Assembly: GCF_038397725.1 (NCBI RefSeq)
Contig: NZ_CP151634.1
Span: forward strand, 1,426,001-1,490,000
Reading direction: 5' to 3'
DNA: 64,000 nt
From: Microbacterium sp. LWO13-1.2
GTDB taxonomy: Bacteria; Actinomycetota; Actinomycetes; Actinomycetales; Microbacteriaceae
Numbering within the stretch: position 1 is the first letter of the stretch; each line of letters begins with the position of its first letter. The notes under the pieces were generated by a model. That model had not been told where the DNA came from, did not search any database, and worked only from the letters and a program-made list of their open reading frames with translations. The position numbers and the translations under genes are program-made. Positions 1 through 64,000 of this stretch are shown here, in pieces.

Positions 1-777
1 CCGTTCGCGGTGCCGACGATCTGGATGATCACGTCATCGTTCAAGCCGCTGGCAGAGATCTTCCGCTCGCCGCCCGCGCTGTTCGCGGAGAACCCGACGG
101 TCGCCGCCTATGTCGAGGCATTCACCTTCCAGCCGTTCGCGCAGCAGTACTTCAACAGCGTGTACATCGCGGTGCTCGTCACGGCGATCGTGATGGCGGT
201 GTCGAGTCTCGCCGGCTACGCCTTCGCCCGCATCCGCTTTCCCTTTGCGGATGCGCTGTTCCTCGTGGTGCTGGTCGGTCTGCTCGTGCCCGGCGAGGTG
301 ACGATCGTGCCGCTGTTCCAGATGTTCAAGCAGTGGGGGATGATCAACACCCACTGGCCGTTGATACTGGTGACGGCGCTCGCCGCCCCGTGCGTCCTCG
401 CGACGTTCATCATGCGGCAGTTCTTCCTGTCGCTGCCCGTCGAGCTGGAGGAGGCGGCGCGCATCGACGGGTTGGGCAGGCCGGCGATCTGGTGGCGGAT
501 CAGTCTTCCGCTGTCCAAGCCGGCGCTGTCGGCGGTCGCGATCCTCACCTTCCTCTCGTCGTGGAACCTCTATCTCGAACCGACGGTGTACCTCACGTCG
601 CCGGAGCTGTTCACGCTGCCGCAGGCACTGACCCGGTTCACGGATGCGTATGGCGGACAGATGTGGAACACGCAGCTCGCCGCCGCGACCATGACGGTGG
701 TGCCGATGCTGATCGTGTTCATCGTGGCCCAGCGTCAGTTCGTGGAAGGGCTCGCGCACTCCGGTCTCAAAGGCTGA
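1..777 (+). CDS. carbohydrate ABC transporter permease, MalG type (5' end outside window)
   Basis: Inner-membrane permease of a sugar ABC importer (MalG/CUT1 family, partner of a MalF-type subunit and an ATPase). The reading frame is open to the left edge, and the first visible residues already lie in the conserved segment ending in SFK that follows the first membrane helix, so the true start is upstream of the window. Several hydrophobic helices follow. The EAA signature for ATPase contact is seen as EEAARIDG near residue 155. The protein ends in the usual short tail. It stands next to L-fucose catabolic genes and may belong to an L-fucose or fucoside importer, but substrate is inference from context only. 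A hairpin terminator follows. Confidence 0.93.
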   Translation, partial: PFAVPTIWMITSSFKPLAEIFRSPPALFAENPTVAAYVEAFTFQPFAQQYFNSVYIAVLVTAIVMAVSSLAGYAFARIRFPFADALFLVVLVGLLVPGEVTIVPLFQMFKQWGMINTHWPLILVTALAAPCVLATFIMRQFFLSLPVELEEAARIDGLGRPAIWWRISLPLSKPALSAVAILTFLSSWNLYLEPTVYLTSPELFTLPQALTRFTDAYGGQMWNTQLAAATMTVVPMLIVFIVAQRQFVEGLAHSGLKG

Positions 778-831
778 GGTCTGCCAGTGGCTGGTGCTCC
801 CGTCGCCGGCTTCCGGTGTTCCGGTCGCAAG

Positions 832-866
832 AATGCCCGGTATCCGTTCGGAATACCGGGCATTTT
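832..866. terminator. bidirectional Rho-independent terminator
   Basis: A perfect 12-bp stem (832-843 paired with 853-864) with a 9-nt loop is followed by TTTT on the + strand. It lies between the stop of the permease and the stop of the convergent SDR gene, so it can serve both. Confidence 0.85.
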
Positions 867-898
867 CGCGACGGGAGCGGAAGAGACGGCGTCGAAGG

Positions 899-1651
899 CT
901 ACTCGGAGCGGAGCCGCAGCCGCGCCATGCCGCCGTCGACCTCGATGAAGGTGCCGGTCGTCGATCCGGCCGCGGGGCTGACGAGGTAGGCCACGGCTGC
1001 AGCGACCTCGCCGGCGGAGACGAGGCGGCCATGCGGCTGACGCGCCTCGAGTGCCGCACGTTCGGCGGCGGGGTCCGCAGCCGAATCGAGCAGGCGCTGC
1101 ACCCAGGGGGTGTCGGCGGTGCCCGGGTTCACGGCGTTCACGCGGATGCCCTCACGGAGGTGGTCGGCGGCCATCGCCCGCGTCAGGGCCGATACCGCGC
1201 CCTTCGACGCGCTGTAGAGCGCGCGCTGCGGGAGCCCGGTGGTGGAGGCGATGGATGCCGTGTTGCAGACTGCCGCCGCTGGAGACTTCCGCAGCCATGG
1301 CAGCGCTGCCGCGGTGACACGGGCGATTCCGGTGACGTTGATCGACAGCACTCGTGCCCACTCGTCATCGTCGTTCGCGGCGATATCGCCCTGGGCGCCG
1401 ATGCCGGCGTTGTTCACGACGATGTCGATGCGGCCGAACTTCTCAGCCACCGCGGCGACCGCAGCATCCACCGACGCGCGGTCCGAGACATCGGCCGTGA
1501 AGGCGGCGAACGCGGCATCCGCGCCGGCCGTGTCGCGATCGAGCACGGCGATCTGCGCACCGTCGGCGTGCAGTCGTTCGGCGATGGCTGCGCCGATGCC
1601 GGAGGCGCCGCCGGTGACGATCGCCACCAGTCCCTCAAGTGAGCGGGTCAT
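899..1651 (-). CDS. SDR-family oxidoreductase, probable 2-keto-3-deoxy-L-fuconate dehydrogenase
   Basis: Classical short-chain dehydrogenase of 250 aa. The nucleotide-binding motif TGGASGIG is at residues 13-20, the acidic residue after beta-2 (VLDRD) suggests NAD preference, NNAG follows, and the catalytic YxxxK is seen as YSASK. The ATG at 1651 is chosen because GGAGG lies 8 nt upstream and it overlaps the FAH-gene stop as ATGA; an in-frame start 15 nt earlier lacks such a site. In the known non-phosphorylative L-fucose pathway, an SDR oxidises 2-keto-3-deoxy-L-fuconate to the 2,4-diketo acid, which the adjacent FAH enzyme cleaves. The fold is clear; the substrate is inferred from neighbours. 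It could instead act on L-fucose itself. Confidence 0.82.
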   Translation of the reverse strand: MTRSLEGLVAIVTGGASGIGAAIAERLHADGAQIAVLDRDTAGADAAFAAFTADVSDRASVDAAVAAVAEKFGRIDIVVNNAGIGAQGDIAANDDDEWARVLSINVTGIARVTAAALPWLRKSPAAAVCNTASIASTTGLPQRALYSASKGAVSALTRAMAADHLREGIRVNAVNPGTADTPWVQRLLDSAADPAAERAALEARQPHGRLVSAGEVAAAVAYLVSPAAGSTTGTFIEVDGGMARLRLRSE

Positions 1652-2508
1652 TTCCGTGCCTCCCATGCGACGAATTCCTGGCGCTGGTGGCCCAGTCCAT
1701 CGATCTCCACCTCGACGATGTCACCGGGTGCTATGTAGGGGTACTTGCCGGAGAGGGCGACGCCTTGCGGTGTTCCGGTGAGGATCAGGTCGCCCGGCTC
1801 GAGGGTCACGTACTGCGAGAGGTGGTGCACGATGTGCTCGACCGAGAAGATCATGTCGGCGGTGTTCGAGTCCTGACGCGGCTCGCCGTTGACGAAGCTG
1901 CGCAACCCGAGCGCCTGGTGGTCGACCTCGTCGCGGGTGACCAGCCACGGGCCGGTCGGATTGAAGCCGAAGGCGATCTTGCCCTTCGACCACTGACCGC
2001 CGGAGACGGCCATCTGGAAGTCGCGCTCGGACACGTCGTTCGCGACGACGAATCCGGCGACATGGTCGAGCGACTCCTCGGGGGAGTCGAGGTAGGCCGC
2101 TCGGCGTCCGATGACGATGCCGAGCTCGACCTCCCAGTCGGTCTTCTCGCTGCCACGGGGGATCATCACGGTGTCGTTCGGGCCGACCACGGTGTTCGGC
2201 GTCTTCAGGAACACGATCGGGATGGTCGGGGGCTCTGAGCCTGACTCTGCGGCGTGCGCCGCGTAGTTCATGCCGATGCAGATGACCGCGCTCGGGCGGG
2301 CGATCGGCGCGCCGATACGCATCGCCGCCGCATCCTCGAGCACGGGGAGCTGGTCCGCCTCCCGGGCCGCCGCGATGCGCGCACGGAAGTCACCGGCGAG
2401 AAAATCACCGTTCACATCGGATGTCACGGCCCGAAGGTCGAGGTAGTGGTCGCCCTCTACGAGAACGGGGATCTCGGTCCCCGGGTCGCCAAGCCGTGCG
2501 AACTTCAT
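1648..2508 (-). CDS. fumarylacetoacetate hydrolase family protein, probable 2,4-diketo-3-deoxy-L-fuconate hydrolase
   Basis: FAH-fold protein of 286 aa, the usual length for the bacterial short FAH family. It shows GMNYAAHAAESG and, further on, the metal-binding E.E pair (WEVELGIVIG), the KGKIAFGFNPTGPWLV stretch and the C-terminal LILTGTPQGV loop. In the L-fucose pathway this family hydrolyses 2,4-diketo-3-deoxy-L-fuconate to pyruvate and L-lactate. It is the first gene of a two-gene minus-strand operon, translationally coupled to the SDR, and faces the L-fuconate dehydratase operon across a shared promoter region. Family assignment is firm; the substrate follows from the gene set. Confidence 0.88.
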   Translation of the reverse strand: MKFARLGDPGTEIPVLVEGDHYLDLRAVTSDVNGDFLAGDFRARIAAAREADQLPVLEDAAAMRIGAPIARPSAVICIGMNYAAHAAESGSEPPTIPIVFLKTPNTVVGPNDTVMIPRGSEKTDWEVELGIVIGRRAAYLDSPEESLDHVAGFVVANDVSERDFQMAVSGGQWSKGKIAFGFNPTGPWLVTRDEVDHQALGLRSFVNGEPRQDSNTADMIFSVEHIVHHLSQYVTLEPGDLILTGTPQGVALSGKYPYIAPGDIVEVEIDGLGHQRQEFVAWEARK

Positions 2509-2566
2509 GGTTCTCCTGCTTCGTCTGGATGATTCGATCGGTGGGTCGCTTTCTCAGCCGCCCTCG

Positions 2567-2596
2567 TTGACAGTATAGACATCCGATGTTTACACT
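2567..2596 (+). promoter_or_regulatory. promoter of the L-fuconate dehydratase operon
   Basis: TTGACA at 2567-2572 and TACACT at 2591-2596 are separated by 18 bp and precede the GTG at 2644 by 47 bp. The -35 box is a perfect consensus match. Confidence 0.6.
2572..2596. promoter_or_regulatory. 25-bp palindromic operator in the L-fucose divergon
   Basis: The left half AGTATAGACATC (2572-2583) and right half GATGTTTACACT (2585-2596) are inverted repeats matching at 10 of 12 positions around a single centre base (2584). It fills the spacer and covers the -10 box of the promoter, the position expected for repression. GntR/FCD-type regulators often bind sites of this shape, but no fucose regulator gene is visible in the window. 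Confidence 0.6.
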
Positions 2597-2643
2597 CCAA
2601 GAGATCCGCATGAGTCATTCGCTCATGCCAGGGAGAGGAACCC

Positions 2644-3942
2644 GTGAGCCGTATCGTCGCACTCGACACCACCGACATCCGTTTTCCGACGTCGCTCAGT
2701 CTCGACGGCTCGGACGCGATGAACCCCGACCCCGACTACTCGGCTGCCTACGTGATCGTGCGCACCGACGCCGGGGACGATATCGAGGGTCATGCCTTCG
2801 TGTTCACGATCGGCCGCGGCAACGACGTGCAGGTCGCCGCGATCGACGCGCTCGCCGGTCACCTCGTCGGGCGCGAGCTCGAGCCGCTCATCGATGACAT
2901 GGGCGGCACGTTCCGCGAGATCATCGGCGACTCGCAGCTGCGCTGGCTCGGCCCGGAGAAGGGCGTCATGCACATGGCGATCGGTGCGGTGATCAACGCG
3001 CTGTGGGACATCAAGGCGAAGCGCGCCGGGCTCCCGCTCTGGCAGCTCCTGGCGAGGATGACGCCGGAAGAGCTCGTCGATCTCGTGGACTTCCGATACC
3101 TCACCAACGCGCTCACTCGCGAGGACGCCCTGAAGATCCTGCGGGACGCGGAACCCGGGCGGGCCGCTCGCGAGCAGGAGCTGCTGGCCACCGGGTACCC
3201 CGGATATACGACCAGCCCCGGCTGGCTCGGCTACTCCGACGAGAAGCTGGAGCGCCTCGCCCGAGAGGCGATGGCCGACGGCTTCACTCAGATCAAGCTC
3301 AAGGTCGGCGCCGATCTGGATGACGACATCCGTCGCTTCCGCAAGGCACGCGAGGTGTGCGGCCCCGACTTCCCGATCGCGATCGACGCCAACCAGCGCT
3401 GGGAGGTCTCCGAGGCGATCGAGTGGGTGAACGCGCTCGCCGAGTTCCACCCCGCGTGGATCGAGGAGCCCACCAGCCCCGACGATATCCTCGGGCACGC
3501 CGAGATCGCCCGCGGCGTGGCGCCCATCCGCGTGGCCACCGGTGAGCACGCGCAGAACCGGATGATCTTCAAACAGCTGCTGCAGGCGGATGCCATCGCG
3601 GTGATGCAGATCGACGCCGTCCGCGTCGGCGGCGTCAACGAGAACATCGCCAACCTGCTTCTCGCCGCGAAGTTCGGAGTTCCGGTCTGTCCGCACGCCG
3701 GCGGCGTCGGCCTCTGCGAGGCCGTGCAGCACCTGTCGATGTTCGACTTCGTGGCGGTGAGCGGCAGCCGTGACGGCCGCATGATCGAATACGTGGACCA
3801 CCTGCACGAGCACTTCGTCGTGCCGACGAACATCCAGGGCGGTTCCTACATGGTGCCGACGGCGCCAGGAACGAGCATGGAGATGAAAGCGTCCAGCATC
3901 GCGGCCTACACCTGGAAGGGCGAGCATGTCGTCGTCGCCTGA
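2644..3942 (+). CDS. L-fuconate dehydratase (enolase superfamily)
   Basis: Enolase-superfamily dehydratase of 432 aa, matching the length of bacterial L-fuconate dehydratase and its ENOSF1 relatives. The catalytic lysine motif is QIKLKVG, the first metal ligand is in AIDANQRW, the second in [10 protein letters not shown], and the third region is [10 protein letters not shown]. The catalytic-histidine region reads [12 protein letters not shown]. It removes water from L-fuconate to give 2-keto-3-deoxy-L-fuconate. The GTG start is supported by GGGAGAGG just upstream. It heads an operon with the aldo/keto reductase and FucU-type mutarotase. Specificity within the mandelate-racemase/fuconate subgroup is inferred from context and the long N-terminal segment. 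Confidence 0.88.
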
Positions 3943-4912
3943 TCTCCGCACGGGCTTCCCCCGCCTCGGCTACGGTGCCGCCAACGTCGGCAACCTCTTC
4001 CGCGAACTCACCGACGATGAATCCTGGGCGGTGCTGGATGCCGCGTGGGAGAGCGGCATCCGCTACTTCGACACCGCGCCGCACTACGGCCTCGGGCTCT
4101 CCGAACGGCGCCTCGGTGCGTTCCTGCAGACGAAGCCGCGCGACGAGTACGTGCTCTCGACCAAGGTCGGCCGCCTCCTGCGGCCGAACCCCGACCACGA
4201 CGGCGGGCTCGACACGGCCAATGATTTCCACGTGCCTGCCGATCTCCGGCGCGTCTGGGACTTCTCGGAGGCGGGCGTTCGCACCAGCCTCGAGGAATCG
4301 CGCGAGCGGCTCGGCATCGAGCGCATCGACCTCGTCTACCTGCACGACCCGGAACGGCACGATCTCGAACTTGCACTTGCCGAGGCGCTGCCCGCGCTCG
4401 AGCAGCTCCGCGAGGAGGGGGAGGCCCCCATGATCGGCATCGGCTCGATGGTGTCGGATGCTCTCGCTGCCGCCGTGCGCGGGGCCGACCTCGACCTCAT
4501 CATGGTCGCCGGGAGGTACACGTTGCTCGAGCAGCCCGCGGCGGCCGACGTGCTGCCGGCGTGCCGGGAGACCGGAACCGGCATCGTCGCGGCATCCGTC
4601 TTCAACTCGGGCCTGCTGGCATCCAGCGCGCCGCGGCGCGACGGGCGTTACGAATACGGGCAGTTGCCGGATGCGCTGTGGGAACGGCTCGTCCGGATCG
4701 CCGCCGTCTGCGACGACCACGACGTGCCGCTTCCGGCGGCCGCCATCCAGTTCCCGCTCCAGGCTCCCGAGGTGCGCTCCGTGGTCGTGGGCGGCAGCCG
4801 CCCGGCGCAGCTGCAGCAGAACGCCGACTACGCTGCCCTGGAGATTCCCGAAGCACTCTGGCAGAACCTCGCCGCCGAAGGCCTCATCCAGGCTTCCGTC
4901 GCAACGATCTGA
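3926..4912 (+). CDS. aldo/keto reductase, probable L-fucose (D-threo-aldose) 1-dehydrogenase
   Basis: AKR (beta/alpha)8 oxidoreductase of 328 aa. The catalytic tetrad can be read: Asp and Tyr in FDTAPHYG, Lys in LSTKVGR and His in VYLHDPE. Proteins of this subgroup oxidise L-fucose and related D-threo aldoses to lactones with NAD(P). The start overlaps the dehydratase stop by 17 bp, so the two are probably co-translated. In the pathway this would make L-fucono-lactone. No lactonase gene is visible in the window, so that step is either spontaneous or encoded to the left of the window. Confidence 0.85.
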
Positions 4913-4923
4913 AGGAGAAACAC

Positions 4924-5343
4924 GTGCTGGAAGGCATCCACCCGCTGCTCACCGGAGAGCTGCTGCTGCACCTCGATCGGATGGGTCACTCCGACTCGGT
5001 CGTCATCGCCGACGCGCACTTCCCGGCGTGGGCGCTGGGGCGCCACGTGATCGACCTGCCCGGCACGACCACCCCCGAGGTACTCGCCGCGATCCGCACC
5101 GTGATTCCGCTGGATGACGCGCCCGGCATCGACCTGATGACATCGGCCGACGGCGAGGTGCTCGACGTGCAGAGCGAGCTGATGGATGCCGCCGGCACGA
5201 CGCTGGACACCACCCGCTTCGTCGAGCGTTTCGCGTACTACGAGGTGGCCCGCGAGGCGTATCTGATGGTGCGCACCGGCGAGACCCGCAAGTACGGCAA
5301 CGCCCTGCTGCGCAAGGGTGTGGTCGGGCACGTCTCCGCCTGA
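4924..5343 (+). CDS. fucU: RbsD/FucU family mutarotase
   Basis: Small protein of 139 aa with the RbsD/FucU signature: HPLLTGELLLHLDRMGH near the N-terminus with the catalytic His, and IADAHFPAWALG. It also shows the C-terminal motif TGETRKYGNALLRKGV. FucU interconverts alpha and beta anomers of L-fucose and thereby feeds the dehydrogenase. The GTG at 4924 is preferred because AAGGAG lies 7 nt upstream and it begins 11 nt after the upstream stop. The reading frame stays open much further left, but that part runs inside the aldo/keto reductase gene. It is the last gene of the fucose operon. Confidence 0.86.
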   Translation: MLEGIHPLLTGELLLHLDRMGHSDSVVIADAHFPAWALGRHVIDLPGTTTPEVLAAIRTVIPLDDAPGIDLMTSADGEVLDVQSELMDAAGTTLDTTRFVERFAYYEVAREAYLMVRTGETRKYGNALLRKGVVGHVSA

Positions 5344-5405
5344 GATCCGCGTTTCCGTGAAGCCGAGCGGAGGCTCTTGTCGGGCCCTGTCGAGGGGACG
5401 AGACT

Positions 5406-5439
5406 GTTCTCGTCGGTTCGACGGGGACTCGACGAGAAC
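5406..5439. repeat. perfect 10-bp inverted repeat downstream of the fucose operon
   Basis: GTTCTCGTCG (5406-5415) and its complement (5430-5439) enclose a 14-nt loop. It lies between fucU and the VOC gene and has no T tract, so it could be a weak terminator or an RNA hairpin just upstream of the VOC ribosome-binding site. Confidence 0.4.
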
Positions 5440-5457
5440 TCGGTGGAAGGGAGCATC

Positions 5458-5823
5458 ATGGCGCACGGCGACATCACGCACATCGACATCCCGGTGGGCG
5501 ACATGGAGAGGGCGAAGTCGTTCTATTCGGGCCTGTTCGGCTGGGATATCGCGGAGATGCCCGGGTTCGAGGGCTATCCGATGTGGCGAGCCCCGAACGG
5601 CATCTCCGGCGGCGGGCTCGCGCCGCGCAGCGACGACTTCACGCATCCGCGCTCATACGTCGAGGTCGACTCCATCGACGACACAGTCGCGGCGGCGCTC
5701 GCCGCGGGAGGCTCTGTCGCGATGGAGAAGCAGCCGATCGACGAGAACAGCTCCTGGGCGGTGATCGTCGACCCCGACGGCAACCACGTCGGACTGTTCG
5801 AGGGGGTCGTGGGGGAGGGGTGA
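5458..5823 (+). CDS. VOC family (glyoxalase/bleomycin-resistance fold) protein
   Basis: Protein of 121 aa with one vicinal-oxygen-chelate module pair. HIDIPVGDMERAKSFYSGLFGW at the start is the typical beta-alpha-beta of the family, and the C-terminal strand ends in VIVDPDGNHVGLFE, carrying a candidate metal-ligand Glu. The ATG at 5458 has GGAAGGGAG upstream; the frame is open earlier but overlaps the hairpin. The role is unknown: family members are glyoxalases, dioxygenases or antibiotic-binding proteins. It stands alone between the fucose operon and the SGNH hydrolase. Confidence 0.82.
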   Translation: MAHGDITHIDIPVGDMERAKSFYSGLFGWDIAEMPGFEGYPMWRAPNGISGGGLAPRSDDFTHPRSYVEVDSIDDTVAAALAAGGSVAMEKQPIDENSSWAVIVDPDGNHVGLFEGVVGEG

Positions 5824-5864
5824 GTCTTCCGATAGGGTGATCGGAGTTCGACGAAGGAGCACTC

Positions 5865-6482
5865 ATGGATCACCTCGACCGCATCGTCTTCATCGGGGAC
5901 TCGATCACGGATGCCGGACGCGATCGCGCGGACCCGGCCTCGCTGGGCGACGGCTACGTCTCGTTGCTCGCTGACGGGTTCGCCGCCCAGGGCGCGACCG
6001 TGCGAAACCTCGGGATCAGCGGCAATCGGGCGAAGGATCTCGCCGCACGGTGGGACGCCGAGCTGATGCCGACAGGGCCCGACCTGCTGACCGTGTACGT
6101 GGGTGTGAACGACATGTGGCGGCGCTTCGACAGTGGCGACCCGACGTCCGCAGCCGATTTCGAGTCGACGTTGCGTGCGCTGCTCACTCAAGTGGTCGAG
6201 GCGCACCGACCGCGGCTCATCCTCATGGAGCCGTTCTTCCTGCCGGTTCTCGCCGAGCAGCAGGAATGGCTGCCCGATCTCGATGAGAAGCGCGCCGTGG
6301 TCCGCTCGCTCGCGGCAGAGTTCGGCGCGGAGCTGGTGCCGCTGCACGACATCTTCACGGCGGCGGCATCCGAGCATCCGATCGCCGACCTCGCGCCCGA
6401 CGGCGTGCACCCGACCAGGCTCGGGTCCGAGATCATCGCCGACGCCTGGCGGGAGGCCGCGCTCGCCCGCGACGCCCGCTGA
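5865..6482 (+). CDS. SGNH/GDSL-type esterase
   Basis: SGNH hydrolase of 205 aa without signal peptide. Block I is FIGDSITDAG (Ser nucleophile), block II contains LGISGN, block III is GVNDMW, and block V is DGVHPT with the catalytic Asp and His. Such cytoplasmic SGNH enzymes deacetylate oligosaccharides or hydrolyse small esters. Given the xyloglucan and arabinan loci nearby it may remove acetyl groups from imported sugars, but this is inference. GAAGGAG lies 7 nt before the ATG, and a TAGGGT box at about 5833 could be a -10 element for its own promoter. Confidence 0.87.
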   Translation: MDHLDRIVFIGDSITDAGRDRADPASLGDGYVSLLADGFAAQGATVRNLGISGNRAKDLAARWDAELMPTGPDLLTVYVGVNDMWRRFDSGDPTSAADFESTLRALLTQVVEAHRPRLILMEPFFLPVLAEQQEWLPDLDEKRAVVRSLAAEFGAELVPLHDIFTAAASEHPIADLAPDGVHPTRLGSEIIADAWREAALARDAR

Positions 6483-6500
6483 CGCGCGGCGGGCAGGACC

Positions 6501-7040
6501 TCAGTCGTCGCCAGCGCGCCGCGCACGGTACGCCGCGACGGCGTTTCGATTCGCGCAGGTGGCCGAGCAGTAGCGTTTCGAGCGGTTGCGGGAGAGGTCG
6601 AGGGCGAGGGCATTGCACGTGTCGTCGTCGCAGACGGAGATGCGCGACCCCTCATCGGCGCGGATGACGTCGATCAGCGCCATGGTGGTCTCGATGAGCA
6701 CGCGCTCGGCGAGCGGCTGCTCGTCGGCGACCGCGTGCAGGTGCCAGTCGGCGTTGACATGCCTGACGAGCTGGGGGGCGAGATTCGACTCCCCGAGCGC
6801 GGCGTTGACGTGCGCCGCCATCTCGTCGCGCGGGGCGAGCAGCATGGCGCGCAGGCGGGGGCGGAGCGCGCGCAATGAGGCGAGCTCTTCCGCATCGCGG
6901 TCCAGTCGGCCGTTGTACGGGAACATCGAGAGGAAGGCGCCCTCGTCGTCGAGGCTGTCGAGCGTGTCCGGATCCTCTGCGGAGTTCACCAGCCAGACGG
7001 CCGCGCGCAGGCCTTCCGCGGTGTCATCGGTGAAGAGCAT
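6501..7040 (-). CDS. ABATE/CGNR zinc-finger transcriptional regulator
   Basis: Protein of 179 aa. The N-terminal part is the stress-linked ABATE domain, and the C-terminal part is a CGNR zinc finger with cysteines in CDDDTCNALALD and YCSATCANRNAVAAYR. It is probably a DNA-binding regulator. It diverges from the EamA exporter gene with only 39 bp between start codons, the usual arrangement for a local repressor of an exporter. No Shine-Dalgarno is visible; a TAACAT box lies 5 nt before the ATG, suggesting a leaderless mRNA. Confidence 0.85.
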   Translation of the reverse strand: MLFTDDTAEGLRAAVWLVNSAEDPDTLDSLDDEGAFLSMFPYNGRLDRDAEELASLRALRPRLRAMLLAPRDEMAAHVNAALGESNLAPQLVRHVNADWHLHAVADEQPLAERVLIETTMALIDVIRADEGSRISVCDDDTCNALALDLSRNRSKRYCSATCANRNAVAAYRARRAGDD

Positions 7041-7041
7041 A

Positions 7042-7080
7042 TTGACATGTTACATCGGCGGAGCGTAACGTCACATGTCA
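7042..7080. promoter_or_regulatory. overlapping divergent leaderless promoters with an inverted-repeat operator
   Basis: On the + strand TTGACA (7042-7047), an 18-bp spacer and TAACGT (7066-7071) place the transcription start on or next to the EamA ATG at 7080. On the - strand TAACAT (7051-7046) lies 5 nt before the CGNR ATG, with GTGACG as a weak -35. Inverted copies TGACATGT (7043-7050) and ACATGTCA (7073-7080) flank the region, one over the + strand -35 and the other over the EamA start. Confidence 0.55.
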
Positions 7081-8063
7081 TGGACGCAATGGCAAATGAC
7101 AAGGCGCGAGGGGTGCGTCTCGGCCTGCCGTTGGCGATCGGCGCCGCGTTCGCCTTCGGAATGTCGGGAGGGTGGGCGCGTGGTCTGATCGACGCGGGAT
7201 GGACACCAGGGGCCGCGGTCACTGCGCGGGTCTGGGTGGCCGCCCTTGTTCTCCTCGTGCCGACACTCATCGCCATGCGCGGCCGATGGGGCGTCCTTCG
7301 GCGCAATGCCGGAATGATCGCCGCCTACGGATTGCTCGCGGTCGCCGCGACTCAGGTCTGCTACTTCCAGGCCGTGGCCGTGATGGACGTCGGGCTGGCG
7401 CTCCTCATCGAGTACACGGCACCCGTCGCCGTGGTCCTCTGGCTCTGGCTGCGCCGCGGTGAGCGCCCCAGTCGTCGCAGCGTCTTCGGCGCCGCCATCG
7501 CTTTCGTCGGTCTCGTGCTCATGCTCGACATCCTCACCGGTGCACAGGTCAACGGCGGCGGCATCCTCTGGGCGCTGGGCGCCATGGTCGGCGCTGCGAT
7601 GTACTTCGTGCTCTCCGGGCGGGCCGACACCGGCGTGCCCCCTGTCGCGATGGCGGGTCTCGGTCTGTTGCTGGGAGCCATCGGGCTCACCATTGCGGGA
7701 GCCATCGGCGTACTGCCGCTCGCGTGGACCACGCAGGACATCGCGTACCGCTTCGGCACGGTGCCGTGGTTCGTTCCCGTGCTCGCGATCGGCATTCTGG
7801 CGACGGCGGTCGCGTATCTGCTCGGCATCGCCTCGACGCGGATGCTCGGGTCTCGCCTCGCCTCGTTCGTCGCGCTCGCCGAGGTGGTCGCCGCGCTGTT
7901 GTTCGGCTGGCTGCTGCTCGGTCAGCTGCCCAACCTGCTGCAGGCGTTCGGCGGGGCTCTGGTGCTCGTCGGGGTCGTGGTGGTGAAGCTGGGGGAGCCG
8001 GTGGCCCCCGAGTTCGTCGAGCCGATTCCCGAAGTTGTGGCGGAGAGCATCGCTGAGCGCTGA
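7080..8063 (+). CDS. EamA/DMT family transporter
   Basis: Integral membrane protein of about 327 aa with ten predicted helices in two homologous halves, the EamA (drug/metabolite transporter) layout. The second repeat ends in the typical FVALAEVVAALLFGWLLLGQ followed by a last helix. Members export amino acids, purines or other small metabolites; the substrate here is unknown. Two in-frame ATGs, at 7080 and 7089, are possible. Neither has a ribosome-binding site, and the promoter position favours a leaderless start at 7080. The divergent CGNR regulator probably controls it. Confidence 0.87.
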   Translation: MDAMANDKARGVRLGLPLAIGAAFAFGMSGGWARGLIDAGWTPGAAVTARVWVAALVLLVPTLIAMRGRWGVLRRNAGMIAAYGLLAVAATQVCYFQAVAVMDVGLALLIEYTAPVAVVLWLWLRRGERPSRRSVFGAAIAFVGLVLMLDILTGAQVNGGGILWALGAMVGAAMYFVLSGRADTGVPPVAMAGLGLLLGAIGLTIAGAIGVLPLAWTTQDIAYRFGTVPWFVPVLAIGILATAVAYLLGIASTRMLGSRLASFVALAEVVAALLFGWLLLGQLPNLLQAFGGALVLVGVVVVKLGEPVAPEFVEPIPEVVAESIAER

Positions 8064-8122
8064 GCGCTGGTGCAGGCGCGGGGATCGCCCCTGCTGCCGT
8101 GACGGCCTGACAGATCGACGAA

Positions 8123-8184
8123 TGTATACCAGGGGTCCAGCATTGGATGCGCGGATGCCGTAGCGAGCTGTTTATGTATACACT
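8123..8184 (+). promoter_or_regulatory. GntR operators and leaderless promoter of the prp operon
   Basis: TGTATACC (8123-8130) and TGTATACA (8175-8182) are two copies of a GTATAC-centred palindrome 52 bp apart. The second overlaps a -10 box TACACT (8179-8184) that ends 6 nt before the GntR ATG at 8191, with no Shine-Dalgarno between. This fits autorepression by the FCD-type regulator encoded next. No convincing -35 box is seen. Confidence 0.6.
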
Positions 8185-8190
8185 AATCTC

Positions 8191-8850
8191 ATGACTCTCG
8201 CCGCCGATCGCACCACGGCGAGCGATCGCGCCTATGCCGATCTGCTGGACGGCATCCAGTCGGGCGCCCTGCCGTCGGGGCTGGTGCTCGGAGAGGTCGA
8301 ACAGGCGGCACGCCTCGGTATCAGCCGCACGCCGATGCGCGAGGCCCTCCGTCGGCTCGCCGCCGACGGCCTCGTCGTGCAGCAGTCGCCGCGCGTGACG
8401 GTCGTGGCGGATCTGGATGCCGACGACATCCGCGCCCTCTTCGAGATCCGCCGGGCGCTCGAGGAGACCTCTGCTCGGCTCGCGGCCGCCCGTGGCGACG
8501 CCGCCTTGTTCCAGGACCTCGCCGGCGAGTTCGCGCACGTCGATCTCACCGCCGCAGAGGGCCGGGATGCGTATTACGCGCTCATCGCACGCTTCGACGC
8601 CGCACTGGACGCGGCCGTCGCCAATGACTACATATCTTCGGCACTGCGCACGGTGCGCACCCACCTGGTGCGGGTGCGACGCATGGCCCGCGACAAGCCG
8701 GCGCGACTCGCAGCCTCCGCCTCCGAGCATCGCACCATCGCCGAGGCGCTCGCCGCTCGCGACGGCGATCTCGCCGCCCACGCCACGCACGTGCACCTGC
8801 ACAACGCGCTCACGAGCATCCTCGAATCCCTTCCGGAAGGATCAGCATGA
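8191..8850 (+). CDS. GntR family transcriptional regulator (FCD subgroup) of the methylcitrate operon
   Basis: Regulator of 219 aa. The winged helix-turn-helix occupies about residues 12-72 ([20 protein letters not shown] is the helix region). The all-alpha FCD effector domain follows from about residue 80 to the C-terminus, starting at [13 protein letters not shown]. Its stop overlaps the prpD start as ATGA, so it is the first gene of the prp operon and probably responds to a propionate-pathway intermediate. GTATAC palindromes upstream are candidate binding sites. The start is chosen from the -10 position; there is no Shine-Dalgarno. Confidence 0.88.
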
Positions 8851-10373
8851 CCATCAACCACCACGTCCGCGTCTACCCCAGCTCCGAGACGCTCGAGCGA
8901 GAAGACCAGCTCGCCTGGAAGATCGCCGAGGTCGCCGCCGACCAGGTCGAGGTCGAGCAGGACGTCGTCGACATGATCATCAACCGGATCATCGACAACG
9001 CCTCGGTCGCCGCGGCATCCCTCACCCGCGCCCCGATCAACGCCGCCCGCGCGCAGGCGTTCAGCCACCCGGTGTCGAGGGGCGGGGCCGGCGCGACCGT
9101 GTTCGGAGCCGCGCTCGACGACCGGACCAGCCCCGAGTGGGCGGCCTGGGTGAACGGCGTCGCGGTGCGTGAGCTCGACTACCACGACACGTTCCTCGCG
9201 GCCGAGTACTCGCACCCCGGTGACAACATCCCGCCGATCCTCGCGGTGGCCCAGCACGTCGGGGCAGACGGCCGGGCCCTGGTGCGCGGCATCGCGACCG
9301 GGTACGAGATCCAGATGGACCTGGTGCGCGCCATCTGCCTGCACAAGCACAAGATCGACCACGTCGCACACCTCGGCCCCTCGGCCGCCGCCGGCATCGG
9401 CACCCTGCTCGGACTCGACGTGGAGACCATCTACCAGGCGGTCGGTCAGGGGCTGCACACCACCACCGCCACTCGGCAGAGCCGCAAGGGCGAGATCTCC
9501 ACGTGGAAGGCGCACGCTCCGGCGTTCGCCGGCAAGATGGCGGTCGAAGCTGTGGATCGGGCCATGCGCGGACAGACTTCGCCGTCTCCGATCTATGAAG
9601 GCGAGGACGGCGTGATCGCCTGGATGCTCGACGGCAAGGATGCGTCTTACCAGGTGCCACTGCCCGCCCCCGGCGAGCCGAAGCGCGCGATCCTCGACTC
9701 GTACACGAAAGAGCACTCGGCCGAGTACCAGGCGCAGGCGCTGATCGACCTCGCACGCAAGCTCGGCATCGAGAACCCGGCACTGCGGGACCCGGCGAAC
9801 GTCGAGGCCATCGTCATCCACACCAGCCACCACACCCACAACGTGATCGGCTCCGGCGCGAACGACCCGCAGAAGTACGATCCGACCGCGTCGCGCGAGA
9901 CCCTCGACCACTCGGTGCCGTACATCTTCGCGGTCGCCCTGCAGGACGGCGGCTGGCACCACGTCGACTCGTACACCCCGGAGCGGGCCGGCCGGGAAGA
10001 CACCGTCGCACTGTGGCACAAGATCACCACGGCAGAGGATGCCGAGTGGACGCGTCGGTACCACTCCGAAGACCCCGACGAGAAGGCGTTCGGCGGCCGC
10101 GTCGAGATCCGCCTCACCGATGGCACCACCGTGGTCGACGAGATCGCGGTCGCGGACGCCCACCCGCTGGGGGCTCGGCCGTTCGTGCGCGAGAACTACG
10201 TCGCGAAGTTCCGGCTGCTGGCAGAGCCGGTGCTCGAGCCGGCCGAGATCGAGCGCTTCCTCGCGCTCGTGCAGCGTCTGCCCGAGCTCACGGTCGCCGA
10301 GGTCGGCGAGCTGTCGATCATCGCGAAGCCCGGCCTGCTCGAGGCAGCGGATGCTCCGAAGGGGCTGTTCTGA
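8847..10373 (+). CDS. prpD: 2-methylcitrate dehydratase (MmgE/PrpD family)
   Basis: PrpD-family protein of 508 aa, normal for the family. It dehydrates 2-methylcitrate to 2-methyl-cis-aconitate in propionate catabolism without an iron-sulfur cluster. Recognisable segments include the N-terminal [12 protein letters not shown], the [14 protein letters not shown] and [20 protein letters not shown] regions, and a C-terminal [15 protein letters not shown]. It is translationally coupled to the GntR gene in front and to prpB behind (TGATG). In this setting propionyl-CoA could come from branched or odd-chain substrates. I see no sugar link. Confidence 0.93.
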
Positions 10374-11281
10374 TGCTGTACTCCACCGTCACACCCGCGG
10401 AGAAGCGGCGGCTGTTCCGAGAGCGGCTCGCCGGCGGGGAACTGCTACAGTTCCCCGGCGCTTTCAACCCGCTCTCTGCGCGCCTCATCGAGCAGAAGGG
10501 CTTCGACGGGGTCTACATCTCGGGTGCGGTGCTCGCCGCCGACCTCGGCCTGCCCGACATCGGCCTGACCACCCTCACCGAGGTCGCCGGACGCGCGAAG
10601 CAGATCGCCCGGATGACGGACCTCCCGGCCATCGTCGATGCCGACACCGGATTCGGCGAGCCGATGAACGTCGCCCGGACGATCCAGGAGCTCGAGGATG
10701 CCGGCCTCGCCGGCGCCCACATCGAGGACCAGGTCAACCCGAAGCGCTGCGGTCATCTCGACGGCAAGAGCGTCGTCGACGAGGACACGGCGGTCAAGCG
10801 CATCCGCGCGGCGGCCGACGCCCGAAGGGACTCGAACTTCCTCATCATGGCGCGCACGGACATCCGTGGCGTCGAAGGGCTGGATGCCGCGATCGACCGT
10901 GCGAAGGCACTGGTGGATGCCGGCGCCGATGCGATCTTCCCGGAGGCGATGCGTGACCTCGCCGAGTTCGAGGCGATGGCGAAGGCTCTGGACGTGCCGA
11001 TCCTCGCGAACATGACCGAGTTCGGCAAGAGCGAGCTGTTCTCCACGGCGCAGCTGCAGGACGCCGGCGTCAGCATCGTCATCTGGCCGGTTTCGCTGCT
11101 GCGCATCGCGATGGGGGCGGCCGGGCGGGCACTCGATACGCTGAACGACGACGGGCATCTGACCAGCAGGCTCGGCGAGATGCAGCACCGCGCCGATCTC
11201 TACGACCTCATCGACTACGAGTCGTACAACCATTTCGACTCCGGCGTCTTCAACTTCACCATCGACACCTCCGGCCGTTGA
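10373..11281 (+). CDS. prpB: methylisocitrate lyase
   Basis: Isocitrate lyase/PEP mutase superfamily enzyme of 302 aa that splits 2-methylisocitrate into pyruvate and succinate. The metal-binding aspartates are in IVDADTGFG, the active-site cysteine loop reads PKRCGHLDGK, and ARTDIRGVEGLDAAI follows. The ATG overlaps the prpD stop (TGATG); the longer open frame in front is not coding. The stop codon lies inside the left arm of the palindromic repeat at 11276-11337, so the last residues may have been shaped by insertion of that repeat. Confidence 0.93.
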   Translation: MLYSTVTPAEKRRLFRERLAGGELLQFPGAFNPLSARLIEQKGFDGVYISGAVLAADLGLPDIGLTTLTEVAGRAKQIARMTDLPAIVDADTGFGEPMNVARTIQELEDAGLAGAHIEDQVNPKRCGHLDGKSVVDEDTAVKRIRAAADARRDSNFLIMARTDIRGVEGLDAAIDRAKALVDAGADAIFPEAMRDLAEFEAMAKALDVPILANMTEFGKSELFSTAQLQDAGVSIVIWPVSLLRIAMGAAGRALDTLNDDGHLTSRLGEMQHRADLYDLIDYESYNHFDSGVFNFTIDTSGR

Positions 11282-11337
11282 GCAAGGAGCGCAGCGACGA
11301 GACGAAACGCGTTTCGACTCGCTTCGCTCGCTCAACG
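11276..11337. repeat. REP-like palindromic element, copy 1
   Basis: A long imperfect hairpin beginning CGTTGAGC, with GACGAAACG and CGTTTCGAC meeting at the centre, and ending GCTCAACG. It shares these end and core sequences with the element at 38332-38413. It starts inside the last codons of prpB, supplying its TGA, and lies between prpB and prpC, where it could stabilise or attenuate the mRNA. Confidence 0.75.
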
Positions 11338-11363
11338 ACCGGGAGTAGCAAAAGGAGCAGGCA

Positions 11364-12497
11364 ATGACCGATCCCGACATCAAGAAGGGCCTCGCCGGCG
11401 TCGTCGTGGACACGACGGCGATCTCGAAGGTCAACCCCGACACGAACAGTCTGCTGTACCGCGGTTACCCGGTGCAGGAGCTGGCTGCGACGCAGCCGTT
11501 CGAGGCCGTGGCGTACCTGCTGTGGCATGGGGAGCTCCCGGACGCCGCGCAGCTGGCGGCGTTCCGTGCGGAGGAGCGCGCCCACCGCGCGCTCGCCGAC
11601 AACGTCAAGGCCGCGATCGATCTCGTTCCGCTCGAGGCGCATCCGATGGATGAGGTCCGCACCGCGGTCAGCCTCCTCGGCGCGACCGACCCGGCAGCGG
11701 GCGGATCCGTGCTCGACGCCGGAGGGAGCCCCGAGGACAACCTGGCGCGCAGCATCCGCCTGTTCGCCGCCCTGCCCGCAATCGTCGCCTACGGTCAGCG
11801 CCGCCGCCGCGGGCAGGAGCCGATCGCTCCGCGCGACGATCTCGACTATTCCGCGAACTTCCTCTGGATGACCTTCGGCGAGCTGCCGGATCCGGTCGTC
11901 GTCGACGCGTTCAACCGGTCGATGATCCTGTACGCGGAGCACTCCTTCAACGCGTCGACGTTCACCGCTCGCGTGATCACCTCGACGCTGAGCGACCTGT
12001 ACTCCGCGGTCGTCGGTGCGATCGGCGCGCTCAAGGGTCCGCTGCACGGCGGCGCTAACGAGGCCGTGCTGCACATCTTCGACGAGATCGGCACGGCCGA
12101 GAACGTCAAGCCGTGGCTCGATGAGGCCCTCGCCGCCAAGCGCAAGATCATGGGCTTCGGGCACCGGGTCTACAAGAGCGGGGACTCGCGCGTCCCCACG
12201 ATGAAGGCGGCACTGGACACCCTCGTCGATCACTACGGTCGCACCGACGTCGCCGACCTCTACGCCGCGCTCGAGCAGGAGTTCGTCGCCCGCAAGGGGA
12301 TCTACCCGAACCTCGACTATCCGTCGGGTCCCGCGTACAACCTGATCGGCTTCGACACCCTCACCTTCACTCCGCTGTTCGTCGCGGCGCGGGTGACCGG
12401 GTGGACCGCGCACATCATCGAGCAGGCCGGGGCGAACGCCCTCATCCGCCCGCTCTCCGCCTACAACGGCGTCGCCGAGCGGCACATCGCCGTCTGA
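11364..12497 (+). CDS. prpC: 2-methylcitrate synthase
   Basis: Citrate synthase family enzyme of 377 aa condensing propionyl-CoA with oxaloacetate. The catalytic histidine regions are GPLHGGANEAVL and FGHRVYKSGDSRVPTMK, and the C-terminal Asp/Arg region is present. The short length and operon position with prpD and prpB indicate methylcitrate synthase rather than the TCA enzyme. The ATG has AAAGGAG about 8 nt upstream. It is the last gene of the operon: a 17-bp tandem duplication covers its stop codon and a strong terminator follows. Confidence 0.92.
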   Translation: MTDPDIKKGLAGVVVDTTAISKVNPDTNSLLYRGYPVQELAATQPFEAVAYLLWHGELPDAAQLAAFRAEERAHRALADNVKAAIDLVPLEAHPMDEVRTAVSLLGATDPAAGGSVLDAGGSPEDNLARSIRLFAALPAIVAYGQRRRRGQEPIAPRDDLDYSANFLWMTFGELPDPVVVDAFNRSMILYAEHSFNASTFTARVITSTLSDLYSAVVGAIGALKGPLHGGANEAVLHIFDEIGTAENVKPWLDEALAAKRKIMGFGHRVYKSGDSRVPTMKAALDTLVDHYGRTDVADLYAALEQEFVARKGIYPNLDYPSGPAYNLIGFDTLTFTPLFVAARVTGWTAHIIEQAGANALIRPLSAYNGVAERHIAV

Positions 12498-12514
12498 GGC
12501 ACATCGCCGTCTGA
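12481..12514 (+). repeat. 17-bp tandem duplication across the prpC stop
   Basis: The 17-mer at 12481-12497, which ends in the prpC stop TGA, is repeated exactly at 12498-12514. The second copy lies outside the gene and its last bases form the foot of the terminator stem. Confidence 0.9.
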
Positions 12515-12548
12515 CGCGCCGTCCGGCTCGAGGCCGGACGGCGCGTCA
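12512..12548. terminator. bidirectional terminator between prpC and the GH74 gene
   Basis: A perfect 16-bp stem (12512-12527 with 12533-12548) encloses a 5-nt loop TCGAG between two convergent genes. There is no T tract, but the stem is very GC-rich, as is common for actinobacterial terminators. Confidence 0.8.
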
Positions 12549-12553
12549 GGGGA

Positions 12554-15178
12554 TCAGCCGATGCGCTCCCACGCGCTGCGCTTCGCACCAGGCAGGTCTC
12601 CGCGCGACCACCACTTGGCGCGCCAGAGGTGGCCGTCGTGCTCGGCGATGTCGCCTGCCACGAAGGTGCGCGTCAGGGTCCACTTCGCGACGCCTGTCGG
12701 CGCCGTGACGATCTCCTGCCAGGGGCCCCGCTTCGCGCCGGGCACGTCCTTGCGGCTCCACCATGAGGCGAGCCACGTCGAACCGTCGAAGGAGACTAGG
12801 TCTCCCTCGGCGTACGTCGCCGAGGAGCTCCACGGGGCGGGCTCGGTGGCCGCTGCGTCATTCCCGACCACGATGCCTCGGCCGTTCGTCGCGACGTAGA
12901 CCCGGCCGAACACGTCGGGATCCCCTTCGATGTCGGCGCCGAGATAACCCCACTGGTGGTCGTCGTCGTTGATGCGGATCCAGGTGTCGCCACCGTCGGT
13001 CGACCGGAAGACGCCGCGCACGCCGTCTCGGCGCGCGGCGGAGTAGATCGCGGGACGTGTCTCGCCCGGTGCGGCCTTGCCGAAGCCGATTGTGTCCGCC
13101 CCGTCGAATCCATCGACCTGTTGCCAGGTGCCGCCGCGGTCCGTCGAACGCCACATGCCGTAGGCGCCGTCCGGATCTCCGCCGGCCAGCCAGACATCTC
13201 CGATGTGCCCCGGCATCGCGCCCAAGCGCACGTTGCCCTCGGCGGGGAGGGTCCCCGCGTTCACGGCCGCGAAGCTCGATCCGCCATCCTCGGAGCGGTA
13301 GAACGTGCCCGCTGCGAAACCGTAGACGATGTCGCGATCGACGCGATCCGCTTCGACCCTCGCTCCGGCAGGCAGCCCCGCGACCGGGACCCAGGTCGCG
13401 CCGGCATCCCGGGTGACCTGCGGTGCGGCACTCGCCGGCGCCCAGACTGCTCCGCCGCCATCGGCCGTCACCGCCACGCTGCCGCCGCCGGTCGAGCCGG
13501 GGACCGCGGGAGAGGAGAACCAGGTGTCGCCGCCGTCGCTCGAGAACGCGGCGAGGTGGGCGCCGGTGCCGTCGGTGCCGGCACGGGCGATGACGCCGTC
13601 GGCCAGACCCGCCGCGTCCACAGACGTCCCGCCCCCGAAATACGGGGCTTGGAACGTGTTCGTGATGGTGTCGATGTCGTCGTGCACGAAGCCGCCGAGG
13701 TCGCCCATCGCCGAGACGAGGTCGACGTCGCCGAGCGGGGCGGCGAGCCCCTGGATGGACGTCTCCTCGATGCCGTCGGCGGATGGAGCGAGGTGGATCC
13801 GACCGCCGGGCTCATCCCAGGCGGTGAGGTCGTCGGCGCGGTAGATCGTCGCGCCGGTGCCGTACATGAGCTCGTCGGAGTTGTGCGGGTCGATTTCGAG
13901 GGACGACACCATCCAGCCCAGCTTCGGCGTCGGCTCGCTCCCCGGGACCGGTTCGCCGACCTCTTTGCCGAACGCGAGCCACGGCACGCCGTCGATGGAC
14001 TGCTCATAGCGGCGATCGAGCGAGACGGCGCCGTCGCTGCCGGTGACGTAGTCCCAGATCGGCGACCAGGTCTCGCCGCGATCCGTGCTGCGGAAGATCA
14101 GGATGTCGGGCCACCACTGGATCTGCGATGCAACCATGATCGTGTCCGGGTCGTTCTGGTCGACGGTCAGGCCGCCGAAGCCGAAGTCGCCGCCGGCCGG
14201 ACGCTGCGTGGGCGTGATGTCCGTCCACGTGCCGGTATCGATCCCGTATCGCCATACCTCGCCGTCGGACCCGTCGTAGGGACCGCTGGTGTCGGTGGTC
14301 GTGATGTACAGGAATCGACCGCTCTCGTCGATCACGCCGCGCTGGGGGAGGAACCCGGTCGGGGCGCCCTCGACCTCGGCCCAGGTCGCGCCGGCGTCGT
14401 CGGAGCGGTAGAGGATGTGCTCCTTGTCGGCGACAGCCGTGAAGATCGTCGAGGTCGCGGTGCCCGCGGGGGAGGACGCCGCGTCGAACGCGGTCCACAG
14501 CACGCCGAGCTCGGAGGTGAGGTACGAGTTCTCGGAGGCGGGATCGGGTGCGAAATCGCCCACGTTCGGGAAGCTCTCCACGCGCTGGAAGCTCACGCCG
14601 GCATCGGTCGAGCGCCAGAGTCCCTGTCGCTGTTCGGCGCCGAAATAGAGCACGTCGTTGTCGTTCGGGTCGATCTGCAGGCGTTCGCTGATTCCGCGCC
14701 CCGGCATGTTGCCGCCGACCTTGAAGGGCAGCGGCGTCGCCTGCCAGGTCTCCCCGGCGTCGGAGGACCGAAGCACAGCGCCGTTGTTCGGGTCCCAGTC
14801 GTTCGTGTACATGCCGACCGCGGCATACACCCGTGCGGTGTCGACCGGGTCGGTGGCGAGGCTCAGCACGCCGAGCCAGTTCCAGTCGTCCCAGCCGACG
14901 TGGTCGAGGAGGGGCACCCAGCGGTCGGCCTCCCGATCGAGCCGGTACGCGCCGCCGATGTCGGTGCGCGCGTACACCAGCCCCTCTTCGGTGGGGTTGT
15001 AGATGATGCCTGGCACGTATCCGCCGCCGGATATCTCGACGTTCGACCAGTCGTATTCGGGACCGGTCTGTTCCGGCGTGCTCGCAGAAGCGGGCCCGCT
15101 CGCCACCACCGCCCCCGCGGCGATCATCGCCCCCGCGGCGAGGATCGCCGTCGTGGTTCTCATCCTGACCTGCAACAT
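12554..15178 (-). CDS. secreted GH74 xyloglucanase with two C-terminal carbohydrate-binding modules
   Basis: Protein of 874 aa that should cut the glucan backbone of xyloglucan outside the cell. A signal peptide covers about residues 1-33, with twin hydrophobic stretch and cleavage after ASA. The body is a double seven-bladed propeller with many BNR-type turns (SSDAGETW, STDRGETW, STDGGDTW). Candidate catalytic Asp residues are in YARTDIGGAYR (Asp73) and MGDLGGF near residue 490. The C-terminal 100 residues hold two modules with the pattern WSRxDxPGAKRxxW, resembling CBM5/12 chitin/cellulose-binding domains. ATG 15178 has GGAG 7 nt upstream; the longer frame would include the LacI-type operator. 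It lies downstream of the CE7 esterase. Confidence 0.9.
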   Translation of the reverse strand: MLQVRMRTTTAILAAGAMIAAGAVVASGPASASTPEQTGPEYDWSNVEISGGGYVPGIIYNPTEEGLVYARTDIGGAYRLDREADRWVPLLDHVGWDDWNWLGVLSLATDPVDTARVYAAVGMYTNDWDPNNGAVLRSSDAGETWQATPLPFKVGGNMPGRGISERLQIDPNDNDVLYFGAEQRQGLWRSTDAGVSFQRVESFPNVGDFAPDPASENSYLTSELGVLWTAFDAASSPAGTATSTIFTAVADKEHILYRSDDAGATWAEVEGAPTGFLPQRGVIDESGRFLYITTTDTSGPYDGSDGEVWRYGIDTGTWTDITPTQRPAGGDFGFGGLTVDQNDPDTIMVASQIQWWPDILIFRSTDRGETWSPIWDYVTGSDGAVSLDRRYEQSIDGVPWLAFGKEVGEPVPGSEPTPKLGWMVSSLEIDPHNSDELMYGTGATIYRADDLTAWDEPGGRIHLAPSADGIEETSIQGLAAPLGDVDLVSAMGDLGGFVHDDIDTITNTFQAPYFGGGTSVDAAGLADGVIARAGTDGTGAHLAAFSSDGGDTWFSSPAVPGSTGGGSVAVTADGGGAVWAPASAAPQVTRDAGATWVPVAGLPAGARVEADRVDRDIVYGFAAGTFYRSEDGGSSFAAVNAGTLPAEGNVRLGAMPGHIGDVWLAGGDPDGAYGMWRSTDRGGTWQQVDGFDGADTIGFGKAAPGETRPAIYSAARRDGVRGVFRSTDGGDTWIRINDDDHQWGYLGADIEGDPDVFGRVYVATNGRGIVVGNDAAATEPAPWSSSATYAEGDLVSFDGSTWLASWWSRKDVPGAKRGPWQEIVTAPTGVAKWTLTRTFVAGDIAEHDGHLWRAKWWSRGDLPGAKRSAWERIG

Positions 15179-15227
15179 TCGCACTCCTTCGTGTCGATGG
15201 CGGACCGCACGGTCCGCCGCGACTTTA

Positions 15228-15241
15228 TCGAAGCGCTTCGA
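15228..15241. promoter_or_regulatory. LacI-type operator upstream of the GH74 gene
   Basis: Perfect palindrome TCGAAGCGCTTCGA, 50 bp before the GH74 start and after the CE7 stop. It matches the sites at 16284-16353 and 25657-25670, so this enzyme probably belongs to the same regulon. Confidence 0.7.
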
Positions 15242-15283
15242 ATCGCACAAGAGTCGAGTCGTGACAAGCGACCACCGACGTGA

Positions 15284-16258
15284 TCAGGCGCGCGAGGCGA
15301 GCCACTCCGCCTGGCGCAGCCACTGCACGGTCTGGCCGCCTTCATGGCCGTTGAACTCGTAGACCTCGATCTCGGCATCCGCAGAGCCGCAGTGATTGAA
15401 CGCCGCGAACACGCTCGAGGGCAGTACGACGGCATCCATCAGCGCGACGGAGAACAGCACCGGCGCCGAGATGCGGCGGGCGAAGTTCACCCCGTCGAAG
15501 TACGACAGGGTGCCGAAGACCTCGTTCGTCACTCCGCGGTGCACGGCGAGGTAGCGCTCGATCTCTTTGAAGGGATGCTCCGGCGTCAGCTCCACCGAAC
15601 GGCGGAAGTGGCAGAGGAACGGGACGTCGGGCATCGCCGCGACGACACCGGGATGCAGTGCGGCGGCGGCCAGGCTGATCCCACCGCCCTGGCTGCCACC
15701 GGTGACGCTGATCCGGCTCGCATCGACGGCTGGCAGCTGCGCCACCGCGTCGATCAGCAGCGCGGCGTCGGTGAACACGCGGCGGTAGAAGTAGGTCTCG
15801 GGGCTGCGGATGCCGCGGGTCATGAACCCGGGAACCGAGCCGTCCGAGCCGTGCGGGTCGGGGGTGTCGCCCCCGGTGCCCCATCCGCTGCCCTGGCCCC
15901 GGGTGTCCATCAGCACGTGCACGTAGCCGGCCGCCGCCCACTGCAGACGTTCGCCCGGAACGCCGCGACCTCCGTTGTAGCCGATGTACTCGACGACCGT
16001 CGGCAGGGGGGAATCCGAGTGCGGGCGGGTGATCCATGCGCGGATCGGTTCGCCACCGAAGCCGCTGAACGTGAGGTCCTCGACGATCAGCTGCGTGATC
16101 GGAGTCGTCACCGCCTGCAGCTGCGGTGCGGTCGCGAGCGCTCTCGATTCCGTGAGGGTGCGCGCCCAGAAGTCATCGAAATCCGCGGGTTCGGCCACAT
16201 CGGGGCGGAAGGAGCGGAGCTGGTCGAGGGGGAGATCAGTGAAGGTCACCGGCGTCAC
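15284..16258 (-). CDS. CE7 acetyl xylan esterase / cephalosporin C deacetylase family
   Basis: Alpha/beta hydrolase of 324 aa, the typical CE7 length, without signal peptide. The nucleophile elbow is TGGSQGGG, the RGQGSGW oxyanion region precedes it, and the catalytic His is in FNGHEGGQ near the C-terminus. CE7 enzymes remove acetyl groups from imported oligosaccharides; xyloglucan galactosyl residues and xylan are natural acetylated substrates. The GTG at 16258 has no clear Shine-Dalgarno; an in-frame GTG at 16249 is an alternative. It diverges from the GH43-importer operon across two LacI-type operators. Confidence 0.9.
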   Translation of the reverse strand: MTPVTFTDLPLDQLRSFRPDVAEPADFDDFWARTLTESRALATAPQLQAVTTPITQLIVEDLTFSGFGGEPIRAWITRPHSDSPLPTVVEYIGYNGGRGVPGERLQWAAAGYVHVLMDTRGQGSGWGTGGDTPDPHGSDGSVPGFMTRGIRSPETYFYRRVFTDAALLIDAVAQLPAVDASRISVTGGSQGGGISLAAAALHPGVVAAMPDVPFLCHFRRSVELTPEHPFKEIERYLAVHRGVTNEVFGTLSYFDGVNFARRISAPVLFSVALMDAVVLPSSVFAAFNHCGSADAEIEVYEFNGHEGGQTVQWLRQAEWLASRA

Positions 16259-16283
16259 ATTAGCGCAAGATTTTTTGGCAAGG

Positions 16284-16353
16284 CGAAGCGTTTCGATTTT
16301 CGGCCTTGTGCTTGCGGCGGTTCCGCTTTACTCTCTAAGTCGAAGCGTTTCGA
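16284..16353. promoter_or_regulatory. promoter and paired LacI-type operators of the GH43-importer operon
   Basis: Operator 1 CGAAGCGTTTCG is at 16284-16295 and operator 2 TCGAAGCGTTTCGA at 16340-16353, centres 57 bp apart. Between them TTGTGC (16306-16311), 17 bp and TACTCT (16329-16334) form a + strand promoter, so operator 2 covers the transcription start. Operator 1 may also act on the divergent CE7 promoter. Confidence 0.7.
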
Positions 16354-16418
16354 CAGATCTCACCCGAGGATCGACAGGGGCGCGCGAGCGATCCAACCCA
16401 AAGGCGAGTGGAGCCCCG

Positions 16419-17912
16419 ATGACCGATGCCGTGAACTCCGCGGAGCATCCTGTAGTCCCCGGGTTCCACCCGGACCCGACGATCTGCCGGGCCGGAGACA
16501 CGTACTACCTCGCGCACTCATCGTTCGAGTATTCGCCGGGTGTTCCCCTCTGGCGGAGCACGGATCTCACCACGTGGGAGCAGGTGGGTCACGCCCTCGA
16601 CGGTGATGAGAACCTGCGCCCGGGCATCGCCGGACCCGGTGGAGGCGTGTACGCGCCGACGCTTCGTCATCACGCCGGACGATTCTGGATGATCACCACG
16701 AACGTCTCAGGAAAGGTCGGCCAGCTGGTCACCTCGGCCCCGAGCATCGAGGGTCCGTGGTCGCCGGGCATCGTGATCGAGGGCGCCGTCGGCATCGATC
16801 CCGACCTCGCCTGGGACGACGAGGGCACCTGTTACATGACGTTCAGCTCGAACATGTCATCGGCTCCGGGAATCGCCCAGGTGCGAGTGGACCTGGAGAC
16901 GGGCACAGTGCTCGACGAGCCGCGGACCGTCTCGCGCGGCACCGGACTGGCGTACCCCGAAGCTCCGCATGTCTTCCGGCGCGGCGACTGGTGGTACCTG
17001 CTCTACGCCGAGGGCGGCACGGAGCGCGGGCACACGGTGGGCATCGCCAGGGCGAAGACCCCGACGGGACCGTTCGAACTTCATCCGCACAATCCGATCT
17101 TCACCCGCCGCAGCACCACCTTCCCGGTGCAGAACGCCGGCCATGCCGACCTGATCGAGCGCCTCGACGGCTCCTGGGCGATGGTCTATCTCGGCGTCCG
17201 TCCGCGCGGAGCCACCCCTCAGTTCCACGTGAACGGTCGTGAGACGTTCCTCGCCGGCATCGACTGGGTCGACGACTGGCCTGTGGTCGTCCCGGACCGC
17301 TTCACCTTCACCCCCGCACCGACCGGGTTCACCGACCGCTTCGACGGACCGCTGCACCCCCGATGGACCTCTCCGGGCTTCGCCCCCGCCGAGATCGCCG
17401 AGAGCACACCGGGCGGCATCCGGATCGCCGTCGAGGATGACGCGCCCAACGGGGCACCGTCGATGCTCGCGACCCGCACCCTCGACGCGCACTGGCGATT
17501 CTCGGCGACGACCGAGGCCTCCGAGGCGGCCGCGGTGCGCGTGCGCATGGACGATCGGCACTGGGGCGAGGTCCGCATCGACTCCGGTCGCGCGCGGGCC
17601 GCACTTCACATCGGCGGGCTGACCCGCACCATCGACGACGACCGCACCGCGGCGTCCGGTGCGCGGTCGCTGATCATCGAATCCCGACCAGCGACGTCCG
17701 GGGGCCCGGACGACCTCGTCTTCGCCATCGCCGACGCCGACGGGGAGCGGGAACTCGCGCGCCTGGACGGACGGTATCTGTCGACCGAGGTCGCCGGTGG
17801 GTTCGTGGGGCGCACGGTCGGTCTGCGCGCGGCGAGCACAGCGGCGCTGTTCACGGACGTGGCGTACGAGCCACGGGAAGCCGCCAACGAGAACGCGGAG
17901 GTTCACTCATGA
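16419..17912 (+). CDS. cytoplasmic GH43 beta-xylosidase / alpha-L-arabinofuranosidase
   Basis: Glycoside hydrolase of 497 aa without signal peptide. The five-bladed propeller starts with GFHPDPTICR, carrying the catalytic base Asp, and YPEAPHVF holds the general acid Glu. A C-terminal beta-sandwich from about residue 310 matches GH43 subfamilies 11/12 (beta-xylosidase or arabinofuranosidase on oligosaccharides). ATG 16419 is chosen because GGAG lies 5 nt upstream and it follows the promoter; the frame is open further left but crosses the operators. It is coupled to the next permease gene (ATGA). In the xyloglucan locus it may remove arabinose or xylose side chains. Confidence 0.88.
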   Translation: MTDAVNSAEHPVVPGFHPDPTICRAGDTYYLAHSSFEYSPGVPLWRSTDLTTWEQVGHALDGDENLRPGIAGPGGGVYAPTLRHHAGRFWMITTNVSGKVGQLVTSAPSIEGPWSPGIVIEGAVGIDPDLAWDDEGTCYMTFSSNMSSAPGIAQVRVDLETGTVLDEPRTVSRGTGLAYPEAPHVFRRGDWWYLLYAEGGTERGHTVGIARAKTPTGPFELHPHNPIFTRRSTTFPVQNAGHADLIERLDGSWAMVYLGVRPRGATPQFHVNGRETFLAGIDWVDDWPVVVPDRFTFTPAPTGFTDRFDGPLHPRWTSPGFAPAEIAESTPGGIRIAVEDDAPNGAPSMLATRTLDAHWRFSATTEASEAAAVRVRMDDRHWGEVRIDSGRARAALHIGGLTRTIDDDRTAASGARSLIIESRPATSGGPDDLVFAIADADGERELARLDGRYLSTEVAGGFVGRTVGLRAASTAALFTDVAYEPREAANENAEVHS

Positions 17913-18910
17913 CCTTGACGATCGGGAACACGACCGCGGTCCAATCCGTGGTGATCAAGGACTCGCCCACCTCGCGCCGACGCCGTGGGCGCCGCCAGCG
18001 ACAGCAGGCCGGCGGCCGCCGTTCGATGGGGATGTTCCTGTGCATCCTGCCCTTCCTGGTGCTGGTCTTCCTCTTCTCCTACTTCCCGCTCTACGGCTGG
18101 ATCTATTCGCTGTTCGACTACCGGCCGGCCCTCGGGCTCGCCGGCAGCGAGTTCGTCGGACTGCAGTGGTTCGAGCTCCTCGTCAGCTCACCGACGCAGG
18201 TGGCCCAGATCGGGCAGGTGCTGCTGAACACGCTCGCCATCAGCTTCCTCGGCATCGCGACCTCGATCCTCCCGCTGTTCTTCGCGATCTTCCTCAACGA
18301 GGTGCGTGCTCCGTGGTTCCGCAACGCCGTGCAGACGCTGACCACACTCCCGAACTTCATCTCGTGGGTGCTCGTCTACATGATCGCGTTCTCGCTGTTC
18401 TCCAGCTCGGGCCTCGTCAACAACGTGCTCAACGACGCGGGGCTCATCACGCAGCCGCTCAAGTTCCTCGACAGCGATCAGAACGTCTGGCTCACGATGA
18501 CGTTGTGGAGCGTCTGGAAGGGCCTCGGCTGGGGCGCGATCATCTACCTCGCCGCGATCGCCGGCATCGACCAGTCGCTGTACGAGTCGGCCAAGATCGA
18601 CGGCGCCGGACGATTCCAGCTGATGCGGTACATCACCATTCCGCAGCTGATGCCGACCTACCTCGTGCTGCTGCTCCTGTCGGTCGCGAACATGCTGAAC
18701 AACGGCATGGAGCAGTACTTCGTGTTCCAGAACGCCTTCAACAAGGAGACCATCCAGGTCCTCGATCTGTACGTCTACAACATCGGCATCACGGGCAACA
18801 GCCTGTCGATGGCGACCGCGATCGGCATGCTGAAGAGCATCATCTCGGTCGCTCTCCTGCTCACCGTCAACTGGATCGCCAAGCGCGTCCGCGGCCAGTC
18901 CATCGTCTGA
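17909..18910 (+). CDS. sugar ABC transporter permease, LplB type
   Basis: MalF-like permease of 333 aa with a basic N-terminal tail of about 40 residues and six helices. The EAA loop is ESAKIDGAGRFQ. The sequence style, with FFAIFLNEVR and a C-terminus ending in a lysine/arginine pair, is that of the LplB/YtcP/YtcQ importer group, which carries oligosaccharides from plant cell walls. Its start overlaps the GH43 stop as ATGA. With the following permease and binding protein it should form the importer for xyloglucan oligosaccharides. No ATPase gene is present, so a shared MsmK-type ATPase encoded elsewhere is likely. Confidence 0.93.
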   Translation: MTLTIGNTTAVQSVVIKDSPTSRRRRGRRQRQQAGGRRSMGMFLCILPFLVLVFLFSYFPLYGWIYSLFDYRPALGLAGSEFVGLQWFELLVSSPTQVAQIGQVLLNTLAISFLGIATSILPLFFAIFLNEVRAPWFRNAVQTLTTLPNFISWVLVYMIAFSLFSSSGLVNNVLNDAGLITQPLKFLDSDQNVWLTMTLWSVWKGLGWGAIIYLAAIAGIDQSLYESAKIDGAGRFQLMRYITIPQLMPTYLVLLLLSVANMLNNGMEQYFVFQNAFNKETIQVLDLYVYNIGITGNSLSMATAIGMLKSIISVALLLTVNWIAKRVRGQSIV

Positions 18911-18923
18911 GAAGGAGACACCC

Positions 18924-19844
18924 ATGAGCAGCACGACCTTCGGGGTCCGCCGTCGCAGCAGTGGCGACATCATCTTCGCGATGACGAACTACACGGTCTT
19001 CATCGCGCTCGCCTTCCTGTGCGCCTACCCGTTCTACTTCCTGATCATCAACTCGATCAGCGCCAACGACGTCTCGGCCCTCGGGCAGGTGCGCTGGTTC
19101 CCTGTCGATCTCCACCTCGAGAACTACTCGCAGGTGCTGCAGTTGAACGGCCTCCCGATGGCGGCCGTGGTCAGCATCGGGCGCACGGCGATCGGCACCT
19201 TCGCCGCCGTCCTCGCCTCCGCCTTCCTCGGGTTCATGTTCTCGCAGAGCAAGATGTGGGGCCGCCAGTTCTGGTACCGCTCCGTCATCATCACCATGTA
19301 CTTCAGCGCCGGACTCATCCCGGTGTTCATCGTGATGAAGACGCTCGGCCTCACCAACAACTTCTGGGTCTACGTGCTGCCGTTCATCGTGCAGCCGTTC
19401 TTCATCATCCTGGTGAAGACGTACGTCGAGGCGATGCCCGAGTCGCTCCAGGAAGCGGCCGAGATGGACGGCGCGAACATCGTGCAGATCTTCTTCCGCA
19501 TCTTCCTGCCGAACATGACCCCGATCCTCGCGACGGTCGCTATTTTCTCGGCGGTCGCCCAGTGGAACTCGTTCCAGGACACGTTGATCTACATCACCGA
19601 TCAGAGTCTGTACACCCTGCAGTACCTGCTCTACATGTTCATCAATCAGGCCAACAGCCTGGCTCAAGCCGCTCAGAACTCCGGCGGCAACCTGACCGGC
19701 ATCATCACGGCGGCGACCACACAGACGCCGACGTCGATCAGGATGACCGTCTCCGTGCTGGTCGTGCTGCCGATCATCTTCATCTATCCCCTGTTCCAGC
19801 GCTTCTTCGTGAAGGGCATCATGCTGGGCGCCGTCAAGGGCTGA
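18924..19844 (+). CDS. carbohydrate ABC transporter permease, YtcP type
   Basis: MalG-like permease of 306 aa. The helix after the short N-terminus reads FLCAYPFYFLIINSIS, the EAA loop is EAAEMDGANIVQ, and the C-terminus ends in MLGAVKG, a hallmark of the YtcP group. GGAGA precedes the ATG by 6 nt. It pairs with the permease directly upstream, 13 bp away. The substrate is inferred from the enclosed glycosidases. Confidence 0.93.
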   Translation: MSSTTFGVRRRSSGDIIFAMTNYTVFIALAFLCAYPFYFLIINSISANDVSALGQVRWFPVDLHLENYSQVLQLNGLPMAAVVSIGRTAIGTFAAVLASAFLGFMFSQSKMWGRQFWYRSVIITMYFSAGLIPVFIVMKTLGLTNNFWVYVLPFIVQPFFIILVKTYVEAMPESLQEAAEMDGANIVQIFFRIFLPNMTPILATVAIFSAVAQWNSFQDTLIYITDQSLYTLQYLLYMFINQANSLAQAAQNSGGNLTGIITAATTQTPTSIRMTVSVLVVLPIIFIYPLFQRFFVKGIMLGAVKG

Positions 19845-19875
19845 CGACGTCACTGCATCCAAGAAAGGAAATGCA

Positions 19876-21624
19876 ATGAAACTCAAGCGCAAGGTGGCGC
19901 TCACCGCGGTGGCGCTCGTTGCCGCGGGCCTGCTCACGTCCTGCACCGGAGGTGACGCGCAGCAACAGGAGTCCATCTCCTCCTTCCCCGACAAGTGGGA
20001 TGAGGAGATCACGATCGACGTCTTCGACGGGCTCGCGAATTACATGGGGATCCAGGAGGGCTGGTTCGCCGACATCGTGAAGAAGAAGTTCAACATGAAG
20101 CTGAACATCATCGCCCCGAACGTCGCCGGCGGCGGTGACACCCTCTACAACACGCGGGTCTCGGCGGGCGATCTCGGCGACATGATCATCACCGAGAAGG
20201 GTGAGAAGCTCGATGAGCTGGTCCAGGGCGGGCTGGTGATGGACAGCGCGCCGTTCTACCCCGCGATGAGCAACGTCGAGGAGTTCGACACGGCCGTCGA
20301 GCACCTCAACGACGGAAAGGACGGCGTCTTCGCCTTCCCGACCTCGGTCTCCTCGCTGAAGCCGACCCAGCCGTCTGAGGGGCTGGACCCGACGTTCGGC
20401 CCGTATGTCCGCTGGGATCTCTACAAGGCCCTCGGCTATCCGGAACTCAACACCCTCGAGGATCTCGTTCCGGTGCTGAAGGACATGCAGGATCTTGAGC
20501 CGACCGCCCCCAACGGCGGCAAGGTGTACGCGCTGTCGCTGTTCAAGGACTGGGACGGCAACATGATGGTCACCGCCAAGCAGCCGACCACCTTCTACGG
20601 CTACGACGAGCTCGGCTTCGTGTTGGCGAAGGCCGACGGTTCGGACTACCAGGGCATCCTCGACGATGACGGCGAGTACATGCGCACGCTGAAGTTCTAC
20701 CACGAGGCCAACAAGCTCGGCCTCGTCGACCCCGAATCGACCACCCAGAACTACGACACCATGTGGTCGAAGGTGCAGAACGGACAGGTCCTCTTCTCGT
20801 GGTGGCCGTGGCTCGGTCAGGCCGCCTACAACACCGATGTGAACACCGCGGCGGGCAAGGGCTTCGAGCTCGCGCCGGTCAAGGACATCAACATCTTCTC
20901 GTACGGAGCAGAGGCCTATGGCGGCAAGCCGGTGATCGCGATCGGCTCGAAGGCCGAGGACCCGGAGCGCATCGCGGCGTTCATCGACTGGCTGTACTCG
21001 GCCGAAGGCACCTACGCCAACAACAGCCAGACCATGGGCGCAGCCGGCCCGCAGGGCATGACCTGGGAGCTCGACGACGCCGGTCAGCCGGTGCTGACCG
21101 AACTCGGCAAGCAGGCCTTCATCAGCGGTGAGGCGCAGGTTCCGGCTGAGCTGGGCGGCGGCACGTACACCGACGGCGCCTCCGCGCTCAACGTCACCGC
21201 CGTCCTTCCCGTCGACATCGACGAGGAGACCGGGCTGCCGTTCAGCTACAAGGCATGGCCGTCGTACCAGGAGCTCGTGAAGACGCCGCTCTCGGAGGAC
21301 TGGTCGGCCAAGATGGGCGGAGCCGCCACCACCATGGAGTACCTGGAGACGAACGACCAGCTGCTGGTCGCCCCCGGCGCGAGCTATGCGGCCCCCGCCG
21401 ACCCCTCGGAGATCGAGACGCTCCGCAACCAGGTCAAGGCCATCGTCATCCAGTACTCGTGGCAGATGGCATTCGCCGCCAGCGACGACGAGTTCGAGTC
21501 ACTGAAGGCCCAGCTGCAGGAGCAGGCAGCCGGTCTCGGATACGACAAGGTGCTCGAGTTCGACATGGAGAACGCCGAGTCGCAGAACAAGCAACGTGAG
21601 GCGGTGGCGGCAGACGCCGGCTGA
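19876..21624 (+). CDS. extracellular solute-binding lipoprotein, YtcQ/LipO type
   Basis: Lipoprotein of 582 aa, long as is typical for binding proteins of LplB/YtcP importers. The signal peptide ends in the lipobox LLTSC. The mature protein is a family 1 extracellular solute-binding fold of two lobes, and has a run ending QPTTFYGYDELG in the ligand-cleft region. It would present xyloglucan oligosaccharides to the two permeases encoded just upstream. AAGAAAGG precedes the ATG. It is the last gene of the operon, and a 20-bp terminator follows 8 bp after the stop. Confidence 0.92.
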   Translation: MKLKRKVALTAVALVAAGLLTSCTGGDAQQQESISSFPDKWDEEITIDVFDGLANYMGIQEGWFADIVKKKFNMKLNIIAPNVAGGGDTLYNTRVSAGDLGDMIITEKGEKLDELVQGGLVMDSAPFYPAMSNVEEFDTAVEHLNDGKDGVFAFPTSVSSLKPTQPSEGLDPTFGPYVRWDLYKALGYPELNTLEDLVPVLKDMQDLEPTAPNGGKVYALSLFKDWDGNMMVTAKQPTTFYGYDELGFVLAKADGSDYQGILDDDGEYMRTLKFYHEANKLGLVDPESTTQNYDTMWSKVQNGQVLFSWWPWLGQAAYNTDVNTAAGKGFELAPVKDINIFSYGAEAYGGKPVIAIGSKAEDPERIAAFIDWLYSAEGTYANNSQTMGAAGPQGMTWELDDAGQPVLTELGKQAFISGEAQVPAELGGGTYTDGASALNVTAVLPVDIDEETGLPFSYKAWPSYQELVKTPLSEDWSAKMGGAATTMEYLETNDQLLVAPGASYAAPADPSEIETLRNQVKAIVIQYSWQMAFAASDDEFESLKAQLQEQAAGLGYDKVLEFDMENAESQNKQREAVAADAG

Positions 21625-21632
21625 CCCTCCTC

Positions 21633-21674
21633 GCAGAACGCCCCCGGGACCATGTGGTCCCGGGGGCGTTCTGC
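21633..21674. terminator. strong bidirectional terminator
   Basis: A perfect 20-bp stem (21633-21652 with 21655-21674) with a 2-nt tip, placed between the convergent binding-protein and DUF624 genes. Confidence 0.88.
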
Positions 21675-21687
21675 GTGGGGTTGCGGG

Positions 21688-22293
21688 TTACCGGCGGTGC
21701 CGCGCGAAGACGCTGCGGAAGAGGAAGGCGGCGGCGTAGGCGCCGACCGAGAAGCCGACTGTTCCCATGATCACCAGGAACGGCGGGAAGAGGATGCTGA
21801 TGCACGCCAGCGTCACCGGGATCATCAGCAGGCCGAAGGTGCGTGCCGGCTCGGCAGCCGCGAGCAGCACGGCGTTCTTCAGGGTGCGTCGGACGCCGTC
21901 GTCGAACGTCGCCACCAGCGCCATCGCATAGAGGAAAGCGGTGAAGAGGAAGACGGCGGCGAGTGCGGCGACCACGCCGCCGGTCGTTCCCAGCACGCTC
22001 GGCGTGGACAACCAGAACACGGCGCTGAAGACCAGCAGCGCGACCGGCACCAGCAGTGCGAGGCCGGTGAGCGCACCGCGGCGGAAGTTCTTCACGAACG
22101 CGGGGAGGAAATCGGCGACCGGCCGCCCGGTCTCGTCATCGGAATAGCGGATGGTGACCTGGAACAGCGCGCTCGTCGCGGCGCCGATCGTGACGATCGG
22201 AAGGCACGTGACCAGATACATCACGTTCAGCGCGACGAACTCGATGAACGTCGACAGCCCCTGCACGGACCGGCTGTTCGGGTCGATCCTCAT
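21688..22293 (-). CDS. DUF624 (YesL-like) membrane protein
   Basis: Membrane protein of 201 aa with about five helices. The N-terminal helix region FIEFVALNVMYLVTCLPIVTIGAAT is the DUF624/YesL signature, recognisable by NxxYLxxCLPIxTIG. YesL-like proteins are found almost only beside LplB/YtcP-type importers and glycosidases; their function is not established, and an importer-accessory role is inference. It overlaps the LacI stop as ATGA and ends the GH95-LacI-DUF624 operon. A second member lies at 38542-39180. Confidence 0.87.
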   Translation of the reverse strand: MRIDPNSRSVQGLSTFIEFVALNVMYLVTCLPIVTIGAATSALFQVTIRYSDDETGRPVADFLPAFVKNFRRGALTGLALLVPVALLVFSAVFWLSTPSVLGTTGGVVAALAAVFLFTAFLYAMALVATFDDGVRRTLKNAVLLAAAEPARTFGLLMIPVTLACISILFPPFLVIMGTVGFSVGAYAAAFLFRSVFARHRR

Positions 22294-23294
22294 CGGGCGA
22301 TGACTTCGGCCTGCTCGAGGGCTGACTCTTGTCGCGACGAGGCGAGAACCGGCGGCAGCAGCCGCACCTTCGGCGTGCTCTCACCGGCGAGCAGGGCCAT
22401 GAGCGCCTGCGTGGCGGCGATGCCGAGGCCCTCGGCCGGCAGGTCGATGCTGTCGGCCAGGGTCGGCACGGTGCGTGCCGTATCCGCCGGGCAGAGCGCG
22501 ATCGCCTCGAGCCCTTCGACCGTCGCCGCGCGTGCCGCGAGGTGTGCCAGAGCACCTTCGTTGTGGATGAAGAGGCCTGTCACATCAGGATGCTCGGCGA
22601 GGACCGCGTCCAGGACCTCGACGGATTCGTGCGTGGTCGGGCACGGGTGCACCGTCGCCGGAACACCGCGCTCCGCGCACACGGCGAGGAAGCCGGTGGA
22701 GAGCCGTTCGGCATACGAGGTGCGCCGGTCGATCACCTCACGGGGCGAGCCGAGCAGCGCCACGCGGCGGTGACCGAGGGCGATCAGCCGCTCCGCAGCC
22801 GCGCGTCCCGCGCTCTCGAAGTCGAAGTCGACGCAGGTCAGCTCCTCGGCCCCGCGCGGCAGGCCGATCAGCACGCTGGGGGCGGAGAGGTCGCGCAGGG
22901 TGGCGATGCGCGGATCGTCCGACTCGACATCCATCAACAGTAGGGCGTCGACCATCGAGGCGCCGGTCGCGCGGCGCAGGCCCTCGCCGTCGTCACTGGT
23001 GAGCAGCAGGATGTCGTACTGGTGCACCCGCGCCTCGCGCACGATGCCGGCGACGATCTCCATGACGACGTGCACGTCGACACCCGAGCGCAGCGGTGCC
23101 TGCAGGCCGATCACACTGGTGGATCGCGAAGCGAGCGAGCGGGCACTCGCGTGCGGTCGGTACTCCAGCGCATCGATGGCGCTCTCGACGCGCTCCTTCG
23201 TGTCCTGAGAGATCGTCCTCTTGCCGCTCATCACGTATGAGACGGTCGAGATGGAGACGCCGGCTGCCCGTGCGACGTCTGCGATGGTCACCAT
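22290..23294 (-). CDS. LacI family repressor of the xyloglucan locus
   Basis: Repressor of 334 aa: N-terminal helix-turn-helix [22 protein letters not shown], hinge helix ending ASARSLASR, and a periplasmic-binding-like effector domain. It lies between the GH95 gene, whose stop it overlaps by 7 bp, and the DUF624 gene. GGGAG precedes its ATG. The recurring palindrome TCGAAGCGYTTCGA at 15228, 16284, 16340 and 25657 is its most likely operator, since it is the only LacI gene in this block. The inducer is probably a xyloglucan-derived oligosaccharide. Both statements are inference. Confidence 0.9.
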
Positions 23295-25627
23295 CGGTTC
23301 TCCCTCGGCTCGATGAGAGCGGGCTGCCCTGCAGTGAGGACGACGGATCGGATGCCGATCCCCGGCCCGCTCATCTCTATTGTGGTGTTCCCATCGCTGC
23401 GCAACCGTACTTTCACGATTTCGCCGTGTTCCCAGTCGATGTCGACGGTCACGCCCCCTCGTGCGCGCAACCCGCGCACGCTTCCGACCGGCCAGTCCGG
23501 TGGCAGTGCCGGCAGCAGCAGCAGCATCCGCTCGTCATGGGACTGCAGCAGCGCCTCGGCGACACCGGCGGTGAGGCCGATGTTCCCGTCGATCTGGAAC
23601 GGCGGATGCGCGCTGAATCCATTCGCATAGAGACCGCCGCGGTGGCCCCCGCCGTCGGAGACCGCAGGACGCAGCGCCATCGTGATCTGGTCGAGCACCT
23701 GCGCGCCATCCCCGAGGCGTGCCCACATCGCGGTGCGCCAGGCCAGTGCCCACCCCGTCGACTCCCGTCCACGGGAGATGATCGAGGCTGCCGCAGCGGC
23801 GGCGAGCTCAGGCGACCGGGCCGGCGTGATCTGCGCAAGCGGGAACAGGCCGACGAGATGAGACAGGTGCCGGTGGTCGGGCTCGGTGTCCTCGCGGGGG
23901 CGGTCCCATTCCCGCAGGGTGCCGTCGGCATCGACCTCGGCGTCGGGAAGGGCGGTGGTCAGGGTGAGCAGCTCGGCGATCCACGGCTCGTCGATGCCGA
24001 GTGCCATCGAGGCCTGCACGCACGCCGTCGCGAGGGCCCGCAGCAGCGCGACGTCCATCGTCGAGGATTCGCCCACGCCGGTCGCGGTGCCGTCATCGGC
24101 GAGGAAGTGGTTCTCCGGTGACGTCGAGGGGCTCGTGTACGTGCGGGTGCCGTCATCCCGGATCCATGACAGCGCGAACTGTGCGGCGGAGGCGAGCACC
24201 GGCCACGACTGCATGCGCAGCTCATCGATGTCGCCGGTGAACGCGTAGCGCTCCCAGAGGTGCAGGCTCAGCCAGACCCCGCCCATCGGCCAGAACGCCC
24301 AGGCAGGGTCGCCGTGACCGGCCCCGACCGGCGCAGCGTGCCCCCAGGCGTCGGAATTGTGGTGCGCCACCCAGCCGTCCGCACCGTGCAGCTCACGTGC
24401 GACGGTGCTGCCGGATCCGGCCGCGAGCCGCCGGATGAAGCGCAGCAGTGGGGTGTGGCATTCGCTGAGCGCGGTGGTCTCGGCAGCCCAGTACGCCATC
24501 TGCAAGTTGATGTTCGTCGTGTACGCGCTCGACCATGGGCCGGGAAGCTCGGCATTCCACAGGCCCTGCAGCGTGAGGGGCAGTCCGGTGTGCCGGGACG
24601 ACGACAGCAGGAGGTAGCGACCGTAGTGGAAGAGCAGGGCGACGAGGCCGGGGTCCGGCCGCTCCTGCGCTGCCGCGATCCGCTGTTCGGTGCTGAGCTC
24701 CATTGCACCGTCCGCAGAGGGCAGGGTCAAGGCACAGCGCAGATACAACTCCTGATGCGCGGCGACGTGCGTCCCGTACAGCCGCGCGGACTCGGCGACG
24801 GCATCCGATCCGACCTGCCCCAGCACGGCGACCGCGCGTGTCGGAGCATCGGCCTCCGACTCCGGCTCTCCGGAGATCGACGGCGCGGTCGCGGTGCCGA
24901 TGACGAAGACGTGGGTGCGGGCGAGCTCGGTGACCAGCGTTCCGGCCTGGACGGTCGCCGGGCCCGCCGACCGCACGGCGATCGCGCCGGTGCGTCCGTC
25001 GCCGTACCGGACCGGCTCCGGCGGGGTCTCGTGCCCCGGAGCCACATCGATCGGCAGCAGCAGCTCGCGGACGATTCCGTCGGGGATGCCGGCATCCGGC
25101 CCCGCGGAGCGGAGCAGGCTCCCGACACGCAGCCGCACGCGCACCGGAGCATCCGCCTCGATCCGGTGCACGATCGCCCCGCCGGCGGAGTCCGCCCATG
25201 TCGTATGGCGCACGCCGGCGTACTCGAGATGGGCGGTCGCCGTCGTGAGGTCGAGACGGCGACGGCATCCGTCGTCGAAGGTTCCGTCGACCTCGACGTC
25301 GATCCAGCCGAGCGGCAGGAAGGCCTGCACCCACGGCGTCTGCTGTCGCTGGAGGAGCCGTTCGGCTGCGGCGGCATCGCCGCCGGCGATGGCAGCGCGC
25401 ACCGCGTGGAGAGCATCCGGACCGCGATCGACCACGCCGGCGAGCGGGTCCTGGTCGGGGAGGCCGGACCAGGCGGTGATGTCGTTCAGCCACAAGCGCT
25501 CAGCGCCGGGGCCGCCCTGACAGGTCGCTCCGCGCACCCCGTTGCCGACCGGGAAGGCATCGGTCCATCGCGCGGCCGCGCGATCGGAGCGCAGCATGTG
25601 AAGCGCTTCGCGAAGCATCGTGGACAT
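23288..25627 (-). CDS. GH95 alpha-L-fucosidase (or alpha-L-galactosidase)
   Basis: Enzyme of 779 aa without signal peptide. The N-terminal sandwich has [10 protein letters not shown] and LNDITAWSG. The (alpha/alpha)6 catalytic part has the paired Asn motif [11 protein letters not shown], the Glu-bearing SPENHF and the Asp-bearing [11 protein letters not shown]. These correspond to the catalytic residues known from Bifidobacterium 1,2-alpha-L-fucosidase. GH95 inverting enzymes release L-fucose from 1,2-linkages such as the fucosyl-galactose of xyloglucan. The ATG at 25627 would have a 6-nt leader; a GTG at 25633 sits exactly 6 nt after the -10 box and could be a leaderless start. First gene of an operon with LacI and DUF624. 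Confidence 0.9.
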
Positions 25628-25671
25628 CGGCACCCGGCTAGTATATGGTCTCGTTGTTGAAGCGCTTCGAC
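25600..25671. promoter_or_regulatory. divergent GH95/GH42 promoters with two LacI-type operators
   Basis: The operator GTTGAAGCGCTTCGAC (25656-25671) sits at the start of the GH42 transcript. A second core GAAGCGCTTC (25600-25609) lies in the first codons of the GH95 gene, centres 59 bp apart. On the + strand TGGACA (25621-25626), 17 bp and TATGGT (25644-25649) form a promoter. On the - strand TATACT (25645-25640) is the GH95 -10 box, so the two -10 boxes overlap. Confidence 0.65.
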
Positions 25672-25693
25672 AATCGCAGAGATGAGAGAGAAA

Positions 25694-27736
25694 ATGTCGA
25701 CGGAGACATCCGCCACCGGTTCGTTCGGTGCCGTGACGGCCGAACGAGGAATCTGTTTCGGAGGCGACTACAACCCCGAGCAGTGGGACTCCTCGGTCTG
25801 GCGTGAAGATGTCGAACTGATGCAACGGGCCGGCGTGAATCTCGTGACCGTCGGGGTGTTCAGCTGGGCCCGCATCGAGCCGTCTCCTGGCGTCCGCGAC
25901 TTCGCCTGGCTCGATGAGGTGCTCGATCTGTTGCACGCCGCCGGCATCGCCGTCGACCTGGCCACACCTACGGCATCGCCGCCGCCGTGGCTCGGCATCC
26001 GCTACCCGGAGACGCTTCCTGTCGATCAGGACGGCGTTCGGCTGGTGCCGGGTTCACGCAACCAGTTCTCTCCTGCGTCACGCGTCTACCGCGAGCACGC
26101 GCTGGCGATCTCGCGTGACCTCGCAGCGCGCTACGCCACCCACCCTGCGGTGCGCATGTGGCACGTCGGCAACGAGTTCGGTCAGGTGGACTTCGGCGAC
26201 GAGGCGGCACGCGAGTTCCGGCGCTGGCTGCACACGAGGTACGGCGGCGTCGACGGAGTCAACACAGCCTGGGGGACGGCGTTCTGGTCGCAGCACTACG
26301 CCGACTTCGATGAGATCCTGCCGCCGCGCCGGGCGCCCTACCTGATCAACCCGACGCAGTCGCTGGACTTCCGCCGCTTCACCTCCGACCTGTTGCGTGA
26401 GTGCTACCGCGAGATCCGCGACGCGATCCGCGAGGCCGGAGCGACGCAGCCCGTGACCACCAACTTCATGGGGTTCTTCGCACTCGTCGACTACCGGTCC
26501 TGGGCAGATGACGTCGATGTCATCGCTGACGACCAGTACCCCGATCCCGCCGACCCGCAGTCGGCCGTCGACATCGCACTCACACAGGATCTGATGCGCT
26601 CGCTCGGCGGCGGGCGACCATGGATCCTGATGGAGCAGGCCACGACGGCGATCTCGTGGCGCTCCCACAATCTGCCGAAGAGCCCGCAGAAGGCGCGCCT
26701 CGATTCGCTGCAGGCCGTCGCCCGCGGCGCGGACGGCGTCTGCTACTTCCAGTGGCGGGCCTCCAGCGCCGGGGCCGAGCGCTTCCATGCGGCGATGCTC
26801 CCGCACGCCGGTGCCGACACCGACCTGTTCCGCGGCGTGTGCCGGCAGGGTGCGGATCTGCGGCTCCTGCGTCCTGTGGTCGGGTCGACGGTCGAGGCCG
26901 AGGTGGCGATCGTGTTCGACTGGTCGTCGTGGTGGGCCGCGGAAGAGCCGGCCCGCCCCACGGAACGGCTCGTCGCGATGGAGCAGCTCGGCCGCTGGTA
27001 CCGCCAACTCTGGCGGAGGGGTATCGCCGTCGACGTGGTGGCGCCCGACGCGGATCTGGACCGCTACCGGCTCGTACTCGCACCGCAGCTGTACATCACC
27101 GAACCGGATGCCGCTGCGGCTCTGGAGCGCGCGGTGGAGCGTGGTGCGCACCTCGTCGTCGGCCCGTTCAGCGGCGTTGCCGATCGCAATGCCCACGTCC
27201 TCATCGGCCGCTCGCCTGCGCTCCTGCGCGAGGTGATGGGCGTGAGCGGCGAGGAATGGTGCGCACTTCCCGATGACGATGCCGAACTCGTCGGCGACTG
27301 GTGGCAGCAGACGGACGGTGCTGCCGAAGCGTCGATTCTCGGCGAGCGGCTGCGGACGGACGGTGCCGAGGTGCTGCTGTCCTACGCCGACGGTCCTCTC
27401 GCGGGTCTGCCGGCAGTCGCGCGGAACTCCCGCGGAGCCGGCGCCGCCTGGCACCTGGGCGCTGTCGTCTCGGATGCTGTCCTGTCGAAGATCCTCGGCG
27501 AGGCCGCCGCTGCCGCCGGAGTGCGCGGCGTCGTGCCGGAGCTCGATGTCCTGCCGGACCTCCTGGAGGCCGTGCAGCGCGGACCGGTGCTCTTCCTGCT
27601 CAACCACGGGACCGAGGAGCAGCGCATTCCGGTGCGCCCCGGACTCGTGGACCTCCTGACCTCGGAGGCGACGGATCACGTCGTCACTGTGCGCCCCGGC
27701 GAAGTCCGGGCCTTGATCGAAAGGGCGGACTCGTGA
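25694..27736 (+). CDS. GH42 beta-galactosidase, cytoplasmic
   Basis: Protein of 680 aa, the normal GH42 length, without signal peptide. The barrel starts with [10 protein letters not shown]. The acid/base Glu is in HVGNEFGQ, and the nucleophile Glu is in [12 protein letters not shown]. Trimerisation and C-terminal beta domains follow. In this locus it should remove the beta-galactosyl residue of galactosylated xyloglucan oligosaccharides after the fucose has gone. The ATG at 25694 is preceded by a purine-rich AGAGAG; an ATG at 25682 is possible. It heads the GH42-GH31-GH3 operon, each gene coupled to the next. Confidence 0.92.
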
Positions 27737-30012
27737 AGTTCACCGACGGCTACTGGCTGACCAGGCCGGGTTTCACTCCGCTCTTCGGGGTCGAAGTCGA
27801 TGACATCCGTGTCGACGAACAGGCGGGCACGCTCACCGTGTACGCCGCCACCGCCGGCATCCGCCACCGCGGCGACACCCTCAATCGTCCGATGCTGACC
27901 ATCACGTTCTCGGCACCGTCGCCCGGCGTCGTGCGCACCAGGGTGCAGCGCCATGCGGGTGGTGTGCACCCTCGCCCCGACTTCGCGATCGCCGCCCAGC
28001 CGGGGTTCCTCCCGGTCGTGAGCCTCGACGACGAGTACGGCGTGCTCGACGCCGACGGACTCCGCGTTCGGGTGCGTCGCACCGGTCAGTGGCAGATCGA
28101 CTTCGAGCAGGGCGACACCGTGATCACCCGCGCCCTGCCCCGGTCGAGCGGTCACATCTCGGGGCCGGACGGCGCCTGGGTGCATCAGCAGCTGACGCTC
28201 GAGCCGGGGGAGCGCATCTATGGTCTCGGCGAGCGGTTCGGCGCGCTCATCAAGAACGGTCAGACCGTCGACACCTGGAACGCCGATGGTGGCACCTCCA
28301 GCGAGCAGTCGTACAAGTCGATCCCGTTCTACCTGTCGAGCCGGGGCTACGGCGTCCTCGTCGACAGCCCCGACAACGTCTCCTTCGAGGTCGGTTCCGA
28401 GGTCAACACCCGCGTGCAGTTCTCCGTGCCGGGCGAGACGATCGACTACTTCGTGATCGCCGGGCCGACCCCGAAAAACGTGCTGCGCCGCTACACCGGA
28501 CTCACCGGACGCCCGGCCAGGGTGCCGGCCTGGTCGTTCGGGTTGTGGCTGACCACGTCGTTCACCGCCGACTACGACGAGGCGAGCGTCAACGCGTTCA
28601 TCGACGGCATGGCCGAGCGCGATCTGCCGCTGAGCGTGTTCCATTTCGACTGCTTCTGGATGCGCGAGTACCAGTGGACGGACTTCGAGTGGGACCCGCG
28701 GACGTTCCCTGACCCCGAGGGGCAGCTCGCGCGCCTGCACGACCGCGGGCTCAAGGTCTCGGCGTGGATCAATCCGTACATCGCGCAGCGCTCGCGGTTG
28801 TTCGAGGAGGCGCGCGAGCGCGGCTTCCTGCTGACCCGGACCGACGGCAGCGTCTGGCAGTGGGACCTGTGGCAGGCGGGAATGGGCATCATCGACTTCA
28901 CGAACCCGGAGGCCACCGATTGGTACGTCGAGCACCTCGAGCGACTGATGTCGCAGGGCGTCGACACGTTCAAGACCGACTTCGGTGAGCGGATCCCGTC
29001 CGAGGGCGTCGTGTGGCATGACGGCTCCGACCCCGCCCGCATGCACAACTACTATCCGTACCTCTACAACGAGGCCGTATTCCGCGCGCTCGAGCGGCGC
29101 TACGGCGAGGGGCAGGCCATCGTGTTCGCGCGCTCGGCGACGGTGGGCACGCAGCAGTTCCCCGTGCACTGGGGCGGAGACAGCGACTCGACGTTCCTGT
29201 CGATGGCGGAGTCGCTGCGGGGCGGGCTGTCGCTGGCGATGAGCGGCTTCGGCTACTGGAGCCATGACATCGGCGGCTTCGAGGGCACGCCGGACGCCGG
29301 CGTCTTCAAGCGCTGGCTCGCGTTCGGCCTGCTCTCCTCGCATTCGCGGCTGCACGGCTCCTCGTCGCTGCGGGTGCCGTGGGCGTTCGACGACGAGGCG
29401 GTGGAGATCACCCGGCAGTTCACGCGGTTGAAGATGCGGCTGATGCCGTACCTGATCGGCGCCGCCGAAGAGGCGCACCAGACCGGTACCCCGATGATGC
29501 GTCCGATGGTGCTCGAGTTCCCCGAGGACCGGAGCGGCTACGACGCCGATGCGCAGTACATGCTCGGCGATTCGTTGCTCGTCGCGCCGGTCTTCAGCGA
29601 GCAGGGCGACGTCGAGTACTACCTCCCCGAGGGCGACTGGACGTCGTTGCTCGACGGCGGGCTGCAGGACGGGCGTCGCTGGCTGCGCGAACGCCACGGC
29701 TTCGACTCGCTGCCCGTGCGCGTGCGCCCCGGCACCGTGCTGCCGTGGGGCGCACGCGATGATCGCCCGGACTACGACTGGGCAGACGGTGTCACTCTGC
29801 GGTGCTTCGCCCTGCCGGACGGCTTCGACCGCACGGTCACCGTACTCGGTGCCGATGGTGCCTCGACCGCGTTCCGTGTGCGGCGCGAGGGCGACCGGAT
29901 CACCGCCGGCTCCACCGATGCCCGCGCGCCGTGGTCGCTGCAGGCCGGCGACGTCTCGGCCGATGCGGCGGGCGCCGGAGACATCACCATCACGATCGAG
30001 GAGACCCGATGA
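27733..30012 (+). CDS. GH31 alpha-xylosidase, cytoplasmic
   Basis: Protein of 759 aa closely matching YicI-type alpha-xylosidases. The nucleophile Asp lies in TFKTDFGERIP, the KTDFGE signature of alpha-xylosidases rather than alpha-glucosidases, and the acid/base Asp in WGGDSDSTF. It removes the alpha-1,6-xylosyl unit from the non-reducing end of xyloglucan oligosaccharides. The GTG at 27733 overlaps the GH42 stop and has AAGGGCGG upstream. The reading frame extends far to the left inside GH42 but is not coding there. Confidence 0.93.
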   Translation: MKFTDGYWLTRPGFTPLFGVEVDDIRVDEQAGTLTVYAATAGIRHRGDTLNRPMLTITFSAPSPGVVRTRVQRHAGGVHPRPDFAIAAQPGFLPVVSLDDEYGVLDADGLRVRVRRTGQWQIDFEQGDTVITRALPRSSGHISGPDGAWVHQQLTLEPGERIYGLGERFGALIKNGQTVDTWNADGGTSSEQSYKSIPFYLSSRGYGVLVDSPDNVSFEVGSEVNTRVQFSVPGETIDYFVIAGPTPKNVLRRYTGLTGRPARVPAWSFGLWLTTSFTADYDEASVNAFIDGMAERDLPLSVFHFDCFWMREYQWTDFEWDPRTFPDPEGQLARLHDRGLKVSAWINPYIAQRSRLFEEARERGFLLTRTDGSVWQWDLWQAGMGIIDFTNPEATDWYVEHLERLMSQGVDTFKTDFGERIPSEGVVWHDGSDPARMHNYYPYLYNEAVFRALERRYGEGQAIVFARSATVGTQQFPVHWGGDSDSTFLSMAESLRGGLSLAMSGFGYWSHDIGGFEGTPDAGVFKRWLAFGLLSSHSRLHGSSSLRVPWAFDDEAVEITRQFTRLKMRLMPYLIGAAEEAHQTGTPMMRPMVLEFPEDRSGYDADAQYMLGDSLLVAPVFSEQGDVEYYLPEGDWTSLLDGGLQDGRRWLRERHGFDSLPVRVRPGTVLPWGARDDRPDYDWADGVTLRCFALPDGFDRTVTVLGADGASTAFRVRREGDRITAGSTDARAPWSLQAGDVSADAAGAGDITITIEETR

Positions 30013-32531
30013 CCGCCGAGCCGTTCCGCGACACGTCGTTGACGGTCGCCCAGCGTGCACAGGACCTGCTGAGCCGGCTCACCGCCGACGAGCGCATCGC
30101 CATGCTGCACCAGGCGGCCCCGGCGGTCGAACGGCTGCAGGTGTCGGCATTCCACACGGGCTGCGAGGCGCTTCATGGGGCGGCGTGGCTCGGGACGGCG
30201 ACCGTCTTCCCGCAGCCGGTCGGCATGGCGGCGACGTGGGATGTCGACCTCATCGAGCGCATCGGCGAGGTGGCCGCGACCGAGGTGCGCGCCAAGCGCG
30301 CGGAGAACCCGCTGGTCAGCCTGAACGTGTGGGCGCCGGTCGTCAACACGCTGCGCCATCCTGCCTGGGGACGCAACGAGGAGGGGTACTCCGAGGACCC
30401 GCACGTGACCGGTCATTTCGGGGCCGCATATTCGCAGGGGCTGCGCGGAAGGCACGAACGCGTCTGGCGCACGGTTCCCGCGCTCAAGCACTTCCTCGGG
30501 TACAGCAACGAGACGGACCGCTCGGCGACCTCATCGGAGATGTCGCTGCGCACCCTGCACGAGGAGGAGCTGCCGGCCTTCCGCGACGCGATCGAGCGCG
30601 GTGTCGCCGGAGGCATGATGCTCGCCTACAACCAGGTCAACGGCACGCCCGCCCACACTCAACCCGAACTCGTCGACGAGGCGCGCTCATGGGCGCCCGG
30701 TTCGCTCGCCGTGGTGTCGGATGCCGGCGCGCCCACCTTCGTGGTGAAGGTGCAGCGCGCGCAGCCGGACCACGAGCACGCCGCCGCGGCCCTGGTGCGC
30801 AGCGGCATGGACTCGTTCACCGATGACGGCGCCGACGCCGAGCCGACGATCGCGCACGTCCGCCGTGCGCTCGAGGCAGGACTGCTGAGCCAGGACGACG
30901 TCGACCGCGCGGTCGCCCGCGTGCTCGAGATGCGGGTGCGAAGCGGTGAGTTCGACGGTGCGGACGACCCCTATGCCGGCATCACTGCCGACGACATCGA
31001 CGCGCCGGCATCCCGTGCCCTCGCCAGAGAGGTCGTCGCCCGCTCGGTCGTGGTGCTGCGGAACGACGCTGCGCTGCTGCCGCTCGCGGCTCCCGCATCC
31101 GTGGCTGTCGTCGGACCGCTCGCCGATCTGGTGCTCACGGACTGGTACGCCGGGACGCCGCCCTATGCCGTGGGCATCGCACAGGGAATCGGTGCCCGTT
31201 ACCCCTCGGCCGCCGTGCGCGTCGAGACCGGCGCCGACACGATCGCCCTGCGCGACCTCGCGTCCGGGCGCTACGTCGCCGCCGATCACGACGGCGCGGC
31301 AGTGGACGCGTCGGCGGATGCTGCCGGCGAGGCCGCGATGTGGGACCTCACCGACTGGGGCGACGGCATCCTGACCCTGCGCTCGCATGCGAGCGGGCGG
31401 CTGCTCACCGGCGGCGCGTGGCCGATGCGGGCCGACGCCGATCGCGTCGGGGGCTGGGTCGTGCAGGAGACCTTCCGGAAGCACGTGCACGCGGACGGGT
31501 CGTGGTCGCTGCTGCACCTCGGCTCAGGGCGCTGGGTCAAGGTGTCGCGCGAGGTCGGGCTTCTGGTGGCGGAGGGCATCACCGTCGGCGACGCGTCGCG
31601 CTTCGCCGCGCGAGTGATTCGCTCAGGGCAGGCCGCGGTCGTAGAGGCCGCCGCCGAGGCGGACGTCGTGATCGTCGCGGTCGGCAACGACCCGCACCTC
31701 TCGGGGCGCGAGACCGAGGATCGCCCGCATCTGATGCTGCCGGAGTCGGCGGTCGCCGTCTGGCGCGCCGCGCGCGAGCAGAACGCCGACGCGGTGCTCG
31801 CGATCGTGTCGAGCTACCCGTACGTGCTCGGGGAGGGCATGGCGGATGCCGGCACCATCGTCTGGTCGAGTCATGGCGGACAGGAGCTGGGCAACGGCGT
31901 CGCCGACGTGCTCAGCGGTGATGTGCCGCCGAGCGGTCGGCTCGCGCAGTCGTGGCCGACGGATGCCGCTCAGGCGGGTGACCTGTTCGACTACGACACG
32001 CTGCGGCAGGGGGCGACCTATCGGCACCAGCCGTCGCCGTACGCCTTCGCGTTCGGGCACGGGCTGACGCTGAGCGAGGTCGCCTACCTCGGAGTGACGC
32101 TCGACGACCCCGCGGTCGAGGCGCCGGCTCCGTCGCATCGGCATGCACCGCTGGTCGCGACAGACCCGTCGGACGCATCGGTTCGGACCACCGTTCGCGT
32201 CGCGAACCGCGGCGCGCGCGTGGCGGAGGAGCTCGTGCAGCTGTACGCGCTCGCTCCCTCGGATCTGCCGATTCCGACGCCGCGCCGCGTGCTGGTCGGC
32301 TACCGTCGCGTCAGGCTCGAGCCGGGGGAGGAGCGCGACGTCGAGATCGGGTTCGACCCGGCGCGGCTCGCGGTCTGGGACGACGGCATCCGCGTGGAGG
32401 GCGCGGTCGACGACTGGCTGCACCAGGGAGCGTTGCGCGTGCAGGCGGGCGCGTATCGGGTCGCGGCGGGGCCGTCGGCTGACGACCTCTCGGTGGGGGC
32501 GGTGCTCCAGGTGACCGAGGGTGGTGTCTGA
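30009..32531 (+). CDS. GH3 beta-glucosidase with a beta-trefoil-like insertion, cytoplasmic
   Basis: Protein of 840 aa without signal peptide. The first GH3 domain shows PALKHFLGYS and the nucleophile Asp in VVSDAGA. The alpha/beta sandwich carries the acid/base region SGRETEDRPHL, and a fibronectin III-like domain ends the protein. Residues about 410-540 are an insertion with repeated patterns of the type L-(x)-SGRYVAA and HLGSGRWVKV, resembling a fascin/ricin beta-trefoil, at the point where many GH3 enzymes carry a PA14 domain. It would remove glucose exposed by the alpha-xylosidase. Its ATG overlaps the GH31 stop as ATGA. Beta-xylosidase activity is an alternative. Confidence 0.9.
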   Translation: MTAEPFRDTSLTVAQRAQDLLSRLTADERIAMLHQAAPAVERLQVSAFHTGCEALHGAAWLGTATVFPQPVGMAATWDVDLIERIGEVAATEVRAKRAENPLVSLNVWAPVVNTLRHPAWGRNEEGYSEDPHVTGHFGAAYSQGLRGRHERVWRTVPALKHFLGYSNETDRSATSSEMSLRTLHEEELPAFRDAIERGVAGGMMLAYNQVNGTPAHTQPELVDEARSWAPGSLAVVSDAGAPTFVVKVQRAQPDHEHAAAALVRSGMDSFTDDGADAEPTIAHVRRALEAGLLSQDDVDRAVARVLEMRVRSGEFDGADDPYAGITADDIDAPASRALAREVVARSVVVLRNDAALLPLAAPASVAVVGPLADLVLTDWYAGTPPYAVGIAQGIGARYPSAAVRVETGADTIALRDLASGRYVAADHDGAAVDASADAAGEAAMWDLTDWGDGILTLRSHASGRLLTGGAWPMRADADRVGGWVVQETFRKHVHADGSWSLLHLGSGRWVKVSREVGLLVAEGITVGDASRFAARVIRSGQAAVVEAAAEADVVIVAVGNDPHLSGRETEDRPHLMLPESAVAVWRAAREQNADAVLAIVSSYPYVLGEGMADAGTIVWSSHGGQELGNGVADVLSGDVPPSGRLAQSWPTDAAQAGDLFDYDTLRQGATYRHQPSPYAFAFGHGLTLSEVAYLGVTLDDPAVEAPAPSHRHAPLVATDPSDASVRTTVRVANRGARVAEELVQLYALAPSDLPIPTPRRVLVGYRRVRLEPGEERDVEIGFDPARLAVWDDGIRVEGAVDDWLHQGALRVQAGAYRVAAGPSADDLSVGAVLQVTEGGV

Positions 32532-32550
32532 GGGCGCACGGGTGCGGCTG

Positions 32551-32595
32551 TAGGGTGATCTCGTCGTAATGACACGATTCTGCAACGTTGTAGAA
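32551..32595 (+). promoter_or_regulatory. promoter and autoregulatory operator of the arabinan-locus LacI gene
   Basis: A TAGGGT box (32551-32556) is a possible -10. The near-perfect palindrome TTCTGCAACGTTGTAGAA (32578-32595) follows, upstream of the ribosome-binding site. It matches the operators at 33798-33824. Confidence 0.6.
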
Positions 32596-32618
32596 TGATG
32601 TCGGAACAGGGGGATCGG

Positions 32619-33629
32619 ATGGCGGTGACGTTGCACGACGTGGCGGGGCTCGCCGGCGTCTCGATCAAGACGGTCTCGAATGTCATCAACGACTACCCGC
32701 ATATCCGCCCGGCGACCAGGGAGAAGGTCGAAGCGGCGATCGCCGAACTCGGCTACACGCCCAACCTCACCGCGCGGAACCTCCGTTCCGGCCGCACCGG
32801 CGCGATCGCTCTCGCACTGCCCGATCTGAGCCTCGCCTACTTCGCTGAGCTCGCCGCCCAGGTCATCCACGAGGCCGAAGCCGCCGGCGTCGTCGTGCTC
32901 GTCGAGCAGACCGGCGCCGATCGCACCAGGGAACTCGAACTGCTGCGCAGCTCGCGTCTCAAGCTCACCGACGGACTGATCTTCAGTCCGCTGGGCATGG
33001 GGCAGGAGGATGCCGCCGCGCTCGACGTGGGCTTCCCGCTGGTGCTGCTCGGCGAGCGCATCTTCGACGGCCCTACGGACCACGTCACGATGCGCAACGT
33101 CGAAGCGGCCCGCGCGGCCACCGAGTACCTCATCGCCCATGGGCGCCGGCGGATCGCCGTGGTCGGTGCTCACGAGGGCGAAGTCATCGGCTCGGCGGCT
33201 CTGCGCCTTCGGGGTTACCGGGAAGCGCTCGAAGCGGCCGGCATCCCCTACGACGACGACATCGTCGGGTACACGACGCTCTGGCATCGTGCGAACGGCG
33301 CCCATTCGATGCGCGAGATCCTCGCCAGGGGCGGCGAGTTCGATGCCGTCTTCGGGCTGAACGACACGCTCGCGCTCGGCGCGATGCGCGTGCTGCAGGA
33401 AGCGGGGCGCAAGGTCCCGGAAGACGTCGCAGTGGTCGGCTTCGACGGTCTGGATGAGGCCGAGTACTCCATTCCGAGCCTCACCACCGTCGATCCCGGC
33501 CGCGAGTGGATCGCCAAGACCGCCGTGGCGACGCTGCTGGCGCGCATCGCCGGAGATGCGGATGCGCCGCCGCGCACGCTCCTGGCCGACTTCCGCATCC
33601 TCGACCGAGAGTCCGCTCCCGCCACCTGA
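32619..33629 (+). CDS. LacI family repressor, arabinan/arabinoxylan locus
   Basis: Repressor of 336 aa with helix-turn-helix TLHDVAGLAGVSIKTVSNVIN and a standard effector domain. The ATG at 32619 is chosen for AGGGGG 5 nt upstream; two earlier ATGs overlap the operator. Its recognition helix (KTVSNV) is the same as in the LacI at 46667-47713, and the two proteins are clearly paralogous. Palindromes with core TACAACGTTGTA before this gene and before the following importer operon are its likely sites. The inducer is probably an arabino-oligosaccharide. Confidence 0.9.
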   Translation: MAVTLHDVAGLAGVSIKTVSNVINDYPHIRPATREKVEAAIAELGYTPNLTARNLRSGRTGAIALALPDLSLAYFAELAAQVIHEAEAAGVVVLVEQTGADRTRELELLRSSRLKLTDGLIFSPLGMGQEDAAALDVGFPLVLLGERIFDGPTDHVTMRNVEAARAATEYLIAHGRRRIAVVGAHEGEVIGSAALRLRGYREALEAAGIPYDDDIVGYTTLWHRANGAHSMREILARGGEFDAVFGLNDTLALGAMRVLQEAGRKVPEDVAVVGFDGLDEAEYSIPSLTTVDPGREWIAKTAVATLLARIAGDADAPPRTLLADFRILDRESAPAT

Positions 33630-33689
33630 CCTCGCCCGTCGCCCGACCCGCCACCCTCTGGCCGTCGCGAGTCTTCGGAGAGGCTTTTC

Positions 33690-33715
33690 GCTGGTCCCCA
33701 GGTCTCTGGACCAGC
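33690..33715 (+). terminator. possible terminator hairpin after the LacI gene
   Basis: GCTGGTCC (33690-33697) pairs with GGACCAGC (33708-33715) around a 10-nt loop, 61 bp after the LacI stop. There is no T tract, so the role is uncertain. The rest of the 33630-33765 stretch shows nothing else. Confidence 0.4.
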
Positions 33716-33765
33716 CGATTCCATCTCTGTGAGCGACGAGAGCGGCAGGCGCTGACGAATCGCGA

Positions 33766-33824
33766 TTGACAGGGCGGGGCGTTCGGGTCACAATGTCTCT
33801 ACAACGTTTACTACAACGTTGTAG
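33766..33824 (+). promoter_or_regulatory. promoter and tandem LacI operators of the first arabinan importer operon
   Basis: TTGACA (33766-33771), a 17-bp spacer and CACAAT (33789-33794) form the promoter. Operator A TCTACAACGTTTAC (33798-33811) lies over the transcription start and operator B CTACAACGTTGTAG (33811-33824), a perfect palindrome, directly follows it. Confidence 0.75.
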
Positions 33825-33899
33825 AACGAGAGAGATCGCTCCTGCGGCCCAGCCCGAGCGACGACATCGAAGTCAGCTCCCGAGAGGAAACACAGCACA

Positions 33900-35219
33900 A
33901 TGAAGTCACGGATCCTGGCGGTCACGGCCGTCTCAGCGGTCGCCCTGGCGACAATCACCGGATGCTCGAGCGGCGCTGCGGGCAGCGACGGCGACACCAT
34001 CACGTTCATGTTCCGCGGCAACGACGCGGAGAAGGCGGCGTACACCGCGGCCATCGAGCAGTTCGAGAAGGACCACGACGTCGACGTCAAGATCATCATG
34101 ACGACGGCGGACGAGTACTCCACCAAGCTCAAGGCCGCCATCACCGGCAAGCAGATCCCGGATGTCTTCTACATCGACCCGGGCAGCGTCCAGGCCTACG
34201 TCAAGTCCGGCATCGTCAAGGACATCACCGACAAGGTCGAGGAGTCCGTCGACCTCGACAACATCTGGGAGTACGGCGTCGACAGCTACCGCTTCGACGG
34301 CAAGCTGATGGGACAGGGCGCGATCTACGCGATGCCCAAGGACATCGGCCCGTTCTCCTTCGGCTACAACAAGACCATGTTCGATGCGGCCGGCATCCCG
34401 CTGCCCGACCCGGAGGTCCCGTACACCTGGGCCGAGTTCGTCGACGTCGCCAAGAAGCTGACCCTCGACACGAACTCCGACGGAACGCTCGACCAGTGGG
34501 GCACCGGACTCAACGTGCAGTGGAATCTGCAGCCGTTCGTCTGGTCCAACGGCGGCGACTGGCTGAACGAGGATCGCACCAAGGTCACGGTGGACACTCC
34601 GGAGTTCGCCGAGGCGCTGCAGTTCTTCGCCGACATGTCCAATGTCGAGAAGGTCACGCCGTCCACCTCCGACGCGCAGACGCTGGACACCTACCAGCGC
34701 TGGATGCAGGGACAGATCGGCTTCTTCCCGGTCGGCCCGTGGGACGTGCCCACCTACGAGAAGCTGGACTTCGAGTGGGATCTGATCCCCTACCCGGTCG
34801 GCGCCACCGGCGAGACCGCGACCTGGACGGGCACGCTCGGCATCGCCGTCGCCGAGACGACGAAGAACGCCGACATCGCGACCGAACTCGCGATCTACCT
34901 GTCCACGGATCCGACGGCGCAGCAGTCCCTCGTCGATGCGGGCGTGCAGGTGCCGAACCTGAAGGACATGGCCGACGAGTGGGTCGCCTCCGCGACGCTG
35001 CCGCCGGCGAACAAGCAGGAGTTCCTCGACATCGCGAACGAGTACGGCAGGGCGCTTCCGGCCAACACCACCTACAGCGCCGAGTGGTACGACGAGCTCT
35101 TCAAGAACATCCAGCCCGTCCTCGACGGCGAGCAGTCCGCCGAGGACTACCTCGCCGAGGTGCAGCCGCGCATGCAGCAGCTGCTCGACAAGGCGAACGC
35201 CGACGCAGGCATCGGCTAG
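33900..35219 (+). CDS. sugar ABC transporter substrate-binding lipoprotein
   Basis: Family 1 solute-binding protein of 439 aa. The signal peptide ends in the lipobox ITGC at about residue 22. The mature part has typical features such as [13 protein letters not shown] and PYTWAEF near the hinge. It leads an operon with two permeases, a GH43 arabinanase-like enzyme, a DUF624 protein and GH51, so the ligand is probably an arabino-oligosaccharide. GAGAGGAAA precedes the ATG. A strong RNA hairpin after the stop separates it from the permease genes. Confidence 0.93.
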
Positions 35220-35227
35220 CGGATCCC

Positions 35228-35256
35228 CCGGGGCCGGCCCCCACGGCCGGCCCCGG
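35228..35256 (+). terminator. intercistronic hairpin between binding-protein and permease genes
   Basis: A perfect 12-bp GC stem (35228-35239 with 35245-35256) with a 5-nt loop. At this place it could act as a partial terminator or 3' stabiliser, so that more binding protein than permease is made. Confidence 0.65.
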
Positions 35257-35288
35257 CACCATCCGTACGTCTCACAGAAGAGGTGACC

Positions 35289-36191
35289 ATGTCCACGACG
35301 ACCATTCGTCGCTCCCGGCTGCACCGGCGCGAGCATCTCGCCGCCGCCGCCTTCATCGCCGTCCCGGTGCTCGGGTTCCTGATCTTCATCGCCTACCCGC
35401 TGCTGTTCGCCGTGTACGCGTCGTTCACCAAGTGGAACGGTCTCGGCGAGCCGGTGCTCAACGGCCTCGACAACTACGTCGAGATGTGGAACGACCCGTA
35501 CTTCTGGCAGGCGATGGGCAACACGGTGTTCATGATGATCGGCATCCCGATCGGACTGGTCATCTCGCTGCTGCTCGCGCTCGCCCTCAACCGCAAGATG
35601 CGCGGCACCACGTTCTTCCGCACCGTGTACTACGTGCCCGTCATCTCCTCGCTCGCCGCTGTCGCCATCCTCTGGCAGTGGGCGTACAACGGCGACTTCG
35701 GCCTGGTCAACCAGGTGCTGGCGTTCTTCGGGATCGACGGCCCGAACTGGCTGCAGAACGCCGACACCGCGAAGCCGGCGATCGTGATCATGGCCGTGTG
35801 GAAGGGCCTCGGGTTCTCGATGCTCCTCTATCTGGCGGCGCTGCAGTCGGTGCCGCGGCACCTGTACGAGGCCGCGGCCATCGACGGGGCGGGCGCGTTC
35901 TCGCAGTTCCGCCACATCACGATCCCGATGCTGCGCCCGGTGACCTTCTTCCTCGTCGTCACCAGCATCATCGGCGGTGCCCAGATCTTCATCGAGATCA
36001 ACATCATGACCCCCACCGGAGGACCCGAGTTCTCCACGGCATCCATCGTCTGGTACATCTGGCAGAAGGCGTTCAACTACCTCCAGATGGGCTACGCGAC
36101 AGCGATGTCGGTCGTGCTGGGACTGCTGGTCTTCGTCATCACGGCGATCCAGTTCCAGGTCAACCGTCGGTCCCAGTTCTCCATCGAGTGA
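35289..36191 (+). CDS. sugar ABC transporter permease, MalF type
   Basis: Permease of 300 aa with six helices. The EAA loop reads EAAAIDGAGAFSQ, and the helix before it contains WKGLGFSMLLYLAAL. ATG 35289 is preferred, with AGAGG 6 nt upstream; an in-frame GTG lies 6 nt earlier. It belongs to the operon that starts with the solute-binding lipoprotein and precedes its MalG partner by 7 bp. No ATPase is encoded here. Confidence 0.93.
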   Translation: MSTTTIRRSRLHRREHLAAAAFIAVPVLGFLIFIAYPLLFAVYASFTKWNGLGEPVLNGLDNYVEMWNDPYFWQAMGNTVFMMIGIPIGLVISLLLALALNRKMRGTTFFRTVYYVPVISSLAAVAILWQWAYNGDFGLVNQVLAFFGIDGPNWLQNADTAKPAIVIMAVWKGLGFSMLLYLAALQSVPRHLYEAAAIDGAGAFSQFRHITIPMLRPVTFFLVVTSIIGGAQIFIEINIMTPTGGPEFSTASIVWYIWQKAFNYLQMGYATAMSVVLGLLVFVITAIQFQVNRRSQFSIE

Positions 36192-36198
36192 GGCAGCC

Positions 36199-37176
36199 AT
36201 GACTCTTTCAGCCCCTGGAATGCAGGCAGTCCGCGAGACGGAGACAGCGCCTGGAACGATGACCACCGTGTTACCGGTGACCGCCCGCCGCCGGCTCCCG
36301 CGCCGCGTCTCCGGCGGATCGGATGCCCCGGTCGGCACGCGCTCCCGCTCCTACCGTGCGATGAACGTCATCGTCACGATCATCCTGTCCATCGGCGGCA
36401 TCGTGATGATCGCTCCGCTGCTGTGGACCTTCAGCACTTCGCTGAAGACCAAAGAGGCCGTGTTCGCCCTCCCGCCGCAGTGGATCCCCGATCCGGTGCA
36501 GTGGGAGACCTACATCCGCGTCTGGACCGCCGGCCCGCTCGCCAGTGGCATCTGGAACAGCATCATCGTCTCGGTGAGCGTCACCGTCGTCGGCACGGTG
36601 ACCTCGGCGGTCGCGGCCTTCGCCTTCGCGAAGATGCGGCTCCCGTTCAAGAACGTCGTGTTCCTGGCGATGCTCTCGGCGATCATGATCCCGTTCCCGA
36701 CGATCATGATCCCGCAGTTCAAGATGTTCGCGGATGCCGGAATGGTCGACACCCTGTGGCCGCTGATCCTGCCCGGCCTGTTCGGCAACATCGTGATGAT
36801 CTTCTTCCTCCGGCAGTTCCTCGACTCGGTTCCCGACTCGATCATCGAGGCGGCGAAGCTCGACGGCGCCGGCTACCTGCGGATCTTCTTCACCTTGATC
36901 TTCCCGGCGATCCGTCCGGCGATCGCGGCGCAGTTCATCCTCTGGTTCATGGCGATGTGGAACGACTACCTCGCGCCGATCATCTACCTGAACTCGCCCG
37001 AGAAGCAGACCCTGCAGCTCGTGATCGCGAGCTTCAACGCCACCTATGCCAGCCAGACCGACTACCCGCTGATCATGGCGGCGTCCTTCATCGCGCTGGT
37101 GCCCGTGCTCGTCGTATTCGTCGTGTTCCAGCGGCAGATCATCGAATCGGTCGCTCTGAGCGGATCGAAGGCCTGA
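36199..37176 (+). CDS. carbohydrate ABC transporter permease, MalG type
   Basis: Permease of 325 aa with an unusually long N-terminal tail of about 50 residues before the first helix, which starts at MNVIVTIILSIGG. The EAA loop is EAAKLDGAGYLR and the C-terminus is the usual ALSGSKA. If the tail is an artefact, the ATG at 36361 would be an internal start, but GAGGCAG before 36199 favours the long form. It pairs with the upstream MalF-type subunit. Confidence 0.92.
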   Translation: MTLSAPGMQAVRETETAPGTMTTVLPVTARRRLPRRVSGGSDAPVGTRSRSYRAMNVIVTIILSIGGIVMIAPLLWTFSTSLKTKEAVFALPPQWIPDPVQWETYIRVWTAGPLASGIWNSIIVSVSVTVVGTVTSAVAAFAFAKMRLPFKNVVFLAMLSAIMIPFPTIMIPQFKMFADAGMVDTLWPLILPGLFGNIVMIFFLRQFLDSVPDSIIEAAKLDGAGYLRIFFTLIFPAIRPAIAAQFILWFMAMWNDYLAPIIYLNSPEKQTLQLVIASFNATYASQTDYPLIMAASFIALVPVLVVFVVFQRQIIESVALSGSKA

Positions 37177-37177
37177 G

Positions 37178-38545
37178 ATGTCGACCATGACGAACGACCC
37201 GAGCACCTGGGGCGCGCGCAACGCGCATGACCCGACCGTGGTCCGCGGCGACGACGGGCTCTGGTACATGTTCTCGACGGATGCCGCCGCCGGCGTCTCG
37301 GACTTCCCGGTCGGTGCGCACATCCGCACCTCGACAGATCTCGTCACCTGGTCGTTCCACGGCACCGCGCTCGGCGAGGTGCCGGCCGCGGCGAAGGAAT
37401 GGAGCGGTGCCGAAGGGCTGTGGGCTCCCGAGGTGGTGCGCTGGCCGACAGCGGACGGCACGTCGCGCTGGCACATGTACTACTCGGCCTCGACGTTCGG
37501 CTCACGCACCTCGGCGATCGGCCTGGCCACGGCGAGCAGCCCGGCCGGTCCCTGGGCCGATCAGGGCATCGTGATAGCGACGCGGCACGACCGCGACGCG
37601 TACAACGCGATCGACGCCGCCATCGCATTCGATCGCGCAGGACGTCCGTGGATGATCTACGGATCGTTCTTCGGAGGCATCCATATCGTCGAACTCTCGG
37701 CGGAGACGGGGACGCGGCTCCGCGACGAACCCGGTGCGCTCATCGCCCGGCGTCCGGCCAGCGTCGACGGGGCGATCGAAGGCGCGTACATCCAGTACCG
37801 CCCGGAGGACGATCGCTTCGTGCTGTTCGTCTCCTACGACTCGCTCGTCGACACCTACAGCGTGCGCGTCGGAGTCGCCGATGAGATCACCGGTCCGTAT
37901 CGGGATGCGGCGGGGAACGATCTGACCTCGCCGACGGATGAGCGCGCTGCCGCGACCGGTACCAAGGTGCTCGGCGGCCACCGCTTCCCTGGTGGCACCG
38001 GGTTCATCGCGCCTGGGCACAACTCGATCTTCACCGACGGCGATGCGACGTTCATGGTGCATCACGTGCGGCTGGCCGATGCGCCCACGCGGCACGAGGC
38101 GCAGATCCGCCGCGTGCACTGGACCCGGAGCGGCTGGCCCGTGGTGTCGCCGCATCCTTTCGCCGGGGCCGGGACGGAGCGCCTGACCGCGCCCGAGCAG
38201 GTCGCAGGGGAGTGGGATGCCGTGCGCTTCGCGCCCGAGGTGTCCGCGCTCGTCGAAGCGCAGAGGGTGACTCTCGTATCGGATGCCGTGTCGGATGGCG
38301 AGCCTGTCGCGGTGACGATCCTCGTGGAGGGCGTTTCGTCTCGTCGCTTCGCTCCTCGCTCAACGACCGGGGTCACGCACCCGGTCGTTGAGCGCGCGGA
38401 GCGAGACGAAACGCGTGACGGAGTCGAGCTCGACGCGGTCGTGTTCGGCGCCTGGGATCCGGTCGCCTCGCGCACCGTCCTCGCCTTCAGCGGCATCGAC
38501 CCGAACGGTGTCGTCTGGAGCGGCTCGAAGGCGGTGACGTCGTGA
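37178..38545 (+). CDS. cytoplasmic GH43 arabinanase-like hydrolase carrying a REP element in its coding region
   Basis: GH43 protein of 455 aa without signal peptide. The base Asp is in AHDPTVV, the pKa-modulating Asp in NAIDAAI and the acid Glu in IEGAYIQY, the set found in arabinan endo-1,5-alpha-L-arabinosidases. It would shorten imported arabino-oligosaccharides. Residues about 386-412, in the C-terminal beta domain, are encoded by a long palindromic repeat (38332-38413) that keeps the frame open and gives the arginine-rich SSRRFAPRSTTG. That stretch is unlikely to be ancestral. The start lies 1 bp after the permease stop; ATG 37187 is an alternative. Confidence 0.88.
   Translation: MSTMTNDPSTWGARNAHDPTVVRGDDGLWYMFSTDAAAGVSDFPVGAHIRTSTDLVTWSFHGTALGEVPAAAKEWSGAEGLWAPEVVRWPTADGTSRWHMYYSASTFGSRTSAIGLATASSPAGPWADQGIVIATRHDRDAYNAIDAAIAFDRAGRPWMIYGSFFGGIHIVELSAETGTRLRDEPGALIARRPASVDGAIEGAYIQYRPEDDRFVLFVSYDSLVDTYSVRVGVADEITGPYRDAAGNDLTSPTDERAAATGTKVLGGHRFPGGTGFIAPGHNSIFTDGDATFMVHHVRLADAPTRHEAQIRRVHWTRSGWPVVSPHPFAGAGTERLTAPEQVAGEWDAVRFAPEVSALVEAQRVTLVSDAVSDGEPVAVTILVEGVSSRRFAPRSTTGVTHPVVERAERDETRDGVELDAVVFGAWDPVASRTVLAFSGIDPNGVVWSGSKAVTS
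38332..38413. repeat. REP-like palindromic element, copy 2, inside the GH43 gene
   Basis: The left arm (38332-38373) begins CGTTTCGTCTCG and contains GCTCAACGACCGG. The right arm (38379-38413) is its near complement, with CCGGTCGTTGAGC and GAGACGAAACG. The ends match the element at 11276-11337. It lies in frame within the C-terminal part of the GH43 coding sequence. Confidence 0.8.
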
Positions 38546-39180
38546 CCGCCCCCGCGCTGGGCGGTCTCGGCTGGACCGGCCGCGTGATGCAGGTACTGCA
38601 GGTGGTGACCTCCCTGATCGCCGTGAACGTGATGTTCCTGCTCGGCACGCTGCTCGGGCTCGGCATCCTCGGGCTCATGCCGGCTGCGGTCGCGGCATCC
38701 GCAGTGCTCCGGCAGGGCGACCTGCTCTCCGGTACCGCGGAAGGCGGCGTGGTCCGCACCTTCTGGATTCGCTACCGGGCGGAGTTCGCCCGTGCCAACC
38801 TCGCCGGCATCCCGTTCGGGATCGCCGGCCTGCTGCTCGCTGCCGACGCCGCGCTCCTGCCAACGCTGCAGGGCCCGCTCTCCGCCGCATTGCTCATGCT
38901 CACCGGCGTCGTCGTGATCGGCACCGCGACCATCGCGATCACCGCGGTCGTGCTGCTCTCCCGCTATGACGACCGCCCGGTTCCGGTGCTGCGTTTCGCG
39001 CTGGTTCTGCCGCTCACGTCCGTTCCCATGTCGCTCGGTGTGCTCGTCGTCATCGCGGCGTGGGCGGCGATCGTCGGGGCCTTCCCAGTGCTCCTGCCGC
39101 TGCTCGGAGTCTCGATTCCGATGGCGATCGCGGTCCGGCTCATCGACCGCCGACTCGACCGCATCGACCACGCCGGCTGA
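38542..39180 (+). CDS. DUF624 (YesL-like) membrane protein
   Basis: Membrane protein of 212 aa with about five helices. The N-terminal signature VTSLIAVNVMFLLGTLLGLG matches the start of DUF624 proteins, and an ITAVVLLSRYD segment follows the third helix. The GTG start overlaps the GH43 stop. Like its relative at 21688-22293 it is embedded in an importer/glycosidase operon, here with a MalFG-type rather than an LplB-type importer. Function is not established. Confidence 0.8.
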   Translation: MTAPALGGLGWTGRVMQVLQVVTSLIAVNVMFLLGTLLGLGILGLMPAAVAASAVLRQGDLLSGTAEGGVVRTFWIRYRAEFARANLAGIPFGIAGLLLAADAALLPTLQGPLSAALLMLTGVVVIGTATIAITAVVLLSRYDDRPVPVLRFALVLPLTSVPMSLGVLVVIAAWAAIVGAFPVLLPLLGVSIPMAIAVRLIDRRLDRIDHAG

Positions 39181-39263
39181 CCGGCATCCCCATCCGTTTC
39201 CCATAGCCCGAGTACCTCGCCGTGCTGCGCGTGCAGCCGGCCTGTCCCAGAGAAGGAAAATCC

Positions 39264-40763
39264 GTGACCAAGGCACGCATCTCCATCGACCGCGAGGCGG
39301 TCGTCGCTCCGATCGATCGGCGCATCTTCGGCTCGTTCGTCGAGCACCTCGGCCGCTGCGTCTACGACGGCATCTACGAACCCGGCCACCCCACGGCGAA
39401 CGAGGACGGCTTCCGCCTCGATGTCGTCGACCTCGTCCGCGAGCTCGGCTCCAGCACCATCCGCTACCCCGGAGGCAACTTCGTCTCCGGCTTCCGCTGG
39501 GAGGACTCGGTCGGCCCGCGTGAGCAGCGCCCGGTGCGGCGCGACCTGGCCTGGCACTCGATCGAGACGAACCAGGTCGGCGTCGACGAGTTCTCGCGCT
39601 GGCTCGCGCTCACCGGCTCCGAACTGATGATGGCGGTGAACCTCGGCACGCGCGGCATCGAGGCAGCCCTCGACCTGCTCGAGTACTGCAACCACCCCTC
39701 CGGTACGGCGCTGAGCGACCAGCGCATCGCCAACGGCTCCGTCGAGCCGCATGGCATCAAGATGTGGTGCCTGGGCAACGAGATGGACGGCCCGTGGCAG
39801 ACCGGCTACATGACGGCCGAGGACTACGGCAAGATCGCCGCCCGCACGGCGCAGGCGATGAAGACCGCGGACAAGACTCTCGAGCTCGTCGTGTGCGGGT
39901 CGTCGAGCTCGTCGATGCCGACCTTCGGCGACTGGGAGCGCACGGTGCTCGAGCACGCCTACGAGCACGTGGACTACATCTCCTGCCACGCCTACTACCA
40001 GGAGCGCGGCGGCGACCTGGCCTCGTACCTCGCATCGTCGGTCGACATGCAGTATTTCATCGAGACGGTCGTCGCGACGGCCGACCACGTCGGCAACAAG
40101 CTGAAGTCGTCGAAGAAGATCAAGCTCTCCTTCGATGAGTGGAACATCTGGTACCTCGACGAGCACCAGGCATCCGACGAGGTCAACGACGAATGGCGCG
40201 TCGCGCCCCGCCAGCTCGAGGACGTGTACTGCGTGGCGGATGCCGTGGTGCTCGGCAACCTGCTGATCACGCTGCTGAAGAACCACGACCGCGTGGCATC
40301 CGCCTCGCTCGCCCAGCTGGTCAACGTGATCGCGCCGATCATGACCGAACCGGGCGGCGACGCCTGGCGTCAGACCACGTTCTTCCCGTTCTCGGTGACC
40401 TCGCGCCTCGCGAAGGGCGAGATCGTGAAGCCGCGGATCGACGTCGGCACGTATGAGACGAAGGTGTACGGCGAGGCACCCCTGGTCGACTCGGTGGTCA
40501 CCACCGACGGTCCGCAGTCGGCGGTCTTCCTGGTGAACCGCAGCCAGACCGAATCCATCGAGGTGCAGATCGCCGTCACCGAGCTCGGCGCGACGTCGAT
40601 CGACGAAGCCGTGACGGTCTGGGACGACGACGTGTACGCCAAGAACACGCTCGAGAACCAGACCCGCGTCGGACTGAAGACGCTCGAGGGCGCCGCGCTC
40701 GCCGACGGCGTGCTCACCGTCATGCTGCCGCCGGTGTCATGGTCGGCCATCGCGCTGAGCTGA
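39264..40763 (+). CDS. GH51 alpha-L-arabinofuranosidase
   Basis: Intracellular enzyme of 499 aa, typical GH51 length. RIFGSFVEHLGRCVYDGIYE opens the barrel; the acid/base Glu is in LGNEMDGPWQ and the nucleophile Glu in SFDEWNIWY. It removes terminal arabinofuranose from arabinan and arabinoxylan oligosaccharides. The GTG at 39264 has AGAAGGAAAA 4 nt upstream; the frame extends a little further left without a site. The gene follows the DUF624 gene after 83 bp, probably in the same operon. A paralogue lies at 41756-43291. Confidence 0.94.
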   Translation: MTKARISIDREAVVAPIDRRIFGSFVEHLGRCVYDGIYEPGHPTANEDGFRLDVVDLVRELGSSTIRYPGGNFVSGFRWEDSVGPREQRPVRRDLAWHSIETNQVGVDEFSRWLALTGSELMMAVNLGTRGIEAALDLLEYCNHPSGTALSDQRIANGSVEPHGIKMWCLGNEMDGPWQTGYMTAEDYGKIAARTAQAMKTADKTLELVVCGSSSSSMPTFGDWERTVLEHAYEHVDYISCHAYYQERGGDLASYLASSVDMQYFIETVVATADHVGNKLKSSKKIKLSFDEWNIWYLDEHQASDEVNDEWRVAPRQLEDVYCVADAVVLGNLLITLLKNHDRVASASLAQLVNVIAPIMTEPGGDAWRQTTFFPFSVTSRLAKGEIVKPRIDVGTYETKVYGEAPLVDSVVTTDGPQSAVFLVNRSQTESIEVQIAVTELGATSIDEAVTVWDDDVYAKNTLENQTRVGLKTLEGAALADGVLTVMLPPVSWSAIALS

Positions 40764-40767
40764 TCCG

Positions 40768-41754
40768 ATGAATCCTCTCTTGCGTCTGGCCGGCGCCGTC
40801 GCAGTCGTCGCGGTGACGGCGGCGCTGGCCGGATGCGGAACCGCGGCCGCGGCCGCGCCCCAACTGTCCGGCGACATCTTCGTGCACGACCCGGCCTACG
40901 TGCAGACGGCCGATGGCGAGTACGTGTACTCGACGGGGAACGGGCAGATCGGTGACGGCAACATCCAGATCCGCCGATCCGATGACGGGGCGAGCTGGGA
41001 GTACGTCGGCGAGGTCTGGGCGTCCAAGCCCGATTGGTTGTCGGATGCCGTGCCCGGCGTCGACAACCTCTGGGCTCCTGAGCTCTACGAACACGACGGC
41101 GTCTGGTACCTCTACTACTCGGCGTCGACCTTCGGCAGCAGTGATTCGGTGATCGCACTCGCTACCAACACGACTCTCGACCCGGAGGATCCGTCGTATG
41201 AGTGGGTCGATCGAGGCGAGGTGATCTCCTCTGCCGGCGCCGACTTCAACGCGATCGATCCGGGCATCGTCGAGGATGCGGACGGCGTGCCGTGGATGGC
41301 ATTCGGCTCATTCTTCTCCGGCATCCATATGGTGCAGCTGGAGTGGCCGAGCGGATTGCGTGCATCCGACGCAGACGAGCCGATCCGCATCGCGGATCGC
41401 GGACTCGTCGAGAACGCGATCGAGGCGCCGTACATCGTGCCGCACGACGGCTGGTACTACCTGTTCCTGTCGCGCAACTTCTGCTGCAAGGGCGTCGACA
41501 GCACGTACGAGATCATCGTCGGGCGATCGAAGTCGGTAACGGGGCCGTATCTGGATGCGGACGGCGGCGAGCTCCTCGACGACGGCGGCACCGTGGTGCT
41601 GACGACCGATGGCTCCCGCGTCGGGCCGGGTGGGCAGTCCGTGTTCGAGGACATGCTCGCCTTCCACTTCTACGACGGTGCCGCCGATGGCATCCCGACT
41701 CTGGGCCTTCGACCGCTCACCTGGCGCGACGGCTGGCCTGAGGTCGCTGACTGA
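40768..41754 (+). CDS. GH43 endo-1,5-alpha-L-arabinanase, predicted lipoprotein
   Basis: GH43 protein of 328 aa. The signal peptide ends in the lipobox LAGC at about residue 23, so the enzyme is probably anchored on the outer face of the membrane. Catalytic regions are VHDPAYV (base), NAIDPGI (modulator) and IEAPYIV (acid). It would cut arabinan near the importer. It starts 4 bp after the GH51 stop. Its stop is separated by one base from the stop of the convergent second GH51 gene, leaving no room for a terminator between them. Confidence 0.9.
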   Translation: MNPLLRLAGAVAVVAVTAALAGCGTAAAAAPQLSGDIFVHDPAYVQTADGEYVYSTGNGQIGDGNIQIRRSDDGASWEYVGEVWASKPDWLSDAVPGVDNLWAPELYEHDGVWYLYYSASTFGSSDSVIALATNTTLDPEDPSYEWVDRGEVISSAGADFNAIDPGIVEDADGVPWMAFGSFFSGIHMVQLEWPSGLRASDADEPIRIADRGLVENAIEAPYIVPHDGWYYLFLSRNFCCKGVDSTYEIIVGRSKSVTGPYLDADGGELLDDGGTVVLTTDGSRVGPGGQSVFEDMLAFHFYDGAADGIPTLGLRPLTWRDGWPEVAD

Positions 41755-41755
41755 G

Positions 41756-43291
41756 CTACGCGCGAGTCGCCTCCAGCTCGATCACCGACCAGGAGAGCGC
41801 CGGGAGAGTTGCGCGGACGGCACCGTCGACGATCTCGGCCGCGGCGAGCGGGACCATGTGCACGGCATCCGGAGTGGTCTCGAGGTTGGTGGTCAGGCGG
41901 TCGCCGCCCTCCGGGATCGTGAGCGTCTCGGCCCCGACGACCCGAAGCCCGCCCATCCCGCGCAGGTCGATCGTCAGGTCGCTCTCCTCGCTCAGCGAGC
42001 GGTTCGCGACGAACACCACGACGCGTCCGGTCTCCTCATCCCAGGTCGCGGCGGCGTCGACCGCATCGACGCCGCCGTAGCGCTTCGTCTCGATCTGCGG
42101 CGCCGACACCGCGAGCCGCAGGATGCGCCCCTGTGCGAGACGCGCCATCCGCTCGAACGGCCAGAAGCTCGTCTGTCGCCAGGCCGGTCCGTTCTCCTCC
42201 GAGCGGATGGGCGCGATCACGTTCACCAGCTGCGCCTGGTTCGCGATCTTCACGCGGTCGCCGTGGCGCAGGAGGCTGTTGAGCAGGGTGCCGACGACGA
42301 CGGCATCGGTCACGTCGTAGGTGTCCTCGATCAGACGCGGATGCTCTCGCCACCCCGCCTTCGCGATCTCGCCTGCCTCGACGTCGTTGTACTTCACCTG
42401 GTCCCAGACGTTCCATTCGTCGAACGAGATGTCGACCTGCTTGGTGTGCTTGCCCGCGGCCTTGACCGCATCGACCGTCGCGATGACACCCTCGATGAAG
42501 GCATCCATGTCGACCGACTCGGCGAGGAACGACTCGGCGTCGCCGTCGTGCTCCTGGTAGTAGGCGTGCATCGAGACGTAGTCGACCTCGTCGTACGCGT
42601 GGGTGAGCACCGTGTGCTCCCATGTCCCGAAGGTCGGCATCGAACGGGAGGACGAGCCCACGGCCACCAGCTCGATCGACGGGTCGACGAGTTTCATCGC
42701 CTTGGCCGACTCCTGCGCCAGTCGCCCGTACTCGCCGGCTGTCTTGCCGCCGATCTGCCACGGGCCGTCGAGCTCGTTGCCCAGGCACCACAGCTTGATG
42801 TCGAACGGCTGCTCGGCGCCGTTCTTGCGACGCAGGTCCGACCAGTACGTTCCGCCGGGGTGGTTGGCGTATTCGACGAGCGACCGGGCCTCCTCGACGC
42901 CACGAGTGCCGAGGTTGATCGCCTCCATGACCTCGACGTCGGCCTCCTTCGCCCAGTCCATGAACTCGTGCAGGCCGAAGGCGTTGGTCTCGATCGTGTG
43001 CCAGGCGCCGTCGATGCGCACGGGACGACCCTCCACGGGACCCACGCCGTCCTCCCACCGGTAGCCCGAGACGAAGTTGCCGCCCGGGTAGCGGACGACC
43101 GTCGGGCCCATCTCCCGCACCAGCGCGAGCACGTCCGTGCGGAAGCCGCGTTCATCGGCCTGCGGGTGCCCCGGCTCGTAGATGCCGGTGTACACGCAGC
43201 GCCCCATGTGCTCGACGAACGATCCGAAGAGTCTCCGGGGGACGTCGGCGATCGTGAAGTCGCGGTCGATGGTGATGCGGGCGCTACTCAT
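41756..43291 (-). CDS. GH51 alpha-L-arabinofuranosidase, second copy
   Basis: Intracellular enzyme of 511 aa with RLFGSFVEHMGRCVYTGIYE at the start, acid/base Glu in LGNELDGPWQ and nucleophile Glu in SFDEWNVWD. It is clearly paralogous to the GH51 at 39264-40763 but diverged, so it may prefer another linkage or oligosaccharide size. It is the last gene of the minus-strand importer operon (45169-46515 binding protein, then two permeases) controlled by the LacI at 46667. Confidence 0.94.
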   Translation of the reverse strand: MSSARITIDRDFTIADVPRRLFGSFVEHMGRCVYTGIYEPGHPQADERGFRTDVLALVREMGPTVVRYPGGNFVSGYRWEDGVGPVEGRPVRIDGAWHTIETNAFGLHEFMDWAKEADVEVMEAINLGTRGVEEARSLVEYANHPGGTYWSDLRRKNGAEQPFDIKLWCLGNELDGPWQIGGKTAGEYGRLAQESAKAMKLVDPSIELVAVGSSSRSMPTFGTWEHTVLTHAYDEVDYVSMHAYYQEHDGDAESFLAESVDMDAFIEGVIATVDAVKAAGKHTKQVDISFDEWNVWDQVKYNDVEAGEIAKAGWREHPRLIEDTYDVTDAVVVGTLLNSLLRHGDRVKIANQAQLVNVIAPIRSEENGPAWRQTSFWPFERMARLAQGRILRLAVSAPQIETKRYGGVDAVDAAATWDEETGRVVVFVANRSLSEESDLTIDLRGMGGLRVVGAETLTIPEGGDRLTTNLETTPDAVHMVPLAAAEIVDGAVRATLPALSWSVIELEATRA

Positions 43292-43310
43292 TGCTCTCCA
43301 ATTGAGGGGT

Positions 43311-44225
43311 TCACTGACCGCCGAAGCCGCTGGTCGCGACGCCTTTGACGATCTGCTTCTGGAAGATGATGAACACGATGATGAGGGGGAGTGCGGCGAG
43401 GACCGCCTGCGCCATGACCTGTGCGTACTGGACGCCGTAGGCGCTGATGACGGTCTGCAGTCCCACCGGAAGAGTCATCAGCGTGGTGTCGTTGATGACC
43501 AGGAACGGCCAGAGGAAGTTGTTCCACGCGCCGATGAACACGAAGATCGCCACCGATGCCAGGATCGGCCGTGACAGCGGCAGCACGATCGACCAGAAGA
43601 TCCGGAACCGGCTGGCGCCGTCCACGCGTGCCGCCTCTTCGAGCTCGATCGGGACCGCGTCGAAGAACCGCTTGAGGATGAACACCATCGCCGGCGCCAC
43701 CACCTGCGGCAGGATCAGGCCCCAGTAGGTGTCGATCATGTTGAAGGTGAGCATCTGGTAGAACAGCGGGATGATCAGCACCTGCGGCGGCACCACGATC
43801 GACGCGATGATGACGGCGAACAGCCACTTGCGGCCGGTGAAGTCGAGCCGCGAGAACGCGTAGGCCGCCAGGGCCGAGATCGCCAGGGTGATCAAGGTCA
43901 CCGCCGCCGACGTCCACAGGCTGTTGAACGCCCAGGTGTAGACGTTCCCCTGCGAGAGGATCGCCGTGAACGCCTCGATCGTCGGACCGGAGGCGCCGAT
44001 CCATCCGGGGTCGCCGGATGCGGCATCCGTCTCCGTCTTGAACGCGGTGGCGACCGCCCAGAGGAAGGGCAGCAGCCAGCCGATCGCGAGCAGCGCGAGC
44101 ACGGCGAACGCGACGATGCGCAGCGGGCCGAACGGCTTCTGGCCGGGGACGTGCGGGCGACGCCTCGCGCGCGCCTGCGGAGCGACGATCGTCTCGGTCG
44201 TGGGTGCGAGAGTGGTGGCAGACAT
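43311..44225 (-). CDS. carbohydrate ABC transporter permease, MalG type
   Basis: Permease of 304 aa. After a basic N-terminal tail of about 40 residues come six helices, the EAA loop [13 protein letters not shown] and a C-terminus ending in GFGGQ. The start codon shares one base with the stop of the MalF-type gene (TGATG). The longer frame further upstream lies inside that gene and is not coding. Confidence 0.93.
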   Translation of the reverse strand: MSATTLAPTTETIVAPQARARRRPHVPGQKPFGPLRIVAFAVLALLAIGWLLPFLWAVATAFKTETDAASGDPGWIGASGPTIEAFTAILSQGNVYTWAFNSLWTSAAVTLITLAISALAAYAFSRLDFTGRKWLFAVIIASIVVPPQVLIIPLFYQMLTFNMIDTYWGLILPQVVAPAMVFILKRFFDAVPIELEEAARVDGASRFRIFWSIVLPLSRPILASVAIFVFIGAWNNFLWPFLVINDTTLMTLPVGLQTVISAYGVQYAQVMAQAVLAALPLIIVFIIFQKQIVKGVATSGFGGQ

Positions 44226-45172
44226 CACAGCTGCTCCTTCCGGCGGCGCGAGACCACGGCCTGCGCGACGCCGACGATGACGATGAGGGCGAAGAAGACG
44301 TACGAGATCGCGGCCGAGTAGCCGAATCGGTAGCTGGTGAAACCGGCTTCGTAGATGTACTGGACGATCGAACGGGTGGTGTCGCTCGCGACGCCGCCGA
44401 GCATCTGGTACGCCTGGTCGAACAGCTTCAGCGAGGCGAGGATCTGCAGGAGCAGGATGAGTACGGTGGCCGGACCGAGCTGCGGCAGCGTGATCGACCA
44501 GAACTGACGCCAGGTGCTCGCGCCGTCCAGCGACGCCGCCTCGTACTGCTGCGGCGGGATGTTCTGCATCGCGGCGAGATAGAGCAGGAAGTTGAATCCG
44601 ACCGTCCACCAGACCGTGGCGATCACGATCGACATCATGTTGGTCTCGGGGTTCTGCAGCCATGCGAGCGGCTCGAGTCCGAAGGCCTCGAGGACGTTGT
44701 TCGCCGCGCCGATCTGAGGGTTGAAGATCCACACCCAGATCTGCGAGATGACGGTGGAGGCGAGCAGATACGGCATGAAGAACGACAGTCGCCACAGCCA
44801 CTGCCCGGGAAGCCCCCGGTCGACGAGCGCGGCCATCAGCAGGGCGATCGCCACCAGCGGGACCGTGGAGAGCAGGGTGAACCACACCGTGTTCCCCATC
44901 GACCGCCACATCACGGGGTCCGTCAGCGCCTCGGCATAGTTCGCGAAGCCCACGAGCGATCCGCCGGCACCGGTGAGGGACTGGTCGGTGAAGCTGAGGT
45001 AGATCCCGTGCACGATCGGCCAGATGAGGAACAGGACGAACGCGACGACGAACGGCGCGAGGAACGCCCAGCTGACCAGCTGCTCGCGGCGCCCGGTGCC
45101 CGCGCGACGCGGACGGAGATCGGATGCTCCGCCGGTGACGATCGCGCGTGTGGAGGTGGCGGTGTTCGTCAT
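44225..45172 (-). CDS. sugar ABC transporter permease, MalF type
   Basis: Permease of 315 aa with six helices after a hydrophilic N-terminus. The EAA loop reads EAASLDGASTWRQ. The ATG at 45172 overlaps the binding-protein stop as ATGA; the open frame continues upstream inside that gene without coding. It is the second gene of the importer operon. Confidence 0.93.
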   Translation of the reverse strand: MTNTATSTRAIVTGGASDLRPRRAGTGRREQLVSWAFLAPFVVAFVLFLIWPIVHGIYLSFTDQSLTGAGGSLVGFANYAEALTDPVMWRSMGNTVWFTLLSTVPLVAIALLMAALVDRGLPGQWLWRLSFFMPYLLASTVISQIWVWIFNPQIGAANNVLEAFGLEPLAWLQNPETNMMSIVIATVWWTVGFNFLLYLAAMQNIPPQQYEAASLDGASTWRQFWSITLPQLGPATVLILLLQILASLKLFDQAYQMLGGVASDTTRSIVQYIYEAGFTSYRFGYSAAISYVFFALIVIVGVAQAVVSRRRKEQL

Positions 45173-46515
45173 GGCTTCCACGTCCCCTCGGGGTCTGCCG
45201 GGTTGGGTTGCGCGAGCAGGGTGTTGACGCGGGCTTCGAAGCGGTCGATCGCGGCTGCCGGGTCGTCGCCGGAGAGCAGCACTCCTTGCACGGCGGCGCC
45301 GAATTCGCCCTGGAAGCTCGATCCCGACCCGGTGAACCAGGCCGTCGGGTCGTAGACGACGTGCTCGGCGGCTTCGGCGTAGTGCGCCTGCGGGAGGAGG
45401 TCGTCGTATTTCGGCGACTGCGTGACCGGCAGGAACGCGGGAACGTGCCCGGCCTCCGCCCAGCCGAACGAGCCCTTCAGCATGTCGGCGACGAATCGGT
45501 ACGTGAGATCCCGCTTCGCCGGGTCCGGGTTGGTCTGATTCGGCAGGACGAAGGAGTGCGAGTCGGCGTACACGGCCGGAGTGCCGTACAGCGTGGGGAT
45601 GACGGTGGCATCGAAGGGCAGCTTCGCGTTCTGCATGGTGCGCAGCTCCCAGACGCCGGTGAAGAGCATCCCGCTCTTGCCGGTCGCGAACTCCGCCACT
45701 GCGCTGCCGTAGTCGTTCTGCGCCGCGGCGATCTCGCCGTCGAGCAGGGTCTGCATGAATTCGAGCGATTCGATCGCGGCATCCTTGTCGATGATGGCCT
45801 TGCCGCCGATCGGGAGCTCCATCGCCAGCCCGTGCTGCGCATACAGGCAGTAGAACAGGCGCCACATCTGGGCGCCGTCGCCCAGGTATCCGTAGGAGAG
45901 CGCGTGGCCTTCCGCCGTGCCGCTGACCGTTCGGAGCTGGTCGACGAACTCTTCCGGAGAAGACGTCTTCTTCAGTGCGCCGTCGGTGTCGAGAACGCCG
46001 GCCGCATCACAGATATCGGTGTTGAACATCATCACGAACGGGTGGGCATCGAGGGCGATGCTGTACATGTTCTCGCCGACGAAGCCCTTCTCCCAGATCG
46101 GATCCGGGAATTTCGAGCCGTCGATGCCGAGCTCGGCGAGGCGGTCCAGGTCCCACGGGTCGAGCAGGCCGCCGGGTGCCCAGCCGACGGTGCGGGTGGC
46201 ATGCATGACGGCGACATCGGGAGCACGGCCACCGGCGCCGGCCATCGCGAGCTTCGTGTAGTACGGGGTGCCCCAGGCGAGCACGGTCGGACGGATGCGG
46301 AACGCATCCTGCGCGTCGTTCGCCTGTTGCAGAAGCGTCGACATCGTGACGCCGTCACCGCCGGAGAGCAGGTGCCAGAACTGCAGGGTCTGGGGGCCGG
46401 AGCCCAGGGTGGCGCCGGGGGCGCACCCGGCGAGGAGGGCGGTGCCGGCTGTCAGCCCGGCGACGCTCAGGAACTGTCGTCTGGATAGGCCTGCGGGTTC
46501 TATCGGGGGCGTCAT
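45169..46515 (-). CDS. sugar ABC transporter substrate-binding lipoprotein with Tat-type signal
   Basis: Family 1 solute-binding protein of 448 aa. The N-terminus has a twin-arginine motif SRRQFLS followed by a hydrophobic stretch and the lipobox LAGC at about residue 31, so export by Tat as a lipoprotein is predicted, unlike the other binding proteins in the window. It leads the operon with two permeases and GH51, so an arabino-oligosaccharide ligand is likely. GAAGGAG precedes the ATG. A LacI-type operator lies upstream. Confidence 0.92.
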   Translation of the reverse strand: MTPPIEPAGLSRRQFLSVAGLTAGTALLAGCAPGATLGSGPQTLQFWHLLSGGDGVTMSTLLQQANDAQDAFRIRPTVLAWGTPYYTKLAMAGAGGRAPDVAVMHATRTVGWAPGGLLDPWDLDRLAELGIDGSKFPDPIWEKGFVGENMYSIALDAHPFVMMFNTDICDAAGVLDTDGALKKTSSPEEFVDQLRTVSGTAEGHALSYGYLGDGAQMWRLFYCLYAQHGLAMELPIGGKAIIDKDAAIESLEFMQTLLDGEIAAAQNDYGSAVAEFATGKSGMLFTGVWELRTMQNAKLPFDATVIPTLYGTPAVYADSHSFVLPNQTNPDPAKRDLTYRFVADMLKGSFGWAEAGHVPAFLPVTQSPKYDDLLPQAHYAEAAEHVVYDPTAWFTGSGSSFQGEFGAAVQGVLLSGDDPAAAIDRFEARVNTLLAQPNPADPEGTWKP

Positions 46516-46556
46516 TCGTCACTCCTTCGTGACTGCGGGCTGGGGGCGCACCCATC

Positions 46557-46572
46557 ATTACATCGTGGTAAT
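46557..46572. promoter_or_regulatory. LacI-type operator of the second arabinan importer operon
   Basis: ATTACATCGTGGTAAT, core TACATCGTGGTA, lies 42 bp before the binding-protein start. It matches TACATCGTTGTA beside the LacI start (47762-47751, minus-strand reading). Confidence 0.6.
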
Positions 46573-46587
46573 CCGAGCGCAAGAGCG

Positions 46588-46659
46588 CCCCGCTTTCAAA
46601 GAGCGCAAACGGCTGCATCCACGGTCCGAATGCAGCCGTTTGCGCTCTTTGAAGCGGGG
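46588..46659. repeat. 30-bp inverted repeat with 11-nt loop
   Basis: The arms 46588-46618 and 46630-46659 pair over 30 bp with a single-base bulge. It follows the LacI stop by 8 bp on the minus strand and precedes the importer promoter, so it may terminate LacI transcription. It is longer than needed for that, and its sequence is less GC-rich than its surroundings. Confidence 0.7.
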
Positions 46660-46666
46660 TGCGGGT

Positions 46667-47713
46667 TCAGGGATGGTGGCCGGCAGGGGGCCCGGCGGTG
46701 CTGGCGCGCTCGATGAGCCGGTGAGAGAGGGTCAGGCCTCGCGGCGCGGCGCTGCGGTCATCCATCCGCGATTCGAGGAGGCCCAGCGCGGCCTCGGCGA
46801 GCTCGCGGCGGTCGAACGCGATCGTGGTGAGCGATGGCGAGGTGAACTCCGAGAACTCCACATCGTCGAACCCGGTCACGATCACATCTTCGGGAACGCG
46901 GATGCCGTGCTCATGCAGGGCATGCAGCACGCCGAGTGCGAGAGAGTCGGTGAGCGCGATGATCGCATCGAAATCGACGCCGCGCGAGAGCAGGATCCGC
47001 GCTGCTTCGGCGCCACTGGACATCGACCACGGCAGGAGATTGACCTCCAGAGCGGGATCGGCCGCGAGGCCGGCGGTGCGCAGCGCATCGTGGACGCCTT
47101 CGAGTCTCAGTCGGCTCGTCGCGGTCGCGACCGATCGGTCTTCATCGGCGCCGATCACGGCGATGCGGCGGGCGCCACGCGACAGCACGTGGCGCGTCGC
47201 GTCGGCGGCCGCGAGGCGGCTGTCGATGCGCACATGATCGGCCCTGTTCTGCTCGACCTCGCCGATCACCACGAGCGGCGGCAGTCGGTCGGCGTACTTG
47301 ACGACGCTGTCCTCGAGGCGGACCGGATTCAGGATCATGCCGTCGATGAGCTGGGCGCGGGCGCGGGACAGCAGCTCCTTCTCGCGCTCCGGCTCCGACG
47401 CCGTCTCCTCGATCAGCACCGCCAGCCCGCGTTCATGGGCGGCTTCGACGATGCGGTGCACGAGCTCCGCCGAATACGCGGTGGCAAGGTCAGGGAGCGC
47501 GAGGGCGATGATCCCTGATCGCCCCTTGCGCAGTCCTCGGGCGCTCAGATTCGGGACGAAGTCGAGCTCCGCCATTGCCGCCTCGACGCGGGCCTTGGTC
47601 TCGTCGCGGACGGCCACAGTGCCGGTGACGACATTGGAGACGGTCTTCGGCGAGACGCCGGCGAGGGCAGCGACGTCCTTCATCGTGGCCCGCGGCGGCG
47701 GCATCGCTGTCAT
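46667..47713 (-). CDS. LacI family repressor of the second arabinan importer operon
   Basis: Repressor of 348 aa with helix-turn-helix TMKDVAALAGVSPKTVSNVVT and effector domain ending near LIERAS. It resembles the LacI at 32619-33629 along its length and shares its recognition helix. It is flanked by two TACATCGTKGTA palindromes, one before the importer operon and one between itself and the alditol oxidase gene. The ATG at 47713 has no Shine-Dalgarno, but TAGGCT ends 6 nt before it, suggesting a leaderless mRNA; an ATG at 47704 is possible. Confidence 0.9.
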   Translation of the reverse strand: MTAMPPPRATMKDVAALAGVSPKTVSNVVTGTVAVRDETKARVEAAMAELDFVPNLSARGLRKGRSGIIALALPDLATAYSAELVHRIVEAAHERGLAVLIEETASEPEREKELLSRARAQLIDGMILNPVRLEDSVVKYADRLPPLVVIGEVEQNRADHVRIDSRLAAADATRHVLSRGARRIAVIGADEDRSVATATSRLRLEGVHDALRTAGLAADPALEVNLLPWSMSSGAEAARILLSRGVDFDAIIALTDSLALGVLHALHEHGIRVPEDVIVTGFDDVEFSEFTSPSLTTIAFDRRELAEAALGLLESRMDDRSAAPRGLTLSHRLIERASTAGPPAGHHP

Positions 47714-47719
47714 CCGGTC

Positions 47720-47778
47720 AGCCTAACGGGGAGCCTGGGCGATCGCGGAGTACAACGATGTAGTTCGATCGCTATCCT
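47720..47778. promoter_or_regulatory. divergent leaderless promoters of LacI and alditol oxidase with shared operator
   Basis: TACAACGATGTA (47751-47762) is the operator. On the + strand TATCCT (47773-47778) ends 6 nt before the oxidase ATG at 47785. On the - strand TAGGCT (47725-47720) ends 6 nt before the LacI ATG. Neither gene has a Shine-Dalgarno. The -35 regions are not clear. Confidence 0.55.
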
Positions 47779-47784
47779 GACACG

Positions 47785-49062
47785 ATGAGCATTGAGCGCA
47801 ACTGGGCGGGCAACCTCGAGTATCGAGCCGCTGGAGTGTCACACCCGGAGTCGGTCGATGAGCTGCGCGCGCTGATCGCGACCGGTGGCCAGACCCGGAT
47901 TCTCGGCACGCGTCACTGCTTCAACGACATCGCTGACACGGCGGGCGCGCTGATCGCGCTGGATCGGATGCCGGCGACGTACGAGGTCGGCGCAGCACGG
48001 GACTCGGTCCGGGTCGCGGGTGCGCTCCGTTACGGCGACATCGCATCACGACTCGAAGACGAGGGGCTCGCGCTGGCGAACCTCGCCTCGTTGCCGCACA
48101 TCTCGGTCGCCGGTGCGGTCGCCACCGGTACCCACGGATCCGGTGACGGGATCGGCGCGCTGTCCACTGCCGTGCGCGGCCTCAGCATCATGACCGCATC
48201 CGGCGATATCCGCACGCTCGCGCGCGGCGATGAGGGTTTCGACGGGGCGGTCGTGAGCCTCGGCGCTCTCGGCGCGGTGCTCGAGGTCACGCTCGACGTC
48301 GAGCCGACCTACCAGATCGCTCAGCACGTCTTCGAGCATCCCTCATGGGACGCGATCCTCGCCGACCTGGGCGCGGTCACCGGCGCCGGAACCAGCGTCA
48401 GCATCTTCTCGACGTGGCAGCAGACGGACGTCGCCGACCAGATCTGGATCAAGCAGCGGGTCGCGGCCACCCGGGCGGATGCTCGAGCCGGGCAGTCGCA
48501 GCGCGACGACCTCGCCGCTCGTCTCGGCGCGGCGGCCGCCGAGGGCAAGCGGCACCCGATCCTCGGCGTCGATCCGGAGGCGTGCACCGAGCAGGGCGGC
48601 GTCGCCGGTGCCTGGTTCCAGCGGCTGCCGCACTTCAAGCTCGAGTTCACGCCCTCCGCCGGAGCAGAGATTCAGAGCGAGTACCTGGTGCCGCGGACCG
48701 ACGCCGTCGCGGCGATCGAGGCGGTCCGCTCGCTCGCCGACCGGATCGCGCCGCTGCTGCTGGTGAACGAGATCCGCACGGTCAAGGCGGACGAACTCTG
48801 GCTGAGCTCCTCCTCCGGAACGGATGCCGTGGGCCTGCACTTCACGTGGAAGCCCGATGAGGCCGCCGTCCGGGAGTTCCTCCCGACCCTCGAGGCGGCG
48901 CTGCCGGCATCCGCTCGCCCGCACTGGGGAAAGGTGTTCACCCTCGACGGCGCCGCGGTGCGTGCCCGCTACCCGCGCTGGGACGACTTCGCCGCGCTCG
49001 CCGCGTCGTGCGACCCCGAGCGTCGGTTCGTGAACGAGTACCTGGAGCGCCTCGGTCTCTGA
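47785..49062 (+). CDS. FAD-dependent alditol (xylitol) oxidase family protein
   Basis: Flavoprotein of 425 aa, close to the length of Streptomyces alditol oxidase. The N-terminal FAD-binding domain has LGTRHCFN (the usual flavin-linked His) and VATGTHGSG. The substrate domain ends with the HWGK motif of the aldonolactone/alditol oxidase group. It oxidises the terminal carbon of sugar alcohols with oxygen, yielding hydrogen peroxide. Arabitol or xylitol would fit an arabinan locus. It is divergent from LacI with a shared operator, and the mRNA is probably leaderless. Confidence 0.88.
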   Translation: MSIERNWAGNLEYRAAGVSHPESVDELRALIATGGQTRILGTRHCFNDIADTAGALIALDRMPATYEVGAARDSVRVAGALRYGDIASRLEDEGLALANLASLPHISVAGAVATGTHGSGDGIGALSTAVRGLSIMTASGDIRTLARGDEGFDGAVVSLGALGAVLEVTLDVEPTYQIAQHVFEHPSWDAILADLGAVTGAGTSVSIFSTWQQTDVADQIWIKQRVAATRADARAGQSQRDDLAARLGAAAAEGKRHPILGVDPEACTEQGGVAGAWFQRLPHFKLEFTPSAGAEIQSEYLVPRTDAVAAIEAVRSLADRIAPLLLVNEIRTVKADELWLSSSSGTDAVGLHFTWKPDEAAVREFLPTLEAALPASARPHWGKVFTLDGAAVRARYPRWDDFAALAASCDPERRFVNEYLERLGL

Positions 49063-49100
49063 GTCCGGGGCCCCGGACGGACGACGACCCGCCTCGGGTC
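49063..49100. terminator. convergent terminator region
   Basis: A 16-bp perfect palindrome GTCCGGGGCCCCGGAC (49063-49078) directly follows the oxidase stop. A second hairpin, GACCCG (49086-49091) with CGGGTC (49095-49100), ends at the stop of the convergent oxidoreductase gene. Confidence 0.6.
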
Positions 49101-50259
49101 AGGTGAGCCCGTCCGCAGCAGCGCCCCAGGCGACCAGGGCCTGGCGGACATCGTCGCGCGGCTCGTCGGAGACCGCCTGCGCATACGCCTGCTCCAGAAC
49201 CTCGGCGATCGCGACGCGCGTCCCCGACTCGGCGGAGCGGACGGCGGCCTCCACCATCGCGAGGCTCAGAACGTTCGCGTGCACCTCTCCCGACGGTACG
49301 CGGCCGTCGCGTAGGGCGCCGACGAACTCCACGAGGGACCCGGCGATCTCCGCGGGCACGGTGGCCATCGCCGTCGGCGTCTCGATCGCCGCTGGCACGC
49401 CGTTCTGCGGGGCGAGCTGGCGCTGCGGCGCCGTATCGCCGTCCCAGGCGGCCGAACCGTGCTCACCGTTGACCCGCCACATGCCGTTCCACGACGTCTC
49501 CAGTCCGTCGGCGCACCAGCTGCCGGTGTACGTGTAGCGCACGCCTCCCTCGAACTCGAAGACCGCGGTGGCCGCGGCGTCGGCCGCGTACCAGCTCCAC
49601 GGCGGGTTGAACTCCTCGCAGTAGACCGAGACCGGGTCGCTGCCGAGGAGGAAGCGCGCGGCGTCGAAGGCGTGGATGGCCATGTCGACGAGCAGCACGT
49701 GCGGCATCTCGTCGCGGAAACCACCGAAATGCGGCGCCTTGAAGAACTCGGTCGTCGCGGATCCGAGCCTTCCCAGGGACGCGATCTGCTCACGGAACGC
49801 GGCGATCGAGGCGTAGTACCGCCGTGACTGGCTGGTCATGAGCAGTTGTCCACTGGCCTCGGCCGTCGCCGCGAGCGAGAGCGCCTGCGCGACCGTCGGC
49901 GCGATCGGCTTCTCGCAGAGCACCGGCAGTCCGGCGAACAGCGCCTCCGTGTTCACCGGGTGGTGGGCCACGGGAACGGTCACGTTCACGACGGCGTCGG
50001 CACCGGTCGCCCTGGCGACCTCCGAGACGCTGGTCCCGACGAGCACGCCGCCCTCGCCCGGCTGCAGCCCGGCGTCAGAGACGGCTGTTTCGGCGAGCGC
50101 GGTATCGAGGTCGACGACGCCGACGAGCTCGGTGGCCGGATTCGCGAGGATGGTCCCCAACCACGCGCGGCCCATTCCTCCGGCCCCGACGAGCACGATT
50201 CGGACGGGAGCTGCCGAGTCCGCGAGCGTGGCGAAGTCTCCGTTCAGCGGTGCACTCAT
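49099..50259 (-). CDS. Gfo/Idh/MocA family oxidoreductase
   Basis: NAD(P)-dependent sugar oxidoreductase of 386 aa. The Rossmann motif is [10 protein letters not shown], and the catalytic lysine region reads CEKPIAPT. The C-terminal beta-sheet domain is of normal size. It overlaps the ThuA gene as ATGA. In Sinorhizobium, ThuB (same family) and ThuA convert disaccharides through 3-keto derivatives, so this gene may be the ThuB counterpart. That assignment is inference; family membership is clear. Confidence 0.9.
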
Positions 50260-51038
50260 CGGACGAGGGCTCCCTGGTAACCGCGGCCGTTGTAGAAGTC
50301 TTCGGTCTCATAGCGCAGCAACACGGGCACGGCCCGCTCCGGGCGCAGGGTCACGGCCCAGCGGACGCCGTTCGCGAGCACGCGGCGCACGTGCTCGTGG
50401 TGGTAGACGGGGTAGTCCTGATCGCCGGGCGAGAAGAAGAAGATCTTCCCGAAGCCGCGCTTGTAGGTCATGCCGGAGCGGAAGACCTCACCGCCGGTGA
50501 AGGTCGAGAGGAAGATCAGTTCGTCCGGCGCCGGGACGTCGAAGAACTCGCCGTACATCTCCTGCGCGGGGATGATGAACGGGTGCGGGATGCCCTGTGC
50601 GATCGGGTGGGTGGGATCGACCGTCCAGACGATCTCACGGTCTTCTTCGGAACGCCACCGCAGCGTGCAGCTGGTGCCCATGAGCGTGCCGAAGATCTTC
50701 GACCAGTGGCCCGAGTGCAGGACGAGCAGGCCCATGCCGGCGAGCACATGCTGATGCACGCGCTCGACGACCTCGTCGGAGACCTCGTGGTGCGCGGCAT
50801 GCCCCCACCAGACGAGCACGTCGGTCGCGGCGAGGACCTCCTCGGTCAGGCCGTGTTCCGGCTCGTCGAGGGTCGTCGTGGTGACGATCGCCTCGGCGCC
50901 GAGATACTCCTCGATGCCCTCCTTGATCGTGGTGTGCATGCCGTCCGGATAGATCGCACGGACCTTCTCCTCCAGCTGCTCGTGGCGGTTCTCGCCCCAG
51001 ACGAGGACCCGGATGGGGGTGGCTCGGGTGTCGGACAT
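50256..51038 (-). CDS. ThuA domain protein
   Basis: Protein of 260 aa with the class I glutamine amidotransferase-like ThuA fold. Recognisable segments are [22 protein letters not shown] and [10 protein letters not shown], and the C-terminal [15 protein letters not shown] with histidines typical of the family. ThuA proteins act in trehalose or other disaccharide use together with Gfo/Idh/MocA dehydrogenases. AAGGAG precedes the ATG at 51038; the much longer open frame upstream is antisense-like noise within the permease genes. Confidence 0.9.
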
Positions 51039-51085
51039 GGTCGTGCTCCTTCGGGGATGTGTCGGGTGGTCTGGTGTGTTCGAGG

Positions 51086-51970
51086 TCATTTCACGGCACC
51101 GCCGGTGGCGCCGGCCGCGATGAACCGTTGGGCGATGACGAGCAGCAGGATGGCGGGCAGTGATGACAGCACGGCGGTCGCCATGACGGCGCTCCAGTTC
51201 GAGACCTGCGAGCCGAGGTACTGGTAGATGCCGAGCGTCACCGGTCGCACGTCCTCGGTGGTGGTGAGGGTGAGGGCGAAGAGGAAGTCGCTCCACGAGA
51301 ACAGGAAGGCGAACAGGCCGGCCGTGATCAGCGCGTTGCGGCTCACCGGTACGACGATCGAGACGAACGCGCGGACCAGGCCGGCTCCGTCCACTCGTGC
51401 GGCCTCGACGATGGATGGCGGGATGGTCTGCATCGACGCCCGCAGGATGAGGATCGCGAAGGGGATCGCGTGCGAGGCGTCGGCGAGGATGAGCCCGGGG
51501 ATGGAGTTCAGCATGCCGAGATCGTTGTAGGCCGAGTAGAGGGCGTTCGCGATCACGATGCCAGGGATCATCTGTGCGATCAGGATGACGAGCAGAGCGA
51601 TGCTGATCCACCGGAAGCGGAACTGCGCGAGTGCATAGGCGGCCGGGGCGGCGATCGCGAGGGTCAGCACGACGGTCCCGAGGGAGATCGCGAGGCTCGT
51701 GAGGAGGTGGCCGCCCTGGTCGGCGAACGCCTTCTCGTAGCCGGCGAAGCTGGGGTTGACGGGGAAGAAGTCGCCCGTGAGCGTGTTCCCCGACGGTTGC
51801 AGCGAGGCGTTCACCATCCAGTAGACGGGGAAGAGCATGATCGCGAGGATCACGATGCCGATGAACGTGTAGCCCAGGTGCCGCCGCGGGCCGGGTCGCC
51901 TGCGTGCGCCGGCCGGATCGAACGGCCGACGCCGCTGGGCCCCGCCGGTGACGATGCTGGTCGTGGTCAT
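51086..51970 (-). CDS. carbohydrate ABC transporter permease, MalG type
   Basis: Permease of 294 aa with an arginine-rich N-terminus, six helices and the EAA loop [13 protein letters not shown]. It ends in the typical GGAVK. It follows its MalF-type partner after 9 bp in the operon led by the oxidoreductase at 54218-55438. Confidence 0.93.
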
Positions 51971-51979
51971 GGTCGGTCC

Positions 51980-52900
51980 TTACTCGTCGACGGCGCGGCG
52001 GTTGGCGCGCAGGTACACGATGGCGAAGAGCAGCGAGATGACGATCAGGATGTTGCTGAACGCCGCCCCGACACCGAACTCGAAGTTCACGAACGACTCC
52101 TGGTAGCTCCGGACCGCGAGGGTCTGGGTCGCGTTCGCCGGCCCGCCGTTCGTGAGCCCGAGGATGATGTCGAGCACCTTGATCGTGTACACGACGCCGA
52201 GGACGAGGACCACGCTCACGACGGGCCGGAGGTTCGGCCAGGTGATGTGGCGGAACGCCTTCCAGCCGGTGGCACCGTCGAGTGCGCCCGCCTCGTACAG
52301 TTCGTCGGGGATGTCCTGCAGTCCGCCGTAGAGGATGGTGACGTTGAACGGGATGCCGATCCAGATGTTCACGAGCACCACGGCGAGCAGCGCGACCGAC
52401 GGACTGGTCAGCCACGGGACTCCGGAGAGGCCGATCGACTCCAGTGCGGCATTGAGGACGCCGCTGTCCTGATCGAGGATCGAGCGCCAGGTCGCGCTCG
52501 AGACGATCAACGGCAGCAGCCAGGGGAGCAGCAGCATCGCCCGCAGGAACGAGCTCAGCGGGAAACGCCTCTTGAAGAACACGGCGAGGGCGAGCCCGAT
52601 GAGGAACTGCCCGGCGATCGAACCGATCGTGAACAGTGCCGTGTTCAGCAGGGCCGGCGTGAACAGCTGCGAACCGAACACGGTCGCGTAGTTCGCGAAC
52701 CCGACCCAGGGCGCCTCGCCGGTGAAGAAGGTCTTCGTCGTGTACTCCTGCAGGCTCATCGTGATGTTCTTGACCACGGGGTAGCCGAAGAACAGGACGA
52801 TGTAGAGCGCCGCGGGCAGGACGAAGCCGAGTTTCACGAGCTCCTCGCGCCGGAAGCGGCGGGAGTGCGTCCGGCCGCTTCCGGCGATGCTGCTGCTCAC
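51980..52900 (-). CDS. sugar ABC transporter permease, MalF type
   Basis: Permease of 306 aa. The first helix is in [17 protein letters not shown], and the EAA loop reads [13 protein letters not shown]. The GTG at 52900 is chosen because it lies 5 bp after the binding-protein stop and precedes the first helix by the usual distance. Longer frames overlap the binding-protein gene. No ATPase is encoded in the operon. Confidence 0.9.
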
Positions 52901-52905
52901 CAGGA

Positions 52906-54159
52906 TCAGCCCGCCGCTGCCTGCTCGAACGCCTCGGAGGGCGTCGCCTGCCCGGTGAGGGCGAGCTGGATGGCGGTGTAGATCTCGGTGGCGGCTTCCG
53001 GCCAGTCCTCGCCGAGCTCGCCGGTGCGTGAACGGGCGTTCGCGACCTGCTCGGTGAAGGCTGCCATCTCCGGCACCTTCGCCACGTACTGCTCCGCCAG
53101 GGCGGTCTTCGTCGGGACGGTGAAGCGGGCCTCGGCGAGTGCGAGCTGGTTCTCGTCGTTCGAGATGCACTCGACGAACTCGGCCGCCTTTGCCTGCTTG
53201 GCGTCATCGCCTGTCACCGGGACGGTCCACACCTCGCCGCCGAGGGGTGCGACCGGTGTCTGGCCGGCCTGGTTGACCGGCACCTGGACGCTGCCGTAGT
53301 TCAGGTCGGCGTCTGCGCTGAGCGCCGGGATCTGCCACGGTCCGTTGATCATCATCGCGGCCTTGCCGGCCATGAACTGGTCGTTGACGTCGGCCTGGGA
53401 CCAGTTGATGACGCTCTTCGAGGCGGAGCCGGACTCGACGAGGTCGACCTGCAACTGGAGGGCCTCGGCGACCGCGGGTGACGTGAGATCCGTCTCATCG
53501 CCGCCGTTGGTCCACATGAACGGAAGGAACTGCCAGCTGCCCTCATAGGTGGCGATCGAGCTGAACGCCAGACCGTACGTGTCGCCCTCGGTGAGCGCGG
53601 CCGCTGCGGTCTTGAGCTCGGCCCAGGTGGTCGGCGGGGTGATGCCCTTGGCGGCGAGAAGATCCTCGTTGTAGAACAGGCCGATGGTGTTCACGGTCGG
53701 GGCGAGTCCGTAGACCTCGCCCTCGTAGCTGGCGGCGTCGAGGATGCCTTGCGCGAACCCCGATGTGTCGACGTCGTAGTCGCTGAGCGGAGACAGGCCG
53801 CCGGTCGCGGCGATCTCCTGGACATCGGGATTGTCGAGCATGAGGACGTCCGGCAGCGTCTTGGACGATGACTGCTGTAGGACCTTCTGGATGAGGTCCT
53901 TGCCGGGGACGGTCTCGCGTTTGATCGTGACGCCGATCTCGTCGGCGCAGCGGTCGAGCGCGTCGCCGACCAGAGTCTTGTCGGGCTCGTTGTTGTAGTA
54001 ATCGAGGATGGTGAGGGTGTCCGGGTCGCCGCCGGATGCCGCGCCGCCGCCGCCACAGGCGGTCAGGGCGAGCGGGGCGATCGCGAGGATCGCGAGCGAA
54101 CCCATGACGCGCGGCCTGCGGAGCGGCCGGCGGGGGTTCGATGTGCTGGTGGATCTCAT
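52906..54159 (-). CDS. sugar ABC transporter substrate-binding lipoprotein
   Basis: Family 1 solute-binding protein of 417 aa. A basic N-terminus and hydrophobic stretch lead to the lipobox LTAC at about residue 35, followed by a glycine-rich linker. It would bind the substrate of the ThuA-type operon, possibly a disaccharide or modified sugar. It lies between the first oxidoreductase gene and the permease genes. Confidence 0.92.
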
Positions 54160-54217
54160 ATCGTGGCTCCTTTGCCTGGTGAGGGTGCGTGCGGCGTCGG
54201 TGGTGCGGGTCGTTCTG

Positions 54218-55438
54218 TCAGTGGGGGATCTCGGTCCACGCGGCGTCGGCCGCTGCGCTCGCCGCGACGGCGGTGAGGATGCGCTGCACGATGAGACCGT
54301 CGGCGAATCCGGGTGCCGGCGCGCGGCCGGCGGCGAGGTCGCGGGCGAAGTCGGCGACCTCGTGCACGAAGGTGTGCTCGTAGCCGAGGCCGTGGCCGGC
54401 GGGCCACCACGCTGCTGCGTAGGGATGCCCCGGCTCGGTCACGAGGATGCGGCGGAACCCCGCCTCCTCTGCCGGGAGCGTGTGGTCGTGGAACTGGAGC
54501 TCGTTCATCCGCTCGAAATCGAAGGAGATCGAACCGAGTGATCCGTCGACCTCAAGGCGCATGGCGTTCTTGCGTCCCGAGGCGAAGCGGGTCGCCTCGA
54601 AGGATGCGAGTGCGCCGCCGTCGGTGCGGCCGATGAAGACGACCGCGTCATCGACGGTGACACGTCCCATCGCCCGGTCGTCGCCCGACCCGCTGTCTGC
54701 GGAGGCGCTCAGACCGCTGGAGGCGGTCGGAAGCGGGCGCTCCGTCACGAAGGTGGACGACAGGGCGCTCACGCCGGTGAGCTCGTGCCCGGTCACGAAT
54801 CGGGCGAGATCGATGATGTGCGCGCCGATGTCGCCCAGCGCCCCGGAGCCCGCCTGCTCGGCATCGAGTCGCCACACGAGGGGGAACTCGGGGTCGACGA
54901 TCCAGTCCTGCAGGTACTGCGCACGGATGTGGCGGATGGTGCCGAGCCGCCCATCCTCGATCAAGCGCTTGGCGTAGGCGAGCGCGGGAGTGCGGCGGTA
55001 GCTGAAGCCGACCATCGCCTGCACGCCTTTCACTGCGGCGCGCTCGGCTGCGGCCGCCATCCGTTCGGCCTCCTCGACGGAGTTGGCCAGCGGCTTCTCG
55101 CAGAGCACGTGGATGCCGGCGTCGAGGGCGGCGATCGCGATCTCCGCGTGCAGATGCCCGGGGGTGCAGATGTCGATCACATCGATGTCGCCGCGGGTCA
55201 GCAGCGCGCGCCAGTCGGTCTCCACGTCGGCGATGCCGAACTTGTCGGCGAAGGCGCGAGCAGCGCCGGCGTCGCGGCCGCTGACGGCGACGAGCTCGAC
55301 GCCGTCAGCGAGATCGAAGAAGCGGGGAGCGGTGGTCCAAGCCTGCGCGTGGATGGTGCCCATGAAGCTGTAACCGATGATCGCGACGCGGAGTGCGTGA
55401 CCGGGACGAGGGTCGGTGTCGGGCCCGGTGGGTGTCAT
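54218..55438 (-). CDS. Gfo/Idh/MocA family oxidoreductase
   Basis: NAD(P)-dependent oxidoreductase of 406 aa, first gene of the ThuA-type operon. The nucleotide-binding motif is IIGYSFMGTIHA, the catalytic region CEKPLANSVEEA. GAAGGAG 6 nt upstream supports the ATG at 55438 over an in-frame start 39 nt earlier. With the second oxidoreductase at 49099-50259 it could perform oxidation and later reduction steps on the imported sugar. The substrate is unknown. Confidence 0.9.
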   Translation of the reverse strand: MTPTGPDTDPRPGHALRVAIIGYSFMGTIHAQAWTTAPRFFDLADGVELVAVSGRDAGAARAFADKFGIADVETDWRALLTRGDIDVIDICTPGHLHAEIAIAALDAGIHVLCEKPLANSVEEAERMAAAAERAAVKGVQAMVGFSYRRTPALAYAKRLIEDGRLGTIRHIRAQYLQDWIVDPEFPLVWRLDAEQAGSGALGDIGAHIIDLARFVTGHELTGVSALSSTFVTERPLPTASSGLSASADSGSGDDRAMGRVTVDDAVVFIGRTDGGALASFEATRFASGRKNAMRLEVDGSLGSISFDFERMNELQFHDHTLPAEEAGFRRILVTEPGHPYAAAWWPAGHGLGYEHTFVHEVADFARDLAAGRAPAPGFADGLIVQRILTAVAASAAADAAWTEIPH

Positions 55439-55483
55439 CGCGGCTCCTTCGCCGGTCGAGGTCGTGGTACCCGTCACCGAATA

Positions 55484-55564
55484 GTTAACCGGTTTACTGG
55501 GCGCTTCGGAGACCAGCTTGCCTCGGGGGCTCAGCCAAAGTCAAGAGAAATTTAACCGGTTTAC
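55484..55564. promoter_or_regulatory. paired LacI-type operators in the divergent region
   Basis: GTTAACCGGTTTAC (55484-55497) and TTTAACCGGTTTAC (55551-55564) share the palindromic core TAACCGGTTTA. Centres are 67 bp apart, one near each divergent start, so one repressor may control both the ThuA operon and itself. Confidence 0.7.
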
Positions 55565-55620
55565 TGCATCGGGATCCGTGAGAGACTGACCGAGGATCGA
55601 CAGTGGGGAAACGAGGATTC

Positions 55621-56664
55621 ATGGCAACGATGCGTGACGTCGCGCGGCTCGCCGGTGTCTCCGTCGCCACTGTCTCATTCGTCGTGAATGACTCCAAGCC
55701 GGTTGCTCCGGGCACCAGGCTTCGCGTCGAGGCGGCGATGGCCGAACTCGATTTCCGTCGCAACGCCGTGGCGCGGGCGCTCGCCAGCCGCCGCACGCGC
55801 ATCATCGCGCTGCTGTTCCCCGTCCTGCAGCACCGTCTCTCGGACACCGCCGCCCGATTCTTCACCGGAGCCGCCGAGGCTGCGTCCGAGCTCGGGTACA
55901 CGGTCGTCCTCTGGCCGGTGGCGAACGACTCCGACTCCCTGCGCGAGCTCACATCGGACGGGCTCGTCGACGGCGTCATCCTCATGGAGGTGCAGCTCGA
56001 CGACCACCGGATCGATCAGCTGCTCGCCGCGAAGACCCCGTTGACCCTCATCGGCCGCAACCGCGATCCGTCCGGCCTCGACTACGTGGACGTCGACTTC
56101 GAGGGCATGGTCGAGCAGTCGATCGACCGCCTGCAATCGCTCGGGCACCGGGACTTCGTCCTGCTCGAGGAGTCCGAGAGTCCGGGTCTCGAAGGGTATG
56201 GCCCGGCCGTCCGCGTGGACGAGACGTTCCATGCCGTCTGCGCGGCGCGCGGTTTGCGCGGGCGGACGCTCCGGTGCACGGCGACTCCGGCCGCCGGGCG
56301 CGCATTCGCATCGACACTGATCGCTGAGGCGCCCGAGGCGACGGCGATGCTCGTCCTCAACGAACACGCCGCAGTCGGTCTGGTGAGCGGGCTCGGCAGG
56401 CTGGGCGTATCCGTCCCTCGCGACCTGTCGGTCGTCCTCATAGGGTCGACGATCGAGATCTCCGCCATGGCGGATCCCGAACTGGCTGTCGTGGTCTCGC
56501 CGGCCGCAGAACTCGGTCGGCTGGGTGTCGAGACGCTCGTCGGTCGGCTCGACGGCACGCTGGGCGCCCTCCGCCACGAACTCCTGATGGGGGAGTTCCA
56601 CGAGGGCGAGTCCCTTGCGCCTGCCCCGGCCGCTCGTGGTGACCTCGGGAGGACAGCTATTTGA
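55621..56664 (+). CDS. LacI family repressor of the ThuA-type operon
   Basis: Repressor of 347 aa with helix-turn-helix TMRDVARLAGVSVATVSFVVN and a standard effector domain. The ATG at 55621 follows ACGAGG by 4 nt; a GTG 18 nt earlier is possible. It diverges from the oxidoreductase-importer-ThuA operon, and AACCGGTT palindromes lie on both sides of the shared region. The 190 bp after its stop hold no feature I can support. Confidence 0.9.
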   Translation: MATMRDVARLAGVSVATVSFVVNDSKPVAPGTRLRVEAAMAELDFRRNAVARALASRRTRIIALLFPVLQHRLSDTAARFFTGAAEAASELGYTVVLWPVANDSDSLRELTSDGLVDGVILMEVQLDDHRIDQLLAAKTPLTLIGRNRDPSGLDYVDVDFEGMVEQSIDRLQSLGHRDFVLLEESESPGLEGYGPAVRVDETFHAVCAARGLRGRTLRCTATPAAGRAFASTLIAEAPEATAMLVLNEHAAVGLVSGLGRLGVSVPRDLSVVLIGSTIEISAMADPELAVVVSPAAELGRLGVETLVGRLDGTLGALRHELLMGEFHEGESLAPAPAARGDLGRTAI

Positions 56665-56854
56665 GGGGAGGGGAATCACCGCGATTCCTCCGGCCGTCAT
56701 CGAGCTACTGTGTCCGATCTTGCCGGCAAGGCGTTCTGGTGGCCACCAGCAGGCGTGTCGAGCGTGCGTGAACCGGATTGTCAACCTGCCGTGAACGATC
56801 GTTTGCGGCAGGCCGTCGCTAGCGGCTGGCGTCTCGCGCGTCATCGCGTGCATA

Positions 56855-57328
56855 GTGAGACTCGTGAGTGATTTGCACATACGGGGGGCAAGGGCCGAGG
56901 AGCATAGCGAGATCTCCGCGTTGGCGTTGCGTTCGAAGGGCCACTGGGGATACTCGGCCGAGTTTCTTGAAGCGTGCCGAGCTGAGCTGACGTTCGATGC
57001 GACCGTCTGCGGATCTGGACTGATGTGGGTCGTGGAGCAGGGCGACACGGTTCTTGGCTTCTGCCTCTTGGGAGGTGAGCCGAATGACGGCGAACTGTCG
57101 GCGTTGTTCATTGATCCGTCTGCGATAGGCACCGGCTGCGGCCGAATGCTGCTTGAGCATGCCCTGCACGCCGCGCGGGCCGCAGGGTTCACGCGCCTGG
57201 AACTCGACGCTGATCCCGGTGCGGAGTCGTTCTATCTACGATTCGGTGCTCGACGGATCGGTACCACGCCTAGCGGTTCCATTCCCGGCCGCGAGCTTCC
57301 GCGTCTCGCATTCGTCGTCACTGAGTAG
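56855..57328 (+). CDS. GNAT family N-acetyltransferase
   Basis: Protein of 157 aa with the GNAT fold. The acetyl-CoA loop is read as FIDPSAIGTGCGRMLLEHAL (motif A, with an unusual TGCG in place of RGxG), and a C-terminal FYLRFGARRIG follows. The target is unknown. Two GTG starts are possible, at 56855 and 56864; a CATAGT box just upstream would make the second leaderless. Base composition is slightly less GC-rich than the sugar loci. Confidence 0.85.
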   Translation: MRLVSDLHIRGARAEEHSEISALALRSKGHWGYSAEFLEACRAELTFDATVCGSGLMWVVEQGDTVLGFCLLGGEPNDGELSALFIDPSAIGTGCGRMLLEHALHAARAAGFTRLELDADPGAESFYLRFGARRIGTTPSGSIPGRELPRLAFVVTE

Positions 57329-57451
57329 TCGGGAACCGTGCACGGAGGCGGTCGTTGACAGCCCTGGACCACACCGCGACTGATCGTTATCAGCGGGGAG
57401 GTGGTCGATCTATTACCGCCGTTGAGCCGTCGTTATCCAAGTGTGATTCTC

Positions 57452-57467
57452 GGGGCAGTTATGCCCC
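57452..57467. repeat. small hairpin upstream of the DUF222 gene
   Basis: GGGGCA (57452-57457) pairs with TGCCCC (57462-57467) around GTTA. It lies 16 bp before the predicted start; function unknown. Confidence 0.35.
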
Positions 57468-57483
57468 CTGATCTGGGGTTGGA

Positions 57484-58779
57484 ATGTCGGTGGCCCCTGG
57501 TGTACTGGGGGTTATGACGGCGTTGATGGATGCGACAGTGGAGCAGGTGGCGACGCTGGCTGCGCTCACCGACTCGGTCGTGGAGATCGAGCGCACGATC
57601 AGTAGTCTGCAGGCCGCCAGGGACGGGATGCTCGCCCTCGGCTCCCGGGTCGCTCTTGACGTCGCCCAGCAGGCCGGGCACCCCGATTACGGCGACATGG
57701 CGTTGCGGACGGTCGCGGCGGAGATGGGTGCCGCGCTGCGGGTCAGCGACCGGACGGTGCAACGACGGATGACGGAAGCATCGTTCCTGGTGGAGCAGTT
57801 CCCGTCGGTGTGGCAGGCGCAGGGCGCCGGGCGGATCAGCGCTGGGCATGCCCGTGTCATTGTTGACGCCGCCGAACATCTTGAGGATCCGGCCGCGCGG
57901 GACGCGTACTCGGAGCAGATGATCGAATTCGCCGAGACGGAGTCCCCGAATCGGGTGGGGCGGATGGCCCGACGGGTCGCAGAACGGTTGCAGGTGCGTC
58001 CGATCCAGGACCGGCACCAGGATGCCCTCGACGAGCGGGGCGTGTGGGCGAGAGACGATGCCGCTGGGATCGCGGAGTTCGGTCTGCGCGGGCCCGCCGC
58101 GCTCGTGCACGGAGCGTTCGACCGGGTCACGTCAATGGCGAAGGCGGTGCAGGGGCAGGCGGACGCCGGTGACGAGCGCACGCTCGATCAGATCCGCTGC
58201 GACCTCGCCCTCGACCTCCTCCTCACCGGGACCCCCGCCGGACACGACACCCCTGAGGCTCTCCTGGCCGGAATCACCGCGCACGTATCGGTCACCGTAC
58301 CGATCACGACGCTGATCGGCGTCGGCACGACTCCGGCGGAGTTGAACGGTCGCACCCCGATCGACCCCGCCACCGCCCGGCGGCTTGCCGGGGCTGCATC
58401 CGGGTGGGACCGGATCCTCACGCACCCGATCACCGGCGGGTTGCTCGCCGTGGACCGATACCGGCCTTCTGCACACCTCAAGCGACTGCTGCGGGCACGG
58501 GATCAACGCTGCCGCTTCCCCACCTGCGGACTCCCCGCCGCGGATTGCGACATCGATCACAATCAGGATGCAGCCTTGGGCGGGGCGACCAGCGAGGAGA
58601 ACCTCGGAGATCTCTGCCGCCGACATCACGTCCTCAAACACAACTCCCCATGGCACGTCGAACAACTCGAAGGCGGTGTCTTCGCGTGGACCAGCCCCAC
58701 CGGGAAGGTCTACCTCGATCGGCCACCACCCCCGAATACCGTCATCTTCACTGAAGATGACACCCCACCGCCCTTCTGA
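57484..58779 (+). CDS. DUF222 / HNH endonuclease domain protein (13E12 type)
   Basis: Protein of 431 aa. The N-terminal two thirds is DUF222 (helical, with RTVAAEMGAALRVSDRTVQRRM and AGRISAGHARVI), and the C-terminal part is an HNH nuclease: CRFPTCGLPAADCDIDH carries the metal cysteines and catalytic Asp-His, and LCRRHHVLKH the final ones. Such genes, named 13E12 in mycobacteria, occur in many copies in Actinobacteria and behave like mobile or selfish elements, but no activity is established. The start may be ATG 57484 or ATG 57514. Direct repeats follow downstream. Confidence 0.88.
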   Translation: MSVAPGVLGVMTALMDATVEQVATLAALTDSVVEIERTISSLQAARDGMLALGSRVALDVAQQAGHPDYGDMALRTVAAEMGAALRVSDRTVQRRMTEASFLVEQFPSVWQAQGAGRISAGHARVIVDAAEHLEDPAARDAYSEQMIEFAETESPNRVGRMARRVAERLQVRPIQDRHQDALDERGVWARDDAAGIAEFGLRGPAALVHGAFDRVTSMAKAVQGQADAGDERTLDQIRCDLALDLLLTGTPAGHDTPEALLAGITAHVSVTVPITTLIGVGTTPAELNGRTPIDPATARRLAGAASGWDRILTHPITGGLLAVDRYRPSAHLKRLLRARDQRCRFPTCGLPAADCDIDHNQDAALGGATSEENLGDLCRRHHVLKHNSPWHVEQLEGGVFAWTSPTGKVYLDRPPPPNTVIFTEDDTPPPF

Positions 58780-58801
58780 ACCGGGGGAGAGGGGCGGCCC
58801 A

Positions 58802-58825
58802 TGACCCAGAAGTAATTTCGGGTCA
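58802..58825 (+). terminator. possible terminator hairpin after the DUF222 gene
   Basis: TGACCC (58802-58807) pairs with GGGTCA (58820-58825); inner bases add weak pairs. It lies 23 bp after the stop. No T tract is present. Confidence 0.35.
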
Positions 58826-58963
58826 GCGTGAATGTCGGGCATCGAGGTGACACCGAGCACACCCGCCGAATGTGGGCCGCGTCGTGCGTGGTGGGCGAGC
58901 ATAGCGAGCCGAGGGGCGAGCGTAACGGTGAGTGCGTGAGCATGACGGCCTGATCAGGTGGTG

Positions 58964-59048
58964 GGCCGGAATCTGACGTACCCGGCCGGAACCTGACGGG
59001 CTTGGCCTGAACTGACGGGCCCGAGCGCGACGGCCCGAACCTGCCGAT
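58964..59048 (+). repeat. degenerate direct repeats downstream of the DUF222 gene
   Basis: Four related units with consensus GGCCGGAAYCTGACG start at 58964, 58984, 59004 and 59032. The first three are spaced exactly 20 bp. They fill the end of the 326-bp gene-free stretch 58780-59105, which otherwise holds only the hairpin at 58802. They could be left by repeated insertion or serve as a target of the HNH protein. Confidence 0.65.
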
Positions 59049-59105
59049 CACTATTGACCATGCGAAGGGCCGGCCAGGTTCTCCCCGGCCGACCCGGCGC
59101 CGGAC

Positions 59106-61283
59106 TCAGCAGCCCTTCGCCGCGTAGGCAGCAGACACGGTCGCGCTCCCTGTCGGCCCCGTCGCGGTGACCTGCACCGACCCTGCCGGCAGCGAGGCCA
59201 CCCTGGTGTTGAAGGACGCACTGCGCGATTCGCCGGTCGCGAGAGCGAACGACTTCGTGCCGTAGGTGCTCGTCGCGGTGATGTCGAGCACGACGGCATC
59301 CGCATTGCGCACCGTCGCGACGACGACCGCCTTGCCTGCCACGCAGCGCGTCGCGGCAGTGGCCTCCACTGTGACGACCGGTGCCACCGGATCCGGCGCG
59401 ACCGACGACAGCCGGAACCGCTGGCAGTCGTTATTCAGCACGCTGTACTGATGCACGCGCGTGCCGTCGGAGACGGCGCAGAACGAGAGATCCAGTGCCT
59501 TGCCGCTCGTGCCGTTGCGGAACTCGATGACACCGTCGCCCGAGACCAGCACTCGCCACGTGCTGCCAGCGATGCCGCAGGCGCCCTGCGTGACGGCGAC
59601 GGAGTCGGCAGTCGACCCGCCGCTCACCGCGAGGCACTTCTCCGGTGCCGAGCCGAGGTGCATCTCGGATTCGCCGTTCGCCGCGGTCGTGAACGTGACG
59701 CTCTGGCAGGCAGTACCGGTGTACTCGCGCTGTTGCAGGATCGCACCGTCTGCACTCGAGCAGTTCGGCACTTCGAGCGCCTTGCCCGAGACGATCGAGG
59801 TGACCGCGACAGCGCCGGCCGGGCGCAGCGCCCAGTCCTGGGCGGCCGAGGCATCCGCCGCCGACTGCACGATCGCCCCGTCGCCCGCCGCGAGAGCCTT
59901 GCCACTCGTGCGGTTCGTCAGCATCGACCAGCCGCCCGTCGTCGGGGTCACCGTCCACTGCTGGCACCCCGAGGTGCGGAACGGTGTCTGCTGCACCGCC
60001 GTGCCCTCGGCGGAGGCGCAGTCGAGAGGACCGAGAGTCATACCGCTCGCCGCGCCGACGAGGCGCAGATATCCGTCACCGGTCGAGTCGAGCACGAAGC
60101 GCGACCGCGACGAGGAGCAGTCTCCGGGCGCGAGCGCCGCTCCGTCGGCATCCGATCCCACCGTGGCGCACTGACCGGTGCTGCGGCTGACGAGGTTCCA
60201 GCGCGCCCCTTCGACCTGCGCCGTGATCGGCGCGTTCTCGCCGCTCGGCACCATCACCGCGGTGGTGGTGGCCTGAGGGATGCCGAAGTCGGGCTCGCCG
60301 GCTGCATCCCAGGTCACCTCCTGCGCTCGCGCCGAGCGTTCGCGGCTGCATCCACCATCCGGTCGGGCGTTGGCGTGGTACAGATTCCACGTCTCGGTGC
60401 CGTCCGGCGAGGTGAAGAAGTCGTTGTGACCGGTGCCGTAGGCGCCGTTGGCCTTCGAGAACACCGGCCCGTCGCTCTTCTGCCACGATGACGACAGCAC
60501 CGGGTCGCCCCCGAGGTACTCGAGCGTGCCGAGCTGGTAGTCCTCGGTGCCGCAGAAGCTCGCCGAGTAGGTGACCCAGGTTCGCCCGTCCTTCTGCAAC
60601 GCGATCGGTCCCTCGTTCACGGGCTGGCCGATCGTCTCCCAGGCCTCGACCGGCTGGGACAGGATGTTCAGAGGTCCGGTCGCGGTCCAGGGGTCCGACA
60701 TTCGGGCGATGTAGTTGCTCTGCAGCCCGTCCGGCGCGAACGCCGACCAGAGCACGAAGAGCTCGCCGTTCAGCTCCATGTAGGAGCCGTCGATGTTCCA
60801 GTCGTCGGTCGGGATCGGCCGGCCCTTGTAGGTGTACGGACCCATCGGGTCATCGGCTGCACTCTCGATGACCTGCAGGTGCTGAGTGCCGTAGTTGCCC
60901 GCGACGCCCATCGTGTACATCAGATACCAGCGCGTGCCGTTCGGCCCCGCGATCCGCGCGAGTTCCGGAGCCCACATGTTCCCGTTGCGCCCGGCGTTGG
61001 TGTCGGAGTAGACCGTGACTGGCTTGGTGGTGCCGAGCGCGGCGAGCGTCGGCGCCTTGCGCATCACCACCCTGTTGTCCCACGTCGTCGACACCATGTA
61101 GTAGTTGCCGTCGTGGAACTCGATCGTCGGATCGGCCGTGTCTGGAGCGAGCGGATTGGTGAACGTGTCCTCGCCGACGGCCTGCGCGGCGGGCGCCTGT
61201 GCGACCCCGGCCGCGCCGAGAGCGCCCAGCGCGATCGCCGCGGTCAGCGCGATGTGCAGCGCGGTGCGGATGGGTTTCAGCAT
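59106..61283 (-). CDS. secreted GH43 arabinofuranosidase with ricin-type domains and shared C-terminal domain
   Basis: Protein of 725 aa. A signal peptide ends at about residue 36 (AAQA). The propeller starts with NPLAPDTADPTIEF and contains WNIDGSYME (modulator and acid region), similar to GH43 subfamily 26 exo-1,5-alpha-L-arabinofuranosidases. Residues about 355-640 form two ricin/beta-trefoil-like units with QQW-type turns, probably sugar-binding. The last 80 residues are a domain starting TRCVAGKAVVVATV and ending in Cys, also present in the upstream gene. GGAGG precedes the ATG, which overlaps the stop of the upstream gene by 7 bp. Confidence 0.88.
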   Translation of the reverse strand: MLKPIRTALHIALTAAIALGALGAAGVAQAPAAQAVGEDTFTNPLAPDTADPTIEFHDGNYYMVSTTWDNRVVMRKAPTLAALGTTKPVTVYSDTNAGRNGNMWAPELARIAGPNGTRWYLMYTMGVAGNYGTQHLQVIESAADDPMGPYTYKGRPIPTDDWNIDGSYMELNGELFVLWSAFAPDGLQSNYIARMSDPWTATGPLNILSQPVEAWETIGQPVNEGPIALQKDGRTWVTYSASFCGTEDYQLGTLEYLGGDPVLSSSWQKSDGPVFSKANGAYGTGHNDFFTSPDGTETWNLYHANARPDGGCSRERSARAQEVTWDAAGEPDFGIPQATTTAVMVPSGENAPITAQVEGARWNLVSRSTGQCATVGSDADGAALAPGDCSSSRSRFVLDSTGDGYLRLVGAASGMTLGPLDCASAEGTAVQQTPFRTSGCQQWTVTPTTGGWSMLTNRTSGKALAAGDGAIVQSAADASAAQDWALRPAGAVAVTSIVSGKALEVPNCSSADGAILQQREYTGTACQSVTFTTAANGESEMHLGSAPEKCLAVSGGSTADSVAVTQGACGIAGSTWRVLVSGDGVIEFRNGTSGKALDLSFCAVSDGTRVHQYSVLNNDCQRFRLSSVAPDPVAPVVTVEATAATRCVAGKAVVVATVRNADAVVLDITATSTYGTKSFALATGESRSASFNTRVASLPAGSVQVTATGPTGSATVSAAYAAKGC

Positions 61284-64000
61284 GAGCGACCTCCGTAGCT
61301 TGCGGTCGAGACGGCGCCGTCGACGGTGCCGGAGATCTCGCCGGCTGGTGCCGTGGCGAGACGGGATGAGAAGGATGCCGAGGCGCTCGATCCCGCGGCG
61401 ACGGTGAGCGTGCGCGTCCCGTACGGTGATGCCACCACGACGGACGCCGACTGCGACGCCGCATTCGCGACCGTCGCGACGACGACCGCTTTTCCGGCCA
61501 CGCAGCGCGTCGAGGCGACGACACTGATTCCCGGGGTCACGGTGACGGTCGCCGTCACCGGCATCCGCGATTCGTCCTGAGCGACGCCTCGAACGGTGAA
61601 CGTGCCGGTGGTCGCATAGTCCTCCGGATCCATGCCCTCCCAGGCGACGGATGCGGTCTTCACCGTGCCGTCGGCCGTGGTCAGCCGCGCATCCGGCAGC
61701 ACCGGTGCAGTGCCTGCCCGCGTCGACACCGCGATCGGGTCGACCTGCGCGACGGCGATCGCCGGCGCGTACGCCTCGAGCACCTTCTCGTACTCGGAGC
61801 GGGTCACCGGCAGCACCGTGCCGTGACGCGGCTTGCCCCCATCGCTGTTCTGCGGCAGGTTCGCGCGCAGCGTCTCGCCCAACGGCTGCCAGGAGTCGCC
61901 GTCCGTGATGTCGGTCGAGCCGAACGGGATGTAGTGGTTCGGTCCGCCGTGGTAGGACGGCTGGTCGATGAACAGGTACCAGTCGAAGCCGTTCACATCA
62001 CCGGGGTTCGACGGGAACACGCTCGGTCCCTCCCCGTGGGTGTAAGTGCCGCCCGGTTCGCCGTTCGGCAGGCCGGTGGCCACCTCGTCCTTGATCAGCG
62101 TCCACTCGTCGGCCGGCCCGGTCGTACCGGGGTACGTTCCCGAGATCGGTGCGAGCAGGTCGGTCGACTTCTCCAGGCGCAGCGTCATCGACGACTCGTC
62201 CTTGCTGAAGCGGTAGTACGTGCCGTCCTTCTTCGCGACGGTCGAGTCGATGGTTCCCCAGTTGTTGTTGACGACGTCCGTCCAGACCTGCGGTTCCGAG
62301 AAGGTCACGAAGTCGTCGGTCGTGACGTACATCATGCGGTTGTAGGTGACGCCGGTGCGGTCGGCGGGATCGGCGGTGGGGTACAGGTTCGATGCCCAGA
62401 ACACGACGTAGCGGCCGAGTTCGTCATCCCAGTACGCCTCGGGCGCCCAGGTGTTCCCGGCGAACGGCGATGAGACCTCGACGTGCCGTTGCGCCGACCA
62501 GTTCACCAGGTCGGTCGATTCCCACACCTCGATCGAGCGGGAGCCGGAGATCTGCGCCGTCGTGAAGCCCCCGGGGAGTCCGGCTACCTTCAGGTCGGTG
62601 GCGAGCATGTAGAACTTGTCGCCCTCGTGCGAGCGGATGATGAACGGGTCGCGCAGTCCCTGCGTGCCCTGGGTGGAGGTGAAGATCGGCTCGCCGTCGT
62701 TCAGGGTGTTCCAGCGGAGTGCGTCGTTCCCCTGAGACGCGGCGAGACTGACGCGTTCGGCGCCGGCCCCCTCACCGGTGAAGAAGGCCCAGACATAGGC
62801 CTCCGGGTCGGCGGATGCTGCGGGCATCGGGCGCACCGTCAGCGTGAATTCGCGCTCGGCTGTCGCCGAGCCGCTGGTCGCCGTGGCCGTGAGGACCACG
62901 TCGACGGCCGCGGCATCCGCTGCCGGACGGGTGATCGACACGGTCGCCGAACCCGCCTTGACCCCGTCGCGGATCTCCGCGTGCGCGGAACCCGACGTGA
63001 CTGACCAGGTCAGCGTCGAGCCGTGCGCCCCCGTCGTGGGGACGGCGATGCTGGTGCGGATGTCATCAGTCGCGCCGAGGTCGACGGCGGCGATGTCGGC
63101 CTCCGCCTTTGCGGCATCCGTGAGCTCAGCGGGGATCGTGACCGTATAGGTGCGGGTCGTGCTCTCCCCAGCGGCCGTGAAGGTCGCGGTGAGAGTGGCG
63201 GTTGCGTCTGCCGACCCCGCTGCGGGCCGGACGACCGCGGCATCGCCGCCGATGATCGTGACGGCGGCATTGTCGGATGCCCACGAGATCGTGGCCCCGC
63301 TGGCAGCCGTCGGCAGGGTGAAATCGGCATCGGCGGTGGCCGGCACCGTCACCGCGGCGACCGCGCGCTCGAGCGCCTGATCGGCGAACACCTGCTGCAC
63401 GTCGGCGGCGCTGAGCGCTTCGCCGTACACCGCGAAGTCGTCGACGTCGCCGGCCCAGCCAGGGTCGTTGTAGGTCGATCGGCCGAGGTACGACACCAGC
63501 TGCGATCCGAACGACGACACGTCGCGGTTCAGCGCCTGCTGTGCGATCTGGGTGCCGTTCACGTAGACGGTGAGCTGCTTGCTCGCCCCGTCGATCACAG
63601 TCGTGTACAGCGACATCGTGGCTGGCGTGCGGATGCCGGAGGTGGCGGCGTTCGTGGAGCCGGGACCGACTTCGGTGCCCCAGGGCGCACCGGCGTTCAC
63701 GGTGCCGGTGACGACCGACTTCACGTACCCGCTCGGGTTCGCGGGGTTGAGCAACCAGTACCCGCTGGAGTACGAAGCGCCAGAGGCGACCGGGGCGCCG
63801 ATGAAGGCCGCTGCCGTGTTCCCGGGGCCGGAGCGACCGGCGAGCCATGTCGACACCGTCAGCTGCTGCTTTCCGGTGAGCTGCGCCGTCGGGATCTCCA
63901 GATACCCGGCGGTGCCGCGCGTTCCGCCCGGCAGCGACAGCCGACCGTCTGCGACGGCGGCTCCGCTCTGCCGGATGATGCCGTCGTTGCCGTTGCCCGA
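61277..64000 (-). CDS. secreted multidomain GH43 enzyme, 5' end outside window
   Basis: The frame is open to the right edge, so the signal peptide lies beyond the window. A GTG at 63856 exists but falls within a concanavalin-like/LamG domain whose earlier strands (SLPGGTRGTAGYLEIP) are readable to base 64000. In order, the visible part has the LamG-type domain, two Ig-like modules (one region rich in Ala and Thr), a GH43 catalytic domain with RDPFIIRSHEG, WAPEAYWDDE and YTHGEGPSVF, an Ig-like module starting VDPIAVSTRAGTAP, and a C-terminal domain RCVAGKAVVVATV. It is coupled to the next GH43 gene. Likely substrates are arabinan or related side chains. Confidence 0.88.
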   Translation of the reverse strand, partial: SGNGNDGIIRQSGAAVADGRLSLPGGTRGTAGYLEIPTAQLTGKQQLTVSTWLAGRSGPGNTAAAFIGAPVASGASYSSGYWLLNPANPSGYVKSVVTGTVNAGAPWGTEVGPGSTNAATSGIRTPATMSLYTTVIDGASKQLTVYVNGTQIAQQALNRDVSSFGSQLVSYLGRSTYNDPGWAGDVDDFAVYGEALSAADVQQVFADQALERAVAAVTVPATADADFTLPTAASGATISWASDNAAVTIIGGDAAVVRPAAGSADATATLTATFTAAGESTTRTYTVTIPAELTDAAKAEADIAAVDLGATDDIRTSIAVPTTGAHGSTLTWSVTSGSAHAEIRDGVKAGSATVSITRPAADAAAVDVVLTATATSGSATAEREFTLTVRPMPAASADPEAYVWAFFTGEGAGAERVSLAASQGNDALRWNTLNDGEPIFTSTQGTQGLRDPFIIRSHEGDKFYMLATDLKVAGLPGGFTTAQISGSRSIEVWESTDLVNWSAQRHVEVSSPFAGNTWAPEAYWDDELGRYVVFWASNLYPTADPADRTGVTYNRMMYVTTDDFVTFSEPQVWTDVVNNNWGTIDSTVAKKDGTYYRFSKDESSMTLRLEKSTDLLAPISGTYPGTTGPADEWTLIKDEVATGLPNGEPGGTYTHGEGPSVFPSNPGDVNGFDWYLFIDQPSYHGGPNHYIPFGSTDITDGDSWQPLGETLRANLPQNSDGGKPRHGTVLPVTRSEYEKVLEAYAPAIAVAQVDPIAVSTRAGTAPVLPDARLTTADGTVKTASVAWEGMDPEDYATTGTFTVRGVAQDESRMPVTATVTVTPGISVVASTRCVAGKAVVVATVANAASQSASVVVASPYGTRTLTVAAGSSASASFSSRLATAPAGEISGTVDGAVSTASYGGRSC

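Follow-up and report, generated by a model that had tools for sequence, protein, structure and literature searches.

In Xanthomonas citri, a XyGUL for fucosylated, acetylated xyloglucan holds GH74, GH31, an acetyl esterase and a fucose-specific GH95 of the Thr type, and uptake in this Gram-negative system is through outer-membrane receptors. The Bacteroides ovatus XyGUL, with its outer-membrane receptor pair, provides GH43, GH31 and GH3 activities for xyloglucan. An oxidative pathway for L-fucose is known from Xanthomonas campestris. Among Gram-positive bacteria, the xyloglucan importers with experimental tests that we found in the literature are those of Ruminiclostridium cellulolyticum and Anaerocellum bescii. 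The excerpted text of PMC4780118 reports that the R. cellulolyticum importer is needed for growth and that its binding protein binds XXXG at 3.65 nM; it also describes comparable clusters in distant Gram-positive bacteria, with alpha-fucosidase genes marked in a figure legend. Bifidobacterium XG-1 islands, including that of B. hapali, have been published as a prediction, according to the excerpt of PMC8406136.

The window, the whole stretch of 64,000 nucleotides analysed here, comes from a Microbacterium genome of 4.0 Mb. Between 12.5 and 32.5 kb it carries GH74, CE7, GH43, an ABC importer, a LacI regulator, GH95, GH42, GH31 and GH3. The gene content, the export signals, the palindromes with their distribution and the co-occurrence of genes point to a xyloglucan regulon, and very probably the polymer is cut outside, imported in pieces and trimmed inside under LacI control.

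Like Ccel_2451-2458 (XygS/XygR) of R. cellulolyticum, the locus has an importer of related sequence, made up of two permeases and a binding protein, together with cytosolic GH42, GH31 and GH3, with predicted whole-oligosaccharide import and inside trimming. R. cellulolyticum has a two-component system, whereas the Microbacterium locus has LacI and a palindrome; no two-component regulator was found in the cluster. As LacI takes its place, we regard the locus as a variant and not as the same system. A further difference is that the presumed regulon includes GH95, CE7, GH43 and GH74, and the GH3 is only distantly like its R. cellulolyticum counterpart (29% over part). The X. citri families named above recur, but Microbacterium has GH42 and CE7 where X. 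citri has GH35 and CE20. The GH43 is related to BoGH43A/B of B. ovatus, and BoGH3B is also a PDB match, but the receptor pair was not found in the Microbacterium block, where uptake is predicted to be by the ABC importer. In B. hapali (locus L090), a candidate XG-1 island, a binding-protein relative (53%) stands with GH3, GH31, GH43 and GH42 relatives; a GH74 match is absent from this entry (G332), the search that included it covering 46 of 80 loci.

Gene content and proposed route

Pfam, NCBIfam and PDB sequence searches confirmed the gene content and family positions given for 12554..32531 in the preliminary description. Several starts had to be corrected: those in Table 1 for GH43, GH95, GH42, GH31, GH3 and, approximately, GH74 are the likely ones, and GH43 for example probably begins at 16419, not 15984. 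Gene functions throughout are predicted from sequence. GH74 had been called the only exported enzyme of the block, and it alone among the block enzymes has an N-terminal hydrophobic signal, judged by hydropathy and by eye; GH42, GH31 and GH3 all lack signal peptides. The open reading frame 21652-22773 (+) was rejected as a gene because it is antisense to DUF624/LacI and has no family match. No plasmid matches to 15200-16500 were found by megablast.

Table 1. Features of the window (positions from its first nucleotide)
Feature	Position	Strand	Remark
SDR dehydrogenase, presumed L-fucose pathway	899..1666	-	no xyloglucan palindrome
FAA-type hydrolase, presumed L-fucose pathway	1648..2508	-	
ACATCNGATGT inside hydrolase gene, second of pair	2414..2424	.	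pair in 8/8 close dehydratase loci
ACATCNGATGT in fucose divergent promoter	2579..2589	.	present in 8/8 close dehydratase loci
L-fuconate dehydratase	2644..3942	+	enolase superfamily
Aldo-keto reductase, presumed L-fucose dehydrogenase	3926..4912	+	
FucU-type L-fucose mutarotase	4912..5343	+	start approximate
GH74 endo-xyloglucanase, exported, C-terminal CBM5/12 (two stretches)	12554..15163	-	start (~15163) inferred from signal peptide
Presumed LacI operator upstream of GH74, palindrome TCGAAGCGCTTCGA	15228..15241	.	
CE7 acetyl esterase, without signal	15284..16258	-	
Near-match GCGAAGCGTTTCGA, one mismatch, CE7/GH43 divergent promoter	16283..16296	.	
Site TCGAAGCGTTTCGA, CE7/GH43 divergent promoter	16340..16353	.	
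GH43 with GH43_C2 domain	16419..17912	+	
ABC importer permease, LplB type	17909..18910	+	type as named in preliminary description
ABC importer permease, YtcP type	18924..19844	+	type as named in preliminary description
Lipoprotein, oligosaccharide-binding protein	19876..21624	+	modelled fold nearest cluster G proteins
Likely two-way terminator, a 44-bp inverted repeat where two genes converge	21632..21675	.	read by eye
DUF624 protein	21688..22293	-	
LacI-family regulator, presumed reader of palindrome	22290..23294	-	palindrome link inferred
GH95, probable alpha-L-fucosidase	23288..25627	-	
Core GAAGCGCTTC inside first codons of GH95	25600..25609	.	
Site TTGAAGCGCTTCGA, GH95/GH42 divergent promoter	25657..25670	.	
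GH42 beta-galactosidase	25694..27736	+	
GH31 alpha-xylosidase, YicI type	27733..30012	+	
GH3 with inserted stretch (weak lectin match)	30009..32531	+	glucosidase, xylosidase or isoprimeverose-releasing

In the route we propose, the exported GH74, which its CBM5/12 modules may anchor to the wall, would break xyloglucan down to short branched oligosaccharides. The lipoprotein and the two permeases would take these up whole, presumably powered by an ATPase encoded elsewhere; the block itself showed no gene for one. Inside, CE7 would remove acetyl groups, GH95 fucose and GH42 galactose, probably in some such order; side chains would probably lose arabinofuranose or xylose to GH43, and the backbone would be dismantled from its non-reducing end by GH31 and GH3. 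LacI would repress the GH74, CE7/GH43 and GH95/GH42 promoters through TNGAAGCGYTTCNA until released by an imported product. Freed L-fucose would pass to a separately controlled oxidative pathway at 0.9-5.3 kb and a lactonase further upstream.

The palindrome and the LacI regulator

The LacI-type palindrome TNGAAGCGYTTCNA precedes GH74, CE7/GH43 and GH95/GH42, and within its own 4.0 Mb genome the exact pattern is confined to the xyloglucan locus. Allowing at most one mismatch, the window has seven strand matches, against 0.26 expected. The cluster has both a LacI gene and a palindrome common to its promoters, and this LacI is presumed to bind it.

We call a genome importer-positive if the binding protein is present, as in 37 of 295 genomes of the genus. 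A looser pattern was sought in 35 of the 37, excluding the fragmented G215 and G266, and occurs in 79 places; of the 75 that were listed (four were not), 45 are no more than 20 kb from the importer, 8 precede GH74 and 22 are elsewhere. A reversed pattern is about equally frequent (66 places in the 35 genomes; 4 and 3 strand matches in the own genome, against 3 and 2 for the palindrome), so the signal is one of location and not of number.

GH74 and the importer

The catalytic part of GH74 scores 814 bits to 5jwz and 813.5 bits to 6p2o, named xyloglucanase; homology to solved GH74 xyloglucanases over the full domain goes together with an export signal. Full-length GH74 occurs in 9 of the 37 importer-positive genomes and in none of the 258 importer-negative ones (p=3e-9, relatedness uncorrected); the nine exclude a partial GH74 in the importer-negative G201, with which the count is 10/295. 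In seven of the nine GH74 is unlinked to the importer locus, and still the palindrome stands upstream in all nine. Among 13 actinobacterial GH74 genes from other importer-bearing genomes, one of which shares coordinates with G075 and is probably from the same genome, the palindrome lies within 160 nt of the aligned start in eight, at about 500 nt in two, and is absent in three. Upstream of Firmicutes GH74 it was absent in all five stretches.

The binding protein has a lipoprotein-type start (hydropathy, by eye), and its model is nearest to cluster G folds. Xyloglucan-binding Athe_2052 of A. bescii is assigned to cluster G in the excerpt of PMC12710961, where Athe_2052-2054 similarly comprise a large cluster G binding protein and ABC permeases, with GH31 in the same locus. 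By sequence, the Microbacterium protein gave nothing usable in the PDB, including no match to the A. bescii protein; 9PMY is not among the fold matches listed for the binding protein and GH3, and these fold lists do not decide the ligands of either. Against L225, from a genome whose gene order is that published for R. cellulolyticum, the importer genes are 58, 57 and 36% identical, 36% being the binding protein against the likely R. cellulolyticum protein and 57-58% the permeases; GH31 is 50% identical. A closer binding-protein relative in the genus Ruminiclostridium (60%) adjoins GH42, with no GH31 in 20 kb. This homology to a tested system and the co-occurrence of GH74 with the importer support the import of whole oligosaccharides that had been proposed for these genes. 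The xyloglucan substrate and the route of cutting, import and trimming proposed with it are supported, besides the tested homologues and the co-occurrence, by the locus-restricted palindrome and by the unlinked GH74 behind it in seven genomes.

The importer does not need GH74, as 28 of the 37 importer-positive genomes are without a full-length copy, and GH74 is scattered over the binding-protein tree (34 of the 37 genomes and one outgroup). The alignment of the binding protein comprised 39 sequences. The internal part might then be a scavenger of xyloglucan oligosaccharides freed by other microbes, with GH74 optional in this strain. We consider this possible but unlikely: among the backbone cutters (GH5, GH9, GH12, GH16 and GH44 being others) the count covers GH74, and here GH74 does stand behind the palindrome. 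As far as the strain of the window goes, scavenging and a xyloglucan regulon are compatible.

The L-fucose pathway

An L-fucose pathway had been placed at 899-5343, and its genes are indeed there. The dehydratase, of the enolase superfamily, scores 642 bits to the solved L-fuconate dehydratase 2hne and stands with dehydrogenases and a hydrolase, the set of the oxidative pathway. L-fuconate dehydratase, SDR, FAA hydrolase and FucU are shared with the X. campestris-type pathway, but the lactonase candidate lies apart from the other fucose genes: none was seen at 899-5343, and a candidate (Amidohydro_2; L187:3854-4807) stands beyond the window, some 12 kb upstream from the dehydratase. The two ACATCNGATGT sites compare with 1.74 expected in the window at up to one mismatch, a count of two being reached by 47 of 100 shuffles; their sole support is their presence in 8/8 near relatives, and one lies in coding DNA.

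L-fuconate dehydratase is present in 27/27 importer-positive genomes with an orthologous GH95 in the locus, as against 2/10 without (relatedness uncorrected). Orthologous here means at least about 54% identity, the nearby copies in G038 and G202 (38-44%) being counted apart; the GH95 of G215, on another contig, is counted as in the locus, and without it the figure is 26/26. With any GH95 near the importer the counts are 28/29 and 1/8, the exception, G038, having a GH95 (44%) about 9 kb from the importer and no dehydratase match. On the binding-protein tree the GH95 state changes at least five times, but well-supported branches force only three of the five changes, and equal clustering arose in 16 of 500 shuffles. 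Among importer-negative genomes the dehydratase occurs in 35/42 with GH95 and 77/216 without, so the association is with GH95 at large and extends beyond the xyloglucan locus.

The closeness of the pathway to the locus is not evidence, because the xyloglucan palindrome is absent there, as in all eight dehydratase loci read, and only 2 of 27 genomes have the dehydratase near the importer. The proposal that L-fucose enters at 899-5343 thus keeps its genes and the co-occurrence with GH95 and loses the neighbourhood argument. The same two observations would fit a pathway that serves another source of fucose and neighbours the locus by chance; an ABC importer with its own LacI and an FAD oxidoreductase lies directly upstream of the fucose genes, and the dehydratase is found in 112/258 importer-negative genomes. 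We think this rather improbable in view of the co-occurrence with GH95 over several separate changes.

Enzymes acting inside the cell

CE7 carries an AXE1 domain over its whole length, with RGQ, GGSQGG and HE, which we take to be the CE7 motifs. The family, confirmed as given in the preliminary description, and the position at the palindrome suggest that it acts on acetylated xyloglucan. GH43, which that description gave no role among the bonds to be broken, probably acts on side chains, taking off arabinofuranose or xylose; its PDB relatives are the beta-xylosidase 5z5d (best) and the arabinofuranosidases BoGH43A/B. The assignments of CE7, GH95, GH42 (463 bits) and GH31 stood. GH31, assigned to xylose, scores 911-922 bits to YicI chains and 1172 bits with the NCBIfam alpha-xylosidase model (cut-off 606). 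A GH3 is where it had been placed, and its assignment to glucose is one reading among several: sequence (17 of the 24 rows first chosen were aligned) and fold do not separate glucosidase, xylosidase and isoprimeverose release, and it may release glucose or isoprimeverose or act as a xylosidase.

The best PDB relatives of CE7 go by the names acetyl xylan esterase or cephalosporin-C deacetylase (343 bits to 1vlq), those of GH43 and GH3 are a beta-xylosidase and a fungal beta-xylosidase, and the locus directly downstream has arabinofuranosidase-type domains. It is nevertheless very improbable that the locus serves xylan/arabinan or hemicellulose side chains in general, with GH74 as an accidental neighbour and with CE7, GH43 and a xylosidase-like GH3 acting on acetylated (arabino)xylo-oligosaccharides: GH74 stands behind the same palindrome even where unlinked, the importer tracks GH74, GH31 is a YicI-type alpha-xylosidase, and the downstream locus comes with a LacI and palindromes of its own, the latter of the type ACAACGTTGT.

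GH95 matches the Pfam catalytic domain at 479 bits, and the positions that we take to be the catalytic Asn, Asn, Glu and Asp are invariant in 15 aligned sequences (of 21 first chosen). Their roles come in part from the excerpt of PMC8245568. GH95 has Thr (TTNIN) where the alpha-L-galactosidase BACOVA_03438 has Thr and the fucosidase FucOB has His, but in that excerpt the Xanthomonas xyloglucan GH95 with Thr at this place is very specific for L-fucose and its T395H variant is unchanged in preference, so the residue is not decisive and is no proof of a galactosidase. With orthologous GH95 also retained together with L-fuconate dehydratase, an alpha-L-galactosidase releasing L-galactose instead of L-fucose is hardly to be expected. 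GH95 is a probable alpha-L-fucosidase, and two observations speak for the fucosylated substrate first proposed: the active site is intact, and genomes mostly have both GH95 and the dehydratase or neither.

A more specific picture is put forward with considerable doubt: a cytosolic CE7 specialised for xyloglucan might deacetylate imported acetylated and fucosylated oligosaccharides, GH3 with its insert might free isoprimeverose to be split by GH31, and GH95 with the oxidative L-fucose pathway might be an optional module, retained or lost as a unit in different lineages.

Significance

None of the literature matches listed describes a xyloglucan locus in Microbacterium, the palindrome of such a locus, or the action of CE7 on xyloglucan. 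The strategy of cutting outside, importing and trimming inside is a known one, and the locus appears to be a variant of it that can deal with fucose decorations and probably with acetyl groups. The palindrome allows likely xyloglucan genes to be listed across many Microbacteriaceae and Promicromonosporaceae, predicts which strains may use fucosylated xyloglucan, and suggests inexpensive ways to test the substrate range of the importer and CE7.

Gene layout and neighbouring loci

Gene order divides the xyloglucan block (12554-32531) into four or more transcription units, arranged about a pair of divergent promoter regions. GH74 is the sole enzyme of the block with an export signal, as the preliminary description had claimed. 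The functions of all genes discussed here are predictions from their sequences. The binding protein is 96% identical to its M. aurantiacum counterpart (L034, the nearest named locus); our genome has one copy, and the relatives L034, L062, L066 and L093 have tandem copies. GH3 carries an insert at residues ~400-535, within the C-terminal domain, which weakly matches a ricin-type lectin and also occurs in relatives from several genera.

Directly after the block lies a second sugar locus, which likely targets arabinan or arabino-oligosaccharides. It has its own LacI and different sites, GCAACGTTGT at 32582 and ACAACGTTGT at 33813, a palindrome type with 0.6 matches expected at up to one mismatch. 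The window past ~43.3 kb was covered by composition, ORF and tRNA lists, and pattern scans.

Features of the window and of related loci (L-prefixed coordinates belong to the locus named)
Feature	Location	Direction	Remarks
CE7, GH74		leftward	palindrome of its own before GH74
GH43, two permeases, binding lipoprotein		rightward	
GH95, LacI, DUF624		leftward	
GH42, GH31, GH3		rightward	ends and starts overlap
GH3	30009-32531	rightward	
Inverted repeat, 44 bp	21632-21675		separates the two convergent units
Second sugar locus	32595-43291		LacI, SBP, two permeases, GH43, DUF624, two arabinofuranosidase C-terminal domain proteins, another GH43
Likely methylcitrate cycle set, between fucose genes and xyloglucan locus	8191-12497		GntR/FCD regulator, MmgE/PrpD, PEP mutase family, citrate synthase
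Genes adjoining fucose genes	L187:9080-14777		LacI, FAD oxidoreductase, SBP and two-permease importer; last gene is window 10-777
884-aa protein	L187:6314-8968	divergent from LacI of row above	apparent export signal; no Pfam match
GH1 gene	L168:3448-4884		palindrome directly 5'; distant from main locus; basis Pfam
GH1 gene	L170:3804-5240		palindrome directly 5'; distant from main locus; basis similar N-terminus
620-aa protein	L171:5850-7712		palindrome 5'

A palindrome shared by the xyloglucan genes

The palindrome TNGAAGCGYTTCNA occurs at three places, 5' of GH74 and in the CE7/GH43 and GH95/GH42 promoters, and the exact pattern is found nowhere else in the 4.0 Mb genome. Allowing up to one mismatch, the window holds seven strand matches against a mean of 0.26 in 100 shuffles, none of which attained seven. 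As the reversed pattern, used as a control, turns up at about as many places genome-wide, it is the concentration of the palindrome in one 20-kb locus that counts.

We sampled 295 genomes of the genus, 37 of which have the binding protein and are called importer-positive here. All nine full-length GH74 genes fall in these 37 and none in the 258 importer-negative genomes (p=3e-9, relatedness not removed), one of which has a GH74 fragment. In seven of the nine GH74 is unlinked, lying on a different contig or at least 150 kb from the importer, and the palindrome precedes the gene in all nine, including these seven. A second sample reached 46 of 80 importer-bearing genomes via named records, and 18 of the 46 had GH74. 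Among the 13 actinobacterial cases (one of which, G295, shares its coordinates with G075 and probably duplicates that genome) the palindrome lay 160 nt or less from the aligned start in eight, at ~500 nt in two, and was absent upstream in three; it was absent upstream of all five Firmicutes genes. The Firmicutes loci often have beside the importer a pair of ~515 and 600 aa, which by size and start look like a two-component system.

A looser pattern, TNGAARCGYTTCNA, has 79 places in 35 importer-positive genomes, against 66 for its reversed control. The 75 that were listed comprise 45 no more than 20 kb from the importer, eight preceding GH74 and 22 at other positions. Some of these 22 are 5' of a GH1 gene (L168, L170) or of a second ABC importer with GH31 (L167, L172), and one is a LacI/GH42 promoter on a separate contig (G202:C8). 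In L167, L169 and L172, from other genomes of the genus, a second SBP-type importer adjoins either the palindrome itself or a LacI relative flanked by it; in the first and last of these the importer set contains a GH31 (59-60%). CE7 relatives adjoin the palindrome in other species (L174, L175, L176, L207, L208, L209), in whose genomes GH74 is missing or unlinked. The 620-aa protein presumably resembles GH127, judging by an N-terminal motif.

Genome G038 has, ~9 kb from its importer and adjoining a rhamnogalacturonan lyase gene, a diverged version with the palindrome: GH31, a LacI relative, and GH42 and GH95 relatives (38-58%; L178). In G201, which has no importer match, truncated GH3, GH42 and GH95 pieces adjoin a LacI that has a single palindrome. 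Further along is a fragment of GH74; this is apparently a decaying xyloglucan locus (L213).

GH95 and the L-fucose pathway

The Asn, Asn, Glu and Asp positions of GH95 do not vary in 15 aligned sequences. One report describes a Xanthomonas xyloglucan GH95 with Thr at the disputed position as fucose-specific (PMC8245568), so on that account the Thr is no argument for L-galactose.

L-fuconate dehydratase is present in all 27 importer-positive genomes with an orthologous GH95 (23 with a copy above 70% identity) and in two of the ten without (p=1.2e-6, n=37). In G038 and G202, both among these ten, a more distant GH95 (38-44%) lies near the importer; if the two are moved to the group with GH95, the figures become 28/29 and 1/8 (p=6e-6), G038 being the exception. 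The orthologous-GH95 state needs at least five changes on the binding-protein tree, and well-supported branches force three of these. The dehydratase also occurs in 112 of the 258 importer-negative genomes, and in 64 of 77 genomes with any GH95 against 77 of 218 without. The best dehydratase lies within 30 kb of the importer in only two of the 27, G000 and G075.

The xyloglucan palindrome is absent from all eight dehydratase loci read. Each has two ACATCNGATGT sites, which may be operators of another regulator; these loci are near relatives (at least 94% identity), one of the two sites falls in coding DNA, and ACATCNGATGT is not above chance in the window alone. Upstream of the window lie a GntR/FCD regulator and a candidate lactonase, and the SBP and two-permease importer adjoining the fucose genes is a candidate L-fucose importer.
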